Shown piece after piece: positions 1 through 64,000 of a DNA stretch of 64,000 bases. Position 1 is the first letter of the stretch. Every line of letters begins with the position of its first letter. The position numbers were made by a program, and so were the translations under genes. This DNA comes from Symbiodinium sp. CCMP2592 (Eukaryota > Sar > Dinophyceae > Suessiales > Symbiodiniaceae): NCBI GenBank assembly GCA_905221615.1, contig CAJNDT010006135.1, positions 1,293,501-1,357,500 of the forward strand, in the 5' to 3' direction. A model generated the notes under the pieces. It was not told the DNA's origin. It did no database searches and saw nothing but the letters and a program-made list of their open reading frames with translations.

Positions 1-2
1 TT

Positions 3-1346
3 GCGGGCACGGCAGAACTCAAGATGACGATGGGACCTGTTGGTGCAATGACAGAAGCAGAGCTCATTGCCTACACGGACGCCTCTTATGCACCGTTCGG
101 TCGGAGGTCCTTTGGGGCTGCTGTTGTAACGTTTGCTGGTTCGCCGGTGGCCTGGAAATCGGGCAGGCAGAGCTTCATTACATTGAGTGTCATGGAAGCA
201 GAGCTCTACGCTGCCACCCAGGGGTGTACTTTGTTGAACTCTGTGTATGCCTTGCTTGCAGAAGTTTACCCAACCCAGGTGAAGCGCATCCTGGCAGTGG
301 ACAACACCAGCGCTGCTGCTATGCTGGCAGGCGGACATGGGAGCCAGCGTACGCGACATTTGAAGATAAGGGCCAACTATGTACGGGAAGCAGTTGAGGA
401 GGGCAATTTTGAGATACGCCACACCCCAGGGAGTGAGCAACTTGCCGACTTGTCAACGAAGATGCAGTCGAAGCTACGACTACATCAGCTTTTGCAGCTT
501 TGGGGCTTTGTGGGCTTTGCATCAAATGTTGTGCAAGCTATGAAGCTGAAACTCCTTTCAGTGTTGATGGTGTTGGCTCAGTGCGTGTGCCCAGCTCGTG
601 GTCACCGAGATGAAGCAAAAGAACCGCTTCCGGCTACGACATGGGAGGAGTTATTGGTCATGATGTTTGCCATTTCGATCGTTGCAGTTTGTTTTTGGGA
701 ACTTCTTCGATGTGGATACCGGAGGGCCCTGCGATGGCATAAGAAATGCCGTAAGGCGCAAAGGCTTGCCCAAGCGGGGCAACTAGCTTCTGCTGCTGCA
801 AGGAGAGAAATTGATGCTGTGATGACCAATGATACCACAGCGACCCCAAGGTTGAGGAGGAGAACTACCATGTCTTCACGACCTACTCCCAGGACGCCAT
901 CACCAATGAGGACGCCGAGTATGCCAACCACTCCACAGGTGCCTACGGCTAGGTCACCTATGTCTACAGCCGGAAATACCACACCGGCTACAAGGCCGAG
1001 GTCCGTCACCCCGCCAACACAGAGGCGAATTTCTACACCACCTACAGGGGCTCAGGCGGCAACTGAGAGGACAAGGGTGTGCAGAGATACGCTTAAATTG
1101 ATGACCTGCGAAGATCTACGAAGTGCTCTACGGCTGGAGGGACAGCCGGTTTCCGGAATCAAAGAAGATCTTTGCGAAAGGTTATCTCCCTCTCTCGAGT
1201 CTTCCGATGTGACTGACAAGCAACTTCGCTATGTTCTGTACTTGTGGCGTCACAAGGATTTGAGCTACCGATGCAAGCTGCGATGGGAGGATATCAACAA
1301 CAAGTACAGAGTTTCAGCATGGATCGCACGTTGGAAGAATGCCTAG
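3..1346 (+). CDS. C-terminal part of a Ty1/copia-type polyprotein (RNase H) with added membrane and SAP-like segments
   Basis: This is the 3' end of a copia-type pol gene; the frame is open to the window edge, so the gene starts upstream. Counting from the first ATG (24), the RNase H core shows YTDAS (D19), MEAE (E58), AVDNTS (D93) and ADLSTK (D142), the four acidic positions expected, with RTRHLKIR and HTPGSEQLAD between them as in copia elements. After the RNase H come two hydrophobic stretches (about 170-188 and 209-229), a basic Arg/Lys segment, a Thr/Pro/Ser-rich linker (270-345) and a SAP-like motif (LMTCEDLRSALRLEG, about 359-373) that in other proteins binds DNA. RNase H degrades the RNA strand during reverse transcription. 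The extra tail after RNase H is not standard for plant or fungal copia elements. Reverse transcriptase and integrase would lie left of base 1. The call to copia RNase H is firm; the role of the tail is unknown. Confidence 0.9.
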   Translation, partial: AGTAELKMTMGPVGAMTEAELIAYTDASYAPFGRRSFGAAVVTFAGSPVAWKSGRQSFITLSVMEAELYAATQGCTLLNSVYALLAEVYPTQVKRILAVDNTSAAAMLAGGHGSQRTRHLKIRANYVREAVEEGNFEIRHTPGSEQLADLSTKMQSKLRLHQLLQLWGFVGFASNVVQAMKLKLLSVLMVLAQCVCPARGHRDEAKEPLPATTWEELLVMMFAISIVAVCFWELLRCGYRRALRWHKKCRKAQRLAQAGQLASAAARREIDAVMTNDTTATPRLRRRTTMSSRPTPRTPSPMRTPSMPTTPQVPTARSPMSTAGNTTPATRPRSVTPPTQRRISTPPTGAQAATERTRVCRDTLKLMTCEDLRSALRLEGQPVSGIKEDLCERLSPSLESSDVTDKQLRYVLYLWRHKDLSYRCKLRWEDINNKYRVSAWIARWKNA

Positions 1347-1457
1347 GCGTGTATAGTTCAAAGGCCTATTTGACATACTTTCAGTGTGGTGTGGAGCACC
1401 ACATTCGCATAGCACAACAGTTATGCTTGTTTGCGGGACGCAGCAAGCAAGGAGGAG

Positions 1458-1764
1458 TGTTGAAGTGATCTTGCTGATAACGCATGCTCATGTTGTGCTG
1501 CTCTTTGGTTTAAGTCTGATGACTGGGCCAAAGAATCATGGACACGAAGTCCAACTGAAGACATCAGTATGTAAAGATGAACTGATGTTGCACTGTAAGA
1601 CAGCTGAGGCCTTACCACATGTACAACTTCAGGCTAAAGCTGTTGCACTTGAGACTTCAGGTTGTGTGCCGAAAAGAAGAGTCCGCTGTGTAGCGCCGTG
1701 CCATGGTCTGTTAGCTCACCCACTCTGCCATTTGAAGAACAGGCATGATCCCCAACGATCAACA
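1458..1764 (+). mobile_element. Candidate 3' LTR of the copia-like element
   Basis: A purine tract (AAGGAGGAG, ending 1457) is followed by TGTTGA, and TCAACA ends at 1764, giving the TG...CA inverted ends of an LTR about 307 bp long. Right after 1764 the sequence becomes a family G hairpin entered in the middle (ATCCCAAACCCT), which is what an insertion into a G copy would look like. The 5' LTR is outside the window, so repeat identity cannot be checked. Confidence 0.45.
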
Positions 1765-1830
1765 AAATCCCAAACCCTCCTCCAGAAAGCCCATGACCCC
1801 TTTCGGAGCCGTAGGGCTGTGGAACCGACG
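1765..1830. repeat. Truncated family G fold-back element
   Basis: The segment AAGCCCATGACCCCTTTCGG followed by AGCCGTAGGG matches the right half of the G copy at 24459-24561. The left half is missing, apparently because of the LTR at 1764. Confidence 0.6.
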
Positions 1831-1942
1831 AATTCGCAGACAGTTTCGAGAGCCCTTCCGGCCTCCACAACGGAGTCTCCGGCCTCCTGTCACGGTAAAG
1901 CTCAGAGATCCCAATATTCCTTAGTTAAGGAATACCTAGGCT

Positions 1943-2000
1943 TCCTTTAAAGGGATCCTTAAGGGTTCCTTTAAGGGATCTATAAGGGATCTATAGGGTT
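1943..2000. repeat. K-type filler repeat
   Basis: Alternating TCCTTTAAAGGGATCC and GGGATCTATAAGGG motifs, seen again at many other places (8643-8718, 13206-13263, 14335-14440, 16090-16180, 19566-19651, 21269-21330, 30185-30260). Confidence 0.6.
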
Positions 2001-2785
2001 TGGGGTTTGAAGGGGACTCCAACATCCCTTACTTAGGGCAGCAGCTGCTTTGCAAGAAAGCCTAAAACCCCGCCCTAAACCCTACATTCGGCTGATGGGT
2101 CTAGGATGTAAGGGGATCCCAATATCCCTTAATTCGGGAATATACTTTAAGTTAGAGGGGCCTTAATCTTATGGCTTAAGGTAGATTCCTTAATTAGGTG
2201 GTGTTGGGATCTCTGGGCAAGCAAGCCATGGACACCAGGACGACTACAACGACTGGTGCTCCTATGTCTTCCACCTATCGTGGCTGCCATTGCCGTCTCA
2301 TCTCATCTCAGTTCGCCTCATCAGTACCAGTCTGCCCCACCCCGCACCACTTCTCACCATGATCATGGTCATGTGCAAGAACACCTTCATCATCAACAGC
2401 AGCTTGGGGTCTGTGTTATGTTATCACCGATCACCTCAATCATTACCATCATCGCCTCTAGCAGCCCGTAACCCTGAGTCAAGGAGCTTTTTCCTTTGCA
2501 GAACAAGCGCTCTTTGCTCCTGCTGCGTCGCACTAAGGGTAACTGCCGTGACGCCAGGGTTCCTGTATACCGATACCAGTCATAGGTTTGTTTAGGGTAT
2601 ATGGGGATGTAAAGTCGGTAAGATGGACATTTATAGCTAATTATAGCCAAAGCTTTTCCTTATATAGAAGTGTAATTGACACGCTGCTCTGACAATAAGC
2701 AGCATCCAGAAACGCCAAGAAAGGTCGACAGTCCACTGCCCAGGCCCGACGACTTCCTATGCATATCTTTCTTTCCTATCCCTGA
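2001..2785. other. Gene-free stretch with B-like remnants
   Basis: Holds B-like half sites (ATATCCCTTAATTCGGGAA near 2126) and telomere-like motifs, but no open frame longer than about 100 codons and none that looks like a protein. Confidence 0.5.
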
Positions 2786-2885
2786 GGGTCCATGTACTCA
2801 TATCGCATATGCTTTGGGGTCAATGTAGCTATATAGGGAGTACTTTAAGGCCAATGTATATACTATATGAGTACATGGCCCCTTA
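2786..2885. repeat. Family C fold-back element
   Basis: Ends AGGGTCCATGTACTCATAT and ATATGAGTACATGGCCCCTT are inverted complements with a short AT-rich loop containing CTATATAGGGAG. Confidence 0.7.
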
Positions 2886-2887
2886 GG

Positions 2888-3360
2888 GGACCCATCTATC
2901 CATCTAGTTACCTATCGACATACCTAACTACCTATCTATCGACCTATCTATCTACAGATCTACATATCGACAGATGGTTCGACCTGTCTGTCTATCTATC
3001 AGTCTATCGATCTCTATCTACCCATCTGCTTATCTATCCGTGTGACCATGTTGATCTATAGGTCTATCTATGTCTATCTACATGTCTATCTATCTGCCTC
3101 CCGATTTAAACATCTACTGTTGTATTTGTCTGTCTGTCTTCATATCTATCTATCCTTCTACTTGTTTGTGTAGCTCTATACATCTATCTATCTATCTGTC
3201 TCTCTATCTAACTGTCTATCTATCTGCCTATCTAGCTGTTCATCTGTCCATCTATCATCCATGTTAGTGGGAAGGCTTCATGCATCCATCTATCCATCGA
3301 GCTGGCAATCTATCTGTCCATATCTATCCATCTATCTATCCAGCAAGCTAGCTATCTGTA
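2888..3360 (+). repeat. Degenerate (CTAT)n tetranucleotide satellite
   Basis: About 470 bp of imperfect CTAT/CTGT tetramers (TCTATCTATCTA and variants). The Ser/Thr/Tyr/Leu-rich frames across it are by-products of the repeat. Confidence 0.9.
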
Positions 3361-3568
3361 CAGACGATATCGCAACCGATCGCATCGAGGACTGTGCTTC
3401 CGTCGCCCTTTAGCCCTGCATGCAAAAGCCTGTTCCACACCATGCCCCAAAAGCCTATATAATTCATACCATGCGCCAACCCTGTAAACCCTAAAGACGT
3501 ACCAAAGTCATCGTTAGTGCAAGATGCAACCCATCATGACTCTCACTCAGATGAAAAATTCTCTGAAT

Positions 3569-3651
3569 TAGGGTCCCTTGTTAGGTCCCCCAAATAGTAC
3601 GGCACCCCTATACAAAGGACCCGGAAAGGGACCCTATTTTGACAACCACCC
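3569..3651. repeat. Truncated family D fold-back element
   Basis: Right arm GACCCTATTTTGACAACCAC is intact; the left end starts inside the arm at GGGTCCCTTG. The centre ATAGTACGGCACC matches the D copies at 9293 and 28022. Confidence 0.6.
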
Positions 3652-3872
3652 AGGTGACAGGAGCCCGGGAGTATGCTGCTCAGGCGGTGAGGAAAATCCG
3701 ACTGCACCGTGCCAATGACAGGCCGCAGCCTTTAAAAAAAACAATCTTCTAGGGATGGCTTTAAATCTAGGGCTTGGGGCTCATACCCCTGAGCCCCTCA
3801 TTTTAAATCCTAAGCCCCTGAGCCGCCAAAACACATAATGGTTACAGGGTGTCTCCGCCCTGAACCCCAATA

Positions 3873-3980
3873 ACTACTATTTGCTTAAGAATCCCCAAAA
3901 AATATAAAATATATTCCTTATGGGGGTAATATAGGGATTATTATTTTTTATTTTTTGGGGGTTTCCTAAGCAAATAGTAG
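3873..3980. repeat. Unclassified fold-back element
   Basis: Arms ACTACTATTTGCTTAAGAAT and the inverted CTAAGCAAATAGTAG enclose complementary A/T-rich tracts around CCCCAAAAAATA / TTTTTTGGGGG. It is the only copy of this type seen in the window. Confidence 0.7.
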
Positions 3981-4380
3981 ATAAACCATCAGTGTAGGGC
4001 TACTCGAAGCGCCCGGCGAGGACAGCTGCCAGCGGCAGAAGCAGAACGATGGCTCCAATCAGGGAGGCATCGAAGGAGACGTTTGGTGTGGAGTCGTCCT
4101 GGAAGATTCGGACCGGCTTGTGCTTCTGTTTACGGCTTGCTTACGGGTTAATCGGTATTCCGTTCAGAGCAAGTTCCTATCCAATTGTGAACAGACTCCT
4201 GCCTTCAGTGCACATTATATCCAAATTTCTGATCTCCTGTGTTAAGAGCAAGGTTGCCTTTATGGCACATGTCAATCCAACTTTAGGATAGGCTCCTGCC
4301 TGAAGAGCCGGGCAATTTAAGGATACGGCTTCTGGGCTCAGGACTTAGTTGAGGGTTCGGGTGATTTAGAACTACCTGAA

Positions 4381-4468
4381 CCTACCAAACCCTACTTTTT
4401 GTAGGGTCCGTATAAACTCCATATTAGGGTTCATAATGAGAACCTACAAAAAAAGGGGGTTTGGTAGG
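4381..4468. repeat. Unclassified fold-back element
   Basis: CCTACCAAACCCTACTTTTT and the inverted AAAGGGGGTTTGGTAGG form arms of about 25 bp around a 35-40 bp loop. Confidence 0.65.
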
Positions 4469-4658
4469 CAATTGTACTGTAGGGTGAGGAGACCGCGAGT
4501 AGGACAATCGCACCTACATGGCTGCCATCTCACACCCTTGTACGCACTGTACGCACTTCTCGGGTTCAAACTCGGTTGAGCTCTGCTGGCCCTGCCTAGG
4601 AATCGCTGGGTCCCCAACTAATCGGGTTTCTGATCATTACAAGTCTGGAGAATAAACT

Positions 4659-4766
4659 ACTTACTAGGTCCCCCGACCCTCCATTATAGAACCCTTACAG
4701 GTCCCTTTACGGATGCCTTTTCGGAGCCCTTTAAGGAACTCACTTACCAAGTCGCCCGAGCCTCCA
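4659..4766. repeat. K filler between 25-bp direct duplications
   Basis: ACTTACTAGGTCCCCCGACC (4659-4678, continuing to 4683) recurs with four changes at 4742-4766. The 58 bp between them is K-type (TATAGAACCCTTACAGGTCC ... GAGCCCTTTAAGGAAC). Confidence 0.55.
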
Positions 4767-4956
4767 AGTATAAACAAGATATGAACCCCTGAACCCCAAA
4801 CCCTGCCTGTAGCCGAACAGACCTTCCTTTCTAGGGTCTTATAGACGGGCCCTTTAAAGGAATCCCAAAAGCCGTGCTCTAATTATTTAAGCCCCTATAC
4901 TACCCTACAAAACTACGAGGTTTAAGTTCTCTGAACCTCTGGATTATCCCTAAACC

Positions 4957-5533
4957 CTAAACCCTAGACCCTAAATCCTAGACCCTAGACCCTAAACCCT
5001 GTTGCAGAGTACGTCACGCCGGCCTCCACTGCCCGTGGGTCCGCAACCTTCGGCTCCTCTTGCGGAGCATCGGGAGCCTCGCGGCAGTCCAGATTTAGGG
5101 TTTTAGGGTCATGGGTTTAGGATTTTAGCCATTTCGTCTTTAAGGCATGGTAAGGTATAGGACTGAATGCAGAGCTAGCTTGAATTAGAAACAGTGTCGA
5201 CATCATAGTCCCTAGATGAATTTGTCTGCAATGTACTTCAATACCCTACTATAATTCTGAAGGTCCCCTGTATAGTACCGGAACTCCCTTCAACACAGGC
5301 GACGATATCTCAAACGCTGAACCAAGCACAGGCCCTTATTTTGAGGAGCCTCAAGATTATCCTTGATTCCTGACCCCGTGAGCTCCGTTTGTCTCATGCT
5401 GGCCCTGCCGCGTTACCCCAGGCCCTAAACTCCAAATCCTAACCCCAACCATAAACCCTGGACCTTAACCCTAAATCCTAACCCTAAACCCTATTACCCT
5501 AAACCTCAACCCCAAACACTAAACCCTAAATCG
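4957..5533. repeat. Degenerate CCCTAAA telomere-like tracts
   Basis: Two runs of CCCTAAACCCTA-type heptamers with substitutions (about 4957-5000 and 5424-5533), separated by unique sequence. No gene is visible between them. Confidence 0.6.
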
Positions 5534-5779
5534 TGTTTGCTTGGTGCATTCTTGTAGGAAATCCAGGGGGGGGGCAAAACTCCTAAACGGCTCATTTCGT
5601 CTTTAATGCATGGTAAGGTACAGGGTTTAGGGTTCTTAGACCATATAGGGATTCATAGTCTTTAAGGGTATAGGGCCACTACTTTGAAGGCCCGTTGCTT
5701 GCTTGTATATCCCAGCGCATATTCCACAGGCAATGTGAGCATCCTGGAGGCCTCAGGAATGAAAACTCTATACCGCCAA

Positions 5780-5897
5780 GAGGGTCCATATACTACCATT
5801 AGGTTTTAGGGTTTAGGGTGTTAGGGTCCTTAAAGCCATCATGAGGATGATCTTTGGGGACCTAATTCCGCAACGGTAGTACATATATGGACCCTCT
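5780..5897. repeat. Fold-back element (C-like ends)
   Basis: GAGGGTCCATATACTACC and the inverted GGTAGTACATATATGGACCC bound a 118-bp hairpin whose loop holds GTTTTAGGGTTTAGGG. Confidence 0.6.
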
Positions 5898-7194
5898 GTG
5901 ATTGACCTGCCGGTTTGTTCTTTGTTTGAGGATCCTAACCATAAAATAGGCTCTCCGAAGAGGGCATTGCATTCTAGGTATTGGCAGAACCCAGAAAGTG
6001 CAACAACCGCACATTAAGGACTGTCTGTAAGCCCGAAAGACTTACGCACCTGCTCCCTTCCTTAAACAAAGGCATCGGCTGGGACTTGTTGACAATTACA
6101 GCATCATACTTACGGGGGCTCATCAAAGGAGCCCTAGGAATGAACGCAATATCATTTCTAGACCTGAAGGGGGTCATAAGGGAAGCTAAACCCTAAAAAA
6201 AGGGAATAAGGGCCTACTCTGGGTCCTGGATTTGCACTCTTTAATCAAGGGGCTTTGGAGTCTCTGGGAGGGCTTAGAGCACGTCCTGAACTACTATATA
6301 CATGGACCTTTTTATAGTTAGAATTAGAATAGGCTTTTGGGGTACTCTATACTATGAACTGTGATAAGGAACCCCCAAAATAGTATAGGTAATTAGAAGT
6401 AAGGCCCCTATGCTACCATAACGCAGTGCTTGTGGGATCCCTGCTTGGCCCTAAACCCTCGATCCAAAGCTCTCAACCAGTAAAACCCTAAGCCCAAAAT
6501 CATCCGAGGATTTTCTCCAAGAATCTGGTATATACTATTTGGGTACATGGACCCTTTAACCCTAAACCCTATAGAACCCTTATAGGAATCCTTAAAGGAA
6601 CCCCTCAAAAAGATACCCGTTTGCGTGCAAGACCGATCGGATCTGCCTCTTGGGCAGCAGCACGGGCCAGTTTGGATGTGATTGTGCCGTTTGAACCTGC
6701 CGCAAGTGGTACCGTAGCAGTGGTGGTAGTGGTAGTAGTGGGTAGAGTAGTGGTAGAGTAGTGGTGGCCATGCTTCAGCGCTTTGGTCTTTAGGTTTAGG
6801 ATTTAGGGGTCTAGGGTTTAGGGTTTGGGGTTTCGGGTTTAGGTGTTTGAGGTTATAGTTGGGATTATCGGTGCCCGAAGTAGGGTCCTCCTAAGCATAA
6901 CCTTACTGATAAACTTACGTACAGACTAAGTCCCATGAGCCTCTAAAGCAGGATTTATAGGCTTTAGGCCTTAGGACTTTGGCTTTAGCTTTTAAACCTG
7001 AGTTGTCCTTTAAGCCCGTTCAAAATTATGTACTATTTTGGTTCTCAAGAAAATAGTATGGGAAATTAGCAAAGATCCCAAAGGACAACCCAGAAACGGT
7101 TTTCGGCTCGAGAGACCTGTTCAGGAGTCTACTGCTTGATCGAGTGTGATGGCTCTCTGGGTAAGGCCTCCAAATGGGTTTAGGGTTTACCCAG
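5898..7194. other. Gene-free stretch
   Basis: Half sites of family C (6527-6560), a short GTGGTA-rich tract (about 6718-6765) and TTTAGGG variants (6788-6855). No protein-like frame was found. Confidence 0.5.
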
Positions 7195-7293
7195 AGGGTC
7201 CAAGTACCCAAATAGTAGGGTTTTAGGTCCTAAAATCCATACTTTGAATGGTTTTTGGACCTTGAAACCCTCCTATTCGGGTACTTGGACTCT
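7195..7293. repeat. Fold-back element related to family M
   Basis: GAGGGTCCAAGTACCCAAAT pairs with the inverted TATTCGGGTACTTGGACTCT. Confidence 0.6.
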
Positions 7294-7426
7294 TACGGTT
7301 AGGGTTTACGAGCTATGTGCGCATTTCCGGAAATTACGGGTACCGTTCTGGGGTCCTCACAAGAATAAGGATCCTACTATTTAGGGTATTATTTGAGGTC
7401 CCCTAAACCCTAAACCCTTATGCCTA

Positions 7427-7527
7427 AACCTTCCAAAATCCCTTAATTCAGGAATATACCTCAAATCATAATAGGATCCCTAATATGATTTAAGGTATAT
7501 TCCTTACTTAAGGGATTTTGGAAGTTC
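7427..7527. repeat. Family B fold-back element
   Basis: CCTTCCAAAATCCCTTAATT and the inverted TTAAGGGATTTTGGAAG arms enclose complementary GGAATATACCT / AGGTATATTCC and a GGATCC centre. Confidence 0.75.
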
Positions 7528-7913
7528 TGGTGGGTGCCCTATTTTCGGAAACTTCCATTTGGGCTCCAAGAGCCTCCAACGAAGGATCGCTGCAGAGCGG
7601 CTGCGAACAGCAGGGCGATGAGGAGGAATGACCTTGCATCGATAAAGCAACCCTTAAAGGATACCCTTAAGGAGCCCGTGAAGAATCTCTTACGGATATA
7701 ATTCTACCACGATCTTGCGTTCAGGACTTCAGTGCTTTAGGACTCAACTTGTGCTTGGGCTAGAAGCTCTCTTCAGGCTTTGAGGTTAGCTTTAACGCCA
7801 AAGAATACACCTTTTTTAAGGGCTCAATGTAGGAACTTGATTAAGAAACCCTGGGCCTAGAACCCCAAAACAGCAGGATTCATAGAAGGAACCTGAATAA
7901 AGGCTCTTAGTCA

Positions 7914-8017
7914 GGTTCCTACATTAAACCCCCCAAAACCCTTAATGATAATACCCTTATAGTACCCTTTAAAGGAACCCATATAGAACCCTAAGAAAGG
8001 CCCAAAGTTCCTACATT
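7914..8017. repeat. K-like filler between short duplications in a fold-back element
   Basis: GTTCCTACATT occurs at 7915-7925 and 8007-8017 with K-type sequence between them. An inverted copy (AATGTAGGAAC, near 7828) shows this is the arm of a hairpin. Confidence 0.4.
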
Positions 8018-8093
8018 CTACGAAAAAATAATGGTTAGGAGCCCAATGAGGTAGGTTTTGTGGGATCCAAGTAAGGCTCCCTTAGGGCCTACG

Positions 8094-8146
8094 GGGTTTA
8101 GGGTTTAGGGTTTAGGGTTTAAGGTTTAGGGTTTAGGGTTTAGGGT
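8094..8146 (+). repeat. Interstitial TTTAGGG array
   Basis: Seven near-perfect TTTAGGG units (one TTTAAGG variant), abutting a family C hairpin. Confidence 0.85.
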
Positions 8147-8241
8147 CCATGTAACCACATCGTGTATACTTTGGCCTTAAGGTAATCCCTATATAGGTAC
8201 TTCGGGGCCAATGTATATACTATCTGGGTGCATGGACCCTT
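8143..8241. repeat. Family C fold-back element
   Basis: AGGGTCCATGTAACCAC pairs with inverted GTGCATGGACCCTT; the central CCCTATATAGGTAC is shared with other C copies. Confidence 0.7.
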
Positions 8242-8309
8242 AAAGGCTTGTTTGAAGCCGATTAAAAACTTTCTTCAATTCAACTCCTTTCGAACTTTGA
8301 GTACAAGCC

Positions 8310-8388
8310 AAAAAAGTTGAAACATCACTATCCTCATGCCCTTAAGGTTCAAGTATAGGGGATCCCAGCACTAATCCTCCTGAACCCA
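8310..8388. repeat. Left part of a family F fold-back element
   Basis: CAAGCCAAAAAAGTTGAAAC and the internal GGGATCCCAGCACTAATCC match F4 at 43350. The element is interrupted by the N hairpin and resumes at 8522. Confidence 0.55.
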
Positions 8389-8521
8389 TCATAGGGATCC
8401 TTAGGGGTGTAGGGGGGAGGGGTGTAGGGGACTATATTTCCTTAAATAGGCATTATTAGTCCTTATTATGGGCCTTAAGGCCCCCTACCCCCTCCCCCTA
8501 CACCCCTAAGGATCCCTATGA
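8389..8521. repeat. Family N fold-back element inserted in family F
   Basis: TCATAGGGATCCTTAGGGGT pairs with inverted CCCCTAAGGATCCCTATGA, and the G-rich tract pairs with a C-rich tract. It is flanked by a perfect 17-bp direct repeat ACTAATCCTCCTGAACC at 8370-8386 and 8522-8538; the same site is uninterrupted in F4. Confidence 0.75.
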
Positions 8522-8621
8522 ACTAATCCTCCTGAACCATGTTCCCACGTCCTAGGATTCGCTGCATGTCGGCTGCGGGTCTTGTCTACGCCTGCTTGCA
8601 GCCTTTCTGTAGGGCTGGTTT

Positions 8622-8816
8622 CGGTTGATGATACGAATCCTGGGGTTCCTTTAAAGGGCTCTATAGGGGGTACCTTTAAGGGGTTCCTTTAATGGATCTA
8701 TAGGGGGTTCAGGGTTTAGGGTTGATGATATAACTCCTGCATGACCCATAATAAGGATTATACAAGAATTCCCATAGTTTAGGGTCCTTAAGGTAATGCA
8801 GGATTTATATCATCAG
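8622..8816. repeat. Family A fold-back element with a K insertion in its left arm
   Basis: The end CGGTTGATGATACGAATCCT (8622-8641) is repeated as GGTTGATGATATAACTCCTG (8720-8739), separated by 76 bp of K sequence. The rest (8719-8816) is a complete A hairpin ending TTTATATCATCAG. Confidence 0.7.
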
Positions 8817-8925
8817 GCAAGCCTAGACAGGAATCCTAAGTACCCCCTAGGGGAGTGTTGCAAAGTATGTCAAGCTACGAAACCCCCATAATACCCTTTG
8901 TAGTAATCCTTACCCAGAGGCTCCA

Positions 8926-9022
8926 TATACAGTACCATTATGGAATTAGGCCCCAAAAGACCCTCCTTATCAGTGTTTTAGGGGCCTACTTCCAGAATGG
9001 TACTGTATCTGGAGCCTCTAGG
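8926..9022. repeat. Fold-back element (C-like, variant ends)
   Basis: AGAGGCTCCATATACAGTAC pairs with inverted GTACTGTATCTGGAGCCTCT. Confidence 0.65.
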
Positions 9023-9292
9023 TTGGTTTGGGCTTTCAGGCTTTGGCGTATCGGGTCCTAGATTTTTGGAGCTCTGGGCGCCGATCCCTACACTCCACAA
9101 AACCCTATGAGCCCTTCAAGAAGGGAGAGCTCGCGGAATAAGTCTATGGAATTGGGAAAATCTCAAAACGATTTAAGAATCCCTCCAACAAAAACAAAGA
9201 AACAAGTCGATCCAAGATGCAGCAGCCCGGATCGGGCAAGACTTCGCGCACGCAGCGCCATGGTGACAGCAGGGAGCACTGGAGTCCGAATA

Positions 9293-9399
9293 TGGGTGGT
9301 TGTCAAACTTAGGGTCCCTTTTTGGGTCCTTATTACAATACGGCACTTAATATTTAGGGTAATTGCCCAAAAAGGAACCATAATTGTGACAACTACCCA
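9293..9399. repeat. Family D fold-back element
   Basis: TGGGTGGTTGTCAAACTTAG and inverted TTGTGACAACTACCCA. Flanked on both sides by TA (or ATAT), consistent with a 2-bp TA target duplication. Confidence 0.75.
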
Positions 9400-9813
9400 T
9401 ATGGGAAAGTATGCATATCCAGTCTCGTCGTGCAAAGTTTGGCTCAGGAAGCTGATTACTTGTTTCAACCGTGAACGTCTAACCTGGTACGGCCTTGACA
9501 TTGCATAGACATGTCAAGTTGCACATTGTAACTGCCGATGCGGTAGCAAGCATAGAAGTAGCATGTCTTTGAAGCTAACCACAGCAACACCAGCAGCAAC
9601 AGCAACAACACCGACAATGCAACACTGACGATAATGACAGTATTGTGAATCCTAACACGACAGCAGTAGTGGTAGTAGTGTGCAGTTTGTAATAGCTCTA
9701 CTAGGGGGAGCAGCAGCAACAAACCCGAACCCCGAGAATGCCAACTCTCATCCCAAGAGTCGGACACAAGAGTCCGACGCCTCGACCTGAATACCACACA
9801 GGCTTTAGAGTTC
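9400..9813. other. Gene-free stretch with CAG/CAA-rich runs
   Basis: Short AGCAACAGCAACA tracts (about 9585-9610, 9708-9722). No convincing coding frame; the 110-133-codon frames here run through the D hairpin. Confidence 0.5.
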
Positions 9814-9917
9814 CTAAGGCTCTATGTACCCATGTAGTACATACTTAGGCCTGAAAGTACCTATATAGGGACCCCTTTAAGGCCTAAGTAGCTGCTATAA
9901 AGGTACATGGAGCCTTT
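9814..9917. repeat. Family C fold-back element
   Basis: AAGGCTCTATGTACCCATG pairs with inverted AAAGGTACATGGAGCCTT around ATATAGGGACCCC. Confidence 0.75.
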
Positions 9918-9959
9918 GGGAGCTAAGGGTTTCGGATAGACGACACCTGCGACCCCTCA

Positions 9960-10068
9960 CCCAGACCTTTCAAAATACCTTCATTAAGGAATATACCTTA
10001 AATCATATTAAGGATCCTACAATAATTTAAGGTATATTCCTTACTTCAGGGATTTTGGAAGGTCTGGG
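9960..10068. repeat. Family B fold-back element
   Basis: CCAGACCTTTCAAAATACCT and inverted AGGGATTTTGGAAGGTCTGG; the arms contain GGAATATACCTTAAATCAT and its complement. Confidence 0.8.
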
Positions 10069-10776
10069 CATAAGGGTTTAGGGTTTAGGGGACCTAAAAT
10101 AATACCCGAGAAAGTAGGATCCTTATTATTATAAGGACCCCAGAACGATACCCCTAATTTCCGGGAACGCACAAATAGCATCCTAAACCCTAAACCCTGA
10201 ATACCCCTTTAAAGGAACCCTAGGTATACTCCTTAATTAAGGGATCATCCTAAAGCGAGACCAGCACCAACCCCCTCAAGCGAGACATGAAGACAGTCTG
10301 AACCCTGAAACAACCAGACCCTGAACCGGGTCCTGAACTAGCCAGTGGTTTTGGGGGGTTCCTTGGCTCTTTAGCTCCTTATTTAATAGGGATTATCATC
10401 ATCCCTGGCTCCTTAGCTCCTCCAATATCAATAGTAAGTTAAACCCTGACTCCGAAACCCGACCCGAGACCAGGCCCAGACATAGCAGATTGGTAACTAC
10501 TCTGAGCTTGATTAGTCTCGATAAGGCTCAGGTTCTAGGACAGTTTCGGGGCTTGATATCGACTGAGGGCGTTGAGGGCTTCTCTTATCTGTTCAAGCCC
10601 TTATAGCGGGGTCAACATCCGCTTGCGAGATCCTAAACGAACCCGACCAAGGGCCATGTTGATCTAGCAGGTCTACTTCACAACTACCCCCTGCAAACTC
10701 CGAACGTATTCCCAAAAGCACATCTCACCATCCTTACTTTCTGAGCCACAAGAACCTGCAAGTAAACACCCTTCTT

Positions 10777-10888
10777 GGAGGGGCAGGGGAATTAGTGAGT
10801 AGGTTATAAGTAGGGTTATAATTGGGGTAACTCCATTTAGGGTAATTATTCTACTCATCACCCACTTACAAAGTCCCCTGCCCCTCCA
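10777..10888. repeat. Fold-back element (family I-like loop)
   Basis: GGAGGGGCAGGGGAATTAGT pairs with inverted AAGTCCCCTGCCCCTCC. Confidence 0.6.
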
Positions 10889-10983
10889 ACATAGACCCTA
10901 AACCCTAAACCTCATAGATCCCTTTAAGGAACCCTATAGATCCCTTTAAGGGGCCCTTTAAGAAGCCCTTACTAAGTCCCCTG
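10866..10983. repeat. K filler between 15-bp direct duplications
   Basis: TTACAAAGTCCCCTG (10866-10880) recurs as TTACTAAGTCCCCTG (10969-10983). Between them are CCCTAAACCCTAAACC and repeated ATAGATCCCTTTAAGG. Confidence 0.55.
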
Positions 10984-11059
10984 AATCCTGAAGCCTGGGC
11001 CCTTAGAGTCTTCACCGTTGTGCTCTAGAGCCCCTCAACATGGGAGATTCCGAAAACTA

Positions 11060-11160
11060 CGGTTGATGATATAAATCTTGCATTACCTTAAGGACTCTAA
11101 ACTATGGGAATTATGGTATATTCCTTATTATGGGTCATGCAGGATTTATATCATCAACCG
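11060..11160. repeat. Family A fold-back element with TA target duplication
   Basis: Ends CGGTTGATGATATAAATC and GATTTATATCATCAACCG (the right arm has GGATTTATATC) are inverted complements. TA stands immediately before 11060 and after 11160. Confidence 0.85.
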
Positions 11161-11238
11161 TAGGGGGTGCCTTGGCGCTCCTTTAAAGGGAAATACAAGG
11201 TACTATAAGGGTTCTATAAAGGTTTAGGGTTTAGGGTC

Positions 11239-11342
11239 GAGAGTTTCCGAAAATTACGGGTTCCGTCTTTTGGGGTCCATATATAGTAAGGATCCTACTA
11301 TTTAGGGTGCTATATTCGGGTCCCTCTTTTCGGAAACTCCCA
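11239..11342. repeat. Family E fold-back element
   Basis: GAGAGTTTCCGAAAATTACG and inverted CTTTTCGGAAACTCCC, with central AAGGATCCTACTATTTAGGG. Confidence 0.75.
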
Positions 11343-12797
11343 CATCTTGAAAAACCAAAATACCAGTAAAAGAAAGGCCCTGCACCTTCATAGTATGAGT
11401 TCATATATGGTATATGGACCTTAAACATTTTTTGAGGTGCATTTCGTCTTTAGGGACCTAAGGCTAGAAACCCCTTATCTTTGATAGGACCCCTTAAGTC
11501 CAAAGTCCGAAAGAGGCGCATAAACTATATTTCAAGCAGGGTTCTGAATGAAATCAATACGGGGAATTAAGACTTCTCCCAAATCGGCACCTAGTCAGTG
11601 TGGGGATAAAGATGATCACAGGGGTGCCTTAAACAAGAGGTTCCGTATGCATTACTAATTACGATGGAACTAGGGTAACAAAAACCATGACAGCGATGGT
11701 CTCTTGGGGCCTCATATTCCAATGATTCCACAATGGTCGTATATATGGACCGCGTGGGCAAAATACGCCGTTGCAACACGCCTCTTTGAACGCCTCGTCT
11801 TGGTCGGCATAGGCAACTCCAAGGAGGAGCTGTTCACAGCTCATGCTAAACGCTCACATGAATCCCGAAAAAAGTTTCCGGATTCCAATTCCTTGAACAG
11901 CTTGCGGGTGCCATAGGGTTTTGCATCTAGGGTTTACGGCTCACATCTCATTTGAGGTTTATAGTAGGTGATGTAGCGCCCCATACTTGCTACGGGTGAT
12001 TTTTCCAAAGGTACTAGAAGTAGGGTTTCTGCAGTACTAGGAATTGCTAGTATATTTTAGGCAGGGATCCGACATACAGGTACTTAGGGCCGTTTGGGTG
12101 CTTCATCAGCAAACCCATAGGTGAAGTCAAAGGAACTGGCAGAATCCTCTTCGTTTAAAGTTCAAGGTACACCCGACCCCGAAAAACAAACTTGCGGTTG
12201 TCGGGCGGTTCCTTATTATGCCTTCCTTGTATAGGCCTTTAACTGGCAAGTTTTGCATGGGGGCGGGGTCAGGTAAGATTGAGGTTCCAAACTCGGGGTT
12301 CGGGGTGGTATGCAGTTTGGACTCAGGGTTTAGGGGTTCGCGGCTTGCGGGCCAAAACCCCAAACCGCCCTCACTCACCTTGGAGCGCTAAGGAGAGTTC
12401 GAGTTCCACCAGAAGCTCGCAAACGAGGCGGCAGTGTCCCGACCTAACCGATGGGGCCAAAAGGATTTTCGGTTTACGGTTGAAAGGGTTTGGTCTTAGG
12501 ATATAATGGTTTGGGAGTTTGGGATCACGGATTAAAGATAGGGCTTGGGGATTCAAGTTTACGAATTCGGATGTATGGTTTACAGTTTACGTTTGGAAGG
12601 GTTTACACTCACGGGTTCTTTTGAGTTTACAAGCACTGCAACCTACCAGTACCAAAACCCGAGTGGTGTCCACAGTCACCGCGAGTGCCATCCCCACTTG
12701 GACCCACATAGTGGTGACCGGACTGACCTGACCGGTCGACCGGACTGCTGACTTGACCGATTGAATGGACTGACCTGTGACGGGTGAGTGGATTCCC
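11343..12797. other. Gene-free, mixed unique sequence
   Basis: Contains no recognisable hairpin pair and no protein-like frame. Frames up to 86 codons overlap one another on both strands without any motif. Confidence 0.4.
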
Positions 12798-12900
12798 AAA
12801 GGCTCCATGTACCCATATAGTAGGTACTTAAGCCTTAATGTACCCATAAAGGGACCCCTTTAAGGCCAAAGTACCTACTATAGGGGTACATGGAGCCTTA
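12798..12900. repeat. Family C fold-back element
   Basis: AAGGCTCCATGTACCCATAT pairs with inverted ATAGGGGTACATGGAGCCTT. Confidence 0.8.
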
Positions 12901-13035
12901 GGGATTGACAGGACCGGGCCATCGGACTGACGCGACCGGACAGACCGGGACCTGGCCCAGGGGACCATCGTAGGGCCCCCAAAAAAGCACACAAGCAAAA
13001 ATTACGATAGTGATATCCCATGTAAAGCCCCTTTT

Positions 13036-13087
13036 ACCCTAAACCCTAAACCCTAAACCCTAACCCCTAAACCCTAAACCCTAAACC
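13036..13087 (-). repeat. Interstitial CCCTAAA array
   Basis: Seven CCCTAAA-type units with one CCCTAACC change. Confidence 0.85.
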
Positions 13088-13183
13088 GGTAGGGATATCC
13101 CTATAAAATGCTTATGCTTATGTGCTGTATCGGACCCACCGGATGTTCGCGGCTGTTTCGCATGTTCCCAGAACATAAGACAT

Positions 13184-13469
13184 AAGGGTCCATGTACTCA
13201 TATAGGGTGCCTTTGAGGGTCTACTATAAGGGTTCTATAGGGGTTTAGGATGGTTTGGGGTTTAAGGGTCCATGTACTCATATAGTATATACATTGGCCT
13301 TAAAATACTGCCTACATAGGTACATAGGGCCCAAAGTATATGCTATATGGATACATGGAGCCTTAAACCCTATAAACCCTATAGAACCCTTATAGTAAAC
13401 CCTTATAGGAACCTTTAAAGGAGCCTCTAAAGGATCCCCCTTTGGGCTATATGGGCACATGGACCCTTA
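13184..13469. repeat. Composite palindrome: family C hairpin with K segments mirrored in both arms
   Basis: Order: C end (13184-13205), K (13206-13263), C left arm starting with the same 22 bp (13264-13285), loop, C right arm (ending 13344-13365), complementary K (13366-13447), C end again (13448-13469). The K segments of the two sides are inverted complements over CTATAAGGGTTCTATAGGG, so the whole 286 bp folds on itself. Confidence 0.75.
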
Positions 13470-13552
13470 TAAGGTAAGACATAAGGAGGAGTTCGCCTTG
13501 ATGAGGGACTTGTGTTTCCGGTACACATCCCTGATAAGAAAGAGCCTCAACT

Positions 13553-13606
13553 AGGGTTTAGGGTTTAGGGTTTAGGTTTTAGGGTTTGGGGTTTAGGGTT
13601 TAGGGT
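13553..13606 (+). repeat. Interstitial TTTAGGG array
   Basis: TTTAGGG units with TTTTAGGG and TTTGGGG variants. Confidence 0.8.
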
Positions 13607-14100
13607 GGCTGAACACCCAAGGCCATTCTCGAACTAAACGGAGAGCCTTGCAATTCGGTCTTCAGCGATGAGCTTGGGGCTGGGGTTCAAGGCTTTGCAT
13701 GTCGGGTTTGGGTCTTACAGAAAGCCCTTAAACGTTATATGATGAAATAGGGCATCTAAGAATCTAAGGTCTTTCTCAAGTTTTTGTATGAAAGATTTTG
13801 AGAGACATGAGGTAACGGAGTTTTAATTACTCTGCTTCAAGAGGTGCGAAGTGTTTCCAAAGGTTCAGCTGAGTTCCCACGACTTGGAAAATGGGAGCTT
13901 CTGAAGATTCTTGGTACCTCATTTTGGGGTCCTTATAAAAAGGATCCTACCATTTACAGGACTATATAAGGGTCCCCCTATTTTACCATGTAATACCCTA
14001 AAGCGTTCCCTTAAAGCTACCTTTAAGGGTTCCTATAACGGCCCTTTAAACGGAAGCCCTAGCCAAATATCTGTCCTCACCGGACCCTGGGGATCAACAT
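13607..14100. other. Gene-free stretch with an E-like remnant
   Basis: An E-like remnant at about 13890-13985 (GGGAGCTTCTGAAGAT ... GGTCCCCCTATTTT) followed by K-type TTTAAGG motifs. No gene. Confidence 0.45.
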
Positions 14101-14175
14101 AGCCCAAAAGCCTCATATAGTATGGTCTTTGGGCCCAAAAGCCTTTATTAACATATGAGTCCTTAGATCCCTAAA
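14101..14175. repeat. Family J dispersed repeat
   Basis: AGCCCAAAAGCCTCATATAG and GAGTCCTTAGATCCCTAAA match segments at 22660-22720 and 23571-23640. Confidence 0.55.
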
Positions 14176-14334
14176 CTCTATAGATCCCTTTAAAGGACCC
14201 CTTATAGATCCCTTCAGAGGGTCAGCAAAAATCTGTCCTCACCGGAGGGCTTTGCCGCAGCTTCGAGCACGGGAGCCACGGCCAAGGCATCGTTTGGAAG
14301 CCTCGAAGCTCCGAGATCTCGCAGCACCTCCAGG

Positions 14335-14440
14335 GCTCCCTTTAAAGGGATCCCTAAGGGCTCCTTTAAAAGGGATCCCTAAGGGCTCCTTTAAAGGGAG
14401 CCCTGAAGGGCTCCTTTTAAAGGAATTGCTAAGGGTTCCT
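14335..14440. repeat. Tandem K-type repeat
   Basis: Four copies of about 26 bp built on GGGCTCCTTTAAAGGGATCC. Confidence 0.7.
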
Positions 14441-15138
14441 TACAGAGGTTTAGGGTTTATTTTTGGTGTGCCTTTTAGGGTTTTCGTGTTCCTTTAAGAG
14501 CAGGGTTCCTCTTTGAGTTTAAGGGTACCCTGAGGTTGTAGCAGCACCTCCAGGACCCGTACACCTGTTTAAGGGTTGGGCCCCAAGTACCCTTTAATCA
14601 AGCCCTTATGGTCCTTCATAGACGGCATTTGGTGTATAACAAAGGGTAGTTGGGGGGTCTGGGCTGAGAGGGTAGTCTGAGGTTGTTAGGGTTCCTTTTC
14701 GGGGTACCTTTAAAGGTTTAAGGTTCTTTTAAGAATACCTGCAAGGGAGAGAGTGAGGAGCTTGGAGGTTAGGGGTTTGGGTTTAGGTGGGGAGGCTTGG
14801 TAGGGCTTCATACTTGAAGGGTCGGGGGACTTAGTAAGTAGTTCAGGGTATGCAGTAGGGCTCAGGGCTAGTATGGTATAAGGGTTAAGGGCCCAAAAAG
14901 CCTAGTGCTCAAACCTTATGCCCCTTTTGGGGTTTGTCGATCCTTCCGGGGGTACATGGGACTCAGTAGCCCAGAGCGAGAAAATCCCGGAAACCCTAAA
15001 CCCCTATTCTGACTCTCACTAAATCCTGAACTCCTAACTATAGCCTATCCCGTATAAACACCAAACACCTATACCCTAAACCACCCTTAGGCCTAAGCCC
15101 CTACTATAATCAAACTAGACCCCTGTAAACCCGAACTA
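14441..15138. other. Gene-free stretch
   Basis: GGTTTAGGG variants and unique sequence; no frame with protein character. Confidence 0.4.
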
Positions 15139-15231
15139 CGGTTGATGATATAAACCCTGCATGACCCATAATAAGGAATATATGGGAATTATTCCTTATT
15201 ATGGGTCATGCAGGATTTGTATCATCAACAG
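15139..15231. repeat. Family A fold-back element
   Basis: Starts CGGTTGATGATATAAACCCT after a TA; the right arm ends GTATCATCAACAG. The TA is not preserved on the right. Confidence 0.75.
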
Positions 15232-16539
15232 CCCTAAACCCTAAACCGTGTATCCCCTGAACCCGTTTGGAATCAGTTGAAAGGCCCCACACCTGCAGTG
15301 CAGGCTCCCACTCGCTGGCGCGGCTGCAGGCAGCAGCTGCAGCGTTGTACCTCACGGTCACATGCTTTACAAAGGGGGGGGACTTGGGCTAATCTTGCCT
15401 GGTGCCTGAACCTCCTTTTCAAGGACTTATACAAAGAAAACATAATTGATGAGGAACCTAAAAAGGTTGGTTTTTGGGGTCCAGGTAGATCCTGAACCCC
15501 TAAACCCTGAAACACTAAACCCGGCTTCAAACGCTGCTTTAGTTGTGCCGAAGCTTGGGTGCTAGATCCCGGCAAGCCCTCCTACATAGTTCTAACCAAA
15601 CCCCAGGATCAAAGAGCCTACTGTTTCCAGGGTTATACCCAATAGTGAAGGGGGCATGAGCTACAAGTTATAATCGCTAGTCCAACCCACTTTGTGTACT
15701 CCCAAAATTTACAGCCCGAATGTAGCAGCTTTCATTACTGACACAGCGTTTTGGGATGTATAACTTGTCACAGGCCCATCTAGGGAAATCCTGGCACTCC
15801 ATAAAAACACAACTATGACATATTTCAAACCAATTAATTCAATAGGGTTCTGAATATGGTTGACGGTATGTTCTTTGTTGAGGGGTTTTGGAGTCTCTGG
15901 GAACCCCTACATATAGACATCACCAGCAGCCATGTTGCAGTGAGGAGTCTAGGACCACTCTGGCGCAGTAAGCGCTTGCGAGGAGCCACAGCACCACGGT
16001 CCATTGAGCCACCTCACACTCTTTAGAATCTAGGGATTAGTAGAATTTCAATGCATTTTTGTTTTGTGTGGAGGCGGTTCCCTGTAATTAAGGGCTCCTG
16101 CAAGGGATCTATAAAATTGTTCCTCTGAGGGCTCCTTTAAGGGATCTACATAAGGGTTCCTTTGAGGGGATCTATATAAGGACCCCTTCCATGGTTGCAT
16201 GACGTGTTCCACAAGGGCACCAGAGGGGTTTAGGGTTTAGTGGGGTGCGGGCGTGTAGATTTCGGGGTGGCGTTTGGGTCCCAGGGCTTTATAGGCCGTA
16301 GGGCTTCGGGTTTTCCCTAAGGGTCCTAACAAATTGGGGAACCTCAAAATTGAGGGTTTTTGAGACCCCAAAGAGACCCAAGGACTCTCCCTAGGAGATT
16401 CCGACCCTCCTAGGGAGATACCTGGACCCTTAGGGTCGGGTTTAGGGCGAGTGGAAGTCCGGTTTCGCAAAACGAATGACGACGCCACGGCAGACCAACC
16501 CGCAAACTGTCGAAGCCAAGTCTCCTGCAAACGTTTCAG
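15232..16539. other. Gene-free stretch
   Basis: Contains TTAAGGGATCTACATAAGGG K motifs (16090-16180). No hairpin pair and no credible gene. Confidence 0.4.
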
Positions 16540-16570
16540 CCCAGACCTTCCAAAATCCCTTAATTAATGA

Positions 16571-16601
<31 letters not shown>

Positions 16602-16670
16602 AAATTATAGTAGGATCCCTAATATGATTTAAGGTATATTCCTTAATTAAAGGATTTTGGAAGGTCTGGG
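16540..16670. repeat. Family B fold-back element with an (AT)n expansion in one arm
   Basis: CCCAGACCTTCCAAAATCCC pairs with inverted GGATTTTGGAAGGTCTGGG. In the left arm the GGAATATACC segment has become an (AT)n run of about 35 bp (16561-16597); the right arm keeps GGTATATTCC. Confidence 0.85.
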
Positions 16671-18485
16671 TTTAAGGGTTCCCTCATGGTTCGTTTCAAG
16701 GTAACTAGAGAAGGAAGACTCGATCTCGGGTTACAAGCACAAGTGGGCTGCCTCCCAGTAGGCCAACTGCCAACGATTTATGTAGGGGTTTGGGTTTCAG
16801 GGTTTGGGGTTGAGGGTTTAGGGCTTAGGAAAATAGCAAGGTTACTGCTGTGCGGTTACGACGGTTGTGGACTATACAGATCCACTAGGGAACAGAAAGT
16901 CCAACCTAAACGTTCACACCATATTGGCCATCACGCTGCATTTCCACAAACAAGGACCTACCCCTAAACCCTGAACCCAAAATTTAAAAAAACAAACGAA
17001 GCAAGTCCAGTCCAAACATTGCGACGCAAAACCCCAAGACGTAAGAAGCAACCGTAAACCATATACACCTAAACACCCGAGACCCTACACCCTACCCAGA
17101 CCATCTTTGTAAGGACATACGTAAGGAAATCCACTAAAGGGCCCTGAAACGATAGGTTCTTTCCCGAAGGCTCCAAGTACCTAAAAATCATACATTCACC
17201 AAAGTCCTAACCTACATAACTACTACCCTGAAACCAATTACCTAATTATTGGGTCCTTTGGACCCTCAGCGTGTAGGATAGTGGTTTAGGATCTGAGCAA
17301 GACCTACGGTGAAACAAGACAGCTTCGCGCCTTCTCGGAAGTACTGATGACGGCAAGGTAGGTGATGGAGTCCTGGGCTGTGCAGCCATGGACTCAACCC
17401 AGACCCCCGAGAGGATCCAAAAAGTAGATCCCTTAATGGGGGCTCCTATAGAGTACCCTTAGTAGTATAGGGCCCCAAATTGGGTCTGGGAATGCGCGTC
17501 GAGGCAGTGAGGGTTTTGTGGCGTAGGGGCTTGACGAGCATCTTTACAGTTCGACTTCGTAATCAAGTACTGTTTAGGGTTTAGGGGTTTAGGGTTTGGG
17601 GTTAGGGTTCAGGGTGTAGCTTCGTAGGATTTTGGGGTTCTTTATTACAAGTAGAGTATAAACCGCCGAGTAGCTGGTTCCATCCGCATGCAAGTCGCTT
17701 CATGCAGTAACTGGAGAGCAAGCCGCCACTGCGACCCGTTCCTTTGCATGGAGGAGACTGCGAGGACGGGGGTCGCAAAACAGAGGGTTTAGGTTTGGGT
17801 TTCTGAAACACCAACAGTAGCTTCATTTTGGGTCAAGGTATTGTCGAACCCTACAGACCATCAGACTACTCGAAGGAACCCTCTGGAAGAGTATACACAT
17901 TAGAAACCCTGCGCTTCTCAAAAGCCCCTTAAGAAGAAGGGGTCCCCATTTCCTGTTGTTCGACCTTTAAAACTGACTTAAGAAACAATCTGTGTAAGGC
18001 TACTACCGGTACTACTAGAGGACATGGGCTTGTGCGTGTAAGACCGAAATCCAACCAAACCGAAATCCTGAACCCACAAGCCAGGACTTTCATGGAGGCC
18101 TTATGGCCGTTAATAGCGGGTATTTGGGGTATAGTAGAGGGTAGTTGGGGGGTCTAGGAGTTGGCAAAACGGCCTAGAGACGAGATTCTCGCATGCCGAA
18201 ATGGCCGCGTTGTAGGAAACGATGTCCTCCGGCTTCGCGGCGTTGAGCGTTTTGGGCTTCAGTGTCGTTTGTAGTTTCGGATTTCTATACTGATTTTAGA
18301 CCCCTAGCTAAATTTATAGTTTGAGCTGTTTCTTGAAGATTATTGGAACCAAAACACAAAAAAACAAACACATATTTCGAGATTTAGGGCTTCATGGTAT
18401 GGTATTCAGACTTAGGGTTTTCCGGAGGTTTAAAGTATCTGCAGGTTTGGGTTCAAGGACTTGCCTGAAGATGTTGGTTTATAAT
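16671..18485. other. Gene-free stretch with a family M copy
   Basis: A family M copy lies at about 17157-17275 (GGCTCCAAGTACCTAAAAAT ... TTATTGGGTCCTTTGGACCC). The rest has telomere-like motifs and unique sequence without a protein-like frame. Confidence 0.45.
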
Positions 18486-18594
18486 AGACTCCATAAAGTT
18501 GGAAACCAGATCAAGGCCAAATGGTGCTGGGATTCCCTATACATTGCTCTTAGGGATTGAGGCTACGGGGTTTCCAACTTTTGGGCTTCTACTG
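18486..18594. repeat. Family F fold-back element (degenerate)
   Basis: TAGACTCCATAAAGTTGGAA against inverted TTCCAACTTTTGGGCTTCTA. Confidence 0.55.
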
Positions 18595-18851
18595 TAGGTT
18601 CAAAGGCTTAAACCCAAAATCGCAAATCCAACCATAGACACCTACTCTCTACTTGGATAAGAACTTAGGACGCTTTGGGGTTGTAGTTCGCGCGACTGCC
18701 TGAAAGGCGAGCCTCGTACATACTTCCTCCCCACAAACAGGCGAGATAAACATCAAGCACAACAATCAAGTATAAGCCTAAACCCAAGCCCAAAGCTAGA
18801 ACAGGATGTTGGGGTATGTTATGGCACAGCTTTCAAAAGTGTCGTTACCTT

Positions 18852-18962
18852 AAGGCTCCCTTCGGGTCATGGGCTTTCTGGGGGATGGCTTGGGCTTTAG
18901 GGGGTCAGGTTTTTTGATCTTACTACGAGGGTCCATGAGCCTTCGGGTATGTATCACTACTG
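18852..18962. repeat. Family G element
   Basis: AAGGCTCCCTTCGGGTCATG ... ACGAGGGTCCATGAGCCTTC; matches other G copies. Confidence 0.65.
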
Positions 18963-19112
18963 GTTCAGGCTTCTAGACAAAACGCCCTAAACCCTGGAAG
19001 CATTCTTAGCTTCTATCTCTTCTCCCTGTATTTGGCCCTAAACCGTAAGCCCTAAACCGTGGCAAACCCTAAACCCTAAACATGACTCCCTAAACCCTGA
19101 ACCCTTAAAGGG

Positions 19113-19212
19113 AACTCCAGAAAGTTGGAATATGGATCAATGGGAGGATCCCCTATAATTTACCTTAAAGGGGTTACGATAATGATATTCCAACTTTCTG
19201 GCTTCTACTATA
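19113..19212. repeat. Family F fold-back element
   Basis: CTCCAGAAAGTTGGAATAT pairs with inverted ATATTCCAACTTTCTGG. Confidence 0.75.
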
Positions 19213-19538
19213 AGGTGTTCGTTAAGGCATGGCATTTACTAGCTTAGCGGCCTGAGTACCCTAGCGACAAAAAAGTTAACCTTTTCAATTATGGTCGGGT
19301 TATATCATGAACCCCAAAAGTTGTAGGCTACCTACTCAGCTACTGAGTGAAACCTTATATATTAAATCGCACTCCTGGTAAGCCCTGAACCCCTAAACCC
19401 TAAACCCTAAATCCCTAAACCCTCATTAAGGCTGTAAACTTATAACGTTATAGCATTTGTTGAGCCGCACTCCTGCCGCATCTCCGTCATGCGAAATGCT
19501 TGAAGGAGATTGGGGGCCCTCTGCCACGCCTGCTTTTT

Positions 19539-19780
19539 TCAAAGGGGAAAAGGAGGGCTCTTAATTTAGGGCTCTTAGGGTTCCTTTAAAGGGATCTATA
19601 AGGGTTTCTTTCAAGGGATCCTTAGGGGTTTAGGGTTTAGGGTTCCTTTAATCAAAGGGGAGAAGGAGGGACCCTTAATGGGGACCCCTACCCTGTAATG
19701 GGCTATATAACGGGTATATAATAGCTATATTAAGGGTATATACCTAGGGGTGCTTATTCAGGGTCCCTCCTTTTACCCTT
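19539..19780. repeat. Family H fold-back element with K/telomere filler
   Basis: The arm TCAAAGGGGAAAAGGAGGG (19539-) is repeated as TCAAAGGGGAGAAGGAGGG at 19652, with 86 bp of K plus TTTAGGG between. The hairpin then runs to the inverted GGGTCCCTCCTTTTACCC ending near 19780. Confidence 0.7.
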
Positions 19781-20517
19781 GGATGTTTTGGTCGCCCGGA
19801 TGGGGAAACCCCTACACTTCTAAACCTCCCTATAGTCTCCATTGTAGTTTCTTTTATTGGTTAACCAGTTTTATGGTTAGGATCCTAGGCTAACCAGAAA
19901 AAGGAACTACAATGGAGACTTTCGGTCGGCCTTACGGTGTGGGGCTCACGGTTTCTTTCGCGTTGAATGTTCGGGGCTGACTCGGTACCCTCTAGAGTCA
20001 TCAAGCTGTGTTCGACTGACATGCCACTCCCTGAGCGTTACATTCGAAACCCTTAAGCCTATAAGCCTTGAGGCCATATCCGTGGATTAAGCTCTAAATC
20101 CTTAAGGCTATATTTAAGCCTAAACCCTCAAGCGAGAACCCTAAACCACCCTGCCACAGCTCACCTTTGCGTTGTAGCTACTATATAGAGCTTTAGCAAG
20201 GTGCCTTTTTGGTTGGAACATGTTTGGAGAGAAGATTCAACCCAGAGTCACGGATCATTTGGAGGTAGGTGGACTTAGTAGGTAGCTATTTCATAGGGTA
20301 GAAAGTGCCAGCCGAATATGGTACTAATAACTCGACTTATTACCTTCTTACTATGTCCGCCGGCCTCCAAGCAGGCTTCAGAACGACAAACGTTGTCTTC
20401 CAAGCGCCAGTATGCTTTCTCATGTCGTCCTTCCTGCCGACCTGGAATGCTCGTAGCTCCGCCGCGTGGCGCCTTGCATGGACGAGTGCGCAGGTTTTCC
20501 AGGGTCCAAGCACCCAG
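19781..20517. other. Gene-free stretch with a small hairpin
   Basis: TCTCCATTGTAGTTTCTTTT (19836-) and inverted AAAGGAACTACAATGGAGA (to about 19919) form a fold-back of about 85 bp. The remainder has no protein-like frame. Confidence 0.5.
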
Positions 20518-20724
20518 AGGCTCCATGTACCTTTATAGTAGCTACTTCGGCCTTAAAGGGGTCCCTATATAGGTACTTTCAGGCCTAAGTATATACTATA
20601 TGGGTGGTTGTCAAAATTATGGTCCCTTTTGGGATACCTTAAATAGTAGGTGCCGGATTATAAGAAGGACCCAAAAGGGGACCATAATTTTGACAACCAC
20701 CCATATGGGCACATGGAGCCTTAG
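20518..20724. repeat. Family C fold-back element interrupted by a family D element
   Basis: AGGCTCCATGTACCTTTAT and inverted GGGCACATGGAGCCT are C ends. The right arm is split by a complete D hairpin at 20601-20703. Confidence 0.8.
20601..20703. repeat. Family D fold-back element nested in family C
   Basis: TGGGTGGTTGTCAAAATTAT and inverted ATAATTTTGACAACCACCCA. Flanks read TA on both sides (ATATGGG on both sides if a longer duplication is assumed). Confidence 0.85.
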
Positions 20725-20847
20725 GGGCAGCAAGGCCAGAGTCTGAAGGAGCTGCATGTGGACTTCGGAATTCAACAGTTTGCACATGCCTGCGGATGCA
20801 AGCCACGGAGCCGCGGACGACAGTTATGCCAATGATCCCTAAGGAAT

Positions 20848-20952
20848 TGGGAGTTTCCGAAAATAGGGGACCCTAAAACATAGTACCCTTAATTGTAGGT
20901 TCCTTGTAATAAGGACCCCAACATGAAGTACCCCTATTTTTCGGAAACTCCC
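20848..20952. repeat. Family E fold-back element
   Basis: TGGGAGTTTCCGAAAATAGG and inverted CCTATTTTTCGGAAACTCCCA (read to 20 of 21 bases), flanked by AAT on both sides. Confidence 0.8.
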
Positions 20953-21173
20953 AATTTGTCAGAGGCGGGCAGATGCGCTTCTTCAAGCTCTCGAACCACG
21001 TCGTCCTGGATGACATGGTCGTGCATCAAGGCATGTACGCCCCTGCACGATGCTCTCGGCCGTTTCTGCACAGTCGTGTTCGTTACTAGGGACCAGGCAG
21101 AATGAGATCTTCTGCTGGACACTCCGTAACTCAATGAGACGTTTTGCAAGGATGTTAGTTATAACAAGGGCTA

Positions 21174-21355
21174 CTTGGAGGTTCATGGGTAGTTCTAAGT
21201 GGACTTACAAGTAGGGTAACTATACTTATGACGGGACTTATAACCCCACTTATAACTACCCATGAACCCTAAACCCTATACCCCTATAGAATCCCTATAG
21301 ATCCCTTTAAAGGGACCCTTAAAGGACCCTACTTATAACTACCCATGAACCTCCA
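21174..21355. repeat. Family I fold-back element with a K insertion
   Basis: ACTTGGAGGTTCATGGGTAG pairs with inverted CTACCCATGAACCTCCAAGT. The 21-bp right arm end (21248-21268) is repeated exactly at 21331-21351 with 62 bp of K and CCCTAAACC between. Confidence 0.8.
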
Positions 21356-21550
21356 AGTACAAGGATTTAGGGCCGAGGGCCTGGGAGTTGAGAGCTTAGG
21401 AGTTGAGCGATTACCCCAAGGGTTTAGGGTTTAGGGTTTAGGGTTAATCCTAACCTACGTAACTACTATCCTAAAACCGAGTACCTGATTTTTGGGTCCT
21501 TTGGACCCTTGGGGTTAGGGTTGTTTTTGAGAAGACCGTGGCCCTGCGAA

Positions 21551-21651
21551 GGGTTGATGATATAAATTCTGCATTATCCATAATAAGGAATATACCATAA
21601 TTCCCATAGTTTAGGGCCCTTAAGGTAATGCAGGATTTATATCATCAACCG
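21551..21651. repeat. Family A fold-back element
   Basis: GGGTTGATGATATAAATTCT and inverted GGATTTATATCATCAACC; GAAGG occurs at both borders. Confidence 0.8.
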
Positions 21652-22126
21652 AAGGATCCTAATACACCCAACACCCTAAACCGGGACTTCTGAGACGTCA
21701 CGGGCTCTCCTTAAGAGATTCCGGGCCCTACGGAGGAGCACTCAATGACCAAGCAGTAGGACAGAAACCCAAGGCAACCCCAAAAACCCTAAACCCCAGT
21801 TAAGGCTGAGGCTCGAAAGTAGGGAGCCCCTCAACCATTACATGCCGGGGCTTCTGATATAGTCGAAGCTTAAGCCCCAAACCCAAAAGCAAACAAAAAA
21901 GGAAGACCTAAACCTGGGTGCCCGTGACCCATCAGCCGCGCAAGACTCCCATGAAACCAACACGACAGCAAGAAATCCAGCAACGACCCAAAACCTAAGG
22001 GTTCAAATGACCCAATCACTAGGTACTCGGCTTTAGGATGGTAAGCTTCGTAGGCTAGCATTCTGGAGAGTATATGATTGTTAGGTAAGTCCCAACATCG
22101 GACAACCAGCCCTTCACCGTAAATCC
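21652..22126. other. Gene-free stretch
   Basis: Telomere-like motifs and unique sequence only. Confidence 0.4.
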
Positions 22127-22245
22127 AAGGGTAAAAGGAGGGACCCTCAATAAGGACCCTAGGTATATACCCTCAATATAGCTCCTATATACCCAGGTAT
22201 GGGTCCCCATTAACGGTCCCTCCTTTTCCCCTTTGAGTAAACCCT
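22127..22245. repeat. Family H fold-back element (uninterrupted)
   Basis: AAGGGTAAAAGGAGGGACC and inverted GGTCCCTCCTTTTCCCCTT enclose complementary GGGTATATA / TATATACCC tracts. Confidence 0.8.
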
Positions 22246-23429
22246 GACACAACCCAAAGAGCCCTAAGGCAAAACCGCGCCGTCGCAGAGTCGCAAGCGC
22301 TGATGGCGGCATTGAAGGACACCGAACCTAAGAGGGTTTAGAGTTTAGGATTTAAAGTCATCCTTACCAGAAGCTGCTTGTTACCTGATGAAACATGGGC
22401 ACATGGTTCCTGGCAGTAGCCCTTAATTAGGGGTCTATCAGTGCCCAAGATCCATTCTAATTCCTCCAGCTGCCAATTTCATCATGACTGCTCTTTTGAG
22501 CAAACACAAGGGTCTCTTCTCTTGCATGTTAAACTCTCATGCTGGGCCTTGTATTTGCCTGTCAAGTTCCCCAGGCTGCATATGCACTTCCATTGCGGCG
22601 TACACGGAAACACGTAACTACTTGTTTCGGATATCCCTATATAAATCCCTACAGACCCGAAAGCCTTACATAGTATGTTCTTGAGGCCCAAAAGCCGTAA
22701 TAAATGAGTCCTTATAGATCCCCAGGGAATGACGCCATAACCAAAAACGGAAACACCAAAACACACCCTGCAGCTTCAGCCGGAGAACTGAGCCGGACGT
22801 GCTGATCTTCGGCTTCGCGAATCAGCTCCTGCACTTGGTGTCGGTTTCAACAGCCTAGGGGTTTGGGATTTTAGGTGAAATGAGGGCTCTATACATGGTA
22901 ACAAAAAAGGAAAGGATCAACTTCTCCCAAATCGATATGTAGTGCAGCATACCCGGTCGGCTGCCAAGAGAAGTGTTCCTCAGGAGCCCAAACCTAAAGA
23001 CTGTCTAGACCCTAACCCCTGATCCCTAAAAGCCGTAACCACTGCCTAGACCTACGAGTAACCTAGGAATGAAACTGCAGCCTAAAAAGGGAAATAAGAG
23101 CCTACTCTAGGTCCTAGCGGCACATACTTTTGTTCGGAAGCTTTGACCAATATTGCTAGTAATTTTTGAGGCCACAACAATTCAGGTTCAGGGCCCTTTA
23201 CTTCGGTAACAGCGCCCTGGCCTAAGCACCTGCGTTCTAGAAAGAAGCTGTCTTTTGTAGGAATTCTTGTGGCTTTTTGGGCAAGTATCTCTTCTATGGC
23301 AACATAAAACCCTTCGGAAGTACAAGCCAAACCGAGTGGCCAATGCCCACAGCCATTCGCGCCGCTTCTGGCAGGCGCTGATGGCTGCGTTGAAAGAGAT
23401 CCTCAGGTGGGGAGTCCTTCTCCCTAGAA
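22246..23429. other. Gene-free stretch with a J remnant
   Basis: A J-like segment lies at about 22650-22720 and a GC-rich ATGGCGGCATTG motif at 22302-22313. No credible gene; frames of 60-94 codons carry no motif. Confidence 0.45.
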
Positions 23430-23589
23430 ATCAAAATAGCCCAAAAGCCTTACATATATACGGTTGATGATATAAATCCTGTATTACCTTAAGGAACTTA
23501 AACTATGGGGATTCTGGTATGTTCCTTATTATGGATAATGCAGGATTTGTATCATCAACCGGATCAAAATAGCCCAAAAGCCTTACATA
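23430..23589. repeat. Family A hairpin inserted in family J, flanked by a 27-bp perfect direct repeat
   Basis: The 27 bp starting ATCAAAATAGCCCAAAAGCC occur at 23430-23456 and 23563-23589. Between them is a full A hairpin (23461-23562) with perfect outer ends CGGTTGATGATA / TATCATCAACCG (TGTATCATC on the right). Confidence 0.85.
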
Positions 23590-23817
23590 GTAGGGTCTTT
23601 GAGCCTAAAACCCTTATTACATGAGTCCTTAGATCCCTAGGGTACCCGAAAGGGTCCCATGCAGCTATAAACTACAGACTTTGGCCTCAAAGGCGTTCCT
23701 ATGTATAAGGTACTGTGGGTTCGAATATACTGTACCAATATCGGTACATGGACCCTTCTAGGATATGAGATTGATATCGAGCCGAATCTGCTACCTACGG
23801 ATCTTCAGACAGCTATC

Positions 23818-23823
23818 TATATA

Positions 23824-23870
<47 letters not shown>

Positions 23871-23871
23871 G
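23818..23871. repeat. (AT)n microsatellite
   Basis: Two AT runs broken by one ACAT. Confidence 0.95.
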
Positions 23872-24458
23872 GGTTGTTCAGAAGGATTGGCTGGCTTTAC
23901 GTAGCCCCGTGATGGGAAAAAACCCTCCCCACATTTAATGTGACGTGAAAGCTCAAGGACCACAAACAAAGGGCGGTTACTAGTCAGAAGGCCAGTATAG
24001 GAGCAAAAAGATTAGAATGTGGTTCTGGGGCCCGTTATACTAAACTTGTAATCAAAAACCCACGAAAATATTGATAAATATGTAAAGTTTAGGCCCCTAC
24101 GCCGGCCCTACGCTAGTTTCCTTGCGACCGGGAATTGACAAGGATAAGAGTCCAACCTGTTTGTGAACCCACCTGATGACTGAATCGAAAATGCTGCTTG
24201 TTCCGCCTATATAAAAATATAAACGACAGAGGATTCCCTCCACTCACCTCAACCGGCAGAGGAGATTCCTAAAATAGAACCCATACCAGAAGAAATGCCA
24301 AAACTCGTACATTCCTGATTGAGGGGTAGTGGGCGGACACAGCCGTGACCAGGTCTCCTTGCATTAGGCTTTCGGTTGTATTATCAGGGATCAGGGGACG
24401 TGCAGATGCCAGACTCTGCGTAGCTAGTACTCTTACGAACCAGCCAAAATTGAACCTT
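23872..24458. other. Gene-free unique sequence
   Basis: No hairpins and no frame longer than 70 codons with protein character. Confidence 0.4.
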
Positions 24459-24561
24459 ACCCTGAGGCTCCTGGACCCTCGTAGTGAGATCCCAAACCTT
24501 AGTCCCCAAAGCCGGAACCCTCCCCCAGAAAGCCCATGACCCCTTTCGGAGCCTTAGGGCA
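24459..24561. repeat. Family G fold-back element
   Basis: CCCTGAGGCTCCTGGACCCT and inverted CGGAGCCTTAGGG; the interior has AGAAAGCCCATGACCCCTTT. Confidence 0.7.
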
Positions 24562-25060
24562 AACCCTAAACCCCCTACAGGGTACTCTCAGTTCTGCTAC
24601 CGAAGAGTATATCAGCATAGCGTGTAGGACCTCGAATCCAGAACATTTTCGAAACCTCCAAAATCCTCGTGAAACACCTCTCAGCCCTTGCAACCTTTTC
24701 TGAAGACCCAGACCCCGCCAAACCCTGAACCCTGAAAGCCTAAACTAAAATCCTAAACCCTAGATCCTAAAGCCTAAGCTAAAATCCTAAACCCTGAACC
24801 CTGAAAGCCTAAACTAAAATCCTAAAACCTAGATCCTAAAGCCTACGCCCTGAACCCCCTCCATCCTTGAAGCCGAAAGGCGTGTCTGGCTGCAGCTCGC
24901 GAGCTCGAAGCCAGGGAAGCCTCTGATATCGAGATTTGAGCAGGGAACACACAAGGGACCCTGAGGCTCCTAAAGGGGTCTCGGGCTTTCTGGGGGAGGG
25001 TTTCGGCTTTGGGGGCTAGGGTTTGGGATCTCACTACCAAGGTCCAGGAGCATTAGGGGA
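24562..25060. repeat. Diverged CCCTAAA-like tract plus a second family G element
   Basis: 24720-24850 is a short tandem block of AAACCCTGAACCCTGAAAGC-type units. 24961-25056 is a G copy in the opposite orientation (GAGGCTCCTAAAGGGGTCTC ... GGTCCAGGAGCATTAGGG). Confidence 0.6.
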
Positions 25061-25665
25061 CTGTATACTGTTTATAGGAGTTTAGGGTTTAGGGATGTTT
25101 AGGGTTTAGAGTTTCGAGTTTAGGGTTTCAGGGTTTAGAGCTAACCCCAAGGGTCCAAGTACCTAATAATCATATACTTTCCCAAATCCTAACCTACGTA
25201 ACTACTATAAAACCGAGTACCTGATTATTGGGAAGGGTTTGGGCTTTGGGGGCTAAGGTTTGGGATCTCACTACGAGGGTCCAGGAGCATTAGGGAAGGG
25301 CCTCAATAATTAGAATAAAGCCTTCAGGGTCTAGAGTTTAGGACTTAGGGCTCTAGACGAAAGTTCAGTAAGGGCTAGTACAGTACTAGGCCTTAATAGT
25401 TAGGCTTTCCCTCAACACCAAATAACCTACCTTTTTAAGCACTTATCTAAGGAAATCATAATGGGAACCCTAAAAAAGCTAGGTTCTTTTCGGTCCAGGT
25501 CAGGGTTTAGAGTTTAGGATGTAGGTACAGAGTAGGGTTCAGCAAGGGCTAATACAAAGGCCTTAACAATTAGGCCTTCAGGGTTCAGAGTTTAGGATGA
25601 AGGTCCTATAGAGTAAGTTTCATTAAGGGCTAGTACAAGGGCTTTTGGGTTTAGGGTTTAGGATA
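25061..25665. repeat. Family M and G remnants with TTTAGGG variants
   Basis: M copy at 25146-25232 (AAGGGTCCAAGTACCTAATA ... CGAGTACCTGATTATTGGG), a partial G copy at 25230-25300 and several GTTTAGGG variants. No gene. Confidence 0.5.
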
Positions 25666-25797
25666 CTGTTGATGATGATGATGATGATGATGATATATAT
25701 ATATATATATCCTGCATGACCCATAGTTAATATGAAATATACCATAATCCCCATATATTCCTTATCATGGGCAATGCAGGATTTATATCATGAACCG
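25666..25797. repeat. Family A element with (GAT)n and (AT)n expansion in its left arm
   Basis: Starts CTGTTGATGATGATGAT after a TA and ends ATCATGAACCG before a TA. The GATGATATAA of the usual arm is expanded to (GAT)8 followed by (AT)10-type sequence (25671-25710). Confidence 0.85.
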
Positions 25798-25926
25798 TAG
25801 TACAGGGGCCTTTGGGTTTAGGGTTTAGGGTTTAGGATACGACTTGCCAGCCTCCGCCATTGCTGCCGACTGAATGCCCGACTTCCGCTCCTCGCATACT
25901 CCCAAAGCGTCCTAAGTACCTGCATA

Positions 25927-26023
25927 CGGTTGATGATATAAATCTTGCATTACCTTGAGGACCCTAAACTATGGGAGTTATCGTATGTTCCTTATCATGG
26001 GTAATGCAGGATGGATTTATCCG
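25927..26023. repeat. Family A fold-back element
   Basis: CGGTTGATGATATAAATCTT with TA before; right end truncated to GGATTTATCCG followed by TA. Confidence 0.8.
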
Positions 26024-26040
26024 TAGAGATCAAAATCCCT

Positions 26041-26139
26041 AAGGCTCCATGTACCCATATAGTATATGCTTAAGCCTGAAAGCCTATATAGGGACCCCTT
26101 TAAGGCCTAAGTAGCCACTATAAAGGTACATGGAGCCTT
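26041..26139. repeat. Family C fold-back element
   Basis: AAGGCTCCATGTACCCATAT pairs with inverted ATAAAGGTACATGGAGCCTT. Confidence 0.8.
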
Positions 26140-27315
26140 TGGGTATGTGGGGATGCTTTCCCATAACAAAATAGTACTCCCCACCATAGAAACCGAACCT
26201 TGCACTGCATGTAGGTACTCAGTGCGCTTTGGGCCATTGCTGTTCGACTTGGCCAGCGCACGGAGCGGGGCGGCAAGCAACTTCGAAGTAGACACCACCG
26301 TCGTCGCGACTTCTGTCACCCGGAACTTTGAGGACTAAATCACCCGAAAATTAGGGCCCTATACCCTTGTAGTATGAATCCCTAGCCGGTACATGAGCCG
26401 CAACCGGAACCTTTGTGAGGTTCATGTCGTCTTTAAAGGAGCAAAGCTTCCGTGGCGACGAGCAATGAAAGTGTCTATGAGTTTCTGCTCCACTATGCGG
26501 TTAGGGTAGCGGTTACCATAAGGTTTAGAGTCGGCGGCCTAGGTCGATTACCAATGGCTTGAACCTCTACTATACTTATGACCTGGAACCCTGAGAAACA
26601 GTCGCACCAAGCAGTCGGACCCTTTTACAAGGGTGCACTTGAGGTAAAGGCTTTCAATACGGGTTTTCGGCTGCGCATGGGGATCCAATATCCTATCATC
26701 TTAGTTGGTTACACCCACTAGCTATAACTACCCTGAGGCTCCCAAAGGGGTCATGGGCCTTCTGGGGGAGGGTTCGGGCTTAGGCGGGGTAAGGTTTGGG
26801 ATCTCACTACGAGGGTCCAGGAGCCTTAGGGTGGAGCCCTAAACCCCAATCCCTAAACCCTAATCCCCAAACCCTGAACTCGAATCCCCCATCACCGCTT
26901 AGCCCTTAATCCCTAATCCAAGAACCCTCTTGTTGAGGGTTCTGGAACCTGCAGCTGGCCTGTTAACTCCAAACTGGGGATTGAAGCAAGCGTGTACAAG
27001 GCTACTGACTGACTTACTACCCCAATAAGCCACAGAAGCAAACGATTAAACTTTCCGATTCCTACTAAACTATAAGAACCCAAAAAGTATAAAGGTTTGG
27101 TAACATGGGTCTAAGTTGAGGTTAAAGATACGGAGTTCTGCAGCCCTGATGTTGAGGAACGGCGGTTTACGGAAGCTTAGGGTTGTTGGTTTATCTTGGC
27201 TTAGGGGAGCTAGGGTTTAAGGTTTGTAGGGTTCACGGTCTATAGACTATAGAACGTTTGAGGTTTTTAGTGTTTAAAGCTTCAGGCTCATATAGTACAG
27301 AGTGTAGGGTTACCC
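26140..27315. repeat. Gene-free stretch with one family G element
   Basis: G copy at 26734-26833 (CCCTGAGGCTCCCAAAGGGG ... GGTCCAGGAGCCTTAGGG), then AAACCCTAATCCC tracts. No credible gene. Confidence 0.55.
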
Positions 27316-27415
27316 TAAGGCTCCAAAGAGGGTCTTGGGCATCCAGGGGGGGGGTTTCCGGCTTTGGGGGCTAGGCTCCAAGATCTCACTACAAGGGTCC
27401 AGGAGCCTTAAGGTA
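27316..27415. repeat. Family G fold-back element
   Basis: CCTAAGGCTCCAAAGAGGGT ... ACAAGGGTCCAGGAGCCTTA. Confidence 0.7.
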
Positions 27416-27511
27416 TGGTCTACACCGACTGTCCAGGCTTAAGCTTGAGAAAACGTAAGTAATTGCCGCACGGCCACAACAACGGCATCGATCATGCAGG
27501 CATGTACCCAA

Positions 27512-27620
27512 CGGCTCCATGTACCCGTATAGTATATACTTAGGCCTGAAAGTACCTGTAATAGGGACCCCTTTATTAATAAAGGCCTACGTAGCTACTA
27601 TAAAGGTACATGGAGGCTTT
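27512..27620. repeat. Family C fold-back element
   Basis: CGGCTCCATGTACCCGTATA and inverted TATAAAGGTACATGGAGGC; the centre has a TTATTAATAA insertion beside GGGACCCC. Confidence 0.75.
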
Positions 27621-27705
27621 GGGTGTAGACATGTCTGCTGCCAGTGTGTCTCAACGCGGAGCGGCTGCACGTCCAGCAGCAGAACGCTTCTCTTCCCCAA
27701 GTGTA

Positions 27706-27820
27706 CCCAGACCTTCCAAAACCCAAACCCCTGAATTAAGGAATATGCGCTAAACCATATTAGGGATCCCTAATACGATTTAAGGTACATTCCTTAATTA
27801 ACGGATTTTGGAACTTCTGC
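27706..27820. repeat. Family B fold-back element
   Basis: CCCAGACCTTCCAAAACC and inverted GGATTTTGGAACTTCTG; centre CATATTAGGGATCCCTAATA. Confidence 0.75.
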
Positions 27821-27918
27821 GTCATCTGGTGTATGGGGCCTTGCTCCGTGGTCATATTTGGTGTGCAGGGCCTTTCTTTCACGGTTTGTGTTAGGTGCGA
27901 GTTCTTAAACCTCCCATA

Positions 27919-28019
27919 CTGTTGATGGACAAAATCCTGCATGACCCTAAGGACTCTAAACTACGGGAACTATGATATACTCCTTATACTGGGTAATGCA
28001 AGATTTTGTCCATTAGCCG
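27919..28019. repeat. Family A variant fold-back element
   Basis: CTGTTGATGGACAAAATCCT pairs with inverted AGATTTTGTCCATTAGCCG. TA lies on both sides. Confidence 0.8.
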
Positions 28020-28112
28020 TATGGGTGGGTGTCAAAATTATGATCCCTTTTGGGGTCCCTATGATAATACGGCACCTATTCTTTAGGGTGCCAGAAACTA
28101 CCAATATGATTC
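28020..28112. repeat. Family D element, degenerate right arm
   Basis: TGGGTGGGTGTCAAAATTAT starts directly after the neighbouring A element; the right arm is reduced to CCAGAAACTACCAATATGAT. Confidence 0.6.
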
Positions 28113-29458
28113 CGAGCACCCTAGGGCTCTAGAGTAAATCGTCAAACGACCCTACAGCAGAACAGCATGGAAAACCATCAGCCGTTTTCATCCGTTGTGT
28201 TCCGAAAAAAACATCGGATCTATATTGCCACGAAATTCAGCGAATGTGCTAAGGGACAACCAGACGTAATCCCGCCCTGAACACTACACCTGAAATCCAT
28301 TTGGCATGGCTCAGCGCTTCAATGGCCACAGGCCGCTAGATCCCCAGGTACGGCCCTAAACCAAACCCTAAACCCAAGGCACCAAACCCTAAACTGCAAG
28401 AACCCAGCCGAGCAGCAGCACCAAAGCAACCTCCCAAACGGCGGCTTTCTCCTCAGTTGCCGTTTGATAAGCCTACATCGGATCCGTGCAGAAGACAGGA
28501 CGTTGCGGCTTAAAGTTAAGGGTTTAGGACTTTGCAGTTTAAGGCTAATAGCGTTAAGGGCTTAATTATAGGATTCTGTGGAGCTGGGGGCCTTCGACCT
28601 AAAGAGTAGATGCACCAGCCACCAGCCAACAAAAAAAAACATACATTAGGGTTTAGGGTTTAGGGTTAAGGGCACACGCTACCAATTCAGGTACGAAGTG
28701 TCGCAGCTGCTGATGGCGGCATTGTAGGCAATGACATCTGCCTGCACGCGACCTGGGACAACAGTCCTCATGTGATCCCAGACGTTCCGTTATATTTTGA
28801 ACTGTGGTAGGACCTGTGATATGACCAAGCTAAGACCCTTTATTAATATTGGAAGGTTTTGGATGGAGCCCTGGATACATAAAACCGTAGGCTTTTGGGC
28901 TGCAGGTAGGACCCGAAGACCGAGATATAGAAGCCTGAGTACTCAAAACGTCCTAAGGACCTACATTGTCGGAGACTTTCCCAAGTACCGACAATAGAAG
29001 CCCTGCTTTCTGCCATTTAGATACGTACTACCCTTTGGGAGATCCATACAATACTTCATACTGTTCAGGCCACTGTACCGCCCCCCCCTATCATCCTCCT
29101 TAAAACCCCCTATCATCCTCCTTATAGTTAACCCTGCAGAGCCTGGTTTAAGAACCCTTTGCAGGCACCCTATTCTACTCGGAGGATCGGGGGATTTATT
29201 AAGTGGCTATATACTTTTATAGAGTTACCTGGACCCTAAGGAACCTACCTGTTTGAGGCCCCCTAATATGACTTTTTTTATTTAAGTCCCGGGTAGTTTA
29301 TTTGGGGTTAAGGTATAAGTACGATAACCCCAATTAGGATCCCGGCTGTTCCGCTGCTGCAGGATTCGCGTCCGAGCGGCTCCGCTCCATTCCCAGGAGC
29401 AGCGCAAGCGCCTTCTCCCAGTGACCCACCTTCCTTGGAGAGCTTAGGATTAACCCCA
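28113..29458. other. Gene-free stretch
   Basis: TTTAGGG tract at 28648-28669, a GC-rich ATGGCGGCATTG motif at 28712-28723 and a 19-bp tandem duplication CCCCCTATCATCCTCCTTA at 29084-29102 and 29106-29124. No gene. Confidence 0.5.
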
Positions 29459-29561
29459 AGGCTCCATGTACCTTTATAGTAGCTACTTAAGCCTTACAGG
29501 AGTCCCTGTATAGCTACTTTCCGGCCTAAGTATATACTATATGGGCACATGGAGCCTTAGG
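29459..29561. repeat. Family C fold-back element
   Basis: AGGCTCCATGTACCTTTATA and inverted TATGGGCACATGGAGCCT. Confidence 0.8.
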
Positions 29562-29944
29562 AAAAATTAGGGTGTGCGGCTTAGTTAGGGTTTTGGGGAC
29601 TACTCTTTGCTAAAGATAGATGGATAAATAGACCGTCTATAAGACTCTGGCACGACGGTTCAGCAGAACAAAGAAGCCTTCTGCAGTATAGTGTGTGACG
29701 CCACAGACCATGCAGTCCAAACAGTTCGCGCCGAAACACCTCTGAACACAAATCCTAAACCGCTGACTCTGTCCCGAAGGCAAACAACAACAGCACAGCC
29801 TAAAACCCCCTACCCCTTCCAAACCAACAGAAACACCTAGAACCCAAATCGTACACACCGAACCCTAATAGGCCCTGAACCCTAAATCCCAGATCCTAAA
29901 TCCCAAGCCCTTAGCCCTACACCCTAACTTCCAAGCCCTGAGCC

Positions 29945-30050
29945 AAAGACTCCGTGCACCATAATAGTAGCTACTTAGGGCTTGAAGGGGTCCCTATTTA
30001 GGTACTTCAAGGCCTAAGTACAGACTATATGGGCACATGGAGCCTTAAGG
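29945..30050. repeat. Family C fold-back element
   Basis: AAAGACTCCGTGCACCATAA and inverted TATGGGCACATGGAGCCTT; one arm has drifted. Confidence 0.7.
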
Positions 30051-30344
30051 TAAGCTTACCCCCTAACCCTAACCCCTAAAACCCTAACTTCCAAGCCCTA
30101 AAGAGCAGTGGAGCGTCTCGCAGGCAGAGATGGCCGCACTGCACGAGATCCTGGGTTCAGGGTTTCAGGCTTAAGTTACCATAATGAGGATAAGGGTTCC
30201 CTTTAAGGGTTTAGGGTTTAAGCTGCCATAACAGGGATCTACCAGGCTCCTTTAAGAGATCCTCACGAGACTGGACCCCTGCACAACTTGAAGCAGGTGT
30301 ACATACGTTCTGTGTATATACCTCTATGCATGTGTTCTGTGTAT

Positions 30345-30352
30345 ATGATATA

Positions 30353-30385
<33 letters not shown>

Positions 30386-30418
30386 GGAGAGACAGAGAGA
30401 GTGAGTTCTGTGTGTATA

Positions 30419-30452
<34 letters not shown>

Positions 30453-30600
30453 CCTAGACCCCGGATTTGGTTATATTACGCCCGGTTTTTTTTTACGCAC
30501 ATTTACGCTTGAGGTTCCGGGATTACGAAATTTATGGTTGCAGGGCTTTTTTACGGGTTTCCATGTTAGGGCTTTTTTACGGGTTTCCATGTTTCATCCT
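30345..30600. repeat. (AT)n / TATATG microsatellite and TTTTTTACGGGTTTCC duplication
   Basis: AT and TATATG runs fill 30345-30450. At 30541-30594 a 27-bp unit containing CTTTTTTACGGGTTTCCATG occurs twice in tandem. Confidence 0.85.
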
Positions 30601-30934
30601 TATGGCTATATAGATGCTGGGTTTTTGTTGGACGATGTGAACCTTCAAGCTCGTAGCCTCAGCACTAACATGAACCCATGCAGAAGCAAGAAACTCCAGT
30701 GGCCTGCCTCCCAGAGCCCCAAGAAACCCTATATAACCCTGCCAAAAGCTTGCCCGGACCTTGAAAACCCTGCCGAAAGTAAAGCCATGCCCAATTAATC
30801 CGCCCCACAGCCTTCTGAAGCCTCCTTTCATGCACTGTCGGCTGCTGCGGCTGCACTCTGATGAAGGACGGCTGGGATTCCAGAGGGTCTCTTCGGTATA
30901 GATATCGATTCGGGGGCAATTAATACACAAGCTA

Positions 30935-32113
30935 TTAGACCAAGCCGAACTTCACAGCCAAAGCCGCCTGATAGCGGCGGAGCACTCTGCTATGTGGTAA
31001 TCTCGCAGAAACTCTGCGAGATAATCTAGCTATCTGGCCAACCATATCCTCGCACTGGGGCGTGGAATTCACGATTGGGTTCAGCACACAGGAAAGGTTT
31101 TCCTGAGCACAAGCATTCATCAGGTCGACCAGGCAATGGTGAAAGAAGTGCAGCTTCGGAATCAGGTTGTACAGCAACAGATTGTGCTGCATCGACCACT
31201 CAACTAGCTTAGAGTAAGCCTGAAGGAAGGTGAAGCCGGAGTCTGCCGCCAGTTGCGCATCCTTTTTCGGCATAAAAGCTTCAGCCGAATAGAGAGTCCT
31301 CATGCATTGTCCCGCTGCTCGGGCCCCCACATCGATGTAGCGCCAGGGCTTTTCCATTGCATTTACAGTGTCCATAATATCCATAGCCCAAGGAAGGAAT
31401 TTCATGAGCACCACACTGTCCTCCCCTTTGTTCCAAGATCCAGTTGCAAATATCGTTTTGGTTTTGGCTCCGATATTCTCCAGGGTCAGTTTTCCGCAAT
31501 GCAAGCGCTGCCGTGTCTCCTTCAAATAGACTTGAAGGTGAGCATTCAAAGATAGGATGCGGTCGTCATTATTCGTTCCTTCGAAATATGGAAGGAGCAA
31601 AACCAAGGATGATGCAGCAAACTCTTTGTACGCTCCAAGGTTCAGCGTGTGAAACAAATCAACCTTCAGGAAGCTTGGCGCATCGGGCATGTGCGGGATG
31701 GACCGCAGAATCGTGGGAGGCACGGGCCACGGCGCCGGGTTATTTTCAGCAGCTGTGGTTAACCAAGCTGGATTCCTGCTGAAATCCTCGAAACCACAAG
31801 TGGAGGTTCCAGCCATGCACCAACAGCACAGCCCTAGCAGGGGCTTTGACGTAGCCTTTTGCACTTGTTTTTGCACCCGGGCAAAGTTTCGAACCAGGGA
31901 GCATGCCTTGGCCTGAAAGACTAGGTCGCCTTTCAAGCCTTGCACCAAGAACTTCCACGTTTTGCCTGCATGCACGTAGCCATCCTCATAAAGGGACCCA
32001 AACCAATCTGAGACAAAACCAAGTAGTTCCAGAAGGCAAGACGGGTCCTGCAGGGAGTGCAACTTAGACAGCATCGGGGCCTTCAGGGCTTTTTGGGATA
32101 AGCCGCCACCAAC
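30935..32113 (-). pseudogene. C-terminal exon of a DDE-transposase-like dinoflagellate protein
   Basis: The open frame runs from a good acceptor (TTTTCAG before 32113) to a stop at 30935; the first ATG is at 32074. Counted from that ATG it has a Cys cluster (CCWCMAGTSTC, 83-93), KVDLFHTLNLG (D139), PKLHFFHHCL (306-315) and CEDMVGQIARLSRRVS (E342). From memory this matches a family repeated many times in Symbiodiniaceae protein sets, without a named function. I infer an RNase H-fold DDE enzyme: an acidic residue in HGDGG (upstream exon), the second in KxDxFH and the third in EDMVG. This exon itself is intact, but the exon before it contains an in-frame stop, so the whole gene is probably a broken copy. 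The DDE assignment is a hypothesis; being part of this family is more certain. Confidence 0.6.
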
Positions 32114-32329
32114 CTGAAAACCCCAAACCCTCCCTCTAAACCCGGCTAACCTCCCACGAACCCTAAAATCGCCAGGAATCCACTGCGCTCGACGGCCTCG
32201 AATTTTCTACGAGGCCCAGGATACATCGATTGGTTTGTGGGGTTTTCGGGTCTAGTGGGTCTTAAGATTTGATTGGGATTTTGAAGGTAGGTTCGGGAGG
32301 CTTTCGGGTAATTTGCTCCGGAATCGAAG

Positions 32330-33044
32330 TGGGTCCTCACTGTAGTACCGCTTGTGAAGCACGCTCAGGAGAAACCGAGTAGTCAAGGAGTGGCCCTTGA
32401 GGTTCACACCAGCTGCAGTAACGTCTGTCTCCGCTGATAATTTGCGCTTCTTGGATTGCTGCGATAAGTTGGTTCCTCCACCTATGCAAGATTGAAATTG
32501 TAGAAGCATGAGCTCGCTTTTCCGGTACGTTCGCCCGCCGTCTCCGTGAAGGTTTAACGGGACGAGGCTGCTAGGGTCGACACGTCCACTCGCGATGTCA
32601 GTAGCCACAGGATGAGTGGGGAACTGCACCACAAAGTGTGACCAGAAGTCGCGAAGTACAACATCACCTTTTTGCGAACAAAGACGGGCCACAAATCTAA
32701 AAGCTTTGGAAAGCTCGATCTACCCAAACTCAGGATATTGACTGTATTCGGCTAGGTTGCTGTGCTCAAGTGGCGTTCCGATGATTGCCTCGAAATGCCC
32801 TCGTTCTGCAAGGCTAGCAATCAGGTCACGGGGCCTGAAGCATGGGTGATCCTCTAAGCCGTCGCCTAGATTCACATAGCTCCACGGGACATCCACAAGC
32901 AATCCGTTCTTTAGGAGTGTGCTATAAACCACGTCTTCTTCATGCTTTGGGGTAGCCCGAGCGATTCCGCTCACTGTGTGGCATAGAAGATCACCATCCT
33001 TCTCGGAGGCAGAAGCTCGACCCACGATGTCGTTGGCCGGGACC
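32330..33044 (-). pseudogene. Middle exon of the same gene, broken by an in-frame TAG
   Basis: A single frame runs from an acceptor-like CTTCCTAG (just above 33044) through DGDLLCHTVSGIA, LVDVPWSYVNLGDG and RPRDLIASLAERGHFEAI, then TAG at 32720-32722, then IELSKAFRFVARLC, LVPLNLHGDGGRTYRKSEL and KGHSLTTRFLLSVLHKRYYS. The stop interrupts a continuous, family-like sequence, so it looks like a mutation rather than an exon end. The Asp of HGDGGRTYRK (codon near 32540) is the candidate first acidic residue of a DDE triad. A GA donor after AGT (S of KRYYS) would join in frame to the exon at 32113; this splice is a guess. Further upstream coding-like pieces lie at about 33100-33545. Confidence 0.55.
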
Positions 33045-33658
33045 TAGGAAGTGGTTTTGGGGTTGTTAAGGTTTGGGTGTGGCCTGCTGGCGTGTAATTA
33101 CACAGGTTCGGGGCTCTTGCAATGGCCGTTCGGGGCAGTGTTTTCCGGTTTCCAGGGTGGTTGGTGCTTCGGACTTGTATGTTCAAGGGCACTGTTGAAA
33201 TTTCCGAAGATCCGTTTAAAATTCCTTAAGCCGCCCGGAAAACCCTGTATATGTACGACTTTCCGTGTCACGAACTGAGCACCCCACTCCCCGCCCATAA
33301 GCTTTCGCCATATTGCGAGCTTTGTGTGAAGCATTGCCACCATTGTCTTTACCTGGCATGGAGAGCGAGTCTTTCCAGGGCGAGGGCCAGGAAAAGACAA
33401 GCAGGCTGCACCATATGCAATTCCGGTTGAACATTAGCACATGTTGCATCCAATCATTTTCGCCGAAGACTGGCGCTCGGGAGCATGCAGTGTCGAAAAG
33501 AACACTCGCACACATCCTTCGTGCAGTAGCGTTCAAAAGCCACACCCCGGTTTAATTTGCGAAGTACACGTGGCAGATCGAACCGTCTCTACAGATGCCC
33601 AGGTATAGAGACAAATTTATAATGCCATGGCCCCAGCTAGCATATAGCATCCTCGGCA

Positions 33659-33786
33659 TCACTTGGCGCCCTTTTTAGAATTAGCCTTAGCCTTGGGCTG
33701 TGTCGGCTTCTTCTTGCTTGGCGGCCCGCTCTTCTCAGGCTTCTCTGCACGGCTCTCGTCGGGCTTTGGCAGCCGCTTGGCCCCCC
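33659..33786 (-). CDS. Lys/Pro-rich terminal exon
   Basis: After an acceptor with a pyrimidine-rich lead (CCGCCTGTCAG) the frame reads GAKRLPKPDESRAEKPEKSG, then PPSKKKPTQPKAKANSKKGAK and TGA at 33659-33661. It is about 41 codons, strongly basic, and probably the end of a gene whose earlier exons lie at higher coordinates (35.5-39.6 kb). It could act as a nuclear localisation or nucleic-acid-binding tail. Exon membership is inferred from strand, order and composition. Confidence 0.45.
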
Positions 33787-34675
33787 TGACAGGCGGCAAA
33801 TAGGGGTTGTGGTTTCACGGAGGGCTTACCTTCAGAGGTTGGGACACCTGTTCTTCAGCTCGAACGACACAGCCAAAACACACCTTATCTCCAAAGCAAG
33901 CTCGATGCACACAGATCCTAACAGCTTTGCAAAGTAATGTTTGGGACCATCACAACTTCTTGATGTCTTTGTACTTGGCTTCGCATTTCTTCTGCAGCCT
34001 CAGGAGCAAATATTGGGCTTTGATAAGGAATTGTTGGCATCTTGGGGTGTATAGGGTCTTAAGGGTTTTAGGGTTGGCATTATAGTTTCGGATTTCAGGC
34101 ATGGGGTTTGGGATTATAGATTGGGGATTCAACAGTATGTGGGATAATCGTGCTCTTCCTGGGTTCCTGTTCCTGCAGGTTGGCGTTTGGGGGGTTTGGG
34201 ATCAGGGTTTAGGATGGGGTTTTAAGGCGTACATTGGGATGATAGGTTACATGGCATTCTGGGGTTTGGGCTTTGGGGTTTCCGGGTTTACTTGCATACC
34301 CGATATACTGTAAACTAGAACGACAGTGGTTTCCCCTACCTCCCGGAGCCCAAGAACCCTAGGAACCGGTGTCATAAAGTTTCCAGCAGCTACGGTATAA
34401 TGTATACAAAATTGAGATACGATGGATCCTTGCTGAAAGAGTAATAAAAAAAGGTTATACGGAGGTAGTAATAGCACTAGCGCACTAGCTTTCTTGGTCA
34501 TCACACATCAGCCTGTGCAGCTCTGCACTATGGTGGATGCGAGTGAAGGCGACATTGCAAGAAGCCGATCCCGATGCAGAATCTGCAGAACTCACGGGCT
34601 TCCTCACCGTTCCGCAACTGGCCCGCGAGGTTAGCGGAGAAACGGCTGTGGGCTGTCCCCGTCGTGTATGCTTTC
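33787..34675. other. Probable intron or intergenic sequence
   Basis: T/G-rich stretch with GGGTTTGGGATT-type motifs; no convincing exon. Confidence 0.35.
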
Positions 34676-34731
34676 ACTGCAACTTTCGCAGTCACTTTCG
34701 CAGACACTGTCGCAGTCACTTTCGCAGTGGC
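34676..34731. repeat. 12-bp minisatellite CAGTCACTTTCG
   Basis: Four imperfect copies in a row. On the minus strand they read as an Ala/Lys/Val/Thr repeat (KVTATVSAKVTAKV) in a 116-codon frame that may or may not be an exon. Confidence 0.7.
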
Positions 34732-35197
34732 GAGAACGATTGGGACGATGACGAATTTGGAGCACCACAGAGTGACCAGGTCATCGTATTCGCCCGTCTG
34801 GCGGCTTTCTGAAGCCATGGGTCCGGGAGAGAAGGGAGACTCTCGCATGGCCGCTATTGGGGTCCCCCCCCACAGCATTTTCTAGAGATAGTAGTAGAGT
34901 AGATATACTATCGAGGGCTATATCCAAGGTAACAATACATTCATCTCAATGTCCATATTGGTATACCTATTCATCTTGGCCGTCGCCGGCGCAAACGGCG
35001 GTTTGTGTCTTGGGTTTGGGTTGCTTGGATTAGGCGTTTAAGTTCAGCTGCTAGTTGAATTAACCGAAATAAAGACATATATAACACTGTATAAGCCCTC
35101 ACTACTCAAACCCTGCAGCCAAACCCTAAACAAGATTGGTGAGATTCTCAAGCAGGGTCTTAATTTAGGATAAGTGTAGCGGCTTACGGCTTACAAT

Positions 35198-35552
35198 GCG
35201 GGTGTGTCTCGGGTTTAGGTTGCTTGGATTAGGCTTCTTGGGGTGTGTCTTGGGTTTATAGGGTTTAATTAGGCGGGTTTGTGTCTCGGGTTTAGGTTGC
35301 TTGGATTAGGCTTCTTAGGGTGTGTCTTGGGTTTAGGGTTTAGGCGGGTTTGTGTCTCGGGTTTAGGTTGCTTGGATTAGGCTTCTTGGGGTGTGTCTTG
35401 GGTTTATAGGGTTTAGGCGGGTTTGTGTCTCGGGGTTAGGTTGCTTGGATTAGGTTTCTTAGGGTGTGTCTTGGGTTTAGGGTTTAGGCGGGTTTGTGTC
35501 TCGGGTTTAGGTTGCTTGGATTAGGCTTCTTAGGGTGTGTCTTGGGGTTAGG
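35198..35552. repeat. Five tandem copies of a repeat of about 72 bp
   Basis: Each unit starts GCGGGTTTGTGTCTCGGGTT and contains GGTTGCTTGGATTAGGCTTC and GTGTGTCTTGGGTTTAGGG. Units are 71-75 bp; copies alternate between a TTATAGGG and a TTTAGGG junction. A diverged single copy lies at about 34996-35040. Confidence 0.9.
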
Positions 35553-35559
35553 TAAGCTG

Positions 35560-35745
35560 CTGGGTTGCAACAAATTATACTAGTTTCCCTGTGTGCACTT
35601 GCAAGGCACTCGTCGTCCAGGCCGTTCACTTGTGCATCGGCTTGTAGAGCAACTAGCTCGTCATAGGCATCACCCAAATCATCCACAACCTGTGACATCT
35701 TCTCGGCCTCCCTCAGCACACGAGGAGCTTGCGGCTTACATCTAA
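35560..35745 (-). CDS. Probable exon of a multi-exon dinoflagellate gene
   Basis: The frame reads KPQAPRVLREAEKMSQVVDD, LGDAYDELVALQADAQVNGL and DDECLASAHRE, a soluble, helix-prone acidic segment. An acceptor-like TTAG/GTAAG lies at its upstream end. It follows the exon at 35815-36324 on the same strand. Boundaries are not resolved. Confidence 0.4.
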
Positions 35746-35814
35746 GTATGCAATCGACACTGGAAGCACAGCACGAATACACGAAGTGCGGCACAATAAG
35801 GGTTGGGCTTTTTC

Positions 35815-36324
35815 GATGTAGATGATGAGTTCTTGTCCATAAACTTGCTCAGCTTCTTCCTAGTGGCTACGGCCTCTTCCAGCATCTTGGAAATTGCAGC
35901 CAAGCCCTGCGAATATTGCAACAGGATGCTAACATAATTGCAAGCGATACAACAACAGTAAGTGTATAGAAGTGGCGACAGAATCTCGGCCTTCTTTCCC
36001 TGCTCTACTTCAACACCAGCTGGAAGCCCTTCTTGCAAAGGATTCGCTGCCATCGGCTGATCATCCAGAGCAGGTGCCACGACACCGTCCGTGTGCCCGG
36101 ATCTCGTCTCCTCCATGCCATCAACCTCGTTGACACCCCTCACACCCTCTGTCCTGTAGTCAACCCAGTACTCGGTTTCGGTATCGTCGTACTTGTTCTT
36201 CCTCAGCAATGTAGTCACAAGGACTGGTACAGTCACTGCATGAACATTCCAGGAAGGGCACCGTGTCAGTCCATGTTCCTCGCAGTACTTCATAATCTTC
36301 TTGGCCTTGGACCTTGGCTTATTC
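35815..36324 (-). CDS. Exon with KIMKYCEEHG ... EYWVDYRTEG motifs
   Basis: Starting from the acceptor CTCACTCAG (next base 36324) the frame reads NKPRSKAKKIMKYCEEHGLT, TETEYWVDYRTEGVRG and a long acidic/linker part, ending VATRKKLSKFMDKNSSST. From memory, EYW(V) after a block of predicted helices is typical of the N-terminal half of the same dinoflagellate family as the exons at 30.9-33.0 kb. Function unknown. Confidence 0.5.
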
Positions 36325-36365
36325 TGAGTGAGGTATTGAATCTACACTTACCAATCATATTAGCT

Positions 36366-37043
36366 GAAGAACTGTGTGAACGCTAGTCCTCCCTCCGAGA
36401 CAGGCTTTTTCATATCCGCCTCCGAGTAGTACCCGCCTTTCGTTGAGGTCTTCCTGAACTGCTCGGTTTTGCGGTACAGCACAAGCTTCTGCACGAAGGT
36501 CTCCTCGCAAATGGGCTATGGTACAGACACATAGTGACTTAAAATCATTTATGCTTATATGGTGCAACATGAAGCCCCGCGGCTCCCGGCACCCGTTTGC
36601 TTCCATCATCAGCTTCACTAGCTGCACTCTGCAATGGCCTTTTTGTTTCCACTCTTTCATCAATTGCTTGTCGGCATCGCACCGTCCCGATGTCTTCACT
36701 GAGCAGAATCGTCGCAGCTTGGCTTCCATTCTGTTGTATCTCTTTCTGTAGGCTTCGCCATCTTCGTCAGAGCTGCTGTCATCATCTGCACCTTCCTTCT
36801 CGTTCTTATCGCGGAGCTCACGATCATTCTGCGCAAACCCTGCTTGCACAACCTCGTTACTGGGCTTTGCTGAGGCCGGAGGAGCAGCTGCTGGGATTCC
36901 TGCCGGAGGCGGGGTCTCGGATCCGGTGTTCACTGACATTGGCGCACTGCCACTGGTCCCGCTGGCTCTCGATTCCAAAGACGCTGATGAATCTGCACGT
37001 ACAGGTTCTTGCTTGAAACGCTTAGGAGGTGGCTCCTTCAATG
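36366..37043 (-). CDS. Exons encoding an acidic linker and a basic helical segment (possible GC-AG intron)
   Basis: MSLKEPPPKRFKQEPV begins at 37043, followed by Ser/Pro/Ala-rich sequence, an Asp/Ser run (DDDSSSDEDGE) and YNRMEAKLRRFCSVKTSGRC, MKEWKQKGHCRVQLVKLMME. A possible GC donor at GCGGG-GCTTCA and the acceptor TACCATAG (about 36512-36574) lead into PICEETFVQKLVLYRKTEQF and KTSTKGGYYSEADMKK. The part after that runs into TAA, so another boundary or a frameshift is missing. The gene family is recognised from memory only. Confidence 0.5.
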
Positions 37044-37089
37044 ACATTTGTTTATAGATTCCCAGAACGACAGACCGTGTACTCACCAC

Positions 37090-37320
37090 AGATGTCCTCT
37101 GACCCGGGCACCGATGATCTCTTACTAGCCATCAAGTTCGCAATGAAGGATAGGAGCTGCTTCTCCCGTTCCTTGTCAGGCTGAACTACATTGACTACAT
37201 ATCTAGTGCAGACCTCAGTGAATTCGCTGAGCCTTTGACGGAAACTGGAGGGCCCTCTGTCAGCAGATTCAGAATAGATCCCGCGCACGGTGTCTCCTTC
37301 TTTGGGGTTCCGGGTAGGGT
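37090..37320 (-). CDS. Upstream exon of the same unit
   Basis: Frame reads NPKEGDTVRGIYSESADRGP, SSFRQRLSEFTEVCTRYVVN and VVQPDKEREKQLLSFIANLM, then a GTGAGT donor just after GGACATCTGTG (about 37090). The segment is helical and soluble, with no named domain. Confidence 0.45.
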
Positions 37321-38099
37321 TATAAAGGGTTTACAGGATTTTTGGGCCATTATTTAATCCTATATTTGCTCTCATATATGAACCCTTCCCAAACCCGAAG
37401 CTCTAGCTAGAACCTGTCCCTCAACCCTGGATCCCTAGAGCCGTAAACCCCTAAAGTAAACCCCAAAAACCCTCTAAACCCGCAGTTAGGCGTGCCAAGG
37501 CTATTTGGGGCCATTATAGGGTCTATAAAGGATTTATTGCTGATTAGAGTTGCCGGGGTGTTGTCCAATTTATAAAAATAAGATCCCGGGATGGAACCAT
37601 CCATTGTGTTCATCACAAAGCAGGACCTGTCCCAAATCAGCCCAAATTCATGTAGTATACAACAATCCTGCCTACAAACCCTGCTATGGGCTGGCCGATA
37701 GCACCGAGAATGAAAGAGCACCTTCCCTCTTCTTGCTTCTTGTCCCCCCCTCCACACATCCCCCGTTGTAAGCCCCGCTCAACCCTATAAAACCCCAGGC
37801 CTCAACCCTAAATAAGCCCCATGCAAGCCCCCTATGAACCCACACACCCTTGATCCCACGTGCAACACTGCTGTCGGACCATCCTCCGACTCCTCGGTGG
37901 TCAGCTCATCGGGACGTGCCTCGCAGAGAAGAGTCTTTGGTTCTTACGGTTTTGGGTTTGTCGGGATTCATTATCTACTGAGTAGAGGACAGTAGGATGG
38001 TTCGGAGTCCTGACCTGAGACCACATCAGTGCTACCTGCGACTCTAAGAGCAGCTGAAGCAGCATAAAGCCCCCGACGATAGGAACCAAAGCTTCCGGT
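37321..38099. other. Probable intron, no exon recognised
   Basis: Mixed AT-rich sequence with telomere-like motifs (AACCCTATAAAACC). No convincing coding part. Confidence 0.35.
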
Positions 38100-38129
38100 T
38101 CTGCCTTTGATCTTGCCTCAGAAACTGGG

Positions 38130-38243
38130 CTACTGCAGAACGATCGCAGTCCTAAACGAGTGTCTGGTATTTGCTGGGGTCTGAACAAGAGCTGTCGGGT
38201 GGTCTGCTTCGATGGGCGGTGGAAGGACAGGTTCAGCCATCAT
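38130..38243 (-). CDS. Short Pro-rich coding segment
   Basis: MMAEPVLPPPIEADHPTALV followed by QTPANTRHSFRTAIVLQ and TAG at 38130-38132. Probably an exon of the same minus-strand unit; no domain. Confidence 0.3.
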   Translation of the reverse strand: MMAEPVLPPPIEADHPTALVQTPANTRHSFRTAIVLQ

Positions 38244-38419
38244 TCCATGCTCCTGGTAGATTCTTCAGGAGCATAGCACATCAACGAGTATCCTCGTACA
38301 TTGCTCAGGCCTGCGCTGGAAGAAGCCCCTCTTCCTCGACATGGTGTCGCTTCGGAACCACGGCCTGGAATGTATCGGGTGAAACACTATACAACCTAAT
38401 TGAAGTCATCAGATGCTTG

Positions 38420-38890
38420 GGGCTGGGCTAGGGCAGTGGAAGCAAGTTGGGAAGTCCTGGGCGTTGAGGTCGGTACCTTGTCGGGTGTTCATGAATAATC
38501 AATACACTTCGAAAACCTTGGTGCTCAGGGTTGGGCCATAGCGGGGTCAACCGAAGCACGTGGTGAAGTGCTGCGCTGTGAGGCCGGTACCTCGTCGGGT
38601 GTTAATGAATAATCAGTACACTTCGAAAACATTGGTGCTGAGGGTTGGGCCATAGCTGGGTCAGTCGAAGCACGTGGGGAAGTCCTGGGCTGTGAGGCCG
38701 GTACCTTGTCGGGTGTTAATGAATCAGTACACTTCGAAAACCTTGGTGCTGAGGGTTGGGCCATAGCTGGGTCAGTCGAAGCACGTGGGGAAGTGTTGCG
38801 CTGTGAGGCCGGTACCTCGTCGAGTCGGGTGTTATGAATATATATTCATACACTTGGAAAACCTTATAGTGCTGAGGGTTGGGCCATGGC
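38420..38890 (-). repeat. Four tandem copies of a unit of about 112 bp, partly in frame
   Basis: Units share GGTTGGGCCATAGC, GAAGCACGTGGGGAAGT, GTGAGGCCGGTACCTCGTCG and CAGTACACTTCGAAAAC. On the minus strand two to three units stay in frame as a repeat of 37-39 residues (MAQPSAPRFSKCTDSLTPD, EVPASQRNTSPRASTDPA). The fourth unit (near 38530) has CCTGAG instead of CCTCAG and so a TGA. Confidence 0.8.
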
Positions 38891-39064
38891 TAAGGCATTT
38901 TCCGAAGCTTCTTCAGAAGTCTCGTGAGCCTGTTGGCAGGAGACCTGAATTGTTGGGCCATTATGAGATCCACAGAAAGCGAGGCATTGCTCAGGGATGG
39001 ACTGTAGGAGCATCGGTCTGCATTGTTCCCTCGCGGTTCGTCGCAGCCTTGTCGAGTTTGGCTA

Positions 39065-39184
39065 CTATATATAGATGTTATGATAGTTCTTGATCAACCC
39101 TTGCTGCTCAGCTGCATTAGCTGAGGCTTCCGAGCTGTTCTCGATTGTAGGCTGCGGGGTGTCGGTCCGCAAGGTTTCCTGCAT
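39065..39184 (-). CDS. Short coding segment upstream of the repeat block
   Basis: MQETLRTDTPQPTIENSSEA then SANAAEQQGLIKNY. Low-complexity, exon-like; stop TAG at 39065. Confidence 0.3.
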   Translation of the reverse strand: MQETLRTDTPQPTIENSSEASANAAEQQGLIKNYHNIYI

Positions 39185-39257
39185 CCCAATGCAACAGCGA
39201 GAGGTTGAATTATAAGACAACAGGACGATAGGACCTCGAAGGCAGGATCCAGGTTCC

Positions 39258-39400
39258 TCACCGTTGCCGCTGCCTCGTCAACTTACCATACTCCAAAAAC
39301 ATATATACGTAATCAATGCAGAGCACTGAGGCTTCTACTGCCTGGGGTTTTGCTGAACTTTTGGGCATTCTGTTCAGTCGGCGTTTCATGTCCTTTGCAG
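39258..39400 (-). CDS. Short basic exon
   Basis: After CCTGCAAAG the frame reads DMKRRLNRMPKSSAKPQAVE then ASVLCIDY. Follows the candidate first exon at 39458-39613. Confidence 0.35.
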
Positions 39401-39457
39401 GCAGAGGCAAACACATGTGCGACGAATGCAAGGACAGCAAACAGATCGAGTGAATTA

Positions 39458-39613
39458 TCAGGGGTCCTCGATTTGCTGCTGCAAAACATCAGGATCTTCG
39501 GAAAGCTCTTGCTTCACGGGGACACGCATCATTAGCCTGGCACCCTCCATCATAGAAGCACCCGACCAAGCTTTACTCAAGAGGGTTCGGCCCTTTGCCG
39601 TTTCCACAGCCAT
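39458..39613 (-). CDS. Candidate first exon of the long minus-strand unit
   Basis: MAVETAKGRTLLSKAWSGAS then MMEGARLMMRVPVKQELSED and PDVLQQQIEDP before TGA at 39458-39460. The composition (VKQELSED) suggests a translated N-terminus. If all minus-strand segments from here to 30935 belong together, the gene spans about 8.7 kb, but this is not proven. Confidence 0.4.
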   Translation of the reverse strand: MAVETAKGRTLLSKAWSGASMMEGARLMMRVPVKQELSEDPDVLQQQIEDP

Positions 39614-39699
39614 TGCCTAAGGATGGCAAGCCTGCGCAAAATCTGCGGAACAAGGCATCCAGCCGGCTTGACTCGTGAGTCAAGGATAGCCAAAATTTC

Positions 39700-40080
39700 G
39701 CTATCTCAACCTACGCTTTTTTATGGGCGTTCTACGCTTTTCCTACGGATTTCCTACGCTTATTTATGGTTGATTTTGCGTAAGCTTTGGGGTGGGTTCG
39801 GTTGGGAATTATGGTTTTTTATGGTTTTTTATGGGTTTCCTATGGCTTTTTTATGGTTTTTTATGGTTACCGGGCCCGTTTAGGACATTTATGGTTATAT
39901 CGCTGTTGTAAATTTATGGTTGTTTGGGGCCAGGGTTCCCGAATTACGGAAATTTATGGTCAGTTTACGGCTGGGGGTCAGGATTTACGATTGTTTGGCC
40001 AGCAATTTACGGTTGTTTACGGGTGGCCCCGCTGTCAGGATTTATGGTCGAGTTACGCTGTTTCTGGCTGGACTGAAGAA
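39700..40080 (+). repeat. TTTATGG / TTTACGG low-complexity tract
   Basis: Repeated TTTATGGTTTT, TTACGCTTTT and TTTACGGTTGTTTACGGG motifs on the plus strand; related to 30483-30595. Confidence 0.6.
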
Positions 40081-40369
40081 AAGCAGCCCAAAACCGCACA
40101 AAACCCGCAGTGCTCGGTGACATGGGCTGGGGTGGTTTATATACATAAAGAGAGTGGATCCATCATAAACGAATAGGATCTCGGTTTGGTCTAGGGGCGC
40201 GGGCTTCCGAAGGCTTTCGGTTGGGTTTCGGTGTGGGGTCGGCAGGATCGAAACTGGCTCATGAAACTATACGCATGAAAATAAACCAACCAAAACCCGC
40301 CCCCTATAGGCCCATATAACCCCATTTCACAACCCATCCCTACCCATCTGCGTCCTTAACCTGCGTCCC

Positions 40370-40372
<3 letters not shown>

Positions 40373-40422
<50 letters not shown>

Positions 40423-40432
40423 TCTCTCCTCT
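40373..40432. repeat. (CT)n microsatellite
   Basis: About 60 bp of CT/TC repeats with one GT interruption. Confidence 0.95.
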
Positions 40433-40581
40433 CCCCGTCTGTGCAACTGGCGTCCTACCCTGCCCTACCTCGTCAGTGCAAGCTCAGGCACATATTGTCC
40501 ATCCGTTGCAGCATACCACTTCTGCGCTCTAGTGAATTGGCACGATTGCAAATTACAGCGGCCGCCCTATTGCAGCAGGAA

Positions 40582-42250
40582 TCATAACCGCGTAGGAAGT
40601 AAAGGTCTCCACTGTGGAGGAATGCGCAATCCCGCACATCCTCTCAGATAGTGTGCAACACTCACAAGACCAGCATCTTCCCACAAATCATCGTAATCCA
40701 ACTGTGCGAACATTGACAAGGCTTGCTCTTCCGTGGCCTCTTGCCAAGGGTGCTCAGATCGTTGCCGCACATGAATATTTTCAGTGAGGACCCGAACAGC
40801 TTTGCAGGCGAAGGCCCTGGTGTAAATCCTTAGCTGCACAAGGTGTGCCAATATTGTTCGGTTACAGAATGTGATGACGAAACATTCATCGTGCTAACCC
40901 AGGCTCCCAGTGTCTGTCAATTTCTTGTTCCCCTGAAACCGCTCCTTGCCATTGCTGTCCTTGTACCTTTTTGTGGTCTTATGTCGGACATCCTTGAGAA
41001 AATTTAGCTTCTCGTTGCTGAAGAAACCACTGATGACCTTGCTATTGCTCCACAACCTCGTCCTTTTCGGGGTCCTCGCTCCATAGGAGCCCATCCACAG
41101 GTCCAGGCGAAATACCTGGGATACGAAGGCTGGCGGGAAGCTTCATAAACCCAAAGCCAAAGCCCAATCACGACAGAGTTTGTATATTTAAGCGCTAGAA
41201 AGGAACTCGCACGATATCGAGAAGCCATAAGAACCGTCGGCTTTGAAACAGCAGCGAAGTCCGGGGTTGCTCGATGACCCATGTAACATTGAGTGCTTGA
41301 CAGAGTAAGCACAGCAGGGCACACCTTGCAAGGGGTTTAATTGACAGTACGGGGATAGGGTTAGTGGGGTTTTGCGAGACCAGAGGATAAGGTTCTATAG
41401 TATACGGTGAAAAGTTGTTGTTGGGATTAGTTACCAATATAGGTTTACCTATAGGGTTTACAAAGCCCGGCCTACAAGGAACGGTTGAAAGGCTCAGGTG
41501 TAAGCGGTTTCAGTGACGAGGGGCTTCGGGTCTATGTGGCTCATGAATCCTATAAACTACAAAAAAACCACCATGAAATCAAAGCCTATCAAACCTTATA
41601 GATTCCGGATCGGACCCTTACATAGGAACTCTTCAAGGAGCTGTATTGTAAAAAAGCAACCTTAAACCCCAGTTTAGAGCAAGGTTCGGGGGTAACAGGG
41701 TTATATATATATATGTATATATGGGCTGTATACTGCTAATATACATGCCGGGAAGATACAACTGCTATATGCCTTAATTGAGGTTCCTGTACAATAAATA
41801 TTTTGGACTGGCAGGGCAGGCCTCGCTGCCATGTAGTTTCCGTTGGAAACACTGGGGTAGCTTTCCCATCCCTCGGGATTGGCAAAGGTCCTTTTCGTTG
41901 ATCCCTTTGCTATTGAGACCCATGAGCTACAAAGCACCCCCATCCATATACAGCCGTTCCGTCGAGCACGTAGGATAGCGCAGCAAAACGTCCTCGGAAG
42001 AGGAACCGGAAGGAAGCCCCCGAGAACACACAAGGGTTCAAGGATTCTTGACAAGCTGCCCAAAGCCCGAAGGTTCACAAATGTTCATTCCTCGTCCATA
42101 CTTCCAATCGATAGCTGCAGACTCCTGACCTGAAGAATGGAATTCCCGAGCCAGCTTGGCATGCCCACTGAAGAGCTCAGCAAAGTCCAGCTCCTTGACA
42201 TACACATGTAGCTGGAGGGCAACAGTTTGGGCATGCGGTGTACCGCAGGG
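40582..42250 (-). CDS. Spliced, diverged SAM-dependent methyltransferase-like gene (C5-MTase-like motif order)
   Basis: Exon a (about 42250-42036) reads VKELDFAELFSGHAKLAREF then HSSGQESAAIDW, like motif I (FSG.A) and motif II (Asp). Exon b (about 42000-41822) has GVLCSSWVSIAKGSTKRTF in the place of motif IV. A GC-AG intron (41325-41821) joins MAA-R-CALLCLLCQALNVTW and the motif VI-like VIEQPRTSLLF. A GT-AG intron (41116-41212) then joins VFRLDLWMGSYGARTPKRTR, like motif VIII. The last exon has YDDLWEDAGLVSVAHYLRG and the stop at 40582. From memory this CSSW/IEQP family is very abundant in Symbiodiniaceae genomes and unnamed. Motif order fits a cytosine C5 methyltransferase, but VI has EQ instead of EN and IV has LC instead of PC, so activity is uncertain. 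Upstream exons and the start were not found; the join before the last exon is unresolved. Confidence 0.6.
41325..41821 (-). other. GC-AG intron
   Basis: On the minus strand GCGAG is followed by GCCTGCC and the intron ends CCTTGCAAG before GTGTGCC. Removal (497 nt) restores one frame across two motif-bearing exons (MAAR-CALLC). GC donors are common in dinoflagellates. Confidence 0.75.
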
Positions 42251-43217
42251 AATGCATCGATCCTTACACAGGGTCCTGCGAGAGATCTAGATCAGAATTC
42301 CAGAGAAGCAGCAAAATAGAAAGGACAAAGACCTCCGCAGGGAAAGTACAGATGCAATGTCCAATCCTTTGCACTACAATTGAACGAACGACTCCCCAAG
42401 ACTGTGACATTAATACCTCCTGGCCTTGGGGGCCCCAAGCTTCATCAGGCTGACAGCGAGCTGATCCACCGTCCAAAAGGCCATGAGTGCAAGACTCAGC
42501 TAGTGGGGTGGCTACGCATGACTGTGCAACCTGATAGTTGAGATATTGCTGTCTGAGCTGAGCTGTCGATGAGGGCAGTGTGGCAGATTCTCAAAATTGC
42601 ACATGGCATTGGGCTTGATTTCAACAATCCTGCACATCAGAAACGAAGCTCATCACAGAATCAGTACGACATATGAACCACTCGCAGACCCTTCCAAAAT
42701 CTCGCCAGCAACACTTGCTCGCACAGCAGCACAAACGAGGTGCGCTGCCCGCTGTTTTCGCTGAAGGGCGGCTCGTACCTGCACGAAGAAGCCGCTGGCA
42801 CAGTGTTATATGGGTGTTTAGCTGGTTCTTATATACGGTCTACTGATATATGATACATACGTGAGTTGGTGAAGAGTGAGGAGTTGATTCTTCACAGGCG
42901 GAACATGTACGGCTTCGAGGTTTGAAGAACCTAGATATAGGATTGTTGGCAAAACGAGAAGCCTGGCACCCCGAAGTTTTCTGTATCCCTAGAAACAAGA
43001 CTGCTTTAATCCCAACCCAAGAAGCCTTGCGACGGTTAGCGAGGGTACAGCTTGTATAAAGTTGAGTAGCTTATGTAGGGCTTCTGGGTTTCTACAGGGA
43101 AGGGCTTCTGAGGGTTTACAGGTTTGCAAGGCTGAGTGATTACAGAGCCTTCTTTAGAGCCTCGGGACCTCTGGTCAGTGCTGTAAACAATGCAACCCAA
43201 GAAGCTTTGGGGCTATA
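42251..43217. other. No gene recognised
   Basis: May hold upstream exons of the methyltransferase-like gene, but I could not identify any. No hairpins until 43218. Confidence 0.35.
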
Positions 43218-43321
43218 TGGGAGTTTCCGAAAATTAAGGTACCTTATTTGGGGGTCCTTATTATAAGGGTTTTTACTATTTAAAGTACTATATTAAGGTC
43301 CCCCATTTTCGGAAACTCCCA
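43218..43321. repeat. Family E fold-back element
   Basis: TGGGAGTTTCCGAAAATTAA and inverted CATTTTCGGAAACTCCCA, flanked by TA on both sides. Confidence 0.9.
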
Positions 43322-43349
43322 TATAGTTCTGGTTATACATATATATATA

Positions 43350-43462
43350 GTAGAAGCCAGAAAGTTGGAGCATCATTATCCCCATGGCCTTAAGGTAAAG
43401 TATAAGGGGATCCTAGCACTAATCCTCCTAAAGCCATGTTCCAACTTTCTGGCTTCTACTAT
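43350..43462. repeat. Family F fold-back element
   Basis: GTAGAAGCCAGAAAGTTGGA and inverted TCCAACTTTCTGGCTTCTAC (right arm GTTCCAAC), flanked by TA on both sides. Confidence 0.9.
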
Positions 43463-43579
43463 ATATGTATACCCGGTAAGTATGGGAATGGGTTTATAAT
43501 CCGATTCTCGGGGCCGCATAATCTACAAACAGGAGTGCTATAATTAATGCAACCCAAGAAGCTTTAAATTGGGGCTATA

Positions 43580-43685
43580 TGGGAGTTCCCGAAAATTAGG
43601 GGTACCTTATTTGGGGGTCCTTATTATAAGGGTCCTATACTATTGAAAGTACTATATTAAGGTCCCCTATTTTCGGAAACTCCCA
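43580..43685. repeat. Family E fold-back element, copy in a duplicated segment
   Basis: TGGGAGTTCCCGAAAATTAG and inverted TATTTTCGGAAACTCCCA, flanked by TA. The 30 bp upstream (AATGCAACCCAAGAAGCTTT) also precede the E copy at 43218, so the two arose by duplication. Confidence 0.9.
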
Positions 43686-43732
43686 TATCTCTAGGCCGCA
43701 TAATCTACAACAGCACATATAGTGAATGCACA

Positions 43733-44525
43733 TGGAGCCTCGGGACCTGTGGTTTCACTAAAGGAGGCTGTATTGGCTTTAGGCAGACAATCTTTCGCAC
43801 ACAAGCAGCCGTGATGAACGCAGGCAATTGATTGCCATTGCCAATGAAACTGGCAGCACAGCTAATTGTGATTGCCACTCTGTAGCACGGTGTCATCGAG
43901 CCCCACAAGTTGGCGCACCGAGGCCCCGACTTTTCTACGTCCCAAAGTAAATCAAGAGTACTGTAACCGTAAACCACAGAAGCCTTTGTATGAGCTTACA
44001 TCGAAACCCTCCAGCCATGGACCCTTTTAGCCACAAAACTTTCCCACTGCAAACCCTGCCATGGGACCCTACGACCACCGAGGCAACTATGATACCCTAA
44101 ATGTTCTGACTCATGAGCATTTCAATTCTTGATCATATGACGATAGTCGCTTAGGATATATGTAGGGTTGGACAATGGGGCATTGGGCATTTATACCGAT
44201 GCCTGCGTTTTGTACAACATACAAGCGGTTGAAGGCTTATTAGTGGGATTATTGTAGGGTTTGTAACTCAACAGGTGGGCTGGGAAGTTGATAACATCTC
44301 CACTAGAAGGGCTCACCTACAGGATCAGTGCAGTTATGGCTTGAAGGGATCGTGAGTGTTTCTGGGGCGGTTACAGATTTTTTGGCAAAGCTTCAGTTGC
44401 ATGTGGAGCCTCGGGGCCTCTGCACAGAAGCAGCCCTAACGAATGTTGGCCATTGCCAATTTCTGAAACTGGCACAGCACTTGCGATTCGATGCCACTCC
44501 GTAGCACGGAACCATCCCACAAGCA
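43733..44525. repeat. Imperfect direct repeat of about 120-180 bp
   Basis: GGAGCCTCGGGACCTGTGG, CATTGCCAATGAAACTGGCA and TTGCCACTCTGTAGCACGG at 43735-43890 are echoed by GGAGCCTCGGGGCCTCTG, TTGCCAATTTCTGAAACTGG and GCCACTCCGTAGCACGG at 44405-44510. No gene assigned. Confidence 0.6.
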
Positions 44526-46037
44526 ATGCGTGAAGGCTAGACTAGCAGCTGTAAGCAAACCCATCAGCGAGATTTTAGCTCGCTGCCCAATTGCATGTTG
44601 CGCTAGCAGATGCACACAGCCAAGGATGGATGTTCCCCGTCATCCGTGCCATGGTCAGGCAAGCAAGACCCAATATAATACATCATGCATACACTAGCCT
44701 AGGCTTCCGCCGGTACGTATAGATTCTATAATCATAAGTTCGGGCAGGATGCTTTGAAATATCATCGCTAAGCGATCACATCTGTGTCTCAAGAAAATCT
44801 CTGGCGGCCATTGTGCAACTTTTGTACGTGGCCGCGCGGCTATAGGATTCATCGTGCTGGTTCGAGTAGTCCTTCGCATAGTCGAAGAAGGCGAACTGAG
44901 AAGGGGCAGGGAATGTATGTTGGTTATGATAACGTTTTATAGTGGTAAAGGTTGCGTTGGCGCAGGTTGGGGGTAGTTAGGCCTACACTGTTCAGCTCTG
45001 GCATTCGCGAGCGAATGGCTCCCACATTCAAGTAGGATCAGACCCTCCATCTGTATGTTGAAATCGTTCCCGGGATCTGGGCTCAATACACACGCTGCTC
45101 TCCACTTACAACGACCAACAACGGGATTTCAGCCTGTGCAACCGAAACAAGACGCTACCTTTCTCAGGCAGGCGGATTGAACAATAAGCGTCACATTGCC
45201 AACCGTAGCAAGACCGGTAGCCACATTCATTGAGCCGTAGTTTGAACCAAAAGGCGACTTAGGGTTTGGGGTAAAGGGACTGGTTAGGGGTTTATAAGGT
45301 TTAAACAGTTAAACCTGAAAGCAAAACCTGGTCATGCCTGGTTTGTCGAAAGAATAATTTCTGCAATATGAGGGCTTCATCGAATCATTGTCTCCACGTC
45401 CCTGTTCTAGAATTTCGGTTCAATCTGCGGTTGGGGTCGCGTTTGCACGAGATCTCGAACTCAAATCTGATGCTAGCTCAACGTCTACAGCTCAGGATTT
45501 GGGGCTAACAGTTCCAAATCAACATGAAAGCACTCACGTTTGCTGCACTTGGTGCATCAACTGTCACCGAATCGAAACATTGTTGGTTTTTCGAGTGGTG
45601 TTTACGGGCTCACGGTTCTTCGAGGTTTGGGGCAGCAGCGGATGCACACGAGAAGCCGTGACACAAAACACGTGGATTGCAAAAAGGATGCAACAGGCAG
45701 GAGCTGCTTCGCTTAATTTTTCGGCACACGACACCGTCTGGCAAGGTGCGAGGTGATCCGCATTCCACGTGCTGCAGACCGTGACCGCGATACAGCTTAG
45801 GCTTAAGGCTTAGGCGTTAAGCTTGGAGGCGGAGTGGTCGGGGCTTAGGGCGAACAGTTTATGATGTATCGATCATCGGTCGCCCCTGCACGTGATCACG
45901 AATGCCTGGTACACTGACTGCGCTTGCCTTGCCATGTCTGATCCACATGACATGAAGCTACCAAGAAAGGACGAACTGCAATCAAACGCCTTTAGCTTTT
46001 GATTAAAATCATGGCACGAACCGCCCAGCGATCGAAC
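44526..46037. other. No gene recognised
   Basis: Frames of 60-122 codons carry no motif and no repeat structure. A downstream flank of the gene at 46038. Confidence 0.35.
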
Positions 46038-46415
46038 TCACGGAGCTGCCGATGTAACCTCACGCATCTTCTGCACGAGGTTGGCCGAGATCCGCTGAGG
46101 AGCCACTTGCGAAATCTGGTCGAGGTCCTCGCAGGCATCCTTGGTCTTGGGCATGATGCGCTTCAGAACGCCTGAAGCTTGCTTCCTCGCTTTCAATGCC
46201 ACACAGCACCCAGGAGGGATCATCAGCACAAACTGCTCTTTCACGATGCCTCGCCACAGGAGCTTCACCAAGTCATTCGACTCGCCGGGCTTCAGCTCAC
46301 GCATCACATTCAGCATCCCTTCCACGCTGGTCGGCACTGGGCTTGTCGACTTGATAATGCTGGATGCCTGAGAAGTTGAGCCATACAATTTCAAATCTAA
46401 CCAGAAAGGAAACAG
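46038..46415 (-). CDS. Last exon of the Lys-rich coiled-coil protein gene
   Basis: Frame reads LKLYGSTSQASSIIKSTSPV, NVMRELKPGESNDLVKLLWR and IVKEQFVLMIPPGCCVALKA, ending TSAAP and stop. The IPPG block resembles the end of other dinoflagellate repeat-family proteins (from memory). It follows the ORF ending at 46481 on the same strand; the exact splice was not fixed. Confidence 0.5.
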   Translation of the reverse strand: MFPFWLDLKLYGSTSQASSIIKSTSPVPTSVEGMLNVMRELKPGESNDLVKLLWRGIVKEQFVLMIPPGCCVALKARKQASGVLKRIMPKTKDACEDLDQISQVAPQRISANLVQKMREVTSAAP

Positions 46416-46480
46416 GTCAGGAATCCAAAGGATCACAACCTCGGGCTTCGAGCCTCAACTCTGTTCACTAACAACTGCAT

Positions 46481-47959
46481 CTACAACCCTCGGTCCAAAT
46501 CGTAGGCACAAGAAACTAGAACTAGAGTAGGAAGTGGATCATGATGATCATGCCAGGGCACACGAACGATCATCACGTCGAGCTCGCCTTCATGCTGGTA
46601 CCGCAAGCTCCCCGTGATCTCGGGCTCCAGGAAGTAGTACACACAGTCTTCCAGGAACCCGTGGATGGTCGGGGTTGAGAAAGCCTCTTTGAGCGCATCG
46701 GGGATTTCACTGGACTCCAAGAACTTGGAGGCCTCGACTTCCTTCAGCATGTCGTCGAAGCTCTTCATGCAAGCTTCTGCACCCATGTTCCTGGCGATTG
46801 GTGCGGAAACACAACGCTGCTTGAGGCACAGCGGATGAGTGGGGAATGTCTCGCGCCACCTCGACAAAGTACTTCCCATCTGTTCGGACTCCCAATGCTC
46901 TTTGGGAGAGGCCACCTTGATAAGGAAGGGCTTGGTCCAGTCCGCCGCATTGAACGAGTCAATCTCCGGGATGGCCATCATCTCCTTCGCATCGATCGTG
47001 AAAGGCACCTGCCACGAGGCGAGCAAGGCGCTGCGCTTCACCTCCGCGACTTCCTGGGTGGCCTTCTCCTCATTCTGCTGCCGCTGGCGTTTTTTTTCCT
47101 GGGATTCGGTCTTCGCTGCATCTTGTTGTCGTCGTTTATGCTGCTTCTTCAAGTCCTTCACAGCCACGCCGATGGAAGACATGAGCTCGGAGGCCTGCTC
47201 CTTCTTTCTCTGGAGGCTTTGCACGATCTTCTCCAGATCATCTTTCGTGGTCTGGGCCTTGAGCTGATTCACCAGGGCCGCCATCTCGTTCAAGGGACAA
47301 AGCTGCTCTTTCACAGACACGAAGCAAAACTGGTTCATGCATTCCTGGATCTGCTGCCCGACCTTGTCCTGCTCGCTCTCGCCGATCTGCTCGGAGGTCA
47401 CCTCCAAGCCGTCAACCTGCATGGTTTGTCCTAGCCACAGATACCCGATCTTCATCCTCGTCTTGAGCTCGTCCACGAAATCGCCATCCTGGCTGCAGTC
47501 GCTGGCTTTGATGGAACTCGCACCTTCCTTGAGCTGATCGTCGAAGCGCTTCTGCAAGGTGTTGAGCTCGCGATTTTGAAGGGCGAAAGCTGTGTTGCGT
47601 AGGGAAGGCAAATCAAGCTTGGTTTTCTTGTTCGGCTTCTTCTCCTCGTCCTTGTCCTTGTCCTTGTCCTTGTCCTTCTCCTTCTCCTTCTCCTTCTCCT
47701 TGTCCTTCTTCGGGTCCTTGGGCCCGGATGGCGGCACGCTCGTGACGTCGTCGTCAGGCACCTCCAACGCCTTTGACAAGAACTCGTTGATATCCGCACC
47801 GCTGGCACTGTCTGGCACAGACCACATGTCGCTCATCTTCCGCTCAAAGCTGCTGCTCTGCCCCAGCACGGGCCCATTGATCTTCTGAAGCATGCCCTCA
47901 CGGAACTCATCCACCTCCTCGTGCTTTCGCTTTGCAGCCTTACCTTGGCCATCAAACAA
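46481..47959 (-). CDS. Lys/Glu/Asp-rich coiled-coil protein, main exon
   Basis: The 492-codon frame has KRKHEEVDEFREGMLQKI near the start, a KDKEKEKEKEKDKDKDKDKD run (about 85-105), NKKTKLDLPS, heptad-like helices (about 125-150, 225-310) with a basic end KKQHKRRQQD ... EKKRQRQQNEEK, and a folded-looking C-terminal part (WRETFPTHPLCLKQRC, LEDCVYYFLEPEITGS, ELDVMIVRVPWHD). The first codon called is TTG, so this is an exon opened by an upstream acceptor, not a start. It continues the exon at 48194 and leads to 46415-46038. The basic and coiled-coil parts suggest a nuclear, nucleic-acid-associated or self-associating role (inference). Family recognised from memory as multicopy in dinoflagellates. 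Confidence 0.65.
   Translation of the reverse strand: MFDGQGKAAKRKHEEVDEFREGMLQKINGPVLGQSSSFERKMSDMWSVPDSASGADINEFLSKALEVPDDDVTSVPPSGPKDPKKDKEKEKEKEKDKDKDKDKDEEKKPNKKTKLDLPSLRNTAFALQNRELNTLQKRFDDQLKEGASSIKASDCSQDGDFVDELKTRMKIGYLWLGQTMQVDGLEVTSEQIGESEQDKVGQQIQECMNQFCFVSVKEQLCPLNEMAALVNQLKAQTTKDDLEKIVQSLQRKKEQASELMSSIGVAVKDLKKQHKRRQQDAAKTESQEKKRQRQQNEEKATQEVAEVKRSALLASWQVPFTIDAKEMMAIPEIDSFNAADWTKPFLIKVASPKEHWESEQMGSTLSRWRETFPTHPLCLKQRCVSAPIARNMGAEACMKSFDDMLKEVEASKFLESSEIPDALKEAFSTPTIHGFLEDCVYYFLEPEITGSLRYQHEGELDVMIVRVPWHDHHDPLPTLVLVSCAYDLDRGL
47642..47706 (-). repeat. Coding (CTCCTT/GTCCTT)n hexanucleotide repeat
   Basis: TCCTTGTCCTTGTCCTTG then TCCTTCTCCTTCTCC on the plus strand, read as (KD)n and (KE)n in the minus-strand protein. 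The plus-strand 98-codon frame over it is a shadow. Confidence 0.9.
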
Positions 47960-48009
47960 TCATTGTGCAAAAAGCATCTCAAACAACCAGGAAGAACACT
48001 GCAACCACT

Positions 48010-48194
48010 CGTGGTTCGACCAAGCTGCTGCTCTGGGCAACGTGGCGGTCCACGTAGTGGCTCGTCTTCTCTTGTAGGACATCTTTGCCGAGGAGCCACG
48101 AAGGAATCGCCAGTCGAAGACGACTGGCAGGAGGGCCGCCCTCGTCACGCTCGGTGTCTGGGTTCGCCCTGAGCGCCTCCCACTGCTGGTGAGC
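48010..48194 (-). CDS. Second exon of the same gene
   Basis: Begins after the acceptor CCTGCCCGCAG with AHQQWEALRANPDTERDEGG, then PPASRLRLAIPSWLLGKDVL and QEKTSHYVDRHVAQSSS. Joined to the first exon in phase 0. The downstream boundary lies near 48010. Confidence 0.65.
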
Positions 48195-48314
48195 CTGCGG
48201 GCAGGGACTACGGCATGCAAAAGCATCACGCCACACTGCAAAGTCTTGCAGCACAAAGGTACGGGCTGGACGCTGATCAAAACTTGGCCTGAGACTGCAC
48301 ACTGTGTGCGATAC
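48195..48314 (-). other. GT-AG intron of 120 nt
   Basis: Donor TGG-GTATCG and acceptor CCGCAG-GCT. Removing it joins WTAQKAGW to AHQQWEALRANPDT in phase 0, a continuous helical repeat pattern. Confidence 0.75.
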
Positions 48315-48710
48315 CCAACCCGCCTTCTGGGCCGTCCATCCCCGCTTGTGCGCCATCTTGTGCTGAAACAGCTCCCAGTCGAGCAAGGGGTTGCCTTTCA
48401 ATCGGCTGGCCTCGTCCCTGACACCCTCTGTCTTCACATAGGTCGTGAGGTCCAGGGTGCCACGGTTTTTGCCCTTCTCCTTGGAGTCCGGGAACTTGGC
48501 ACTGAAGTCCAGCAGCACCTGGGCCTGCAAGCTTTCATCACCATCTGGACCGAAGATCTTCTGGAATGCTTGGAACTGCTCGTCGTTCTCTTCCCACTCC
48601 TTCGCCTCTGCAGCCTTGTCCTTGCCTTTGGGCCGATCCTTCGTGACCCGCCGGTAGATGGATTCGTAGGACCGTTTCTCTCGGCCGCAATACACTGATT
48701 GGCTCGCCAC
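48315..48710 (-). CDS. First recognised exon of the Lys-rich gene
   Basis: VASQSVYCGREKRSYESIYR then RVTKDRPKGKDKAAEAKEWE, FQKIFGPDGDESLQAQVLLD and DWELFQHKMAHKRGWTAQKA. The first codon is GTG, so the true start or a further exon lies upstream; the W-rich helical end resembles a family seen many times in dinoflagellates (from memory). No catalytic motif. Confidence 0.55.
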
Positions 48711-49330
48711 AAATCTTGCACAATCTGCTGGCCGAGGAGTTGCTGCAATTGCTGCCGGTGCTCAAGCGCCCCCTTCTACCTCGGGGAGCTTCCTGGGCGG
48801 CATGCGCGGGACACAAGCCAGCCTCTCCTCGTTCGGCATGTGCCGGACAGAAGCTACCCAGAGCCGCCGTGACCTCAAACATCACTCGATTGGGAGTCGG
48901 GAGGCCAAGGTGGCTAGCAAAAGCAGCTGTGCTGCTCGACAAGACAAACTGCATGTCAGGTAGCAGCTTAATGTAGCATGCCTGCTCACACTTCACAACA
49001 AGAACTACAGATGCCATCTGCACGGTCGACTCTGCTGCTGTGCATCCACACTCTAAGCTTGCACTGATTGCACTGACACTTCTTCGAAACTCTCGATCTG
49101 CGCAGTCAAAACTCGCGAAGGCCAGCAGTGTGCTGGCACATGTACAACCAACCTTTGCGGATCTGCTTCTGATCTCTGCAAGAGTCGCCGGCCAAAAATG
49201 GAAGGAAAGAGGCAGACAGAAATGAACCAAAGTAGCGAACCTGTTCGGGAATCAAGGATGTGTGCTACGTGGCATGTGGAAACTCGGGGTACTCAGCCAG
49301 CGAACTCTGCAACACACTCAGTCACCAAGA
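48711..49330. other. Spacer between the Lys-rich gene and the methyltransferase
   Basis: A 230-codon minus frame crosses it but is Ala/Ser/Cys-rich and lacks motifs; it may hold a 5' exon or untranslated sequence. Confidence 0.35.
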
Positions 49331-50797
49331 CTACGAGGCCATGCCCTCATCGCCATCACCCACCAAGCCCATCTCCATGTACTCGAAGGATCGCTTTCTA
49401 CCTGCTGCCCGTGGACGCACATCTACATCTTTTCGCACCAAATTGCCGAAGACGAAAAGGTGCCACGCAGCCATCGCCGCCAAGTGCATTCCGTTGCCAC
49501 AGAGCAGCAACCGGCGAGGAGCAGGAAGCTCCTTCGTGTCTGAGGCCAACTTGTAGCTCGGACTCATGCCTTGCGAAAACTCTATGGTGTCCGCAGTGAA
49601 GAAGCTGTTCTTGGAGAACGAAAACAGCTGTGTGTTTTTGAGGATCGTGGGCAGCAAGCAGTAGCTGACACGCTGTCTTTGTATACTCTGACTCAGGTCC
49701 ACGATGCAAGTCACGCCAGGGTCCTTGTCCTTGGCCTTGTCGTAGAGGTCTTGGTAGTGGTCGAAGTTCTTTTTCTGGAACGGCGCCAACAGATTCTTCA
49801 CCGGCGCCGTCATCACCTGCTCATCGTTCAGATACAAGCCTCGCAGCTTGGCCATGCTTTTTCGAATTTCAAGTTCTTGGCCGGGTGGCTGCATCTCGAC
49901 AAAGTAGTCGCCACTCCCCACCGTTTCTTTGCCGAAGATCTTCAACAACGCGCTCGTCATGTCAGCAGCGGGATTTCCAGCCCACACGAACTTGTCGGCA
50001 CGGAACGCCGTCATCAGCTTTCGCCTGCGGCGGCATGCCCAGCCCAAGTCCTCAGGCCCAAAGGTAGCCACCTTGATCACATAGAGGTCGCCCAAGTGCT
50101 TGGCCAACTCGTCTTCTGGGAACAACGGACTGTTCTCCAGGGTCACCACATCGTACTTGTTGGCACGGACTTCGTTGATCCACAAGTAGAAGGACTCTGT
50201 GTGGGGCGAAGCCAGCTTCCCTCGTGCCCCAGCTTGTGACCAGGGTGTACACATCGACCCTGCCACAAGAAGACTCAGCTCCTTGCAACCTGTCATGTGT
50301 GGCCGACACTGCTGACCTTCATGCTCCGGCTTGAGGCAGCTCATCTTAGCGGCATCCGAGAAGCACCGAGCGAGGTTCTTATTCAAGAAGGTGTTCTGCT
50401 TTGCATAGGCCTTGGCCTTAGCCTCATCTGGACTCTTTGGGTCCGGACGCATCTCTTTCAGCCTCTTGGCAAGCTTGTCTGGCACTCGCGAAAGCAGCTC
50501 GCCGAACACATGTTCTGGGGGATCTTCTGCATCCAGGCACAGGTTGATGCAGTGCCGGTCGATGTCGCACGCACGCCACCACTTCAAGCCCTGCTCTGGC
50601 AGCGAGCATGACAGCTCGGCAGCGAGCCCTTGCCACATCATGTTGAGAGCACTTTCGGCTCCCCGCTTTCCGGAAAAGTCCGAGTGGCCGATGATGCCGG
50701 CGGCCACCAAACGCTCAAACCTGTAGACCATGTTGCGATCCCTGCCGAAGTCGCCGGCAAGCACCCGCGGCCACTCACGATAGAACTCAGTCGTCAT
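49331..50797 (-). CDS. C5-cytosine DNA methyltransferase (dinoflagellate type)
   Basis: The 488-codon frame from ATG 50797 contains the C5-MTase motifs in order: I, SDFSGKRGAESALNMM (about 39-54); II, ACDIDRHC (about 76-83); IV, AGSMCTPWSQAGARGK with the candidate catalytic Cys C183; VI, VVTLENSPLF (E221, N222); VIII, LGWACRRRRKLMTAF (about 251-265); X, LCGNGMHLAAMAA (about 432-444). Such enzymes transfer a methyl group from S-adenosylmethionine to cytosine C5 in DNA. Unusual points: motif IV has MC instead of PC, and about 100 residues with many charged residues separate motif II and IV. No reader domain or BAH domain is seen. The frame has no intron. Cytosine methyltransferases carried by retrotransposons have been reported in Symbiodinium (from memory); whether this one is part of an element is open. 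An in-frame TAA lies shortly upstream of the ATG. Confidence 0.85.
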   Translation of the reverse strand: MTTEFYREWPRVLAGDFGRDRNMVYRFERLVAAGIIGHSDFSGKRGAESALNMMWQGLAAELSCSLPEQGLKWWRACDIDRHCINLCLDAEDPPEHVFGELLSRVPDKLAKRLKEMRPDPKSPDEAKAKAYAKQNTFLNKNLARCFSDAAKMSCLKPEHEGQQCRPHMTGCKELSLLVAGSMCTPWSQAGARGKLASPHTESFYLWINEVRANKYDVVTLENSPLFPEDELAKHLGDLYVIKVATFGPEDLGWACRRRRKLMTAFRADKFVWAGNPAADMTSALLKIFGKETVGSGDYFVEMQPPGQELEIRKSMAKLRGLYLNDEQVMTAPVKNLLAPFQKKNFDHYQDLYDKAKDKDPGVTCIVDLSQSIQRQRVSYCLLPTILKNTQLFSFSKNSFFTADTIEFSQGMSPSYKLASDTKELPAPRRLLLCGNGMHLAAMAAWHLFVFGNLVRKDVDVRPRAAGRKRSFEYMEMGLVGDGDEGMAS

Positions 50798-51027
50798 TTC
50801 CCGATGCTGTGCTGCTAAATTGGTTACTTAAACTCATATGACCACTGCTGCACATCAGCTAGCGACCTGTCAAATCTGGCACACAGTACTGCGCAGTCTT
50901 GCTATACCCTTGCACACACTGGATGCACTGGAAGACACACCGACACAACACTTCAATTGCTTCTCTGTCGTCGGAACTGACCGGCCAGAATCACTTTCGA
51001 GCATGCCAAACCTTTTCGCTTTTGCTG

Positions 51028-51080
51028 CTCGCTCTCTCTCGCTCTCTCTCTCGCTCACTCTCTCTCTGACCCTCTCTGTA
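51028..51080. repeat. CT-rich microsatellite
   Basis: GCTCGCTCTCTCTCGCTCTC-type repeat downstream of the CTCTGTATCGG region. Confidence 0.85.
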
Positions 51081-51093
51081 TCGGCCTGTTTTG

Positions 51094-51172
51094 GTCCTCC
51101 TTTAATTACAAAAAGGTAGACTTCTACTTGAAATCTACCCTTTCCTAATTAACGGAGGATCAAAACTGGCTT
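51094..51172. repeat. Small fold-back element
   Basis: GTTTTGGTCCTCCTTTAATT pairs with inverted AATTAACGGAGGATCAAAAC; the inner AAGGTAGA / TCTACCCTT also pairs. Confidence 0.8.
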
Positions 51173-51571
51173 CTGGAGCATAGTGCTTGGTGGGGGGAAT
51201 CGGCTCTCTGTCCCTCTCTCTGCTGCCATGGCCACATCAGCATAAAACTGTATCAGCAACACCCGCCAAGCTGTTGGGTCTCTATGACTTGCTACTCAGT
51301 AGAAGAAGAGTCTTGGGCCTCTACGATTTGCTATCACCAGGAAGCCTAGGTTTGCGGAGTTTATACAAGCCTAGCCCGAGTCATGATACCCATCAACTAT
51401 CATACGGTTCAGTGTCCACGCTGAGCCTTCCAAAGGTCGTGCTTGCACGAGTTGGACATCCTTGTGGAGTAATCTCCTAGTTGCACCATACGCAAAGCAA
51501 GGAGCTCTTTGATCGTCTAACGTAGCAGAAGTTAGGTGGGGCAAGCCTAGGATAGATTAGGAACCATGCTT

Positions 51572-51697
51572 GGAGGATCATGGGACTTCGTCACTAAGGT
51601 TATAAGTTCTTTAGTTGGGGTTACAAGTTACAAGCACTTACAATTAATTATACTTACCTCACTTATCGCTGTAATTACTAAAGTCCCAAGATCCTCT
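51572..51697. repeat. Fold-back element, possible left end of the 53.6-58.8 kb unit
   Basis: GGAGGATCATGGGACTTCGT pairs with inverted ACTAAAGTCCCAAGATCCTC. The outer 23 bp are the inverted complement (one mismatch) of 59185-59207. Confidence 0.75.
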
Positions 51698-52541
51698 GAC
51701 TAGGCGATTATTGTGGAAAAAACATGTCAATAGAAGAGCGGCTGTTGACACATTGTACCGTAGGTTTGGTTGCGGGCCGGACACGTTCTGCTAGATGCGA
51801 AGCTACAACATGGCTGTGCATGGGTATCTTATGTTAGTTTGGGAAACGGGATCGTACTGGCGGGGCTACCAATCCCCTGAGAAATCATCAGACGCTTGTC
51901 GCCTCTTGCATGTTACTACTTACTACCTACGGACGGCTTGCTAACTGTGCTTGACAACAACTTGGCAAAACTACAGATTCTACAGATTACCTGATTACCT
52001 ATCCTGCTCACAGACCAAGGTGGCCAAAGCTTCACCGATTGGCACAGCACTGTTAGAAGCTGCAAGAGTGTTTTCAATCCCTCCGAACCGCACAAGTGAA
52101 GCCACTCTATGCCGCTGCTGCGAAGTTGTAGATTTTCGAAGATCTCCTGTCAGCAAATTACTTCCAGGGCTCGTAGGCTTGTTTGGGTGAAGGCTTTTGG
52201 GGCCGTCTGGTTTTGTGACTCTTGTGGACCCAGACTCAGACACACAAACTGCAATGGACCACGCAATCACAGAGGAGCAACTGTAGTTTGTCGTCTGGGC
52301 TCCAAAATTATTCCAAGCATCGGCTACAACAAAGGCAGCCAGATCATTATCTTGTCTGTGATTCTTTGGACACCCATTCTCCTTCCGCTTCTTGGCGATG
52401 CCGGGAGCGCAGATTTCAGACTTCCTGGGCAAATTGGACGAAACTGTGACAAAACGTGCCCCAGATAAGAGGGTTCAGCTGAAAATCGCGAGATAAGGAC
52501 CTAACTCTCAAACTTGTCCAACCAATTCCCTGGCAAACCCA
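51698..52541. other. No gene recognised
   Basis: Several frames of 70-145 codons overlap on both strands without motifs. Lies between the left hairpin and the decamer repeat. Confidence 0.35.
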
Positions 52542-52544
52542 GGA

Positions 52545-52716
52545 CAGAACCGAGGAGAAGAGAACCGAGGAGAACCGAGGAGAACCGAGGGGAGAACCGA
52601 GGAGAACCGAGGAGAACCGAGGAGAACCGAGGAGAACCGAGGAGAGAACCGAGGAGAACCGAGGAGAACCGAGGAGAACCGAGGAGAACCGAGGAGAACC
52701 GAGGAGAACCGAGCAG
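52545..52716. repeat. Decamer repeat GAGGAGAACC
   Basis: About 17 copies in tandem with two GGGGAGAACC / GAGAGAACC variants. Both strands are open (GEPRRTEEN..., LGSPRFSSVL...), which is a property of the repeat and not evidence of a gene. Confidence 0.95.
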
Positions 52717-53574
52717 CACCAGGAGCAGGAAAAGGGGCTCGATGGGCTCAAAATCTGGCTTCTGTGAGGCTGAAAGCTGAAATCACCCCTGCATGGCTCT
52801 AAATTGCTCTCGGGCGACGAATTTGGCCAAGTGGCCACACAGGCAAGGAAAACGAAGGAAAGCGAGGAGTGCGTGCCCCCGCAGAAGCAAGTCTCCTTCA
52901 CACGTGCCAAGGTCCGTGAAGTGGAGGGTTTTTGGTTTGGGGGTAAGGGCTCGGTGTTAGAGGGCACGGGTGGCTTTACAACTTTAGGGTCACTACAGCC
53001 ATTACAACTTCGCTTTTTTACAACACTGTGAACATAGTTTGCTGAGCAGTTGAAGGACCTGAACAGCCTAAACAATCGCTTCCAGTAGACAACGGGATTT
53101 CTAGAACCATTGCTGGGGAAGCCACAGATACAATTCCTAAGGTAATCTGGCATTTTTGAAAGATTTGAAAGACGGGGCTATGTCGCTGCTGGACGCATTT
53201 GCAACTTTCTGCAATTGTCGAAATACCACCCAGGAAACCAACCCTGCTAACCCAGGATCCTCAGGGTCAGACAAAACAAGTCAAAGGAAGCTGCTCCTGT
53301 GCACTCATCACAGCTGCATCGGTGGAACTGTCAGCTGGCCTGCCAAGCTGGATTGATAGCATGTTCTGCTACCAAACAACGGATCACCGCACTGGTTGGG
53401 TTGCACAGTATTTCACCCTACTCTGCTTAAAAGGACACAGTTCGCTTGACATGTGACACAGTCGCATACCAGAATTGAGCTTTGAACTTTCCAAAACTAC
53501 CGCTGCAGATTCAAGCAGCATCTGCAACGCCCGCCTCGGGAAAACAGCAGGGATGCCGCTTGCAGTTGTCATGC
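52717..53574. other. 3' flank of the 1750-codon ORF, no gene recognised
   Basis: Unique sequence; short frames without motifs. Confidence 0.35.
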
Positions 53575-56500
53575 TCACGGGTGTGCGCCCGACGATGCAC
53601 TGCCCTTTGCCTTTGCCTTTCCCTTTGCCTTTGTCTTGGCCTGGCCGGCCTTTGCCTTTGGTGCTGCTTTGGCAGGAGCAGCACCAGCAGCAGCTGGCAC
53701 GATGGCATAGCGCAAGTTGTCCTCGTCAAGTTCTGCTGACCTGGGCAAGTAGTCAACCCCCAGCAATGGAACCCAAGGGCACTCTCTGACGTGCTCCTTG
53801 CGAGTGTCGTAGTCATAGCTTTGCAGCAGCCACCACTTCAGTTTTCTCAGAACCATCTCTGCCCCGCCATGTCGGGCAAATCTCAAGCTGCGCCTGCAAG
53901 CAGTGCCTTCCTCATCTCTGTGCCGCGGGTCTCGACAAGTGGTCTCCCAGCCCACATGCTCGTCCTTGCTTTTGAGCATTGTGAAGCGGCAGCCTTTCCA
54001 AAAGAATGTTGTGGACAGGAGAGCAGTGGAATGCCCTGCCCGCGGCGCTGCTTCCTCATCACTTGTTGGGTCTGACGCGGCCTCGTCAGGCCCCGGTCCG
54101 ACCGGTGCTTGGCCGCCATCACCACTCGAACCGTCGGAAGACGAGCTGGAGCCAGAACTACTGGAAGAAGACGAAGAAGAGGAACTGCTAGAACTAACGT
54201 TGTCTGCGGAGCTAGCAGCAGCAACCTCGTCCAACAAGGAATCCGCCTCGTCCTCTTCGCTGCCGACTTCAGCATTCGCGACGTCATCTTCTACAGCATC
54301 TTCTACGGCCTCCACGTCGCGGCCCAGGCGACCACGGCGGGCACCTGCAGACACACGCCGGCGAGGTTTCGGCTTTGGCGGAGGCACAAGTGCTTCGTCG
54401 AGAAGCCCGATGCAAAATGCATTCTGAGCTTTTCGACCCCTGGACTTGGCACCTGCCTGACTCTCAAGACCAAGAATCTGTCTGTAAACGCTTTGCTGTT
54501 TGAAGTGCGGAACCTCCTTGCCGTGCATCTGAAAAGTGGCGAGTGCAAGCAGATAGTACTCGCCCAAGCTTTCCTCTCCAGACTTGATCCACCACACTCG
54601 GGGTGAGTCTTCCGCACCCTGAAACGGCTCAGGTCGCTGCATGTCCAAAGTTTTCTCTTTGCACGACCAACCTTGTTTCTGAAGAAAGAGCATGAGTTGC
54701 ACGATGCTGAATTTTGCCTCCGGGTGGACTTCCTCATCTGTGGGGGCCTGAAAGAAAGGCACGGGAGAATGCAATTTATAAGCAGCTGCTACGCTCTGCA
54801 AACCATAATCAGTCATCTTCCAGTGGCTCTGCATTTGCTCACCGTCTAAGCTTGGCACACGCACCAACATGCCCGAATCTGCAAGCACCTGGACTGCCTC
54901 ACGTACTCTGCTGTTCGGCTGTGCTGTTTCGTTCAAGACAAATGCCTTGCCATCGGGGGACCGGCAAAAAGCACGCTCTCGCATGACGGCAGTGATGCAT
55001 TGGGAGACGGCATCGGCCAAGTCCGCATCTGCACGTGGCAGGTTTGCATCAAGCTGAAAATGCAACTCCTTGTCGTACTTCCAGATCTGCATCCCCAACA
55101 AATCAGCAGAAGGATAGTGTAATGCATCGAGCACAAACAATGACCCAGCAGCAGAGCTGTCATGGGTGCCGGCACAACTTTCCAGCCCGACCAGTGCCTC
55201 TACATCCTGGGCACCGAATCGGAAGGATGGCAACAGTTCCACGACAAGGCTTTCCTGCCCTTTGACCCTCGCGACACCTTGGACAGCCTGAGATCCTGCA
55301 GGATTGAGCTGCGCTATCCTATAGAAGGCAATGGGATGGAGCACATCTGGCACATCATACTGCTGACCCCGGTTTGCTGAAGAAGGCCCCTGATCATCAA
55401 TGGCTTGAAACTGGAACATGTCTTCAACTGCTGGGGCTTCTCGGGGTCTTGGATTGACAAACGTCTGCAAGGGAACCGCGGCGGTTGCACTGTTGAGAGA
55501 CAGAATCACAAGGTTGGATAAAGTCTGTGAAGCAGCTACGTCTTGTTCTTGCTCATCGTTTCCCAGCTGCTCCTTCACAAAGCTTTTAAGAAACATCAAA
55601 GCATACTTTGCCCAAAGTTGATCCTCCAAGCTCTCATTGCGAACGGCAGGCAAAGTCCAATTGGCAGGAGTCAGCATGCGAGTGGCCTGGACAAGAAGAG
55701 CCGGCTCCATCGTCTTGAAATGTGAGGCAGAATCACAGTGGAATAAGATTTCGATGTAACGGTGCCTTTCTTTTCTTGGAAGCACTGCAAGCTGCACCTG
55801 CCTGTGCTCTGCTACGAGTTGCTCAATCACGGGATTTTTCCACAAGCCTGCGACTTGCAAGCACATTCGCAAATTCCGAGTCTGCTTGCATTCCTCAGCC
55901 AACGTGCGAAGACAGTTGCTCTCTGAGTTTTGCTCCAGCCACTGTTGCAGGAAAGGCAACACCCCTTGAAACGCAAGATGCACAGGCCCCGCACGCGGAG
56001 CCGATCGGGACTGCCGTTTGGCTGCAGCATGCAAGCCCTCAACCCACCGTTCGGCGATCGGTGCAAATCGGAACCGTGCGGCCCACGGCAGGAGAATTTG
56101 CAAATCCTCTATGTCCGCATCCTCGTAGGCCAGCCTTTCCATCTCTCTGCGAGCTGCTGTTCCGGGCGAGCAAAGCAACACAGAAAGCAAGTGATGACAA
56201 TGCTGAGCGTCGTCGCTGCTAGCTGAGCCGAAGAGCTGCAAACTTCTTTGTGCGCATTGCTTTCGCACAGACTTCTTCTCGTGGGCGATTCCGAAAAGCA
56301 CATACGGCAGTTGCTGCCAATGGGACAACTTCACACGCAAGGACAGGTCCAGGTGCCGACGAGCGCTTGCAAAATCCGCCAACACAAGCTGCTTCTCGCC
56401 TTCTGTTAATTTCGCCATACTAGGATGGGCCAACAGCCCTCCCTGAGCGACGTCTAATGCAGAGCCAACCATGACGTGAAGGTGCCCCGCTGCCAAGTCA

Positions 56501-58827
56501 GGGGCCCTGCGTGTTTTCATGGGACACGTCTGCTTATGCTTCTGGCTGACATGTGAGCTGCAAGGACACCCCTCGCACCAATGCTGGATGTGGGAAACAG
56601 CCCCTGCAATCACACGCATGCAGTAAGAGTAAGCGACAAACAAATCCGATGTAAGCGCCGTCTGCACAACCTCCAAGGACAACTGCCGGGAAGCCTCCCC
56701 CTGCTCGTCCTCAGCGATCTTGGAACCGGACTTGTTTCGATACTTGTCCAGATCCCACACCTGGCGCAGCACCTCCAAGAGAGGCACTAGTTGGGAAATG
56801 GCATCCATCGTGGTGCCCCAGCGGCCTGTGTAGACCACAGCATTGAACCCTTCAATCTCCGAAACCCACGCTGTCCAAGGTGCACGCTGCATGCAGGTGC
56901 GCACAAGTCGCTGCTTCGACCACGGCTGGTGCAAGAGCCGGCACACATGAGTCAACTGGTGAATGTATGACCCCCAGTGCTGCAAAACAGATGCCAAGTC
57001 TCTGGTGATATTGTGGGAAATGTGCAGAAGGCCTGCAATGAAGATTTGATGCGTGAAATCCAAGCGGTAGGGGTCGTGAACCTTGACATCTACAGACTCT
57101 GTAACGGGAGCCAAAGCCTGGACATCGAAAACGACTTCGCCCGTGTCGAGCGGCGGCCAGTTACCAGACACAGGCCCGAAGCTGAAGCCAGGCTCATCCT
57201 CCTTGACCCCATCAGCCTCCGAAATCCAATGCCCGAAGAGAGACTCAAGACTCCCTGTCCAACCAACAACGCGACTCTCGGTCCCTAAGTCACCGGTGCG
57301 CGTGAAAGTGGAATTCATGAGCACGGCCACTTGAGCCCATGAGTTGGCCCCCAATCGCTCAGAATGTGCCGCAGCCTTGATTTTGTGAGCCACGGACGCT
57401 CGACCCGACCCCACAGCTGTGGGAATCCCAGGAACAAGCTGGAGCCTGGGATGCAAGAAGCTTCGGCAAGCCTCTGCCTTGACCTCATCCTCAGTCCCTT
57501 GCAGAAGGATCATGGCACAAGCCCAAGCTTCGCACAAATCGTCCACTTTCATGCTTGCATGCCCTTGCAGTACAAAGTCGTAGCCCTTATGGGGGCTTGC
57601 GTCCATGGTGGACCACCGCACGATGCCACTGCCACGAGCACGGTCTAGAACCTCGTCCAGCATTCGAGCCCTTATGCGCTGAAAACCCATGATCAATGTT
57701 AACCGGTGCCTGTAAATTGTCGCAGCTGAAGGCACTCGGGTCTGCGGATCATTCAACAAAGACTCAAAATGAGATCGCAATGACGGGTCGAGGATTGTCA
57801 CCCGCAAAGATTGCTGAAGCACGGTGCGAAGCTGCGACGATGCTTTCAACTCAGCTGAAACAAGCATGTATTCCAGCAACTGTTGGATGTCATAATACGA
57901 CTGCGTCATGACTGCTGACTGCATCAGCATCTCTTCACGAACTTTAGACAAGACAAAGGCCTGGTCTTGGGCTTTCATGATACTCTGCTGCATGCACTCT
58001 TGCGAACTGGGGCTCAGAAGTTCCCCGATGGTGCGACCGAATGTCAGCAAGCTACCAGGGTTCATCACCCAGTCCTTGTTCCGACGGGCCATTGAAGCGA
58101 CGCTCAAGCTGAGATCAGGCTCGGGGAGTTCGGAAGCCTGCAAAAACTCCCGGCCTTGCAGAAAAGCTCCACAGTTTTTCCCTTTCACTATCCTCGGGAA
58201 GCAGCAGAACGACCACTTGCCTTCCAGCATAAGAAGGGCATGAGGGCATGGCAGGTAGACTGCTATGTTCGTTGCCACATCTGCAGCTCCGGGATATTCT
58301 CTCAGCAGCTTCTCAAAACTCTCATTGGAAACTTGAAAGAACAAGTTCTTGGCATGTCGCGACATGTGCTCCCCTTCGGCCTGCACGGTCAACCCCTTTG
58401 TCCCGAGCCCCACACGGATCACTTTGCTAAATAGCAACGGGCTCTCATGGTACTTTGTGAACATCCAAAAATCTCGCAAATCTTGGCACTCTCCATGAAA
58501 AGACTGCCACGGCTGACCAATGCTAGTGGGTTCCACGATCATGAACCCGATCACGTTGCCATGCAGACAATCTGACACTTCTGTCCAAAGTTGTCCTGCA
58601 GATCGGCCCTGTCTGCCGCCTGCAGCTTGCACTGCCGCACGCAGTCCTGCAGCTAATGCCCCTTGCGCCTCGCACAATGCCTCGAGAACATTACTTGTGT
58701 AGAGTGCCTGAACAGGAACGGGAACATTCACGCATGTGCTTGAGCTGCCCAGCCGCCTGCCAAACCGCAGACGCCTACTCCGCACCACTACCCAGAAGAA
58801 GAACATCGATAGCCACAGCTTCAACAT
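53575..58827 (-). CDS. Giant intronless transposase-like protein (1750 codons)
   Basis: The first ATG (58827) has an in-frame TAG two codons upstream. Segments in order: a hydrophobic start (1-16); RWSTMDASPHKGYDF (D409), a strand-Asp pattern as in RNase H folds; LDFTHQIFIAGLLHISHN (589-606); FNAVVYTGRWGTTMDAIS (661-678); a Cys cluster HWCEGCPCSSHV ... CPMKTRRAPDLAAG (749-781); ARFRFAPIAERWVEGLHA (917-934, candidate catalytic Glu E926 or E930); an acidic and poly-Ser region (1505-1600); a Cys/Trp block WETTCRDPRHRDEEGTACRR ... HGGAEMVLRKLKWW (1627-1666); and a Lys/Ala tail (1716-1745). From memory this matches a multicopy Symbiodiniaceae family without a name. I infer a DDE-type transposase. 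The absence of introns over 5.25 kb, unlike its neighbours, fits a mobile gene. It lies between two hairpins with shared ends. Confidence 0.65.
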   Translation of the reverse strand: MLKLWLSMFFFWVVVRSRRLRFGRRLGSSSTCVNVPVPVQALYTSNVLEALCEAQGALAAGLRAAVQAAGGRQGRSAGQLWTEVSDCLHGNVIGFMIVEPTSIGQPWQSFHGECQDLRDFWMFTKYHESPLLFSKVIRVGLGTKGLTVQAEGEHMSRHAKNLFFQVSNESFEKLLREYPGAADVATNIAVYLPCPHALLMLEGKWSFCCFPRIVKGKNCGAFLQGREFLQASELPEPDLSLSVASMARRNKDWVMNPGSLLTFGRTIGELLSPSSQECMQQSIMKAQDQAFVLSKVREEMLMQSAVMTQSYYDIQQLLEYMLVSAELKASSQLRTVLQQSLRVTILDPSLRSHFESLLNDPQTRVPSAATIYRHRLTLIMGFQRIRARMLDEVLDRARGSGIVRWSTMDASPHKGYDFVLQGHASMKVDDLCEAWACAMILLQGTEDEVKAEACRSFLHPRLQLVPGIPTAVGSGRASVAHKIKAAAHSERLGANSWAQVAVLMNSTFTRTGDLGTESRVVGWTGSLESLFGHWISEADGVKEDEPGFSFGPVSGNWPPLDTGEVVFDVQALAPVTESVDVKVHDPYRLDFTHQIFIAGLLHISHNITRDLASVLQHWGSYIHQLTHVCRLLHQPWSKQRLVRTCMQRAPWTAWVSEIEGFNAVVYTGRWGTTMDAISQLVPLLEVLRQVWDLDKYRNKSGSKIAEDEQGEASRQLSLEVVQTALTSDLFVAYSYCMRVIAGAVSHIQHWCEGCPCSSHVSQKHKQTCPMKTRRAPDLAAGHLHVMVGSALDVAQGGLLAHPSMAKLTEGEKQLVLADFASARRHLDLSLRVKLSHWQQLPYVLFGIAHEKKSVRKQCAQRSLQLFGSASSDDAQHCHHLLSVLLCSPGTAARREMERLAYEDADIEDLQILLPWAARFRFAPIAERWVEGLHAAAKRQSRSAPRAGPVHLAFQGVLPFLQQWLEQNSESNCLRTLAEECKQTRNLRMCLQVAGLWKNPVIEQLVAEHRQVQLAVLPRKERHRYIEILFHCDSASHFKTMEPALLVQATRMLTPANWTLPAVRNESLEDQLWAKYALMFLKSFVKEQLGNDEQEQDVAASQTLSNLVILSLNSATAAVPLQTFVNPRPREAPAVEDMFQFQAIDDQGPSSANRGQQYDVPDVLHPIAFYRIAQLNPAGSQAVQGVARVKGQESLVVELLPSFRFGAQDVEALVGLESCAGTHDSSAAGSLFVLDALHYPSADLLGMQIWKYDKELHFQLDANLPRADADLADAVSQCITAVMRERAFCRSPDGKAFVLNETAQPNSRVREAVQVLADSGMLVRVPSLDGEQMQSHWKMTDYGLQSVAAAYKLHSPVPFFQAPTDEEVHPEAKFSIVQLMLFLQKQGWSCKEKTLDMQRPEPFQGAEDSPRVWWIKSGEESLGEYYLLALATFQMHGKEVPHFKQQSVYRQILGLESQAGAKSRGRKAQNAFCIGLLDEALVPPPKPKPRRRVSAGARRGRLGRDVEAVEDAVEDDVANAEVGSEEDEADSLLDEVAAASSADNVSSSSSSSSSSSSSSGSSSSSDGSSGDGGQAPVGPGPDEAASDPTSDEEAAPRAGHSTALLSTTFFWKGCRFTMLKSKDEHVGWETTCRDPRHRDEEGTACRRSLRFARHGGAEMVLRKLKWWLLQSYDYDTRKEHVRECPWVPLLGVDYLPRSAELDEDNLRYAIVPAAAGAAPAKAAPKAKAGQAKTKAKGKAKAKGSASSGAHP

Positions 58828-59092
58828 GATCTGCTAAGCCATCTTGCTCGACAAACCTACATTACAAGTAGCTCTCGTGCAAGCTTGCTGCAAGGTCTTG
58901 GACAACGATTAAGAATGTGCGAGGTTTTCTTCTGACGGCATCATGCATCTTATCAGTCTATCAGGCTGCACAGGTGATTTACCGACTACACGCCTTGGCC
59001 ACTGACTACCATACACGGTAAGCACACATGATATCCATGACCGAAGTCTGCCTCTCTTGTCTTTTGATTATGCATCGTCCAGAGTCTACTTA
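58828..59092. other. 5' flank of the 1750-codon ORF
   Basis: No spliced-leader-like sequence and no promoter motif that I can name. Confidence 0.3.
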
Positions 59093-59207
59093 GAGAATCA
59101 TCGGACTTAGATGTAGCTAGCGATATAACTATAAAACCATACTTGTATTTGCTTATACCCCCAGATACGGTATTAACAGCCCTGGTGACTAAGTCCCATG
59201 ATCCTCC
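59093..59207. repeat. Fold-back element, possible right end of the 53.6-58.8 kb unit
   Basis: GAGAATCATCGGACTTAGAT pairs with inverted GACTAAGTCCCATGATCCTC. The outer end is the inverted complement of 51572-51594. Confidence 0.7.
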
Positions 59208-60231
59208 AATTAGGGTCTACTGCACCCTTCGTCAGCTTTGAAGCGGCGGGGCACGCAAAATCAAACACCATGCTGCGCAACGACCACTTCTACTTACCTC
59301 TGCTGGCAGAATGGCACTTGGTTTCCGCTGCTGCTCGCCGAGCGACAAGATTCAGATCATCGCAAAAAGAAACTCAAATCACGCCGCTTGCGACTTGGAA
59401 CAATTAAATGCTGTTGAAGTTATAACGTCCAATCTTCAATGCACAAGAGTGATGCAATATTCTGACGACGGCAAAGACAGAACTGGGCCAACATTCTGCC
59501 GCCGTGCACACGAAAAAACAAAATTAAACCAGTCGGCAAATTAAGGAAGATACGTAACTACCCGACACAAAATCAATCATGATCTCAGAACTCGATCTCC
59601 CCGCAGCACCGGCTCGCACGATACCGCCGCCCGAACCATTCCGGAGCAGTTGAGACTTCGAAAGACAGCCGGCGCAGCTACCGGCCGGGCAAATGTTGCT
59701 CTCACAAAGTCGAGTCCACACAGAAGCCCTCGAGGCCCCGAGTCTCAGAATGGTTAGGCAAGAATGTTGAAGAGTATGGGGCCTCAATTGCGTCGAGATT
59801 TAGGGTCTAGGGCATTGGTGTTTTAGGAATTAGGGAGTTTAAGTTGTTGATTTTTTTTTGGACGCCGCTCACGACACGACATGGTCACCGTCAAAACGAG
59901 ATGCCTGATTTGCTGTACATGCCGTGAGGCAAACAACCCACCGACCACAGACTATGTCCTCCCATTTTCGTCTCCCCTCCAATACTTGCAACCGGCATTC
60001 ACCGGCAGAGCTACCTTCGCTAGGGGTTCGCCAGGTTCGTTCGGCTCAATCACGCTTCTGCGCTTTATCGGCAACATGCCCCGAAACGACTTGACCGACC
60101 TGGACATCGCTCTGATTTCTATTTCTAGCCAGTGCATCTGCTAGGGCTTATGGGATCTGGTCTTTCCAGGGCCGACCATTGGCAACGTAACCTTTGCCAT
60201 TTTATAGGGGCTACCTGCAACCCTTTACACC
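59208..60231. other. No gene recognised
   Basis: Frames up to 87 codons on both strands, no motif. A T9 run occurs near 59850. Confidence 0.35.
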
Positions 60232-61490
60232 CTAAACCAGCCCAAACCCTATATTAAATATCATTAACTCGTTTATATAAACTATATACACGCAAGCCTC
60301 CAACCGGGTCTTTTGGCCCGGCCCCATCTCGGGCGCGATGATGCTGTAGAAGGCACGAACACTTCCGTCCCACAAACGCTGCATCCAAGAGTCCTTGCTC
60401 GGACGGTAGCGCCGGGCGAAAACGTTTGGCCACTGCTCCTCCTTAGGCGTCGATCTGCGAATCTGCAAGCCGGAACCAGGTCTGCACTTCGCCGCAGGTG
60501 TAGTCTCCGCAACCTTGCGCTTCCCCGTGCAGCGTGTTGTTGGCGCGACAAGCTCGGCCTTGCTCGGGTCCACACTCTTGGCCTTCTTAGCCTTCGGGAT
60601 GTCGACGACCGGCCCGTCGGTCGTGCCCCCAATCTTGGCCTCCTTGATGTCCTTCTCGACGACGGCGGCATCGTCGTGGATGGCACGACGACGCTTGGAG
60701 ACCTTCTTTCGGCGTAGCTTCTTGCCCTTGGTGACGACATCGAGGGGAATGTCCGGAACCTTTTCCAAGCCGCCCCCTGCCTCCTCGACCGTCTCCGTGA
60801 CTGGCTTCTTGGGGCGTCCACCCTTAGGCTTGGCGCTCTCATCCACAGGCTCAGCCACAGGATTCTTCTTGGGGCGTCCAACCTTTGGCTTGGAGCTCTC
60901 AGCCACAGGATTCTTCTTGGGGCGTCCACCCTTCTTTGGCTTGGAGGTCTCAGCCACAGGCTCAGGCTCGGCATCCTTCTTCGGGCGGCCACCGCCCCTT
61001 CCACGTCCTCTACCAGCTCCTCGCCCTCGTCCTGGTTTCTCCGCATTCTCAGCCACCTTAGTGCTCTTCGCCCTCAGCTGGGAGTCCCGGGTGATGCAAG
61101 TCTTCATAGGGGAGATCTCAGGCGGAGCGAGGTTTTTCGGGCTGGGCGTCTCCAAAGCCTCGCTCGGCGAATCCACGCTGGCGGCCGTCTCTTTCGGATC
61201 GGGACTGGTCTCACAGGCCGGGTCAACGGATCCCGGCAGCACAGCAGTGCTCGGAAGTCTCCCCGCAGCCAAGGGTTGGCCTGGCGATGGCACCTCCTGA
61301 TCGAGCCCTCCAAGCATGTCCTGCAGCATCTGCGTGTCCACCGCATAAGCCTGGGTTTCCGTGAAATCGGGAGCCGCACTGGTAGTCGCGGGCCCCGAGA
61401 GATCTCGGGGAAGATCTCCCTCCCCATCCGAAACAGCGATAGGTCCTGACACCCGTCGGTAGCAATCAAGGCACAATGGATCTGCAATTC
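60232..61490 (-). CDS. AT-hook-rich nuclear protein, C-terminal exon
   Basis: From an acceptor-like TTGCAG (about 61490) the frame reads DPLCLDCYRRVSGPIAVSDG. It has an Arg/Gly run (GRGRGAGRGRGRGGGRPKK, about 149-167) and three more GRPKK cores (about 184, 200, 220), each followed by NPVAE or similar, so a tandem protein repeat. AT-hooks (GRP core) bind the minor groove of AT-rich DNA. Further basic clusters (KGKKLRRKKVSKRRRA, IPKAKKAK) look like nuclear localisation signals. The end NVFARRYRPSKDSWMQRLWD resembles a motif common at the ends of dinoflagellate multicopy proteins (from memory). The last 20 residues before the stop are hydrophobic and probably intron read-through. It follows the acidic exon 61674-62180. 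Confidence 0.6.
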
Positions 61491-61673
61491 CTAAGATTAT
61501 TCATTTGGAGTCCTTCAGAATCCAGCTGAAGCTGCAACTGCTTTGCAGTGTGCTTTCGCTCCATGTCCATCCTACGTAGTACAAATGTGCATAGACACAC
61601 ACGAATCCTGCAAGATTGGTTTCAATTCTATGCAAATAGAAGTCCACAAAAACATAATTGTCCAATGTCAAAG

Positions 61674-62180
61674 TCACAAGCGCTTGGCCTCGAGCTTCAA
61701 CTCTGCCAGACGTAGCTGCTGCGAAAGTCGATCTGAAGCGTTCCCTGGCCTTGGCTCATGATCAGGACCTGCAAGCGGAGGCTGATGCACATCTTCATCC
61801 GCCTCCGTCGGTGTCACATCGCCATTTACGGGCGCGGCCATACCCACATCCTTGCCCGTGGCATCGTCCACGGCAGGGTTTTCCCCATCGCCTGAATCAA
61901 TCTCAAGGCTTACCCCATCATCGCCGGAGGCTTCATCCACGGCAGAGTTTTCCCCATCATCGCTCGAGGCTTCAGCCTCATCGCCGGAGGTTTCATACCC
62001 GGCATCGTCGGAATCTTCTCCATGGCCAGCTGCCACCTCCACACCCTCGTCGATCGGAGGGTTTTCCGAGGCAGCATCCACAAGAGTTGACAACTCACCG
62101 GGGTCATCAGTCTCTGCAGCTCTCTCTCGAAGAAGCTTTGCAAGACGAGGGCCCACTGCCTTACAGTTAAACAGGTGAGT
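61674..62180 (-). CDS. Acidic exon of the same gene
   Basis: Frame reads LFNCKAVGPRLAKLLRERAA, ETDDPGELSTLVDAASENPP, then acidic repeats (DSDDAGYETSGDEAEASSDD, GENSAVDEASGDDG, GDGENPAVDDATG) and RLSQQLRLAELKLEAKRL. The ATG-less start suggests an exon. A strongly acidic block followed by an AT-hook block is typical of chromatin-associated proteins, but no domain is conclusive. Confidence 0.55.
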   Translation of the reverse strand, partial: THLFNCKAVGPRLAKLLRERAAETDDPGELSTLVDAASENPPIDEGVEVAAGHGEDSDDAGYETSGDEAEASSDDGENSAVDEASGDDGVSLEIDSGDGENPAVDDATGKDVGMAAPVNGDVTPTEADEDVHQPPLAGPDHEPRPGNASDRLSQQLRLAELKLEAKRL

Positions 62181-62410
62181 ACGGTATTCGGTCGTGTGCT
62201 ACACTATGTAGAAGGCGGTCTCCAAGGATTTATATAGTCCCGGCTACCGAAATAAACCCTTATCAGGCCGCAAAATATTTGATTGAGGCACCGTCTCCAG
62301 GTTGACATAAGCTCGCTGGAACTCATCAATCAGAGAACGAATGGTCACATCCTGGGATTGAAGTATTCCGGCTTTTTTTTGACTACCTTAATATTACAAA
62401 ACACCAAAAT

Positions 62411-63154
62411 CTAGTCGTCTATATAGTTTCGATATTGGATAGGGTTCATATAGGGTTTGTGTTCGGCAAGATCAGGGCAAGATTCTCGAGGGGTCTCTGG
62501 GCGATTCCACTTGCGCTTCAGGACGTTAAGTAGCCGTTTGATGGCCCAACCATCCGAACTTCCAGCAACTGCAAGTGCCGATGCATCAGGAAACCCGCAG
62601 TTCGAGTGGAATTCCAGACACGCACCCTGTAGAAGATAAACCGGGGGGACGAAAATACAAGCGTGGTCGGCCATCAGCTTGAGCGTGATAAGTAGGAGCT
62701 CTGAGTTGAGTTTGGCGCAATCTAGCGAAGCAGTAACGACCTCATTGTCGCCATGTCCCGGCTGATGCAAGCCCCGTGCGAGCGACCGGCCCTCCTGGCT
62801 CCGCCGCCGAAATGCCCGAATCATCTCCCACTTTTCTGGAAGTTCGTCCACCCACTTCATATCTCTAGCATCAAAGTTGCTATTGCTAGCCATGGCCACC
62901 CTAAGGCTACCTCCAGTCGGAATCCTTGCAAGCAAAATGCTAGATAAAGACGCGAATGCGAAAAGCAGCAATTCAAATCCCTGCAGAAACGACCAAATTG
63001 CACAAAGCACTGTCTGCAGGCGCACCGCTTCACGTGTCCATGCCGGCGCTTCTGATTGCTGGGACCTGGCCGGAGAGGGCAAAAGAGCACCAGCTTCGCA
63101 GGCGTTGTATGTGATAATTTCAGTCAGGCTCACATGCTCAATCAGCAATGCCAT
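62411..63154 (-). CDS. Upstream exon(s) of the same minus-strand gene
   Basis: MKWVDELPEKWEMIRAFRRR, then GLHQPGHGDNEVVTASLDCA, KLNSELLLITLKLMADHA, and after a possible short GC-AG intron (GCTTGT to TTCTACAG, about 62636-62671) CLEFHSNCGFPDASALAVAG and SSDGWAIKRLLNVLKRKWNR. The part above 62891 (63154-62892) is hydrophobic and may be intron or another exon. No named domain; the segment looks like a compact helical protein. Order and strand place it before the acidic and AT-hook exons. Confidence 0.5.
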   Translation of the reverse strand: MALLIEHVSLTEIITYNACEAGALLPSPARSQQSEAPAWTREAVRLQTVLCAIWSFLQGFELLLFAFASLSSILLARIPTGGSLRVAMASNSNFDARDMKWVDELPEKWEMIRAFRRRSQEGRSLARGLHQPGHGDNEVVTASLDCAKLNSELLLITLKLMADHACIFVPPVYLLQGACLEFHSNCGFPDASALAVAGSSDGWAIKRLLNVLKRKWNRPETPRESCPDLAEHKPYMNPIQYRNYIDD

Positions 63155-63720
63155 TCATTGGCCGAACCTGGCGGGGGAAGGAAAGATATGAGCACCTTCA
63201 TATATTACAATCAGAAATTCCAGCCAGGCCCACACATACCATCAGAGACGAAGCAGCATCCATTGCAACCATTGTTAATTAGGCGCATGCAAACTCTAGT
63301 ATACATGCTAAAAATCCCAAAACCCCGATCGAGGCACCGGAAGCTTCCAGGTCTGGTTTGCAGGGAAGCAAGGGTTTCTATCACGGTTATAATTGGGGTT
63401 ATACAGGCTTACGGGAATTGGGATTTGGAGTTGCGTGGGCACTCCGCAAGGCTGGACCAACCGCGGCATTTGCGTAGGACCCCGTTGTAAAAGCTTACAA
63501 ACATCCGCCCTAAATCCCACAAGAATTCCCATGCTATTGGACGAGCTTTGGCAGCTTTGCCCAATCCTTTATATAATTCAATATAATTCGCCTACTATAT
63601 TCTCCCTATCTTAATTATCTTTCGAAGACGACGAGGAGCCAAATGCCGATGTGCCTGGCAGTGGGTATTGAAGGAAAGCTAAACCCCGAACCTACAAGCA
63701 AGCCCTATACAGTAATCCTA
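63155..63720. other. No gene recognised
   Basis: Unique sequence, frames up to 144 codons without motifs. Confidence 0.35.
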
Positions 63721-63831
63721 CGGTTGATGATATAAATCCTGCATTACCTTAAGGACCATAGACTATGGGAATTATGGCATATTCCTTATTATGAGTAATG
63801 CAGGATTTATATCATCAACAGTATTATAAAG
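63721..63831. repeat. Family A fold-back element with TA target duplication
   Basis: CGGTTGATGATATAAATCCT and inverted AGGATTTATATCATCAACAG, TA on both sides. Same family as the nine left-half copies, 33 kb away. Confidence 0.85.
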
Positions 63832-64000
63832 AACCCTATAGTACTCCTATTATAAAGAACCTCCCCCGATCAAGGCCCTACGAGGGTATGGGAGGTTTTG
63901 CGTTGGATTTTGGTGCTTTCCTTGAAGAAGAACTTCGGAGATACTGTTCGGGGCACTCTAACAGAGAGAGACGTAGTAAGTCGGATAATTTAGGGTTATA

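Follow-up and report, generated by a model that had tools for sequence, protein, structure and literature searches.

Long direct repeats around short inserts in the genome of the dinoflagellate Symbiodinium sp. CCMP2592 are usually two copies of the end of one hairpin (MITE-like) element. Our best reading is that composite MITEs, in which an element end, a filler segment K, TTTAGGG repeats and a whole element follow one another, spread as units. Judging from sequence, we put at about two in three the probability that these composites are inherited as units and were founded by a tandem duplication of the terminus, at a staggered break repaired with filler. The sequences support such composites for many of these structures: a complete ~100-bp hairpin stands behind a repeat of its own first ~12-40 bp, with a K/TTTAGGG spacer between. 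The whole is inherited and has spread intact to unrelated places, and here and there the end and K have been amplified together, head to tail, as a small satellite. The founding duplication and its repair are inferred. True insertions with long duplications exist but seem rare.

The arrangement points to a sequence-level link, in a dinoflagellate, between hairpin transposons, break repair and the birth of satellites: end-doubling recurs in several families with different ends, the telomere-like spacer runs one way, and some copies now stand in tandem arrays. Annotators should be cautious, as long direct repeats around an insert are not necessarily target-site duplications; many here appear to be inherited parts of elements.

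Sequences and controls

The window is the whole stretch analysed, 64,000 nt of assembly GCA_905221615.1 (contig CAJNDT010006135.1, 1,293,501-1,357,500). Outside it, a sample of 79 K-centred loci was taken in list order (80 were fetched; L019 had no core in its central slice). Chance similarity of K flanks was estimated by exchanging right flanks among loci and from virtual sites 230 bp off.

Duplications in the window and elsewhere

A preliminary description had reported direct duplications around inserts, and all nine pairs were found (Table 1), with inserts of 58-135 bp between them. It took each site for a hairpin or other host repeat interrupted by the insert. This holds for hairpin N at 8370; usually, however, the duplicated 'host' stretch is the hairpin's own end, so the hairpin was restarted from its end, not randomly interrupted.

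Table 1. Features of the window (pairs are named by the first positions of their two copies)
Feature	Position	Strand	Remarks
G-family hairpin end, inner copy	4659..4683	-	remainder of element unrecognised by eye
Degenerate K filler, 58 bp	4684..4741	-	
G end, outer copy (TACTTGGAGGC..)	4742..4770	-	pair 4659/4742: 25 bp, 4 mismatches
P-family hairpin, ends AATGTAGGAACCTGATTAAG	7826..7925	-	
K filler	7926..8005	-	
P end, outer 12-bp copy	8006..8017	-	pair 7914/8006: 12 bp, 1 mismatch
17-bp duplication copy 1, inside Q-family arm	8370..8386	.	empty counterparts known
Hairpin N, arms TCATAGGGATCCTTAGGGGTGTAGGGGG	8387..8521	+	taken as true insertion
17-bp duplication copy 2	8522..8538	.	pair 8370/8522: 17 bp, 0 mismatches
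A-element end, outer copy	8622..8642	+	
K filler, TTTAGGG-type repeat at its end	8643..8718	+	
A element restarting from terminus	8719..8818	+	right end placed by eye; pair 8622/8719: 21 bp, 4 mismatches
Complete G-type hairpin	10775..10889	-	hairpin scan
Telomere-like repeat and K filler	10890..10968	-	
G end, outer 15-bp copy	10969..10983	-	pair 10866/10969: 15 bp, 1 mismatch
B end, outer copy, left	13184..13205	+	
Left K filler	13206..13263	+	
B element, complete	13264..13370	+	hairpin scan; mirror-image K on both flanks (13206-13263 and 13371-13446); pair 13184/13264: 22 bp, 0 mismatches
Right K filler, mirror image of left K	13371..13446	-	hairpin scan and read
B end, outer copy, right	13447..13472	-	
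M-type hairpin and K between copies of 21-bp direct repeat (14064-14084 / 14226-14246)	14064..14246	.	additional pair 14064/14226: 21 bp, one mismatch
J end, outer copy	19539..19565	+	
K filler including TTTAGGG repeats	19566..19651	+	
J element restarting from its end	19652..19784	+	hairpin scan; pair 19539/19652: 27 bp, 6 mismatches in gap-free alignment
H element; right-hand end copy lacks last few bases	21172..21268	-	
K filler	21269..21330	-	
H end, outer copy, TA flank	21331..21359	-	pair 21248/21331: 21 bp, 0 mismatches
27-bp M-end duplication copy 1	23430..23456	+	
A hairpin in place occupied by K at other sites	23457..23562	+	
27-bp M-end duplication copy 2, continuing into M-type hairpin	23563..23589	+	pair 23430/23563: 27 bp, 0 mismatches
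N insertion site, empty counterpart: Q-family arm, single diverged 17-bp copy, no N	43418..43434	+	

K is flanked by repeats elsewhere too: the flanking repeat scores at least 15 at 30 of the 79 loci and at least 18 at 22 (both counts take in a few K-like repeats, e.g. L010, L040, L042, L071 and L080), against means of 3.0 and 1.0 on flank exchange. The virtual sites gave 11/157 and 5/157 at the same two thresholds.

One cause offered earlier was a short element, so far undescribed, that integrates at widely staggered cuts, an idea that was to fail if K elsewhere stood without flanking duplication. Off recognised element ends, a non-K duplication flanks K at 1 of 18 loci (the script gave 6, five of which read as K- or telomere-like self-similarity), and for K that model is not supported; the orientation and subtype of K and the recurrence of composites in unrelated flanks, described below, also speak against it. 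Where K does adjoin an element end, 31 of 61 loci show no duplication of at least 12 by script, and among the other 30 some duplications do not cleanly copy the end (L010, L037, L054); decay, or a different route, may explain the loci lacking a clean duplication. The restart lies at most 2 bp from the consensus terminus in 25 of the 40 K loci scored, the score having a ceiling of 8-11 bp by construction.

Subtype and orientation of K

K subtypes follow the element family in part. A family could be recognised on the right at 45 of the 79 loci; for these (H and G pooled, one K per locus), the nearest neighbour belongs to the same family at a rate of 0.64 versus 0.23 when shuffled, a value that none of 2000 shuffles reached; with several units per locus (130 units) the rates are 0.629 and 0.201. 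The link is only partial because J has K in common with H and G. Orientation is uniform: among 91 H rows, 82 have K in one direction (81 forward by script plus C868, flagged reverse through a palindromic match but reading forward) and nine have no K. K lies between the arm and TTTAGGG, unlike the product of a simple telomerase extension of the arm.

Candidate insertion mechanisms were compared with these results. An element duplicating its target wherever it inserts was rejected on the rate off element ends, the subtype-family link and the composites in unrelated flanks. LINE/SINE-type retroposition, with target duplication regardless of target and orientation independent of the host element, agrees neither with that rate nor with the one-way K of the H rows. 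We regard as very unlikely the narrower proposal that K is a SINE-like retroposon with a TTTAGGG tail, which enters hairpin ends by target-primed reverse transcription and each time creates a new target duplication of 12-35 bp. Such a retroposon would account for the polarity of the insert, which has a repeat tail on one side and begins variably on the other, for the variable duplication lengths and for the short homologies seen by eye at both junctions; it sits badly with the scarcity of duplications off element ends, the single orientation relative to the hairpin, the partial tie of subtype to family, the same composites in unrelated flanks, and filler-free duplications of like shape.

Composite elements and satellites

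Similarity was compared for nine of the 20 A composites. The inserts of L048, L054 and L055 are 0.99-1.00 alike and their flanks 0.33-0.50; those of L090, L092 and L096 are 0.96-0.97 alike, with flanks of 0.38-0.47. Random 31-mers have a mean similarity of 0.42 (95% range 0.30-0.535). Near-identical composites with the same junctions thus stand in unrelated flanks. The second cause proposed in the preliminary description, fill-in of staggered breaks with telomere-like filler, agrees with founding events that look like tandem duplications of the element end. It need not be invoked for each copy, since inheritance seems to account for many of them.

Tandem arrays are found in A, H and E. In A, an 80-bp unit is repeated 32 times and leads into one complete A element; H arrays with period 81 lie at C136 and C916, and E arrays at C5113, C891 and C2691. 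The 32 A rows, obtained with a search pattern that requires a near-terminus restart, comprise 13 single K composites, 13 rows from one array and six without K.

IR/DR Tc1-like elements have two direct repeats per inverted end, and by analogy the outer and inner end copies might form a functional double binding site with K as spacer, the doubled end being selected. Doubled ends in several families, their mirror-image presence on both sides at L109 and 13184, and the repeated expansion of the unit fit this idea. Other composites read, on an unsystematic look at their far ends, are doubled on one side only, and the spacer between the end copies varies in length; we think a selected binding site unlikely. 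Simple elements may derive from composites or the reverse, as a composite that lost one repeat would become a simple element.

Founding events

The terminal H 15-mer is duplicated at 133 of 10,042 occurrences (1.32%, array rows included), an internal H 15-mer at 4 of 5,451 (0.07%) over the same gap range, with K in none of the four. This contrast suggests that composites are founded by tandem duplication, one edge of which falls on the terminus of the element. Each composite line would have arisen by such a duplication, with one breakpoint at most ~10 bp from the terminus and the other farther inside. The junction would either have received no filler or have taken it, through short homologies, from K-(TTTAGGG)n or TTTAGGG repeats already present.

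Filler is usually K. Telomere-only filler is present at L110 and L111, at GGGTT in the H arm, and at C1957 with four TTTAGGG units; duplications without filler are L103-L107, C398 and C2390. By family, duplications with K occur in A, H and E, telomere-only ones in H and E, and filler-free ones in A and E, together with a filler-free H case recognised by eye only (row C4963). J and G each show several different junctions; founding events are therefore not rare. The two end copies of G are closer within than between loci (permutation p=0.010), which is not clear in H (0.08), E (0.13), A (1.0) or J (1.0), in a test that includes a few doubtful pairs and counts one locus on both strands. For G, this tilts the balance towards some events having arisen anew at single loci.

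The local direct repeat with optional filler that marks tandem duplication at staggered breaks is present here. Our best guess is that the element end suffered a staggered break and that filler assisted its repair: one nick would be a transposase-type cut site and the other would lie within the arm, after which both overhangs would be filled in and joined end to end with templated filler. In mouse cells, breaks with 3' overhangs of 43 bp lead to small tandem duplications via CST and Pol alpha-primase (PMC8355091).

Replication slippage with template switching, in which a polymerase enters the arm and stalls, switches to K or telomere repeats at another place as its template and then resumes at the base of the hairpin, is possible but doubtful. 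It accounts for re-entry at the base and for a first tract ending in the arm or near the loop, for the filler-free half-copies L103-L107 and for the junction homologies seen by eye, and the mirror-image K on both arms (L109, 13184) suggests arm-to-arm copying. By itself it leaves K as main filler, and the orientation of K, unexplained; sequence alone cannot separate it from staggered-break repair.

Telomerase may instead have healed breaks at element ends, as in the interstitial telomere insertions of mammals; K would then belong to the DNA so added, as a degenerate or subtelomeric portion. The telomere-only fillers are as expected of this, TTTAGGG is the telomeric repeat at one contig end, and some mammalian insertions carry a duplication (6/130 rodent and 4/25 primate cases; PMC2246262). 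The placement of K between arm and TTTAGGG argues against healing, which we judge quite unlikely, as does the single telomere-bearing contig end read, where the neighbour is a different tandem repeat, not K. On that same end, weak evidence from one telomere, K was rejected as a telomere-adjacent repeat; no telomere was seen by eye at eight 200-b ends of four long contigs.

Returning to staggered-break repair, we suggest only tentatively that this dinoflagellate has a recurrent pathway linking breakage of transposon ends to a telomere-type repair filler. Broken MITE termini would be closed by fill-in and one-direction copying of K-(TTTAGGG)n, the doubled ends would still be usable by a transposase, and repair would so keep making mobile, satellite-seeding types. 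If this were true, repair itself would be a source of new mobile element types.

Insertions with long duplications

The complete hairpins N (8370) and A (23430) were described as inserts between 17- and 27-bp duplications, and this stands. For N, comparison with the uninterrupted host repeat revealed empty paralogous sites with one copy at window position 43418 and in L019. Long duplications are not the hairpins' normal target duplication: among 172 surveyed hairpins, five have a flanking repeat that scores at least 15, the control figure being 0.1. A tandem array in L026 holds two of these, and at a third, L023, the hairpin's own arm is overlapped by the repeat, which leaves window position 23458 and L009:2520. 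The survey missed N and a case at L028:4689, probably because of its low-complexity filter.

Comparison with known systems

Searches of literature titles gave nothing on telomere-filled doubled MITE ends in dinoflagellates, though such work may exist, and no paper was found joining MITEs, filler and gap repair. Natural rice insertions reportedly form tandem duplications, and short inserts in duplicated sequence are said to have been attributed to break repair by Vaughn and Bennetzen in 2014; they are not known to be tied to transposon ends or telomere-like filler.

In the break-made small tandem duplications of PMC8355091, the overhang is likewise duplicated by two-sided fill-in before joining; those breaks are nickase-induced in mouse cells, whereas here a transposon end marks the edge and long, specific filler often occupies the junction. 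Interstitial telomeric sequences (PMC2246262) also place telomere-type repeats at former double-strand breaks, in some cases along with a duplicated target or further inserted sequence; duplication is uncommon there and frequent at element ends here, where most filler has K. Coral CMITEs, which use TTAA targets, resemble our elements in that families with different ends have a conserved segment in common and form tandem arrays, for which the authors invoke replication slippage (PMC2872659). The shared part is internal there; in our elements it is a K/telomere spacer, on either side of which the same end is found.

The elements have the short hairpin, inverted ends and high copy number of MITEs, the terminal H 15-mer being found at 10,042 exact places. 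They resemble the Stowaway or Tc1/mariner type in their ~100-bp hairpins, inverted ends and many copies, and differ from it in the copy of their own end and telomere-like spacer at one end, the spacer being common to families with different ends. TA stands on both sides of 11/19 complete H and 6/19 complete A elements, and V elements have AT-AT in 3/13.

Genome and samples

The search covered 1.098 Gb in 5383 contigs (C-numbers below). K, the short filler segment found, usually with TTTAGGG-type repeats behind it, between two copies of a hairpin element's end, is abundant: its word ATAGATCCCTTTAAAGG has 22,487 genome matches with at most one mismatch, versus one for the reversed word. Eighty K sites were taken in list order, of which 79 had a K core that was oriented and scored; loci fetched elsewhere in the genome carry L-numbers. 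The family names A, B, D, E, G, H, J, M, P, Q, T and V are working labels of this analysis. Genome-wide, the interiors of contigs hold many perfect TTTAGGG arrays of 70 bp or more (7,219 overlapping matches). A 21-base dinoflagellate spliced-leader word occurs at 636 places, versus none for its reverse, and on this ground the genome is taken as a dinoflagellate's.

Duplications at K loci

All nine repeat pairs claimed for the window in the preliminary description are present at the coordinates given there. A flanking direct repeat scoring at least 15 was found at 30 of the 79 K loci, versus 3.0 with flanks swapped, a few of the 30 being K-like themselves; control virtual sites gave 11 of 157. 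By script, an element end was recognised within ~140 bp of K at 61 of the 79 loci, some matches being weak, and these loci divide into 30 with a duplication of at least 12 (three of them, L010, L037 and L054, not clean end copies) and 31 with none. For the 18 loci without a recognised end the script lists six duplications, five of which, by reading, are K- or telomere-like self-similarity. The proposal that K is an undescribed inserting element is therefore not borne out, since away from recognised ends only L079 of 18 K loci has a non-K duplication.

The hairpins are MITE-like, with TA flanking both ends of 11 of the 19 complete H copies and 6 of the 19 complete A copies. In the direction of K, a composite opens with the first ~12-40 bp of the element, followed by K, whose starting point varies, then by TTTAGGG-type repeats and finally by a renewed copy of the element that begins at or close to its terminus. 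The restart lies within 2 bp of the consensus terminus in 25 of 40 scorable K loci, on a score whose maximum is 8-11 bp by construction.

Duplication edge and filler types

The terminal H 15-mer (exact) is directly duplicated with a gap of 45-75 bp in 133 of 10,042 occurrences, array rows counted in; an internal H 15-mer is duplicated over the same gap range in 4 of 5,451, with K in none of the four. These counts support, at the level of sequence, a duplication edge biased to the element terminus. In A, a search with a terminal pattern, built so that only restarts close to the terminus could match, gave 32 duplications, of which 13 are single K composites, 13 are rows of the C4940 array and six lack K. 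In these six a first tract is copied and the element then restarts near the terminus, start-to-start distances being 55-67 bp (L103-L107) and 80 bp (L108). L103 and L104, on separate contigs, agree in their A duplication and in its flanks, which would reflect either a segmental duplication or redundancy in the assembly. Among the 49 E duplications are one with telomere-only filler (C1957) and a type without filler (C398, C2390), and H has telomere-only fillers at L110 and L111, joined at a GGGTT common to arm and repeat. Since such telomere-only and filler-free duplications exist, the general event, in which K is the common filler, is a tandem duplication that has one of its edges close to an element end.

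Among 91 of ~100 H rows listed, 81 carry K in forward orientation and nine have none; the remaining row (C868) was flagged reverse through a palindrome effect and reads forward. On these rows K is one-way in H. L109, an H element whose two ends are both doubled, with K in mirror image, suggests arm-to-arm copying.

Inheritance and arrays

The K of A composites differs from that of E composites and from the K common to H, G and J. When each locus contributed a single K, its nearest neighbour belonged to the same family at 0.64 versus 0.23 shuffled, a value reached in 0 of 2000 shuffles; the test used the 45 of 79 loci with a recognised family, H and G being pooled because their ends are related. 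Nine of 20 extracted A composites were compared. L048, L054 and L055 have both junctions in common, with inserts 0.99-1.00 alike and flanks 0.33-0.50 alike; for L090, L092 and L096 the values are 0.96-0.97 and 0.38-0.47, and random 31-mers, the flank control, average 0.42 (95% range 0.30-0.535). Sequence comparison thus supports composites probably being inherited rather than formed on the spot and spreading as a unit, with partial family linkage. Two results stand against a single origin: the likeness between both end copies at one locus is mixed (p=0.010 in G, 0.08 in H, 0.13 in E, and 1.0 in both A and J), and J, G and H each show several junction types, so that some events are separate. 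At L091 an A-K composite, as read by eye, lies between 17-bp direct repeats, CAGCAATTCYCAAACTA, with one mismatch.

Composites also form arrays. On C4940, an A end, K and TTTAGGG repeats make up an 80-bp unit that is present 32 times and leads straight into one complete A element; H arrays of period 81 lie on C136 and C916 and E arrays on C5113, C891 and C2691, and at L070 and L085 three or more end copies alternate with K. MITE families with a common segment that can form arrays, as here, are a kind already known from corals (PMC2872659). Doubled ends around a telomere-like spacer in several families are a new form of it, as far as the literature search shows.

Coordinates of features in the window and in fetched loci
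Feature	Location	Remarks
A-end/K/telomere satellite of C4940	L089:~510-3130 (G000:C4940:2843409-2846029)	variant unit recurs every several units
Hairpin N	window 8387-8521	in Q-family arm, between two 17-bp copies
A hairpin	window 23430	between two 27-bp copies of M end
Hairpin	L028:4689-4879	between perfect 24-bp direct repeats; candidate true long-duplication insertion
Hairpin	L009:2505-2655	between 20-bp direct repeats (one mismatch); candidate true long-duplication insertion
Mirror-image doubled ends, both sides	window 13184-13472	also at L109
G/T-rich stretch	window 35203-35552	tandem repeat, period 71/144
Coding-like stretch	window 1-500	looks like a Copia-type RNase H end (by eye)
Contig end	L120:1-370 (G000:C100)	CCCTAAA telomere, then ~40-bp tandem repeat (TTTACTTAAACCCTCGCGGGAGCCAAACACCGCAA-type)

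Proposed mechanism

The event may start with a staggered break in which one of the cuts falls on the end of the element; both overhangs would be filled in, and the ends would be joined by way of filler. This filler would be copied, at apparent short homologies seen by eye, from the K-TTTAGGG repeats that abound in this genome. Small tandem duplications arise in mouse cells from 43-bp 3' overhangs via CST and Pol alpha-primase (PMC8355091). The main rival to break fill-in is that a polymerase stalls at the base of the hairpin and switches template there. Simple telomerase healing at element ends does not explain the position of K, which it leaves unaccounted for between arm and TTTAGGG; K is moreover absent beside the one telomere read.

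Long-duplication insertions

Hairpin N is read as a true insertion: counterparts without it, at window 43418 and L019, have the same Q arm with one copy of the 17-bp stretch. The A hairpin at 23430, between its two 27-bp M-end copies, is counted with N. Such hairpin insertions seem few. In a hairpin survey a flanking repeat scoring at least 15 was found in 5 of 172, versus 0.1 in controls, the scan having missed N and L028:4689; two of the five lie in a tandem array and one has a repeat overlapping its own arm.
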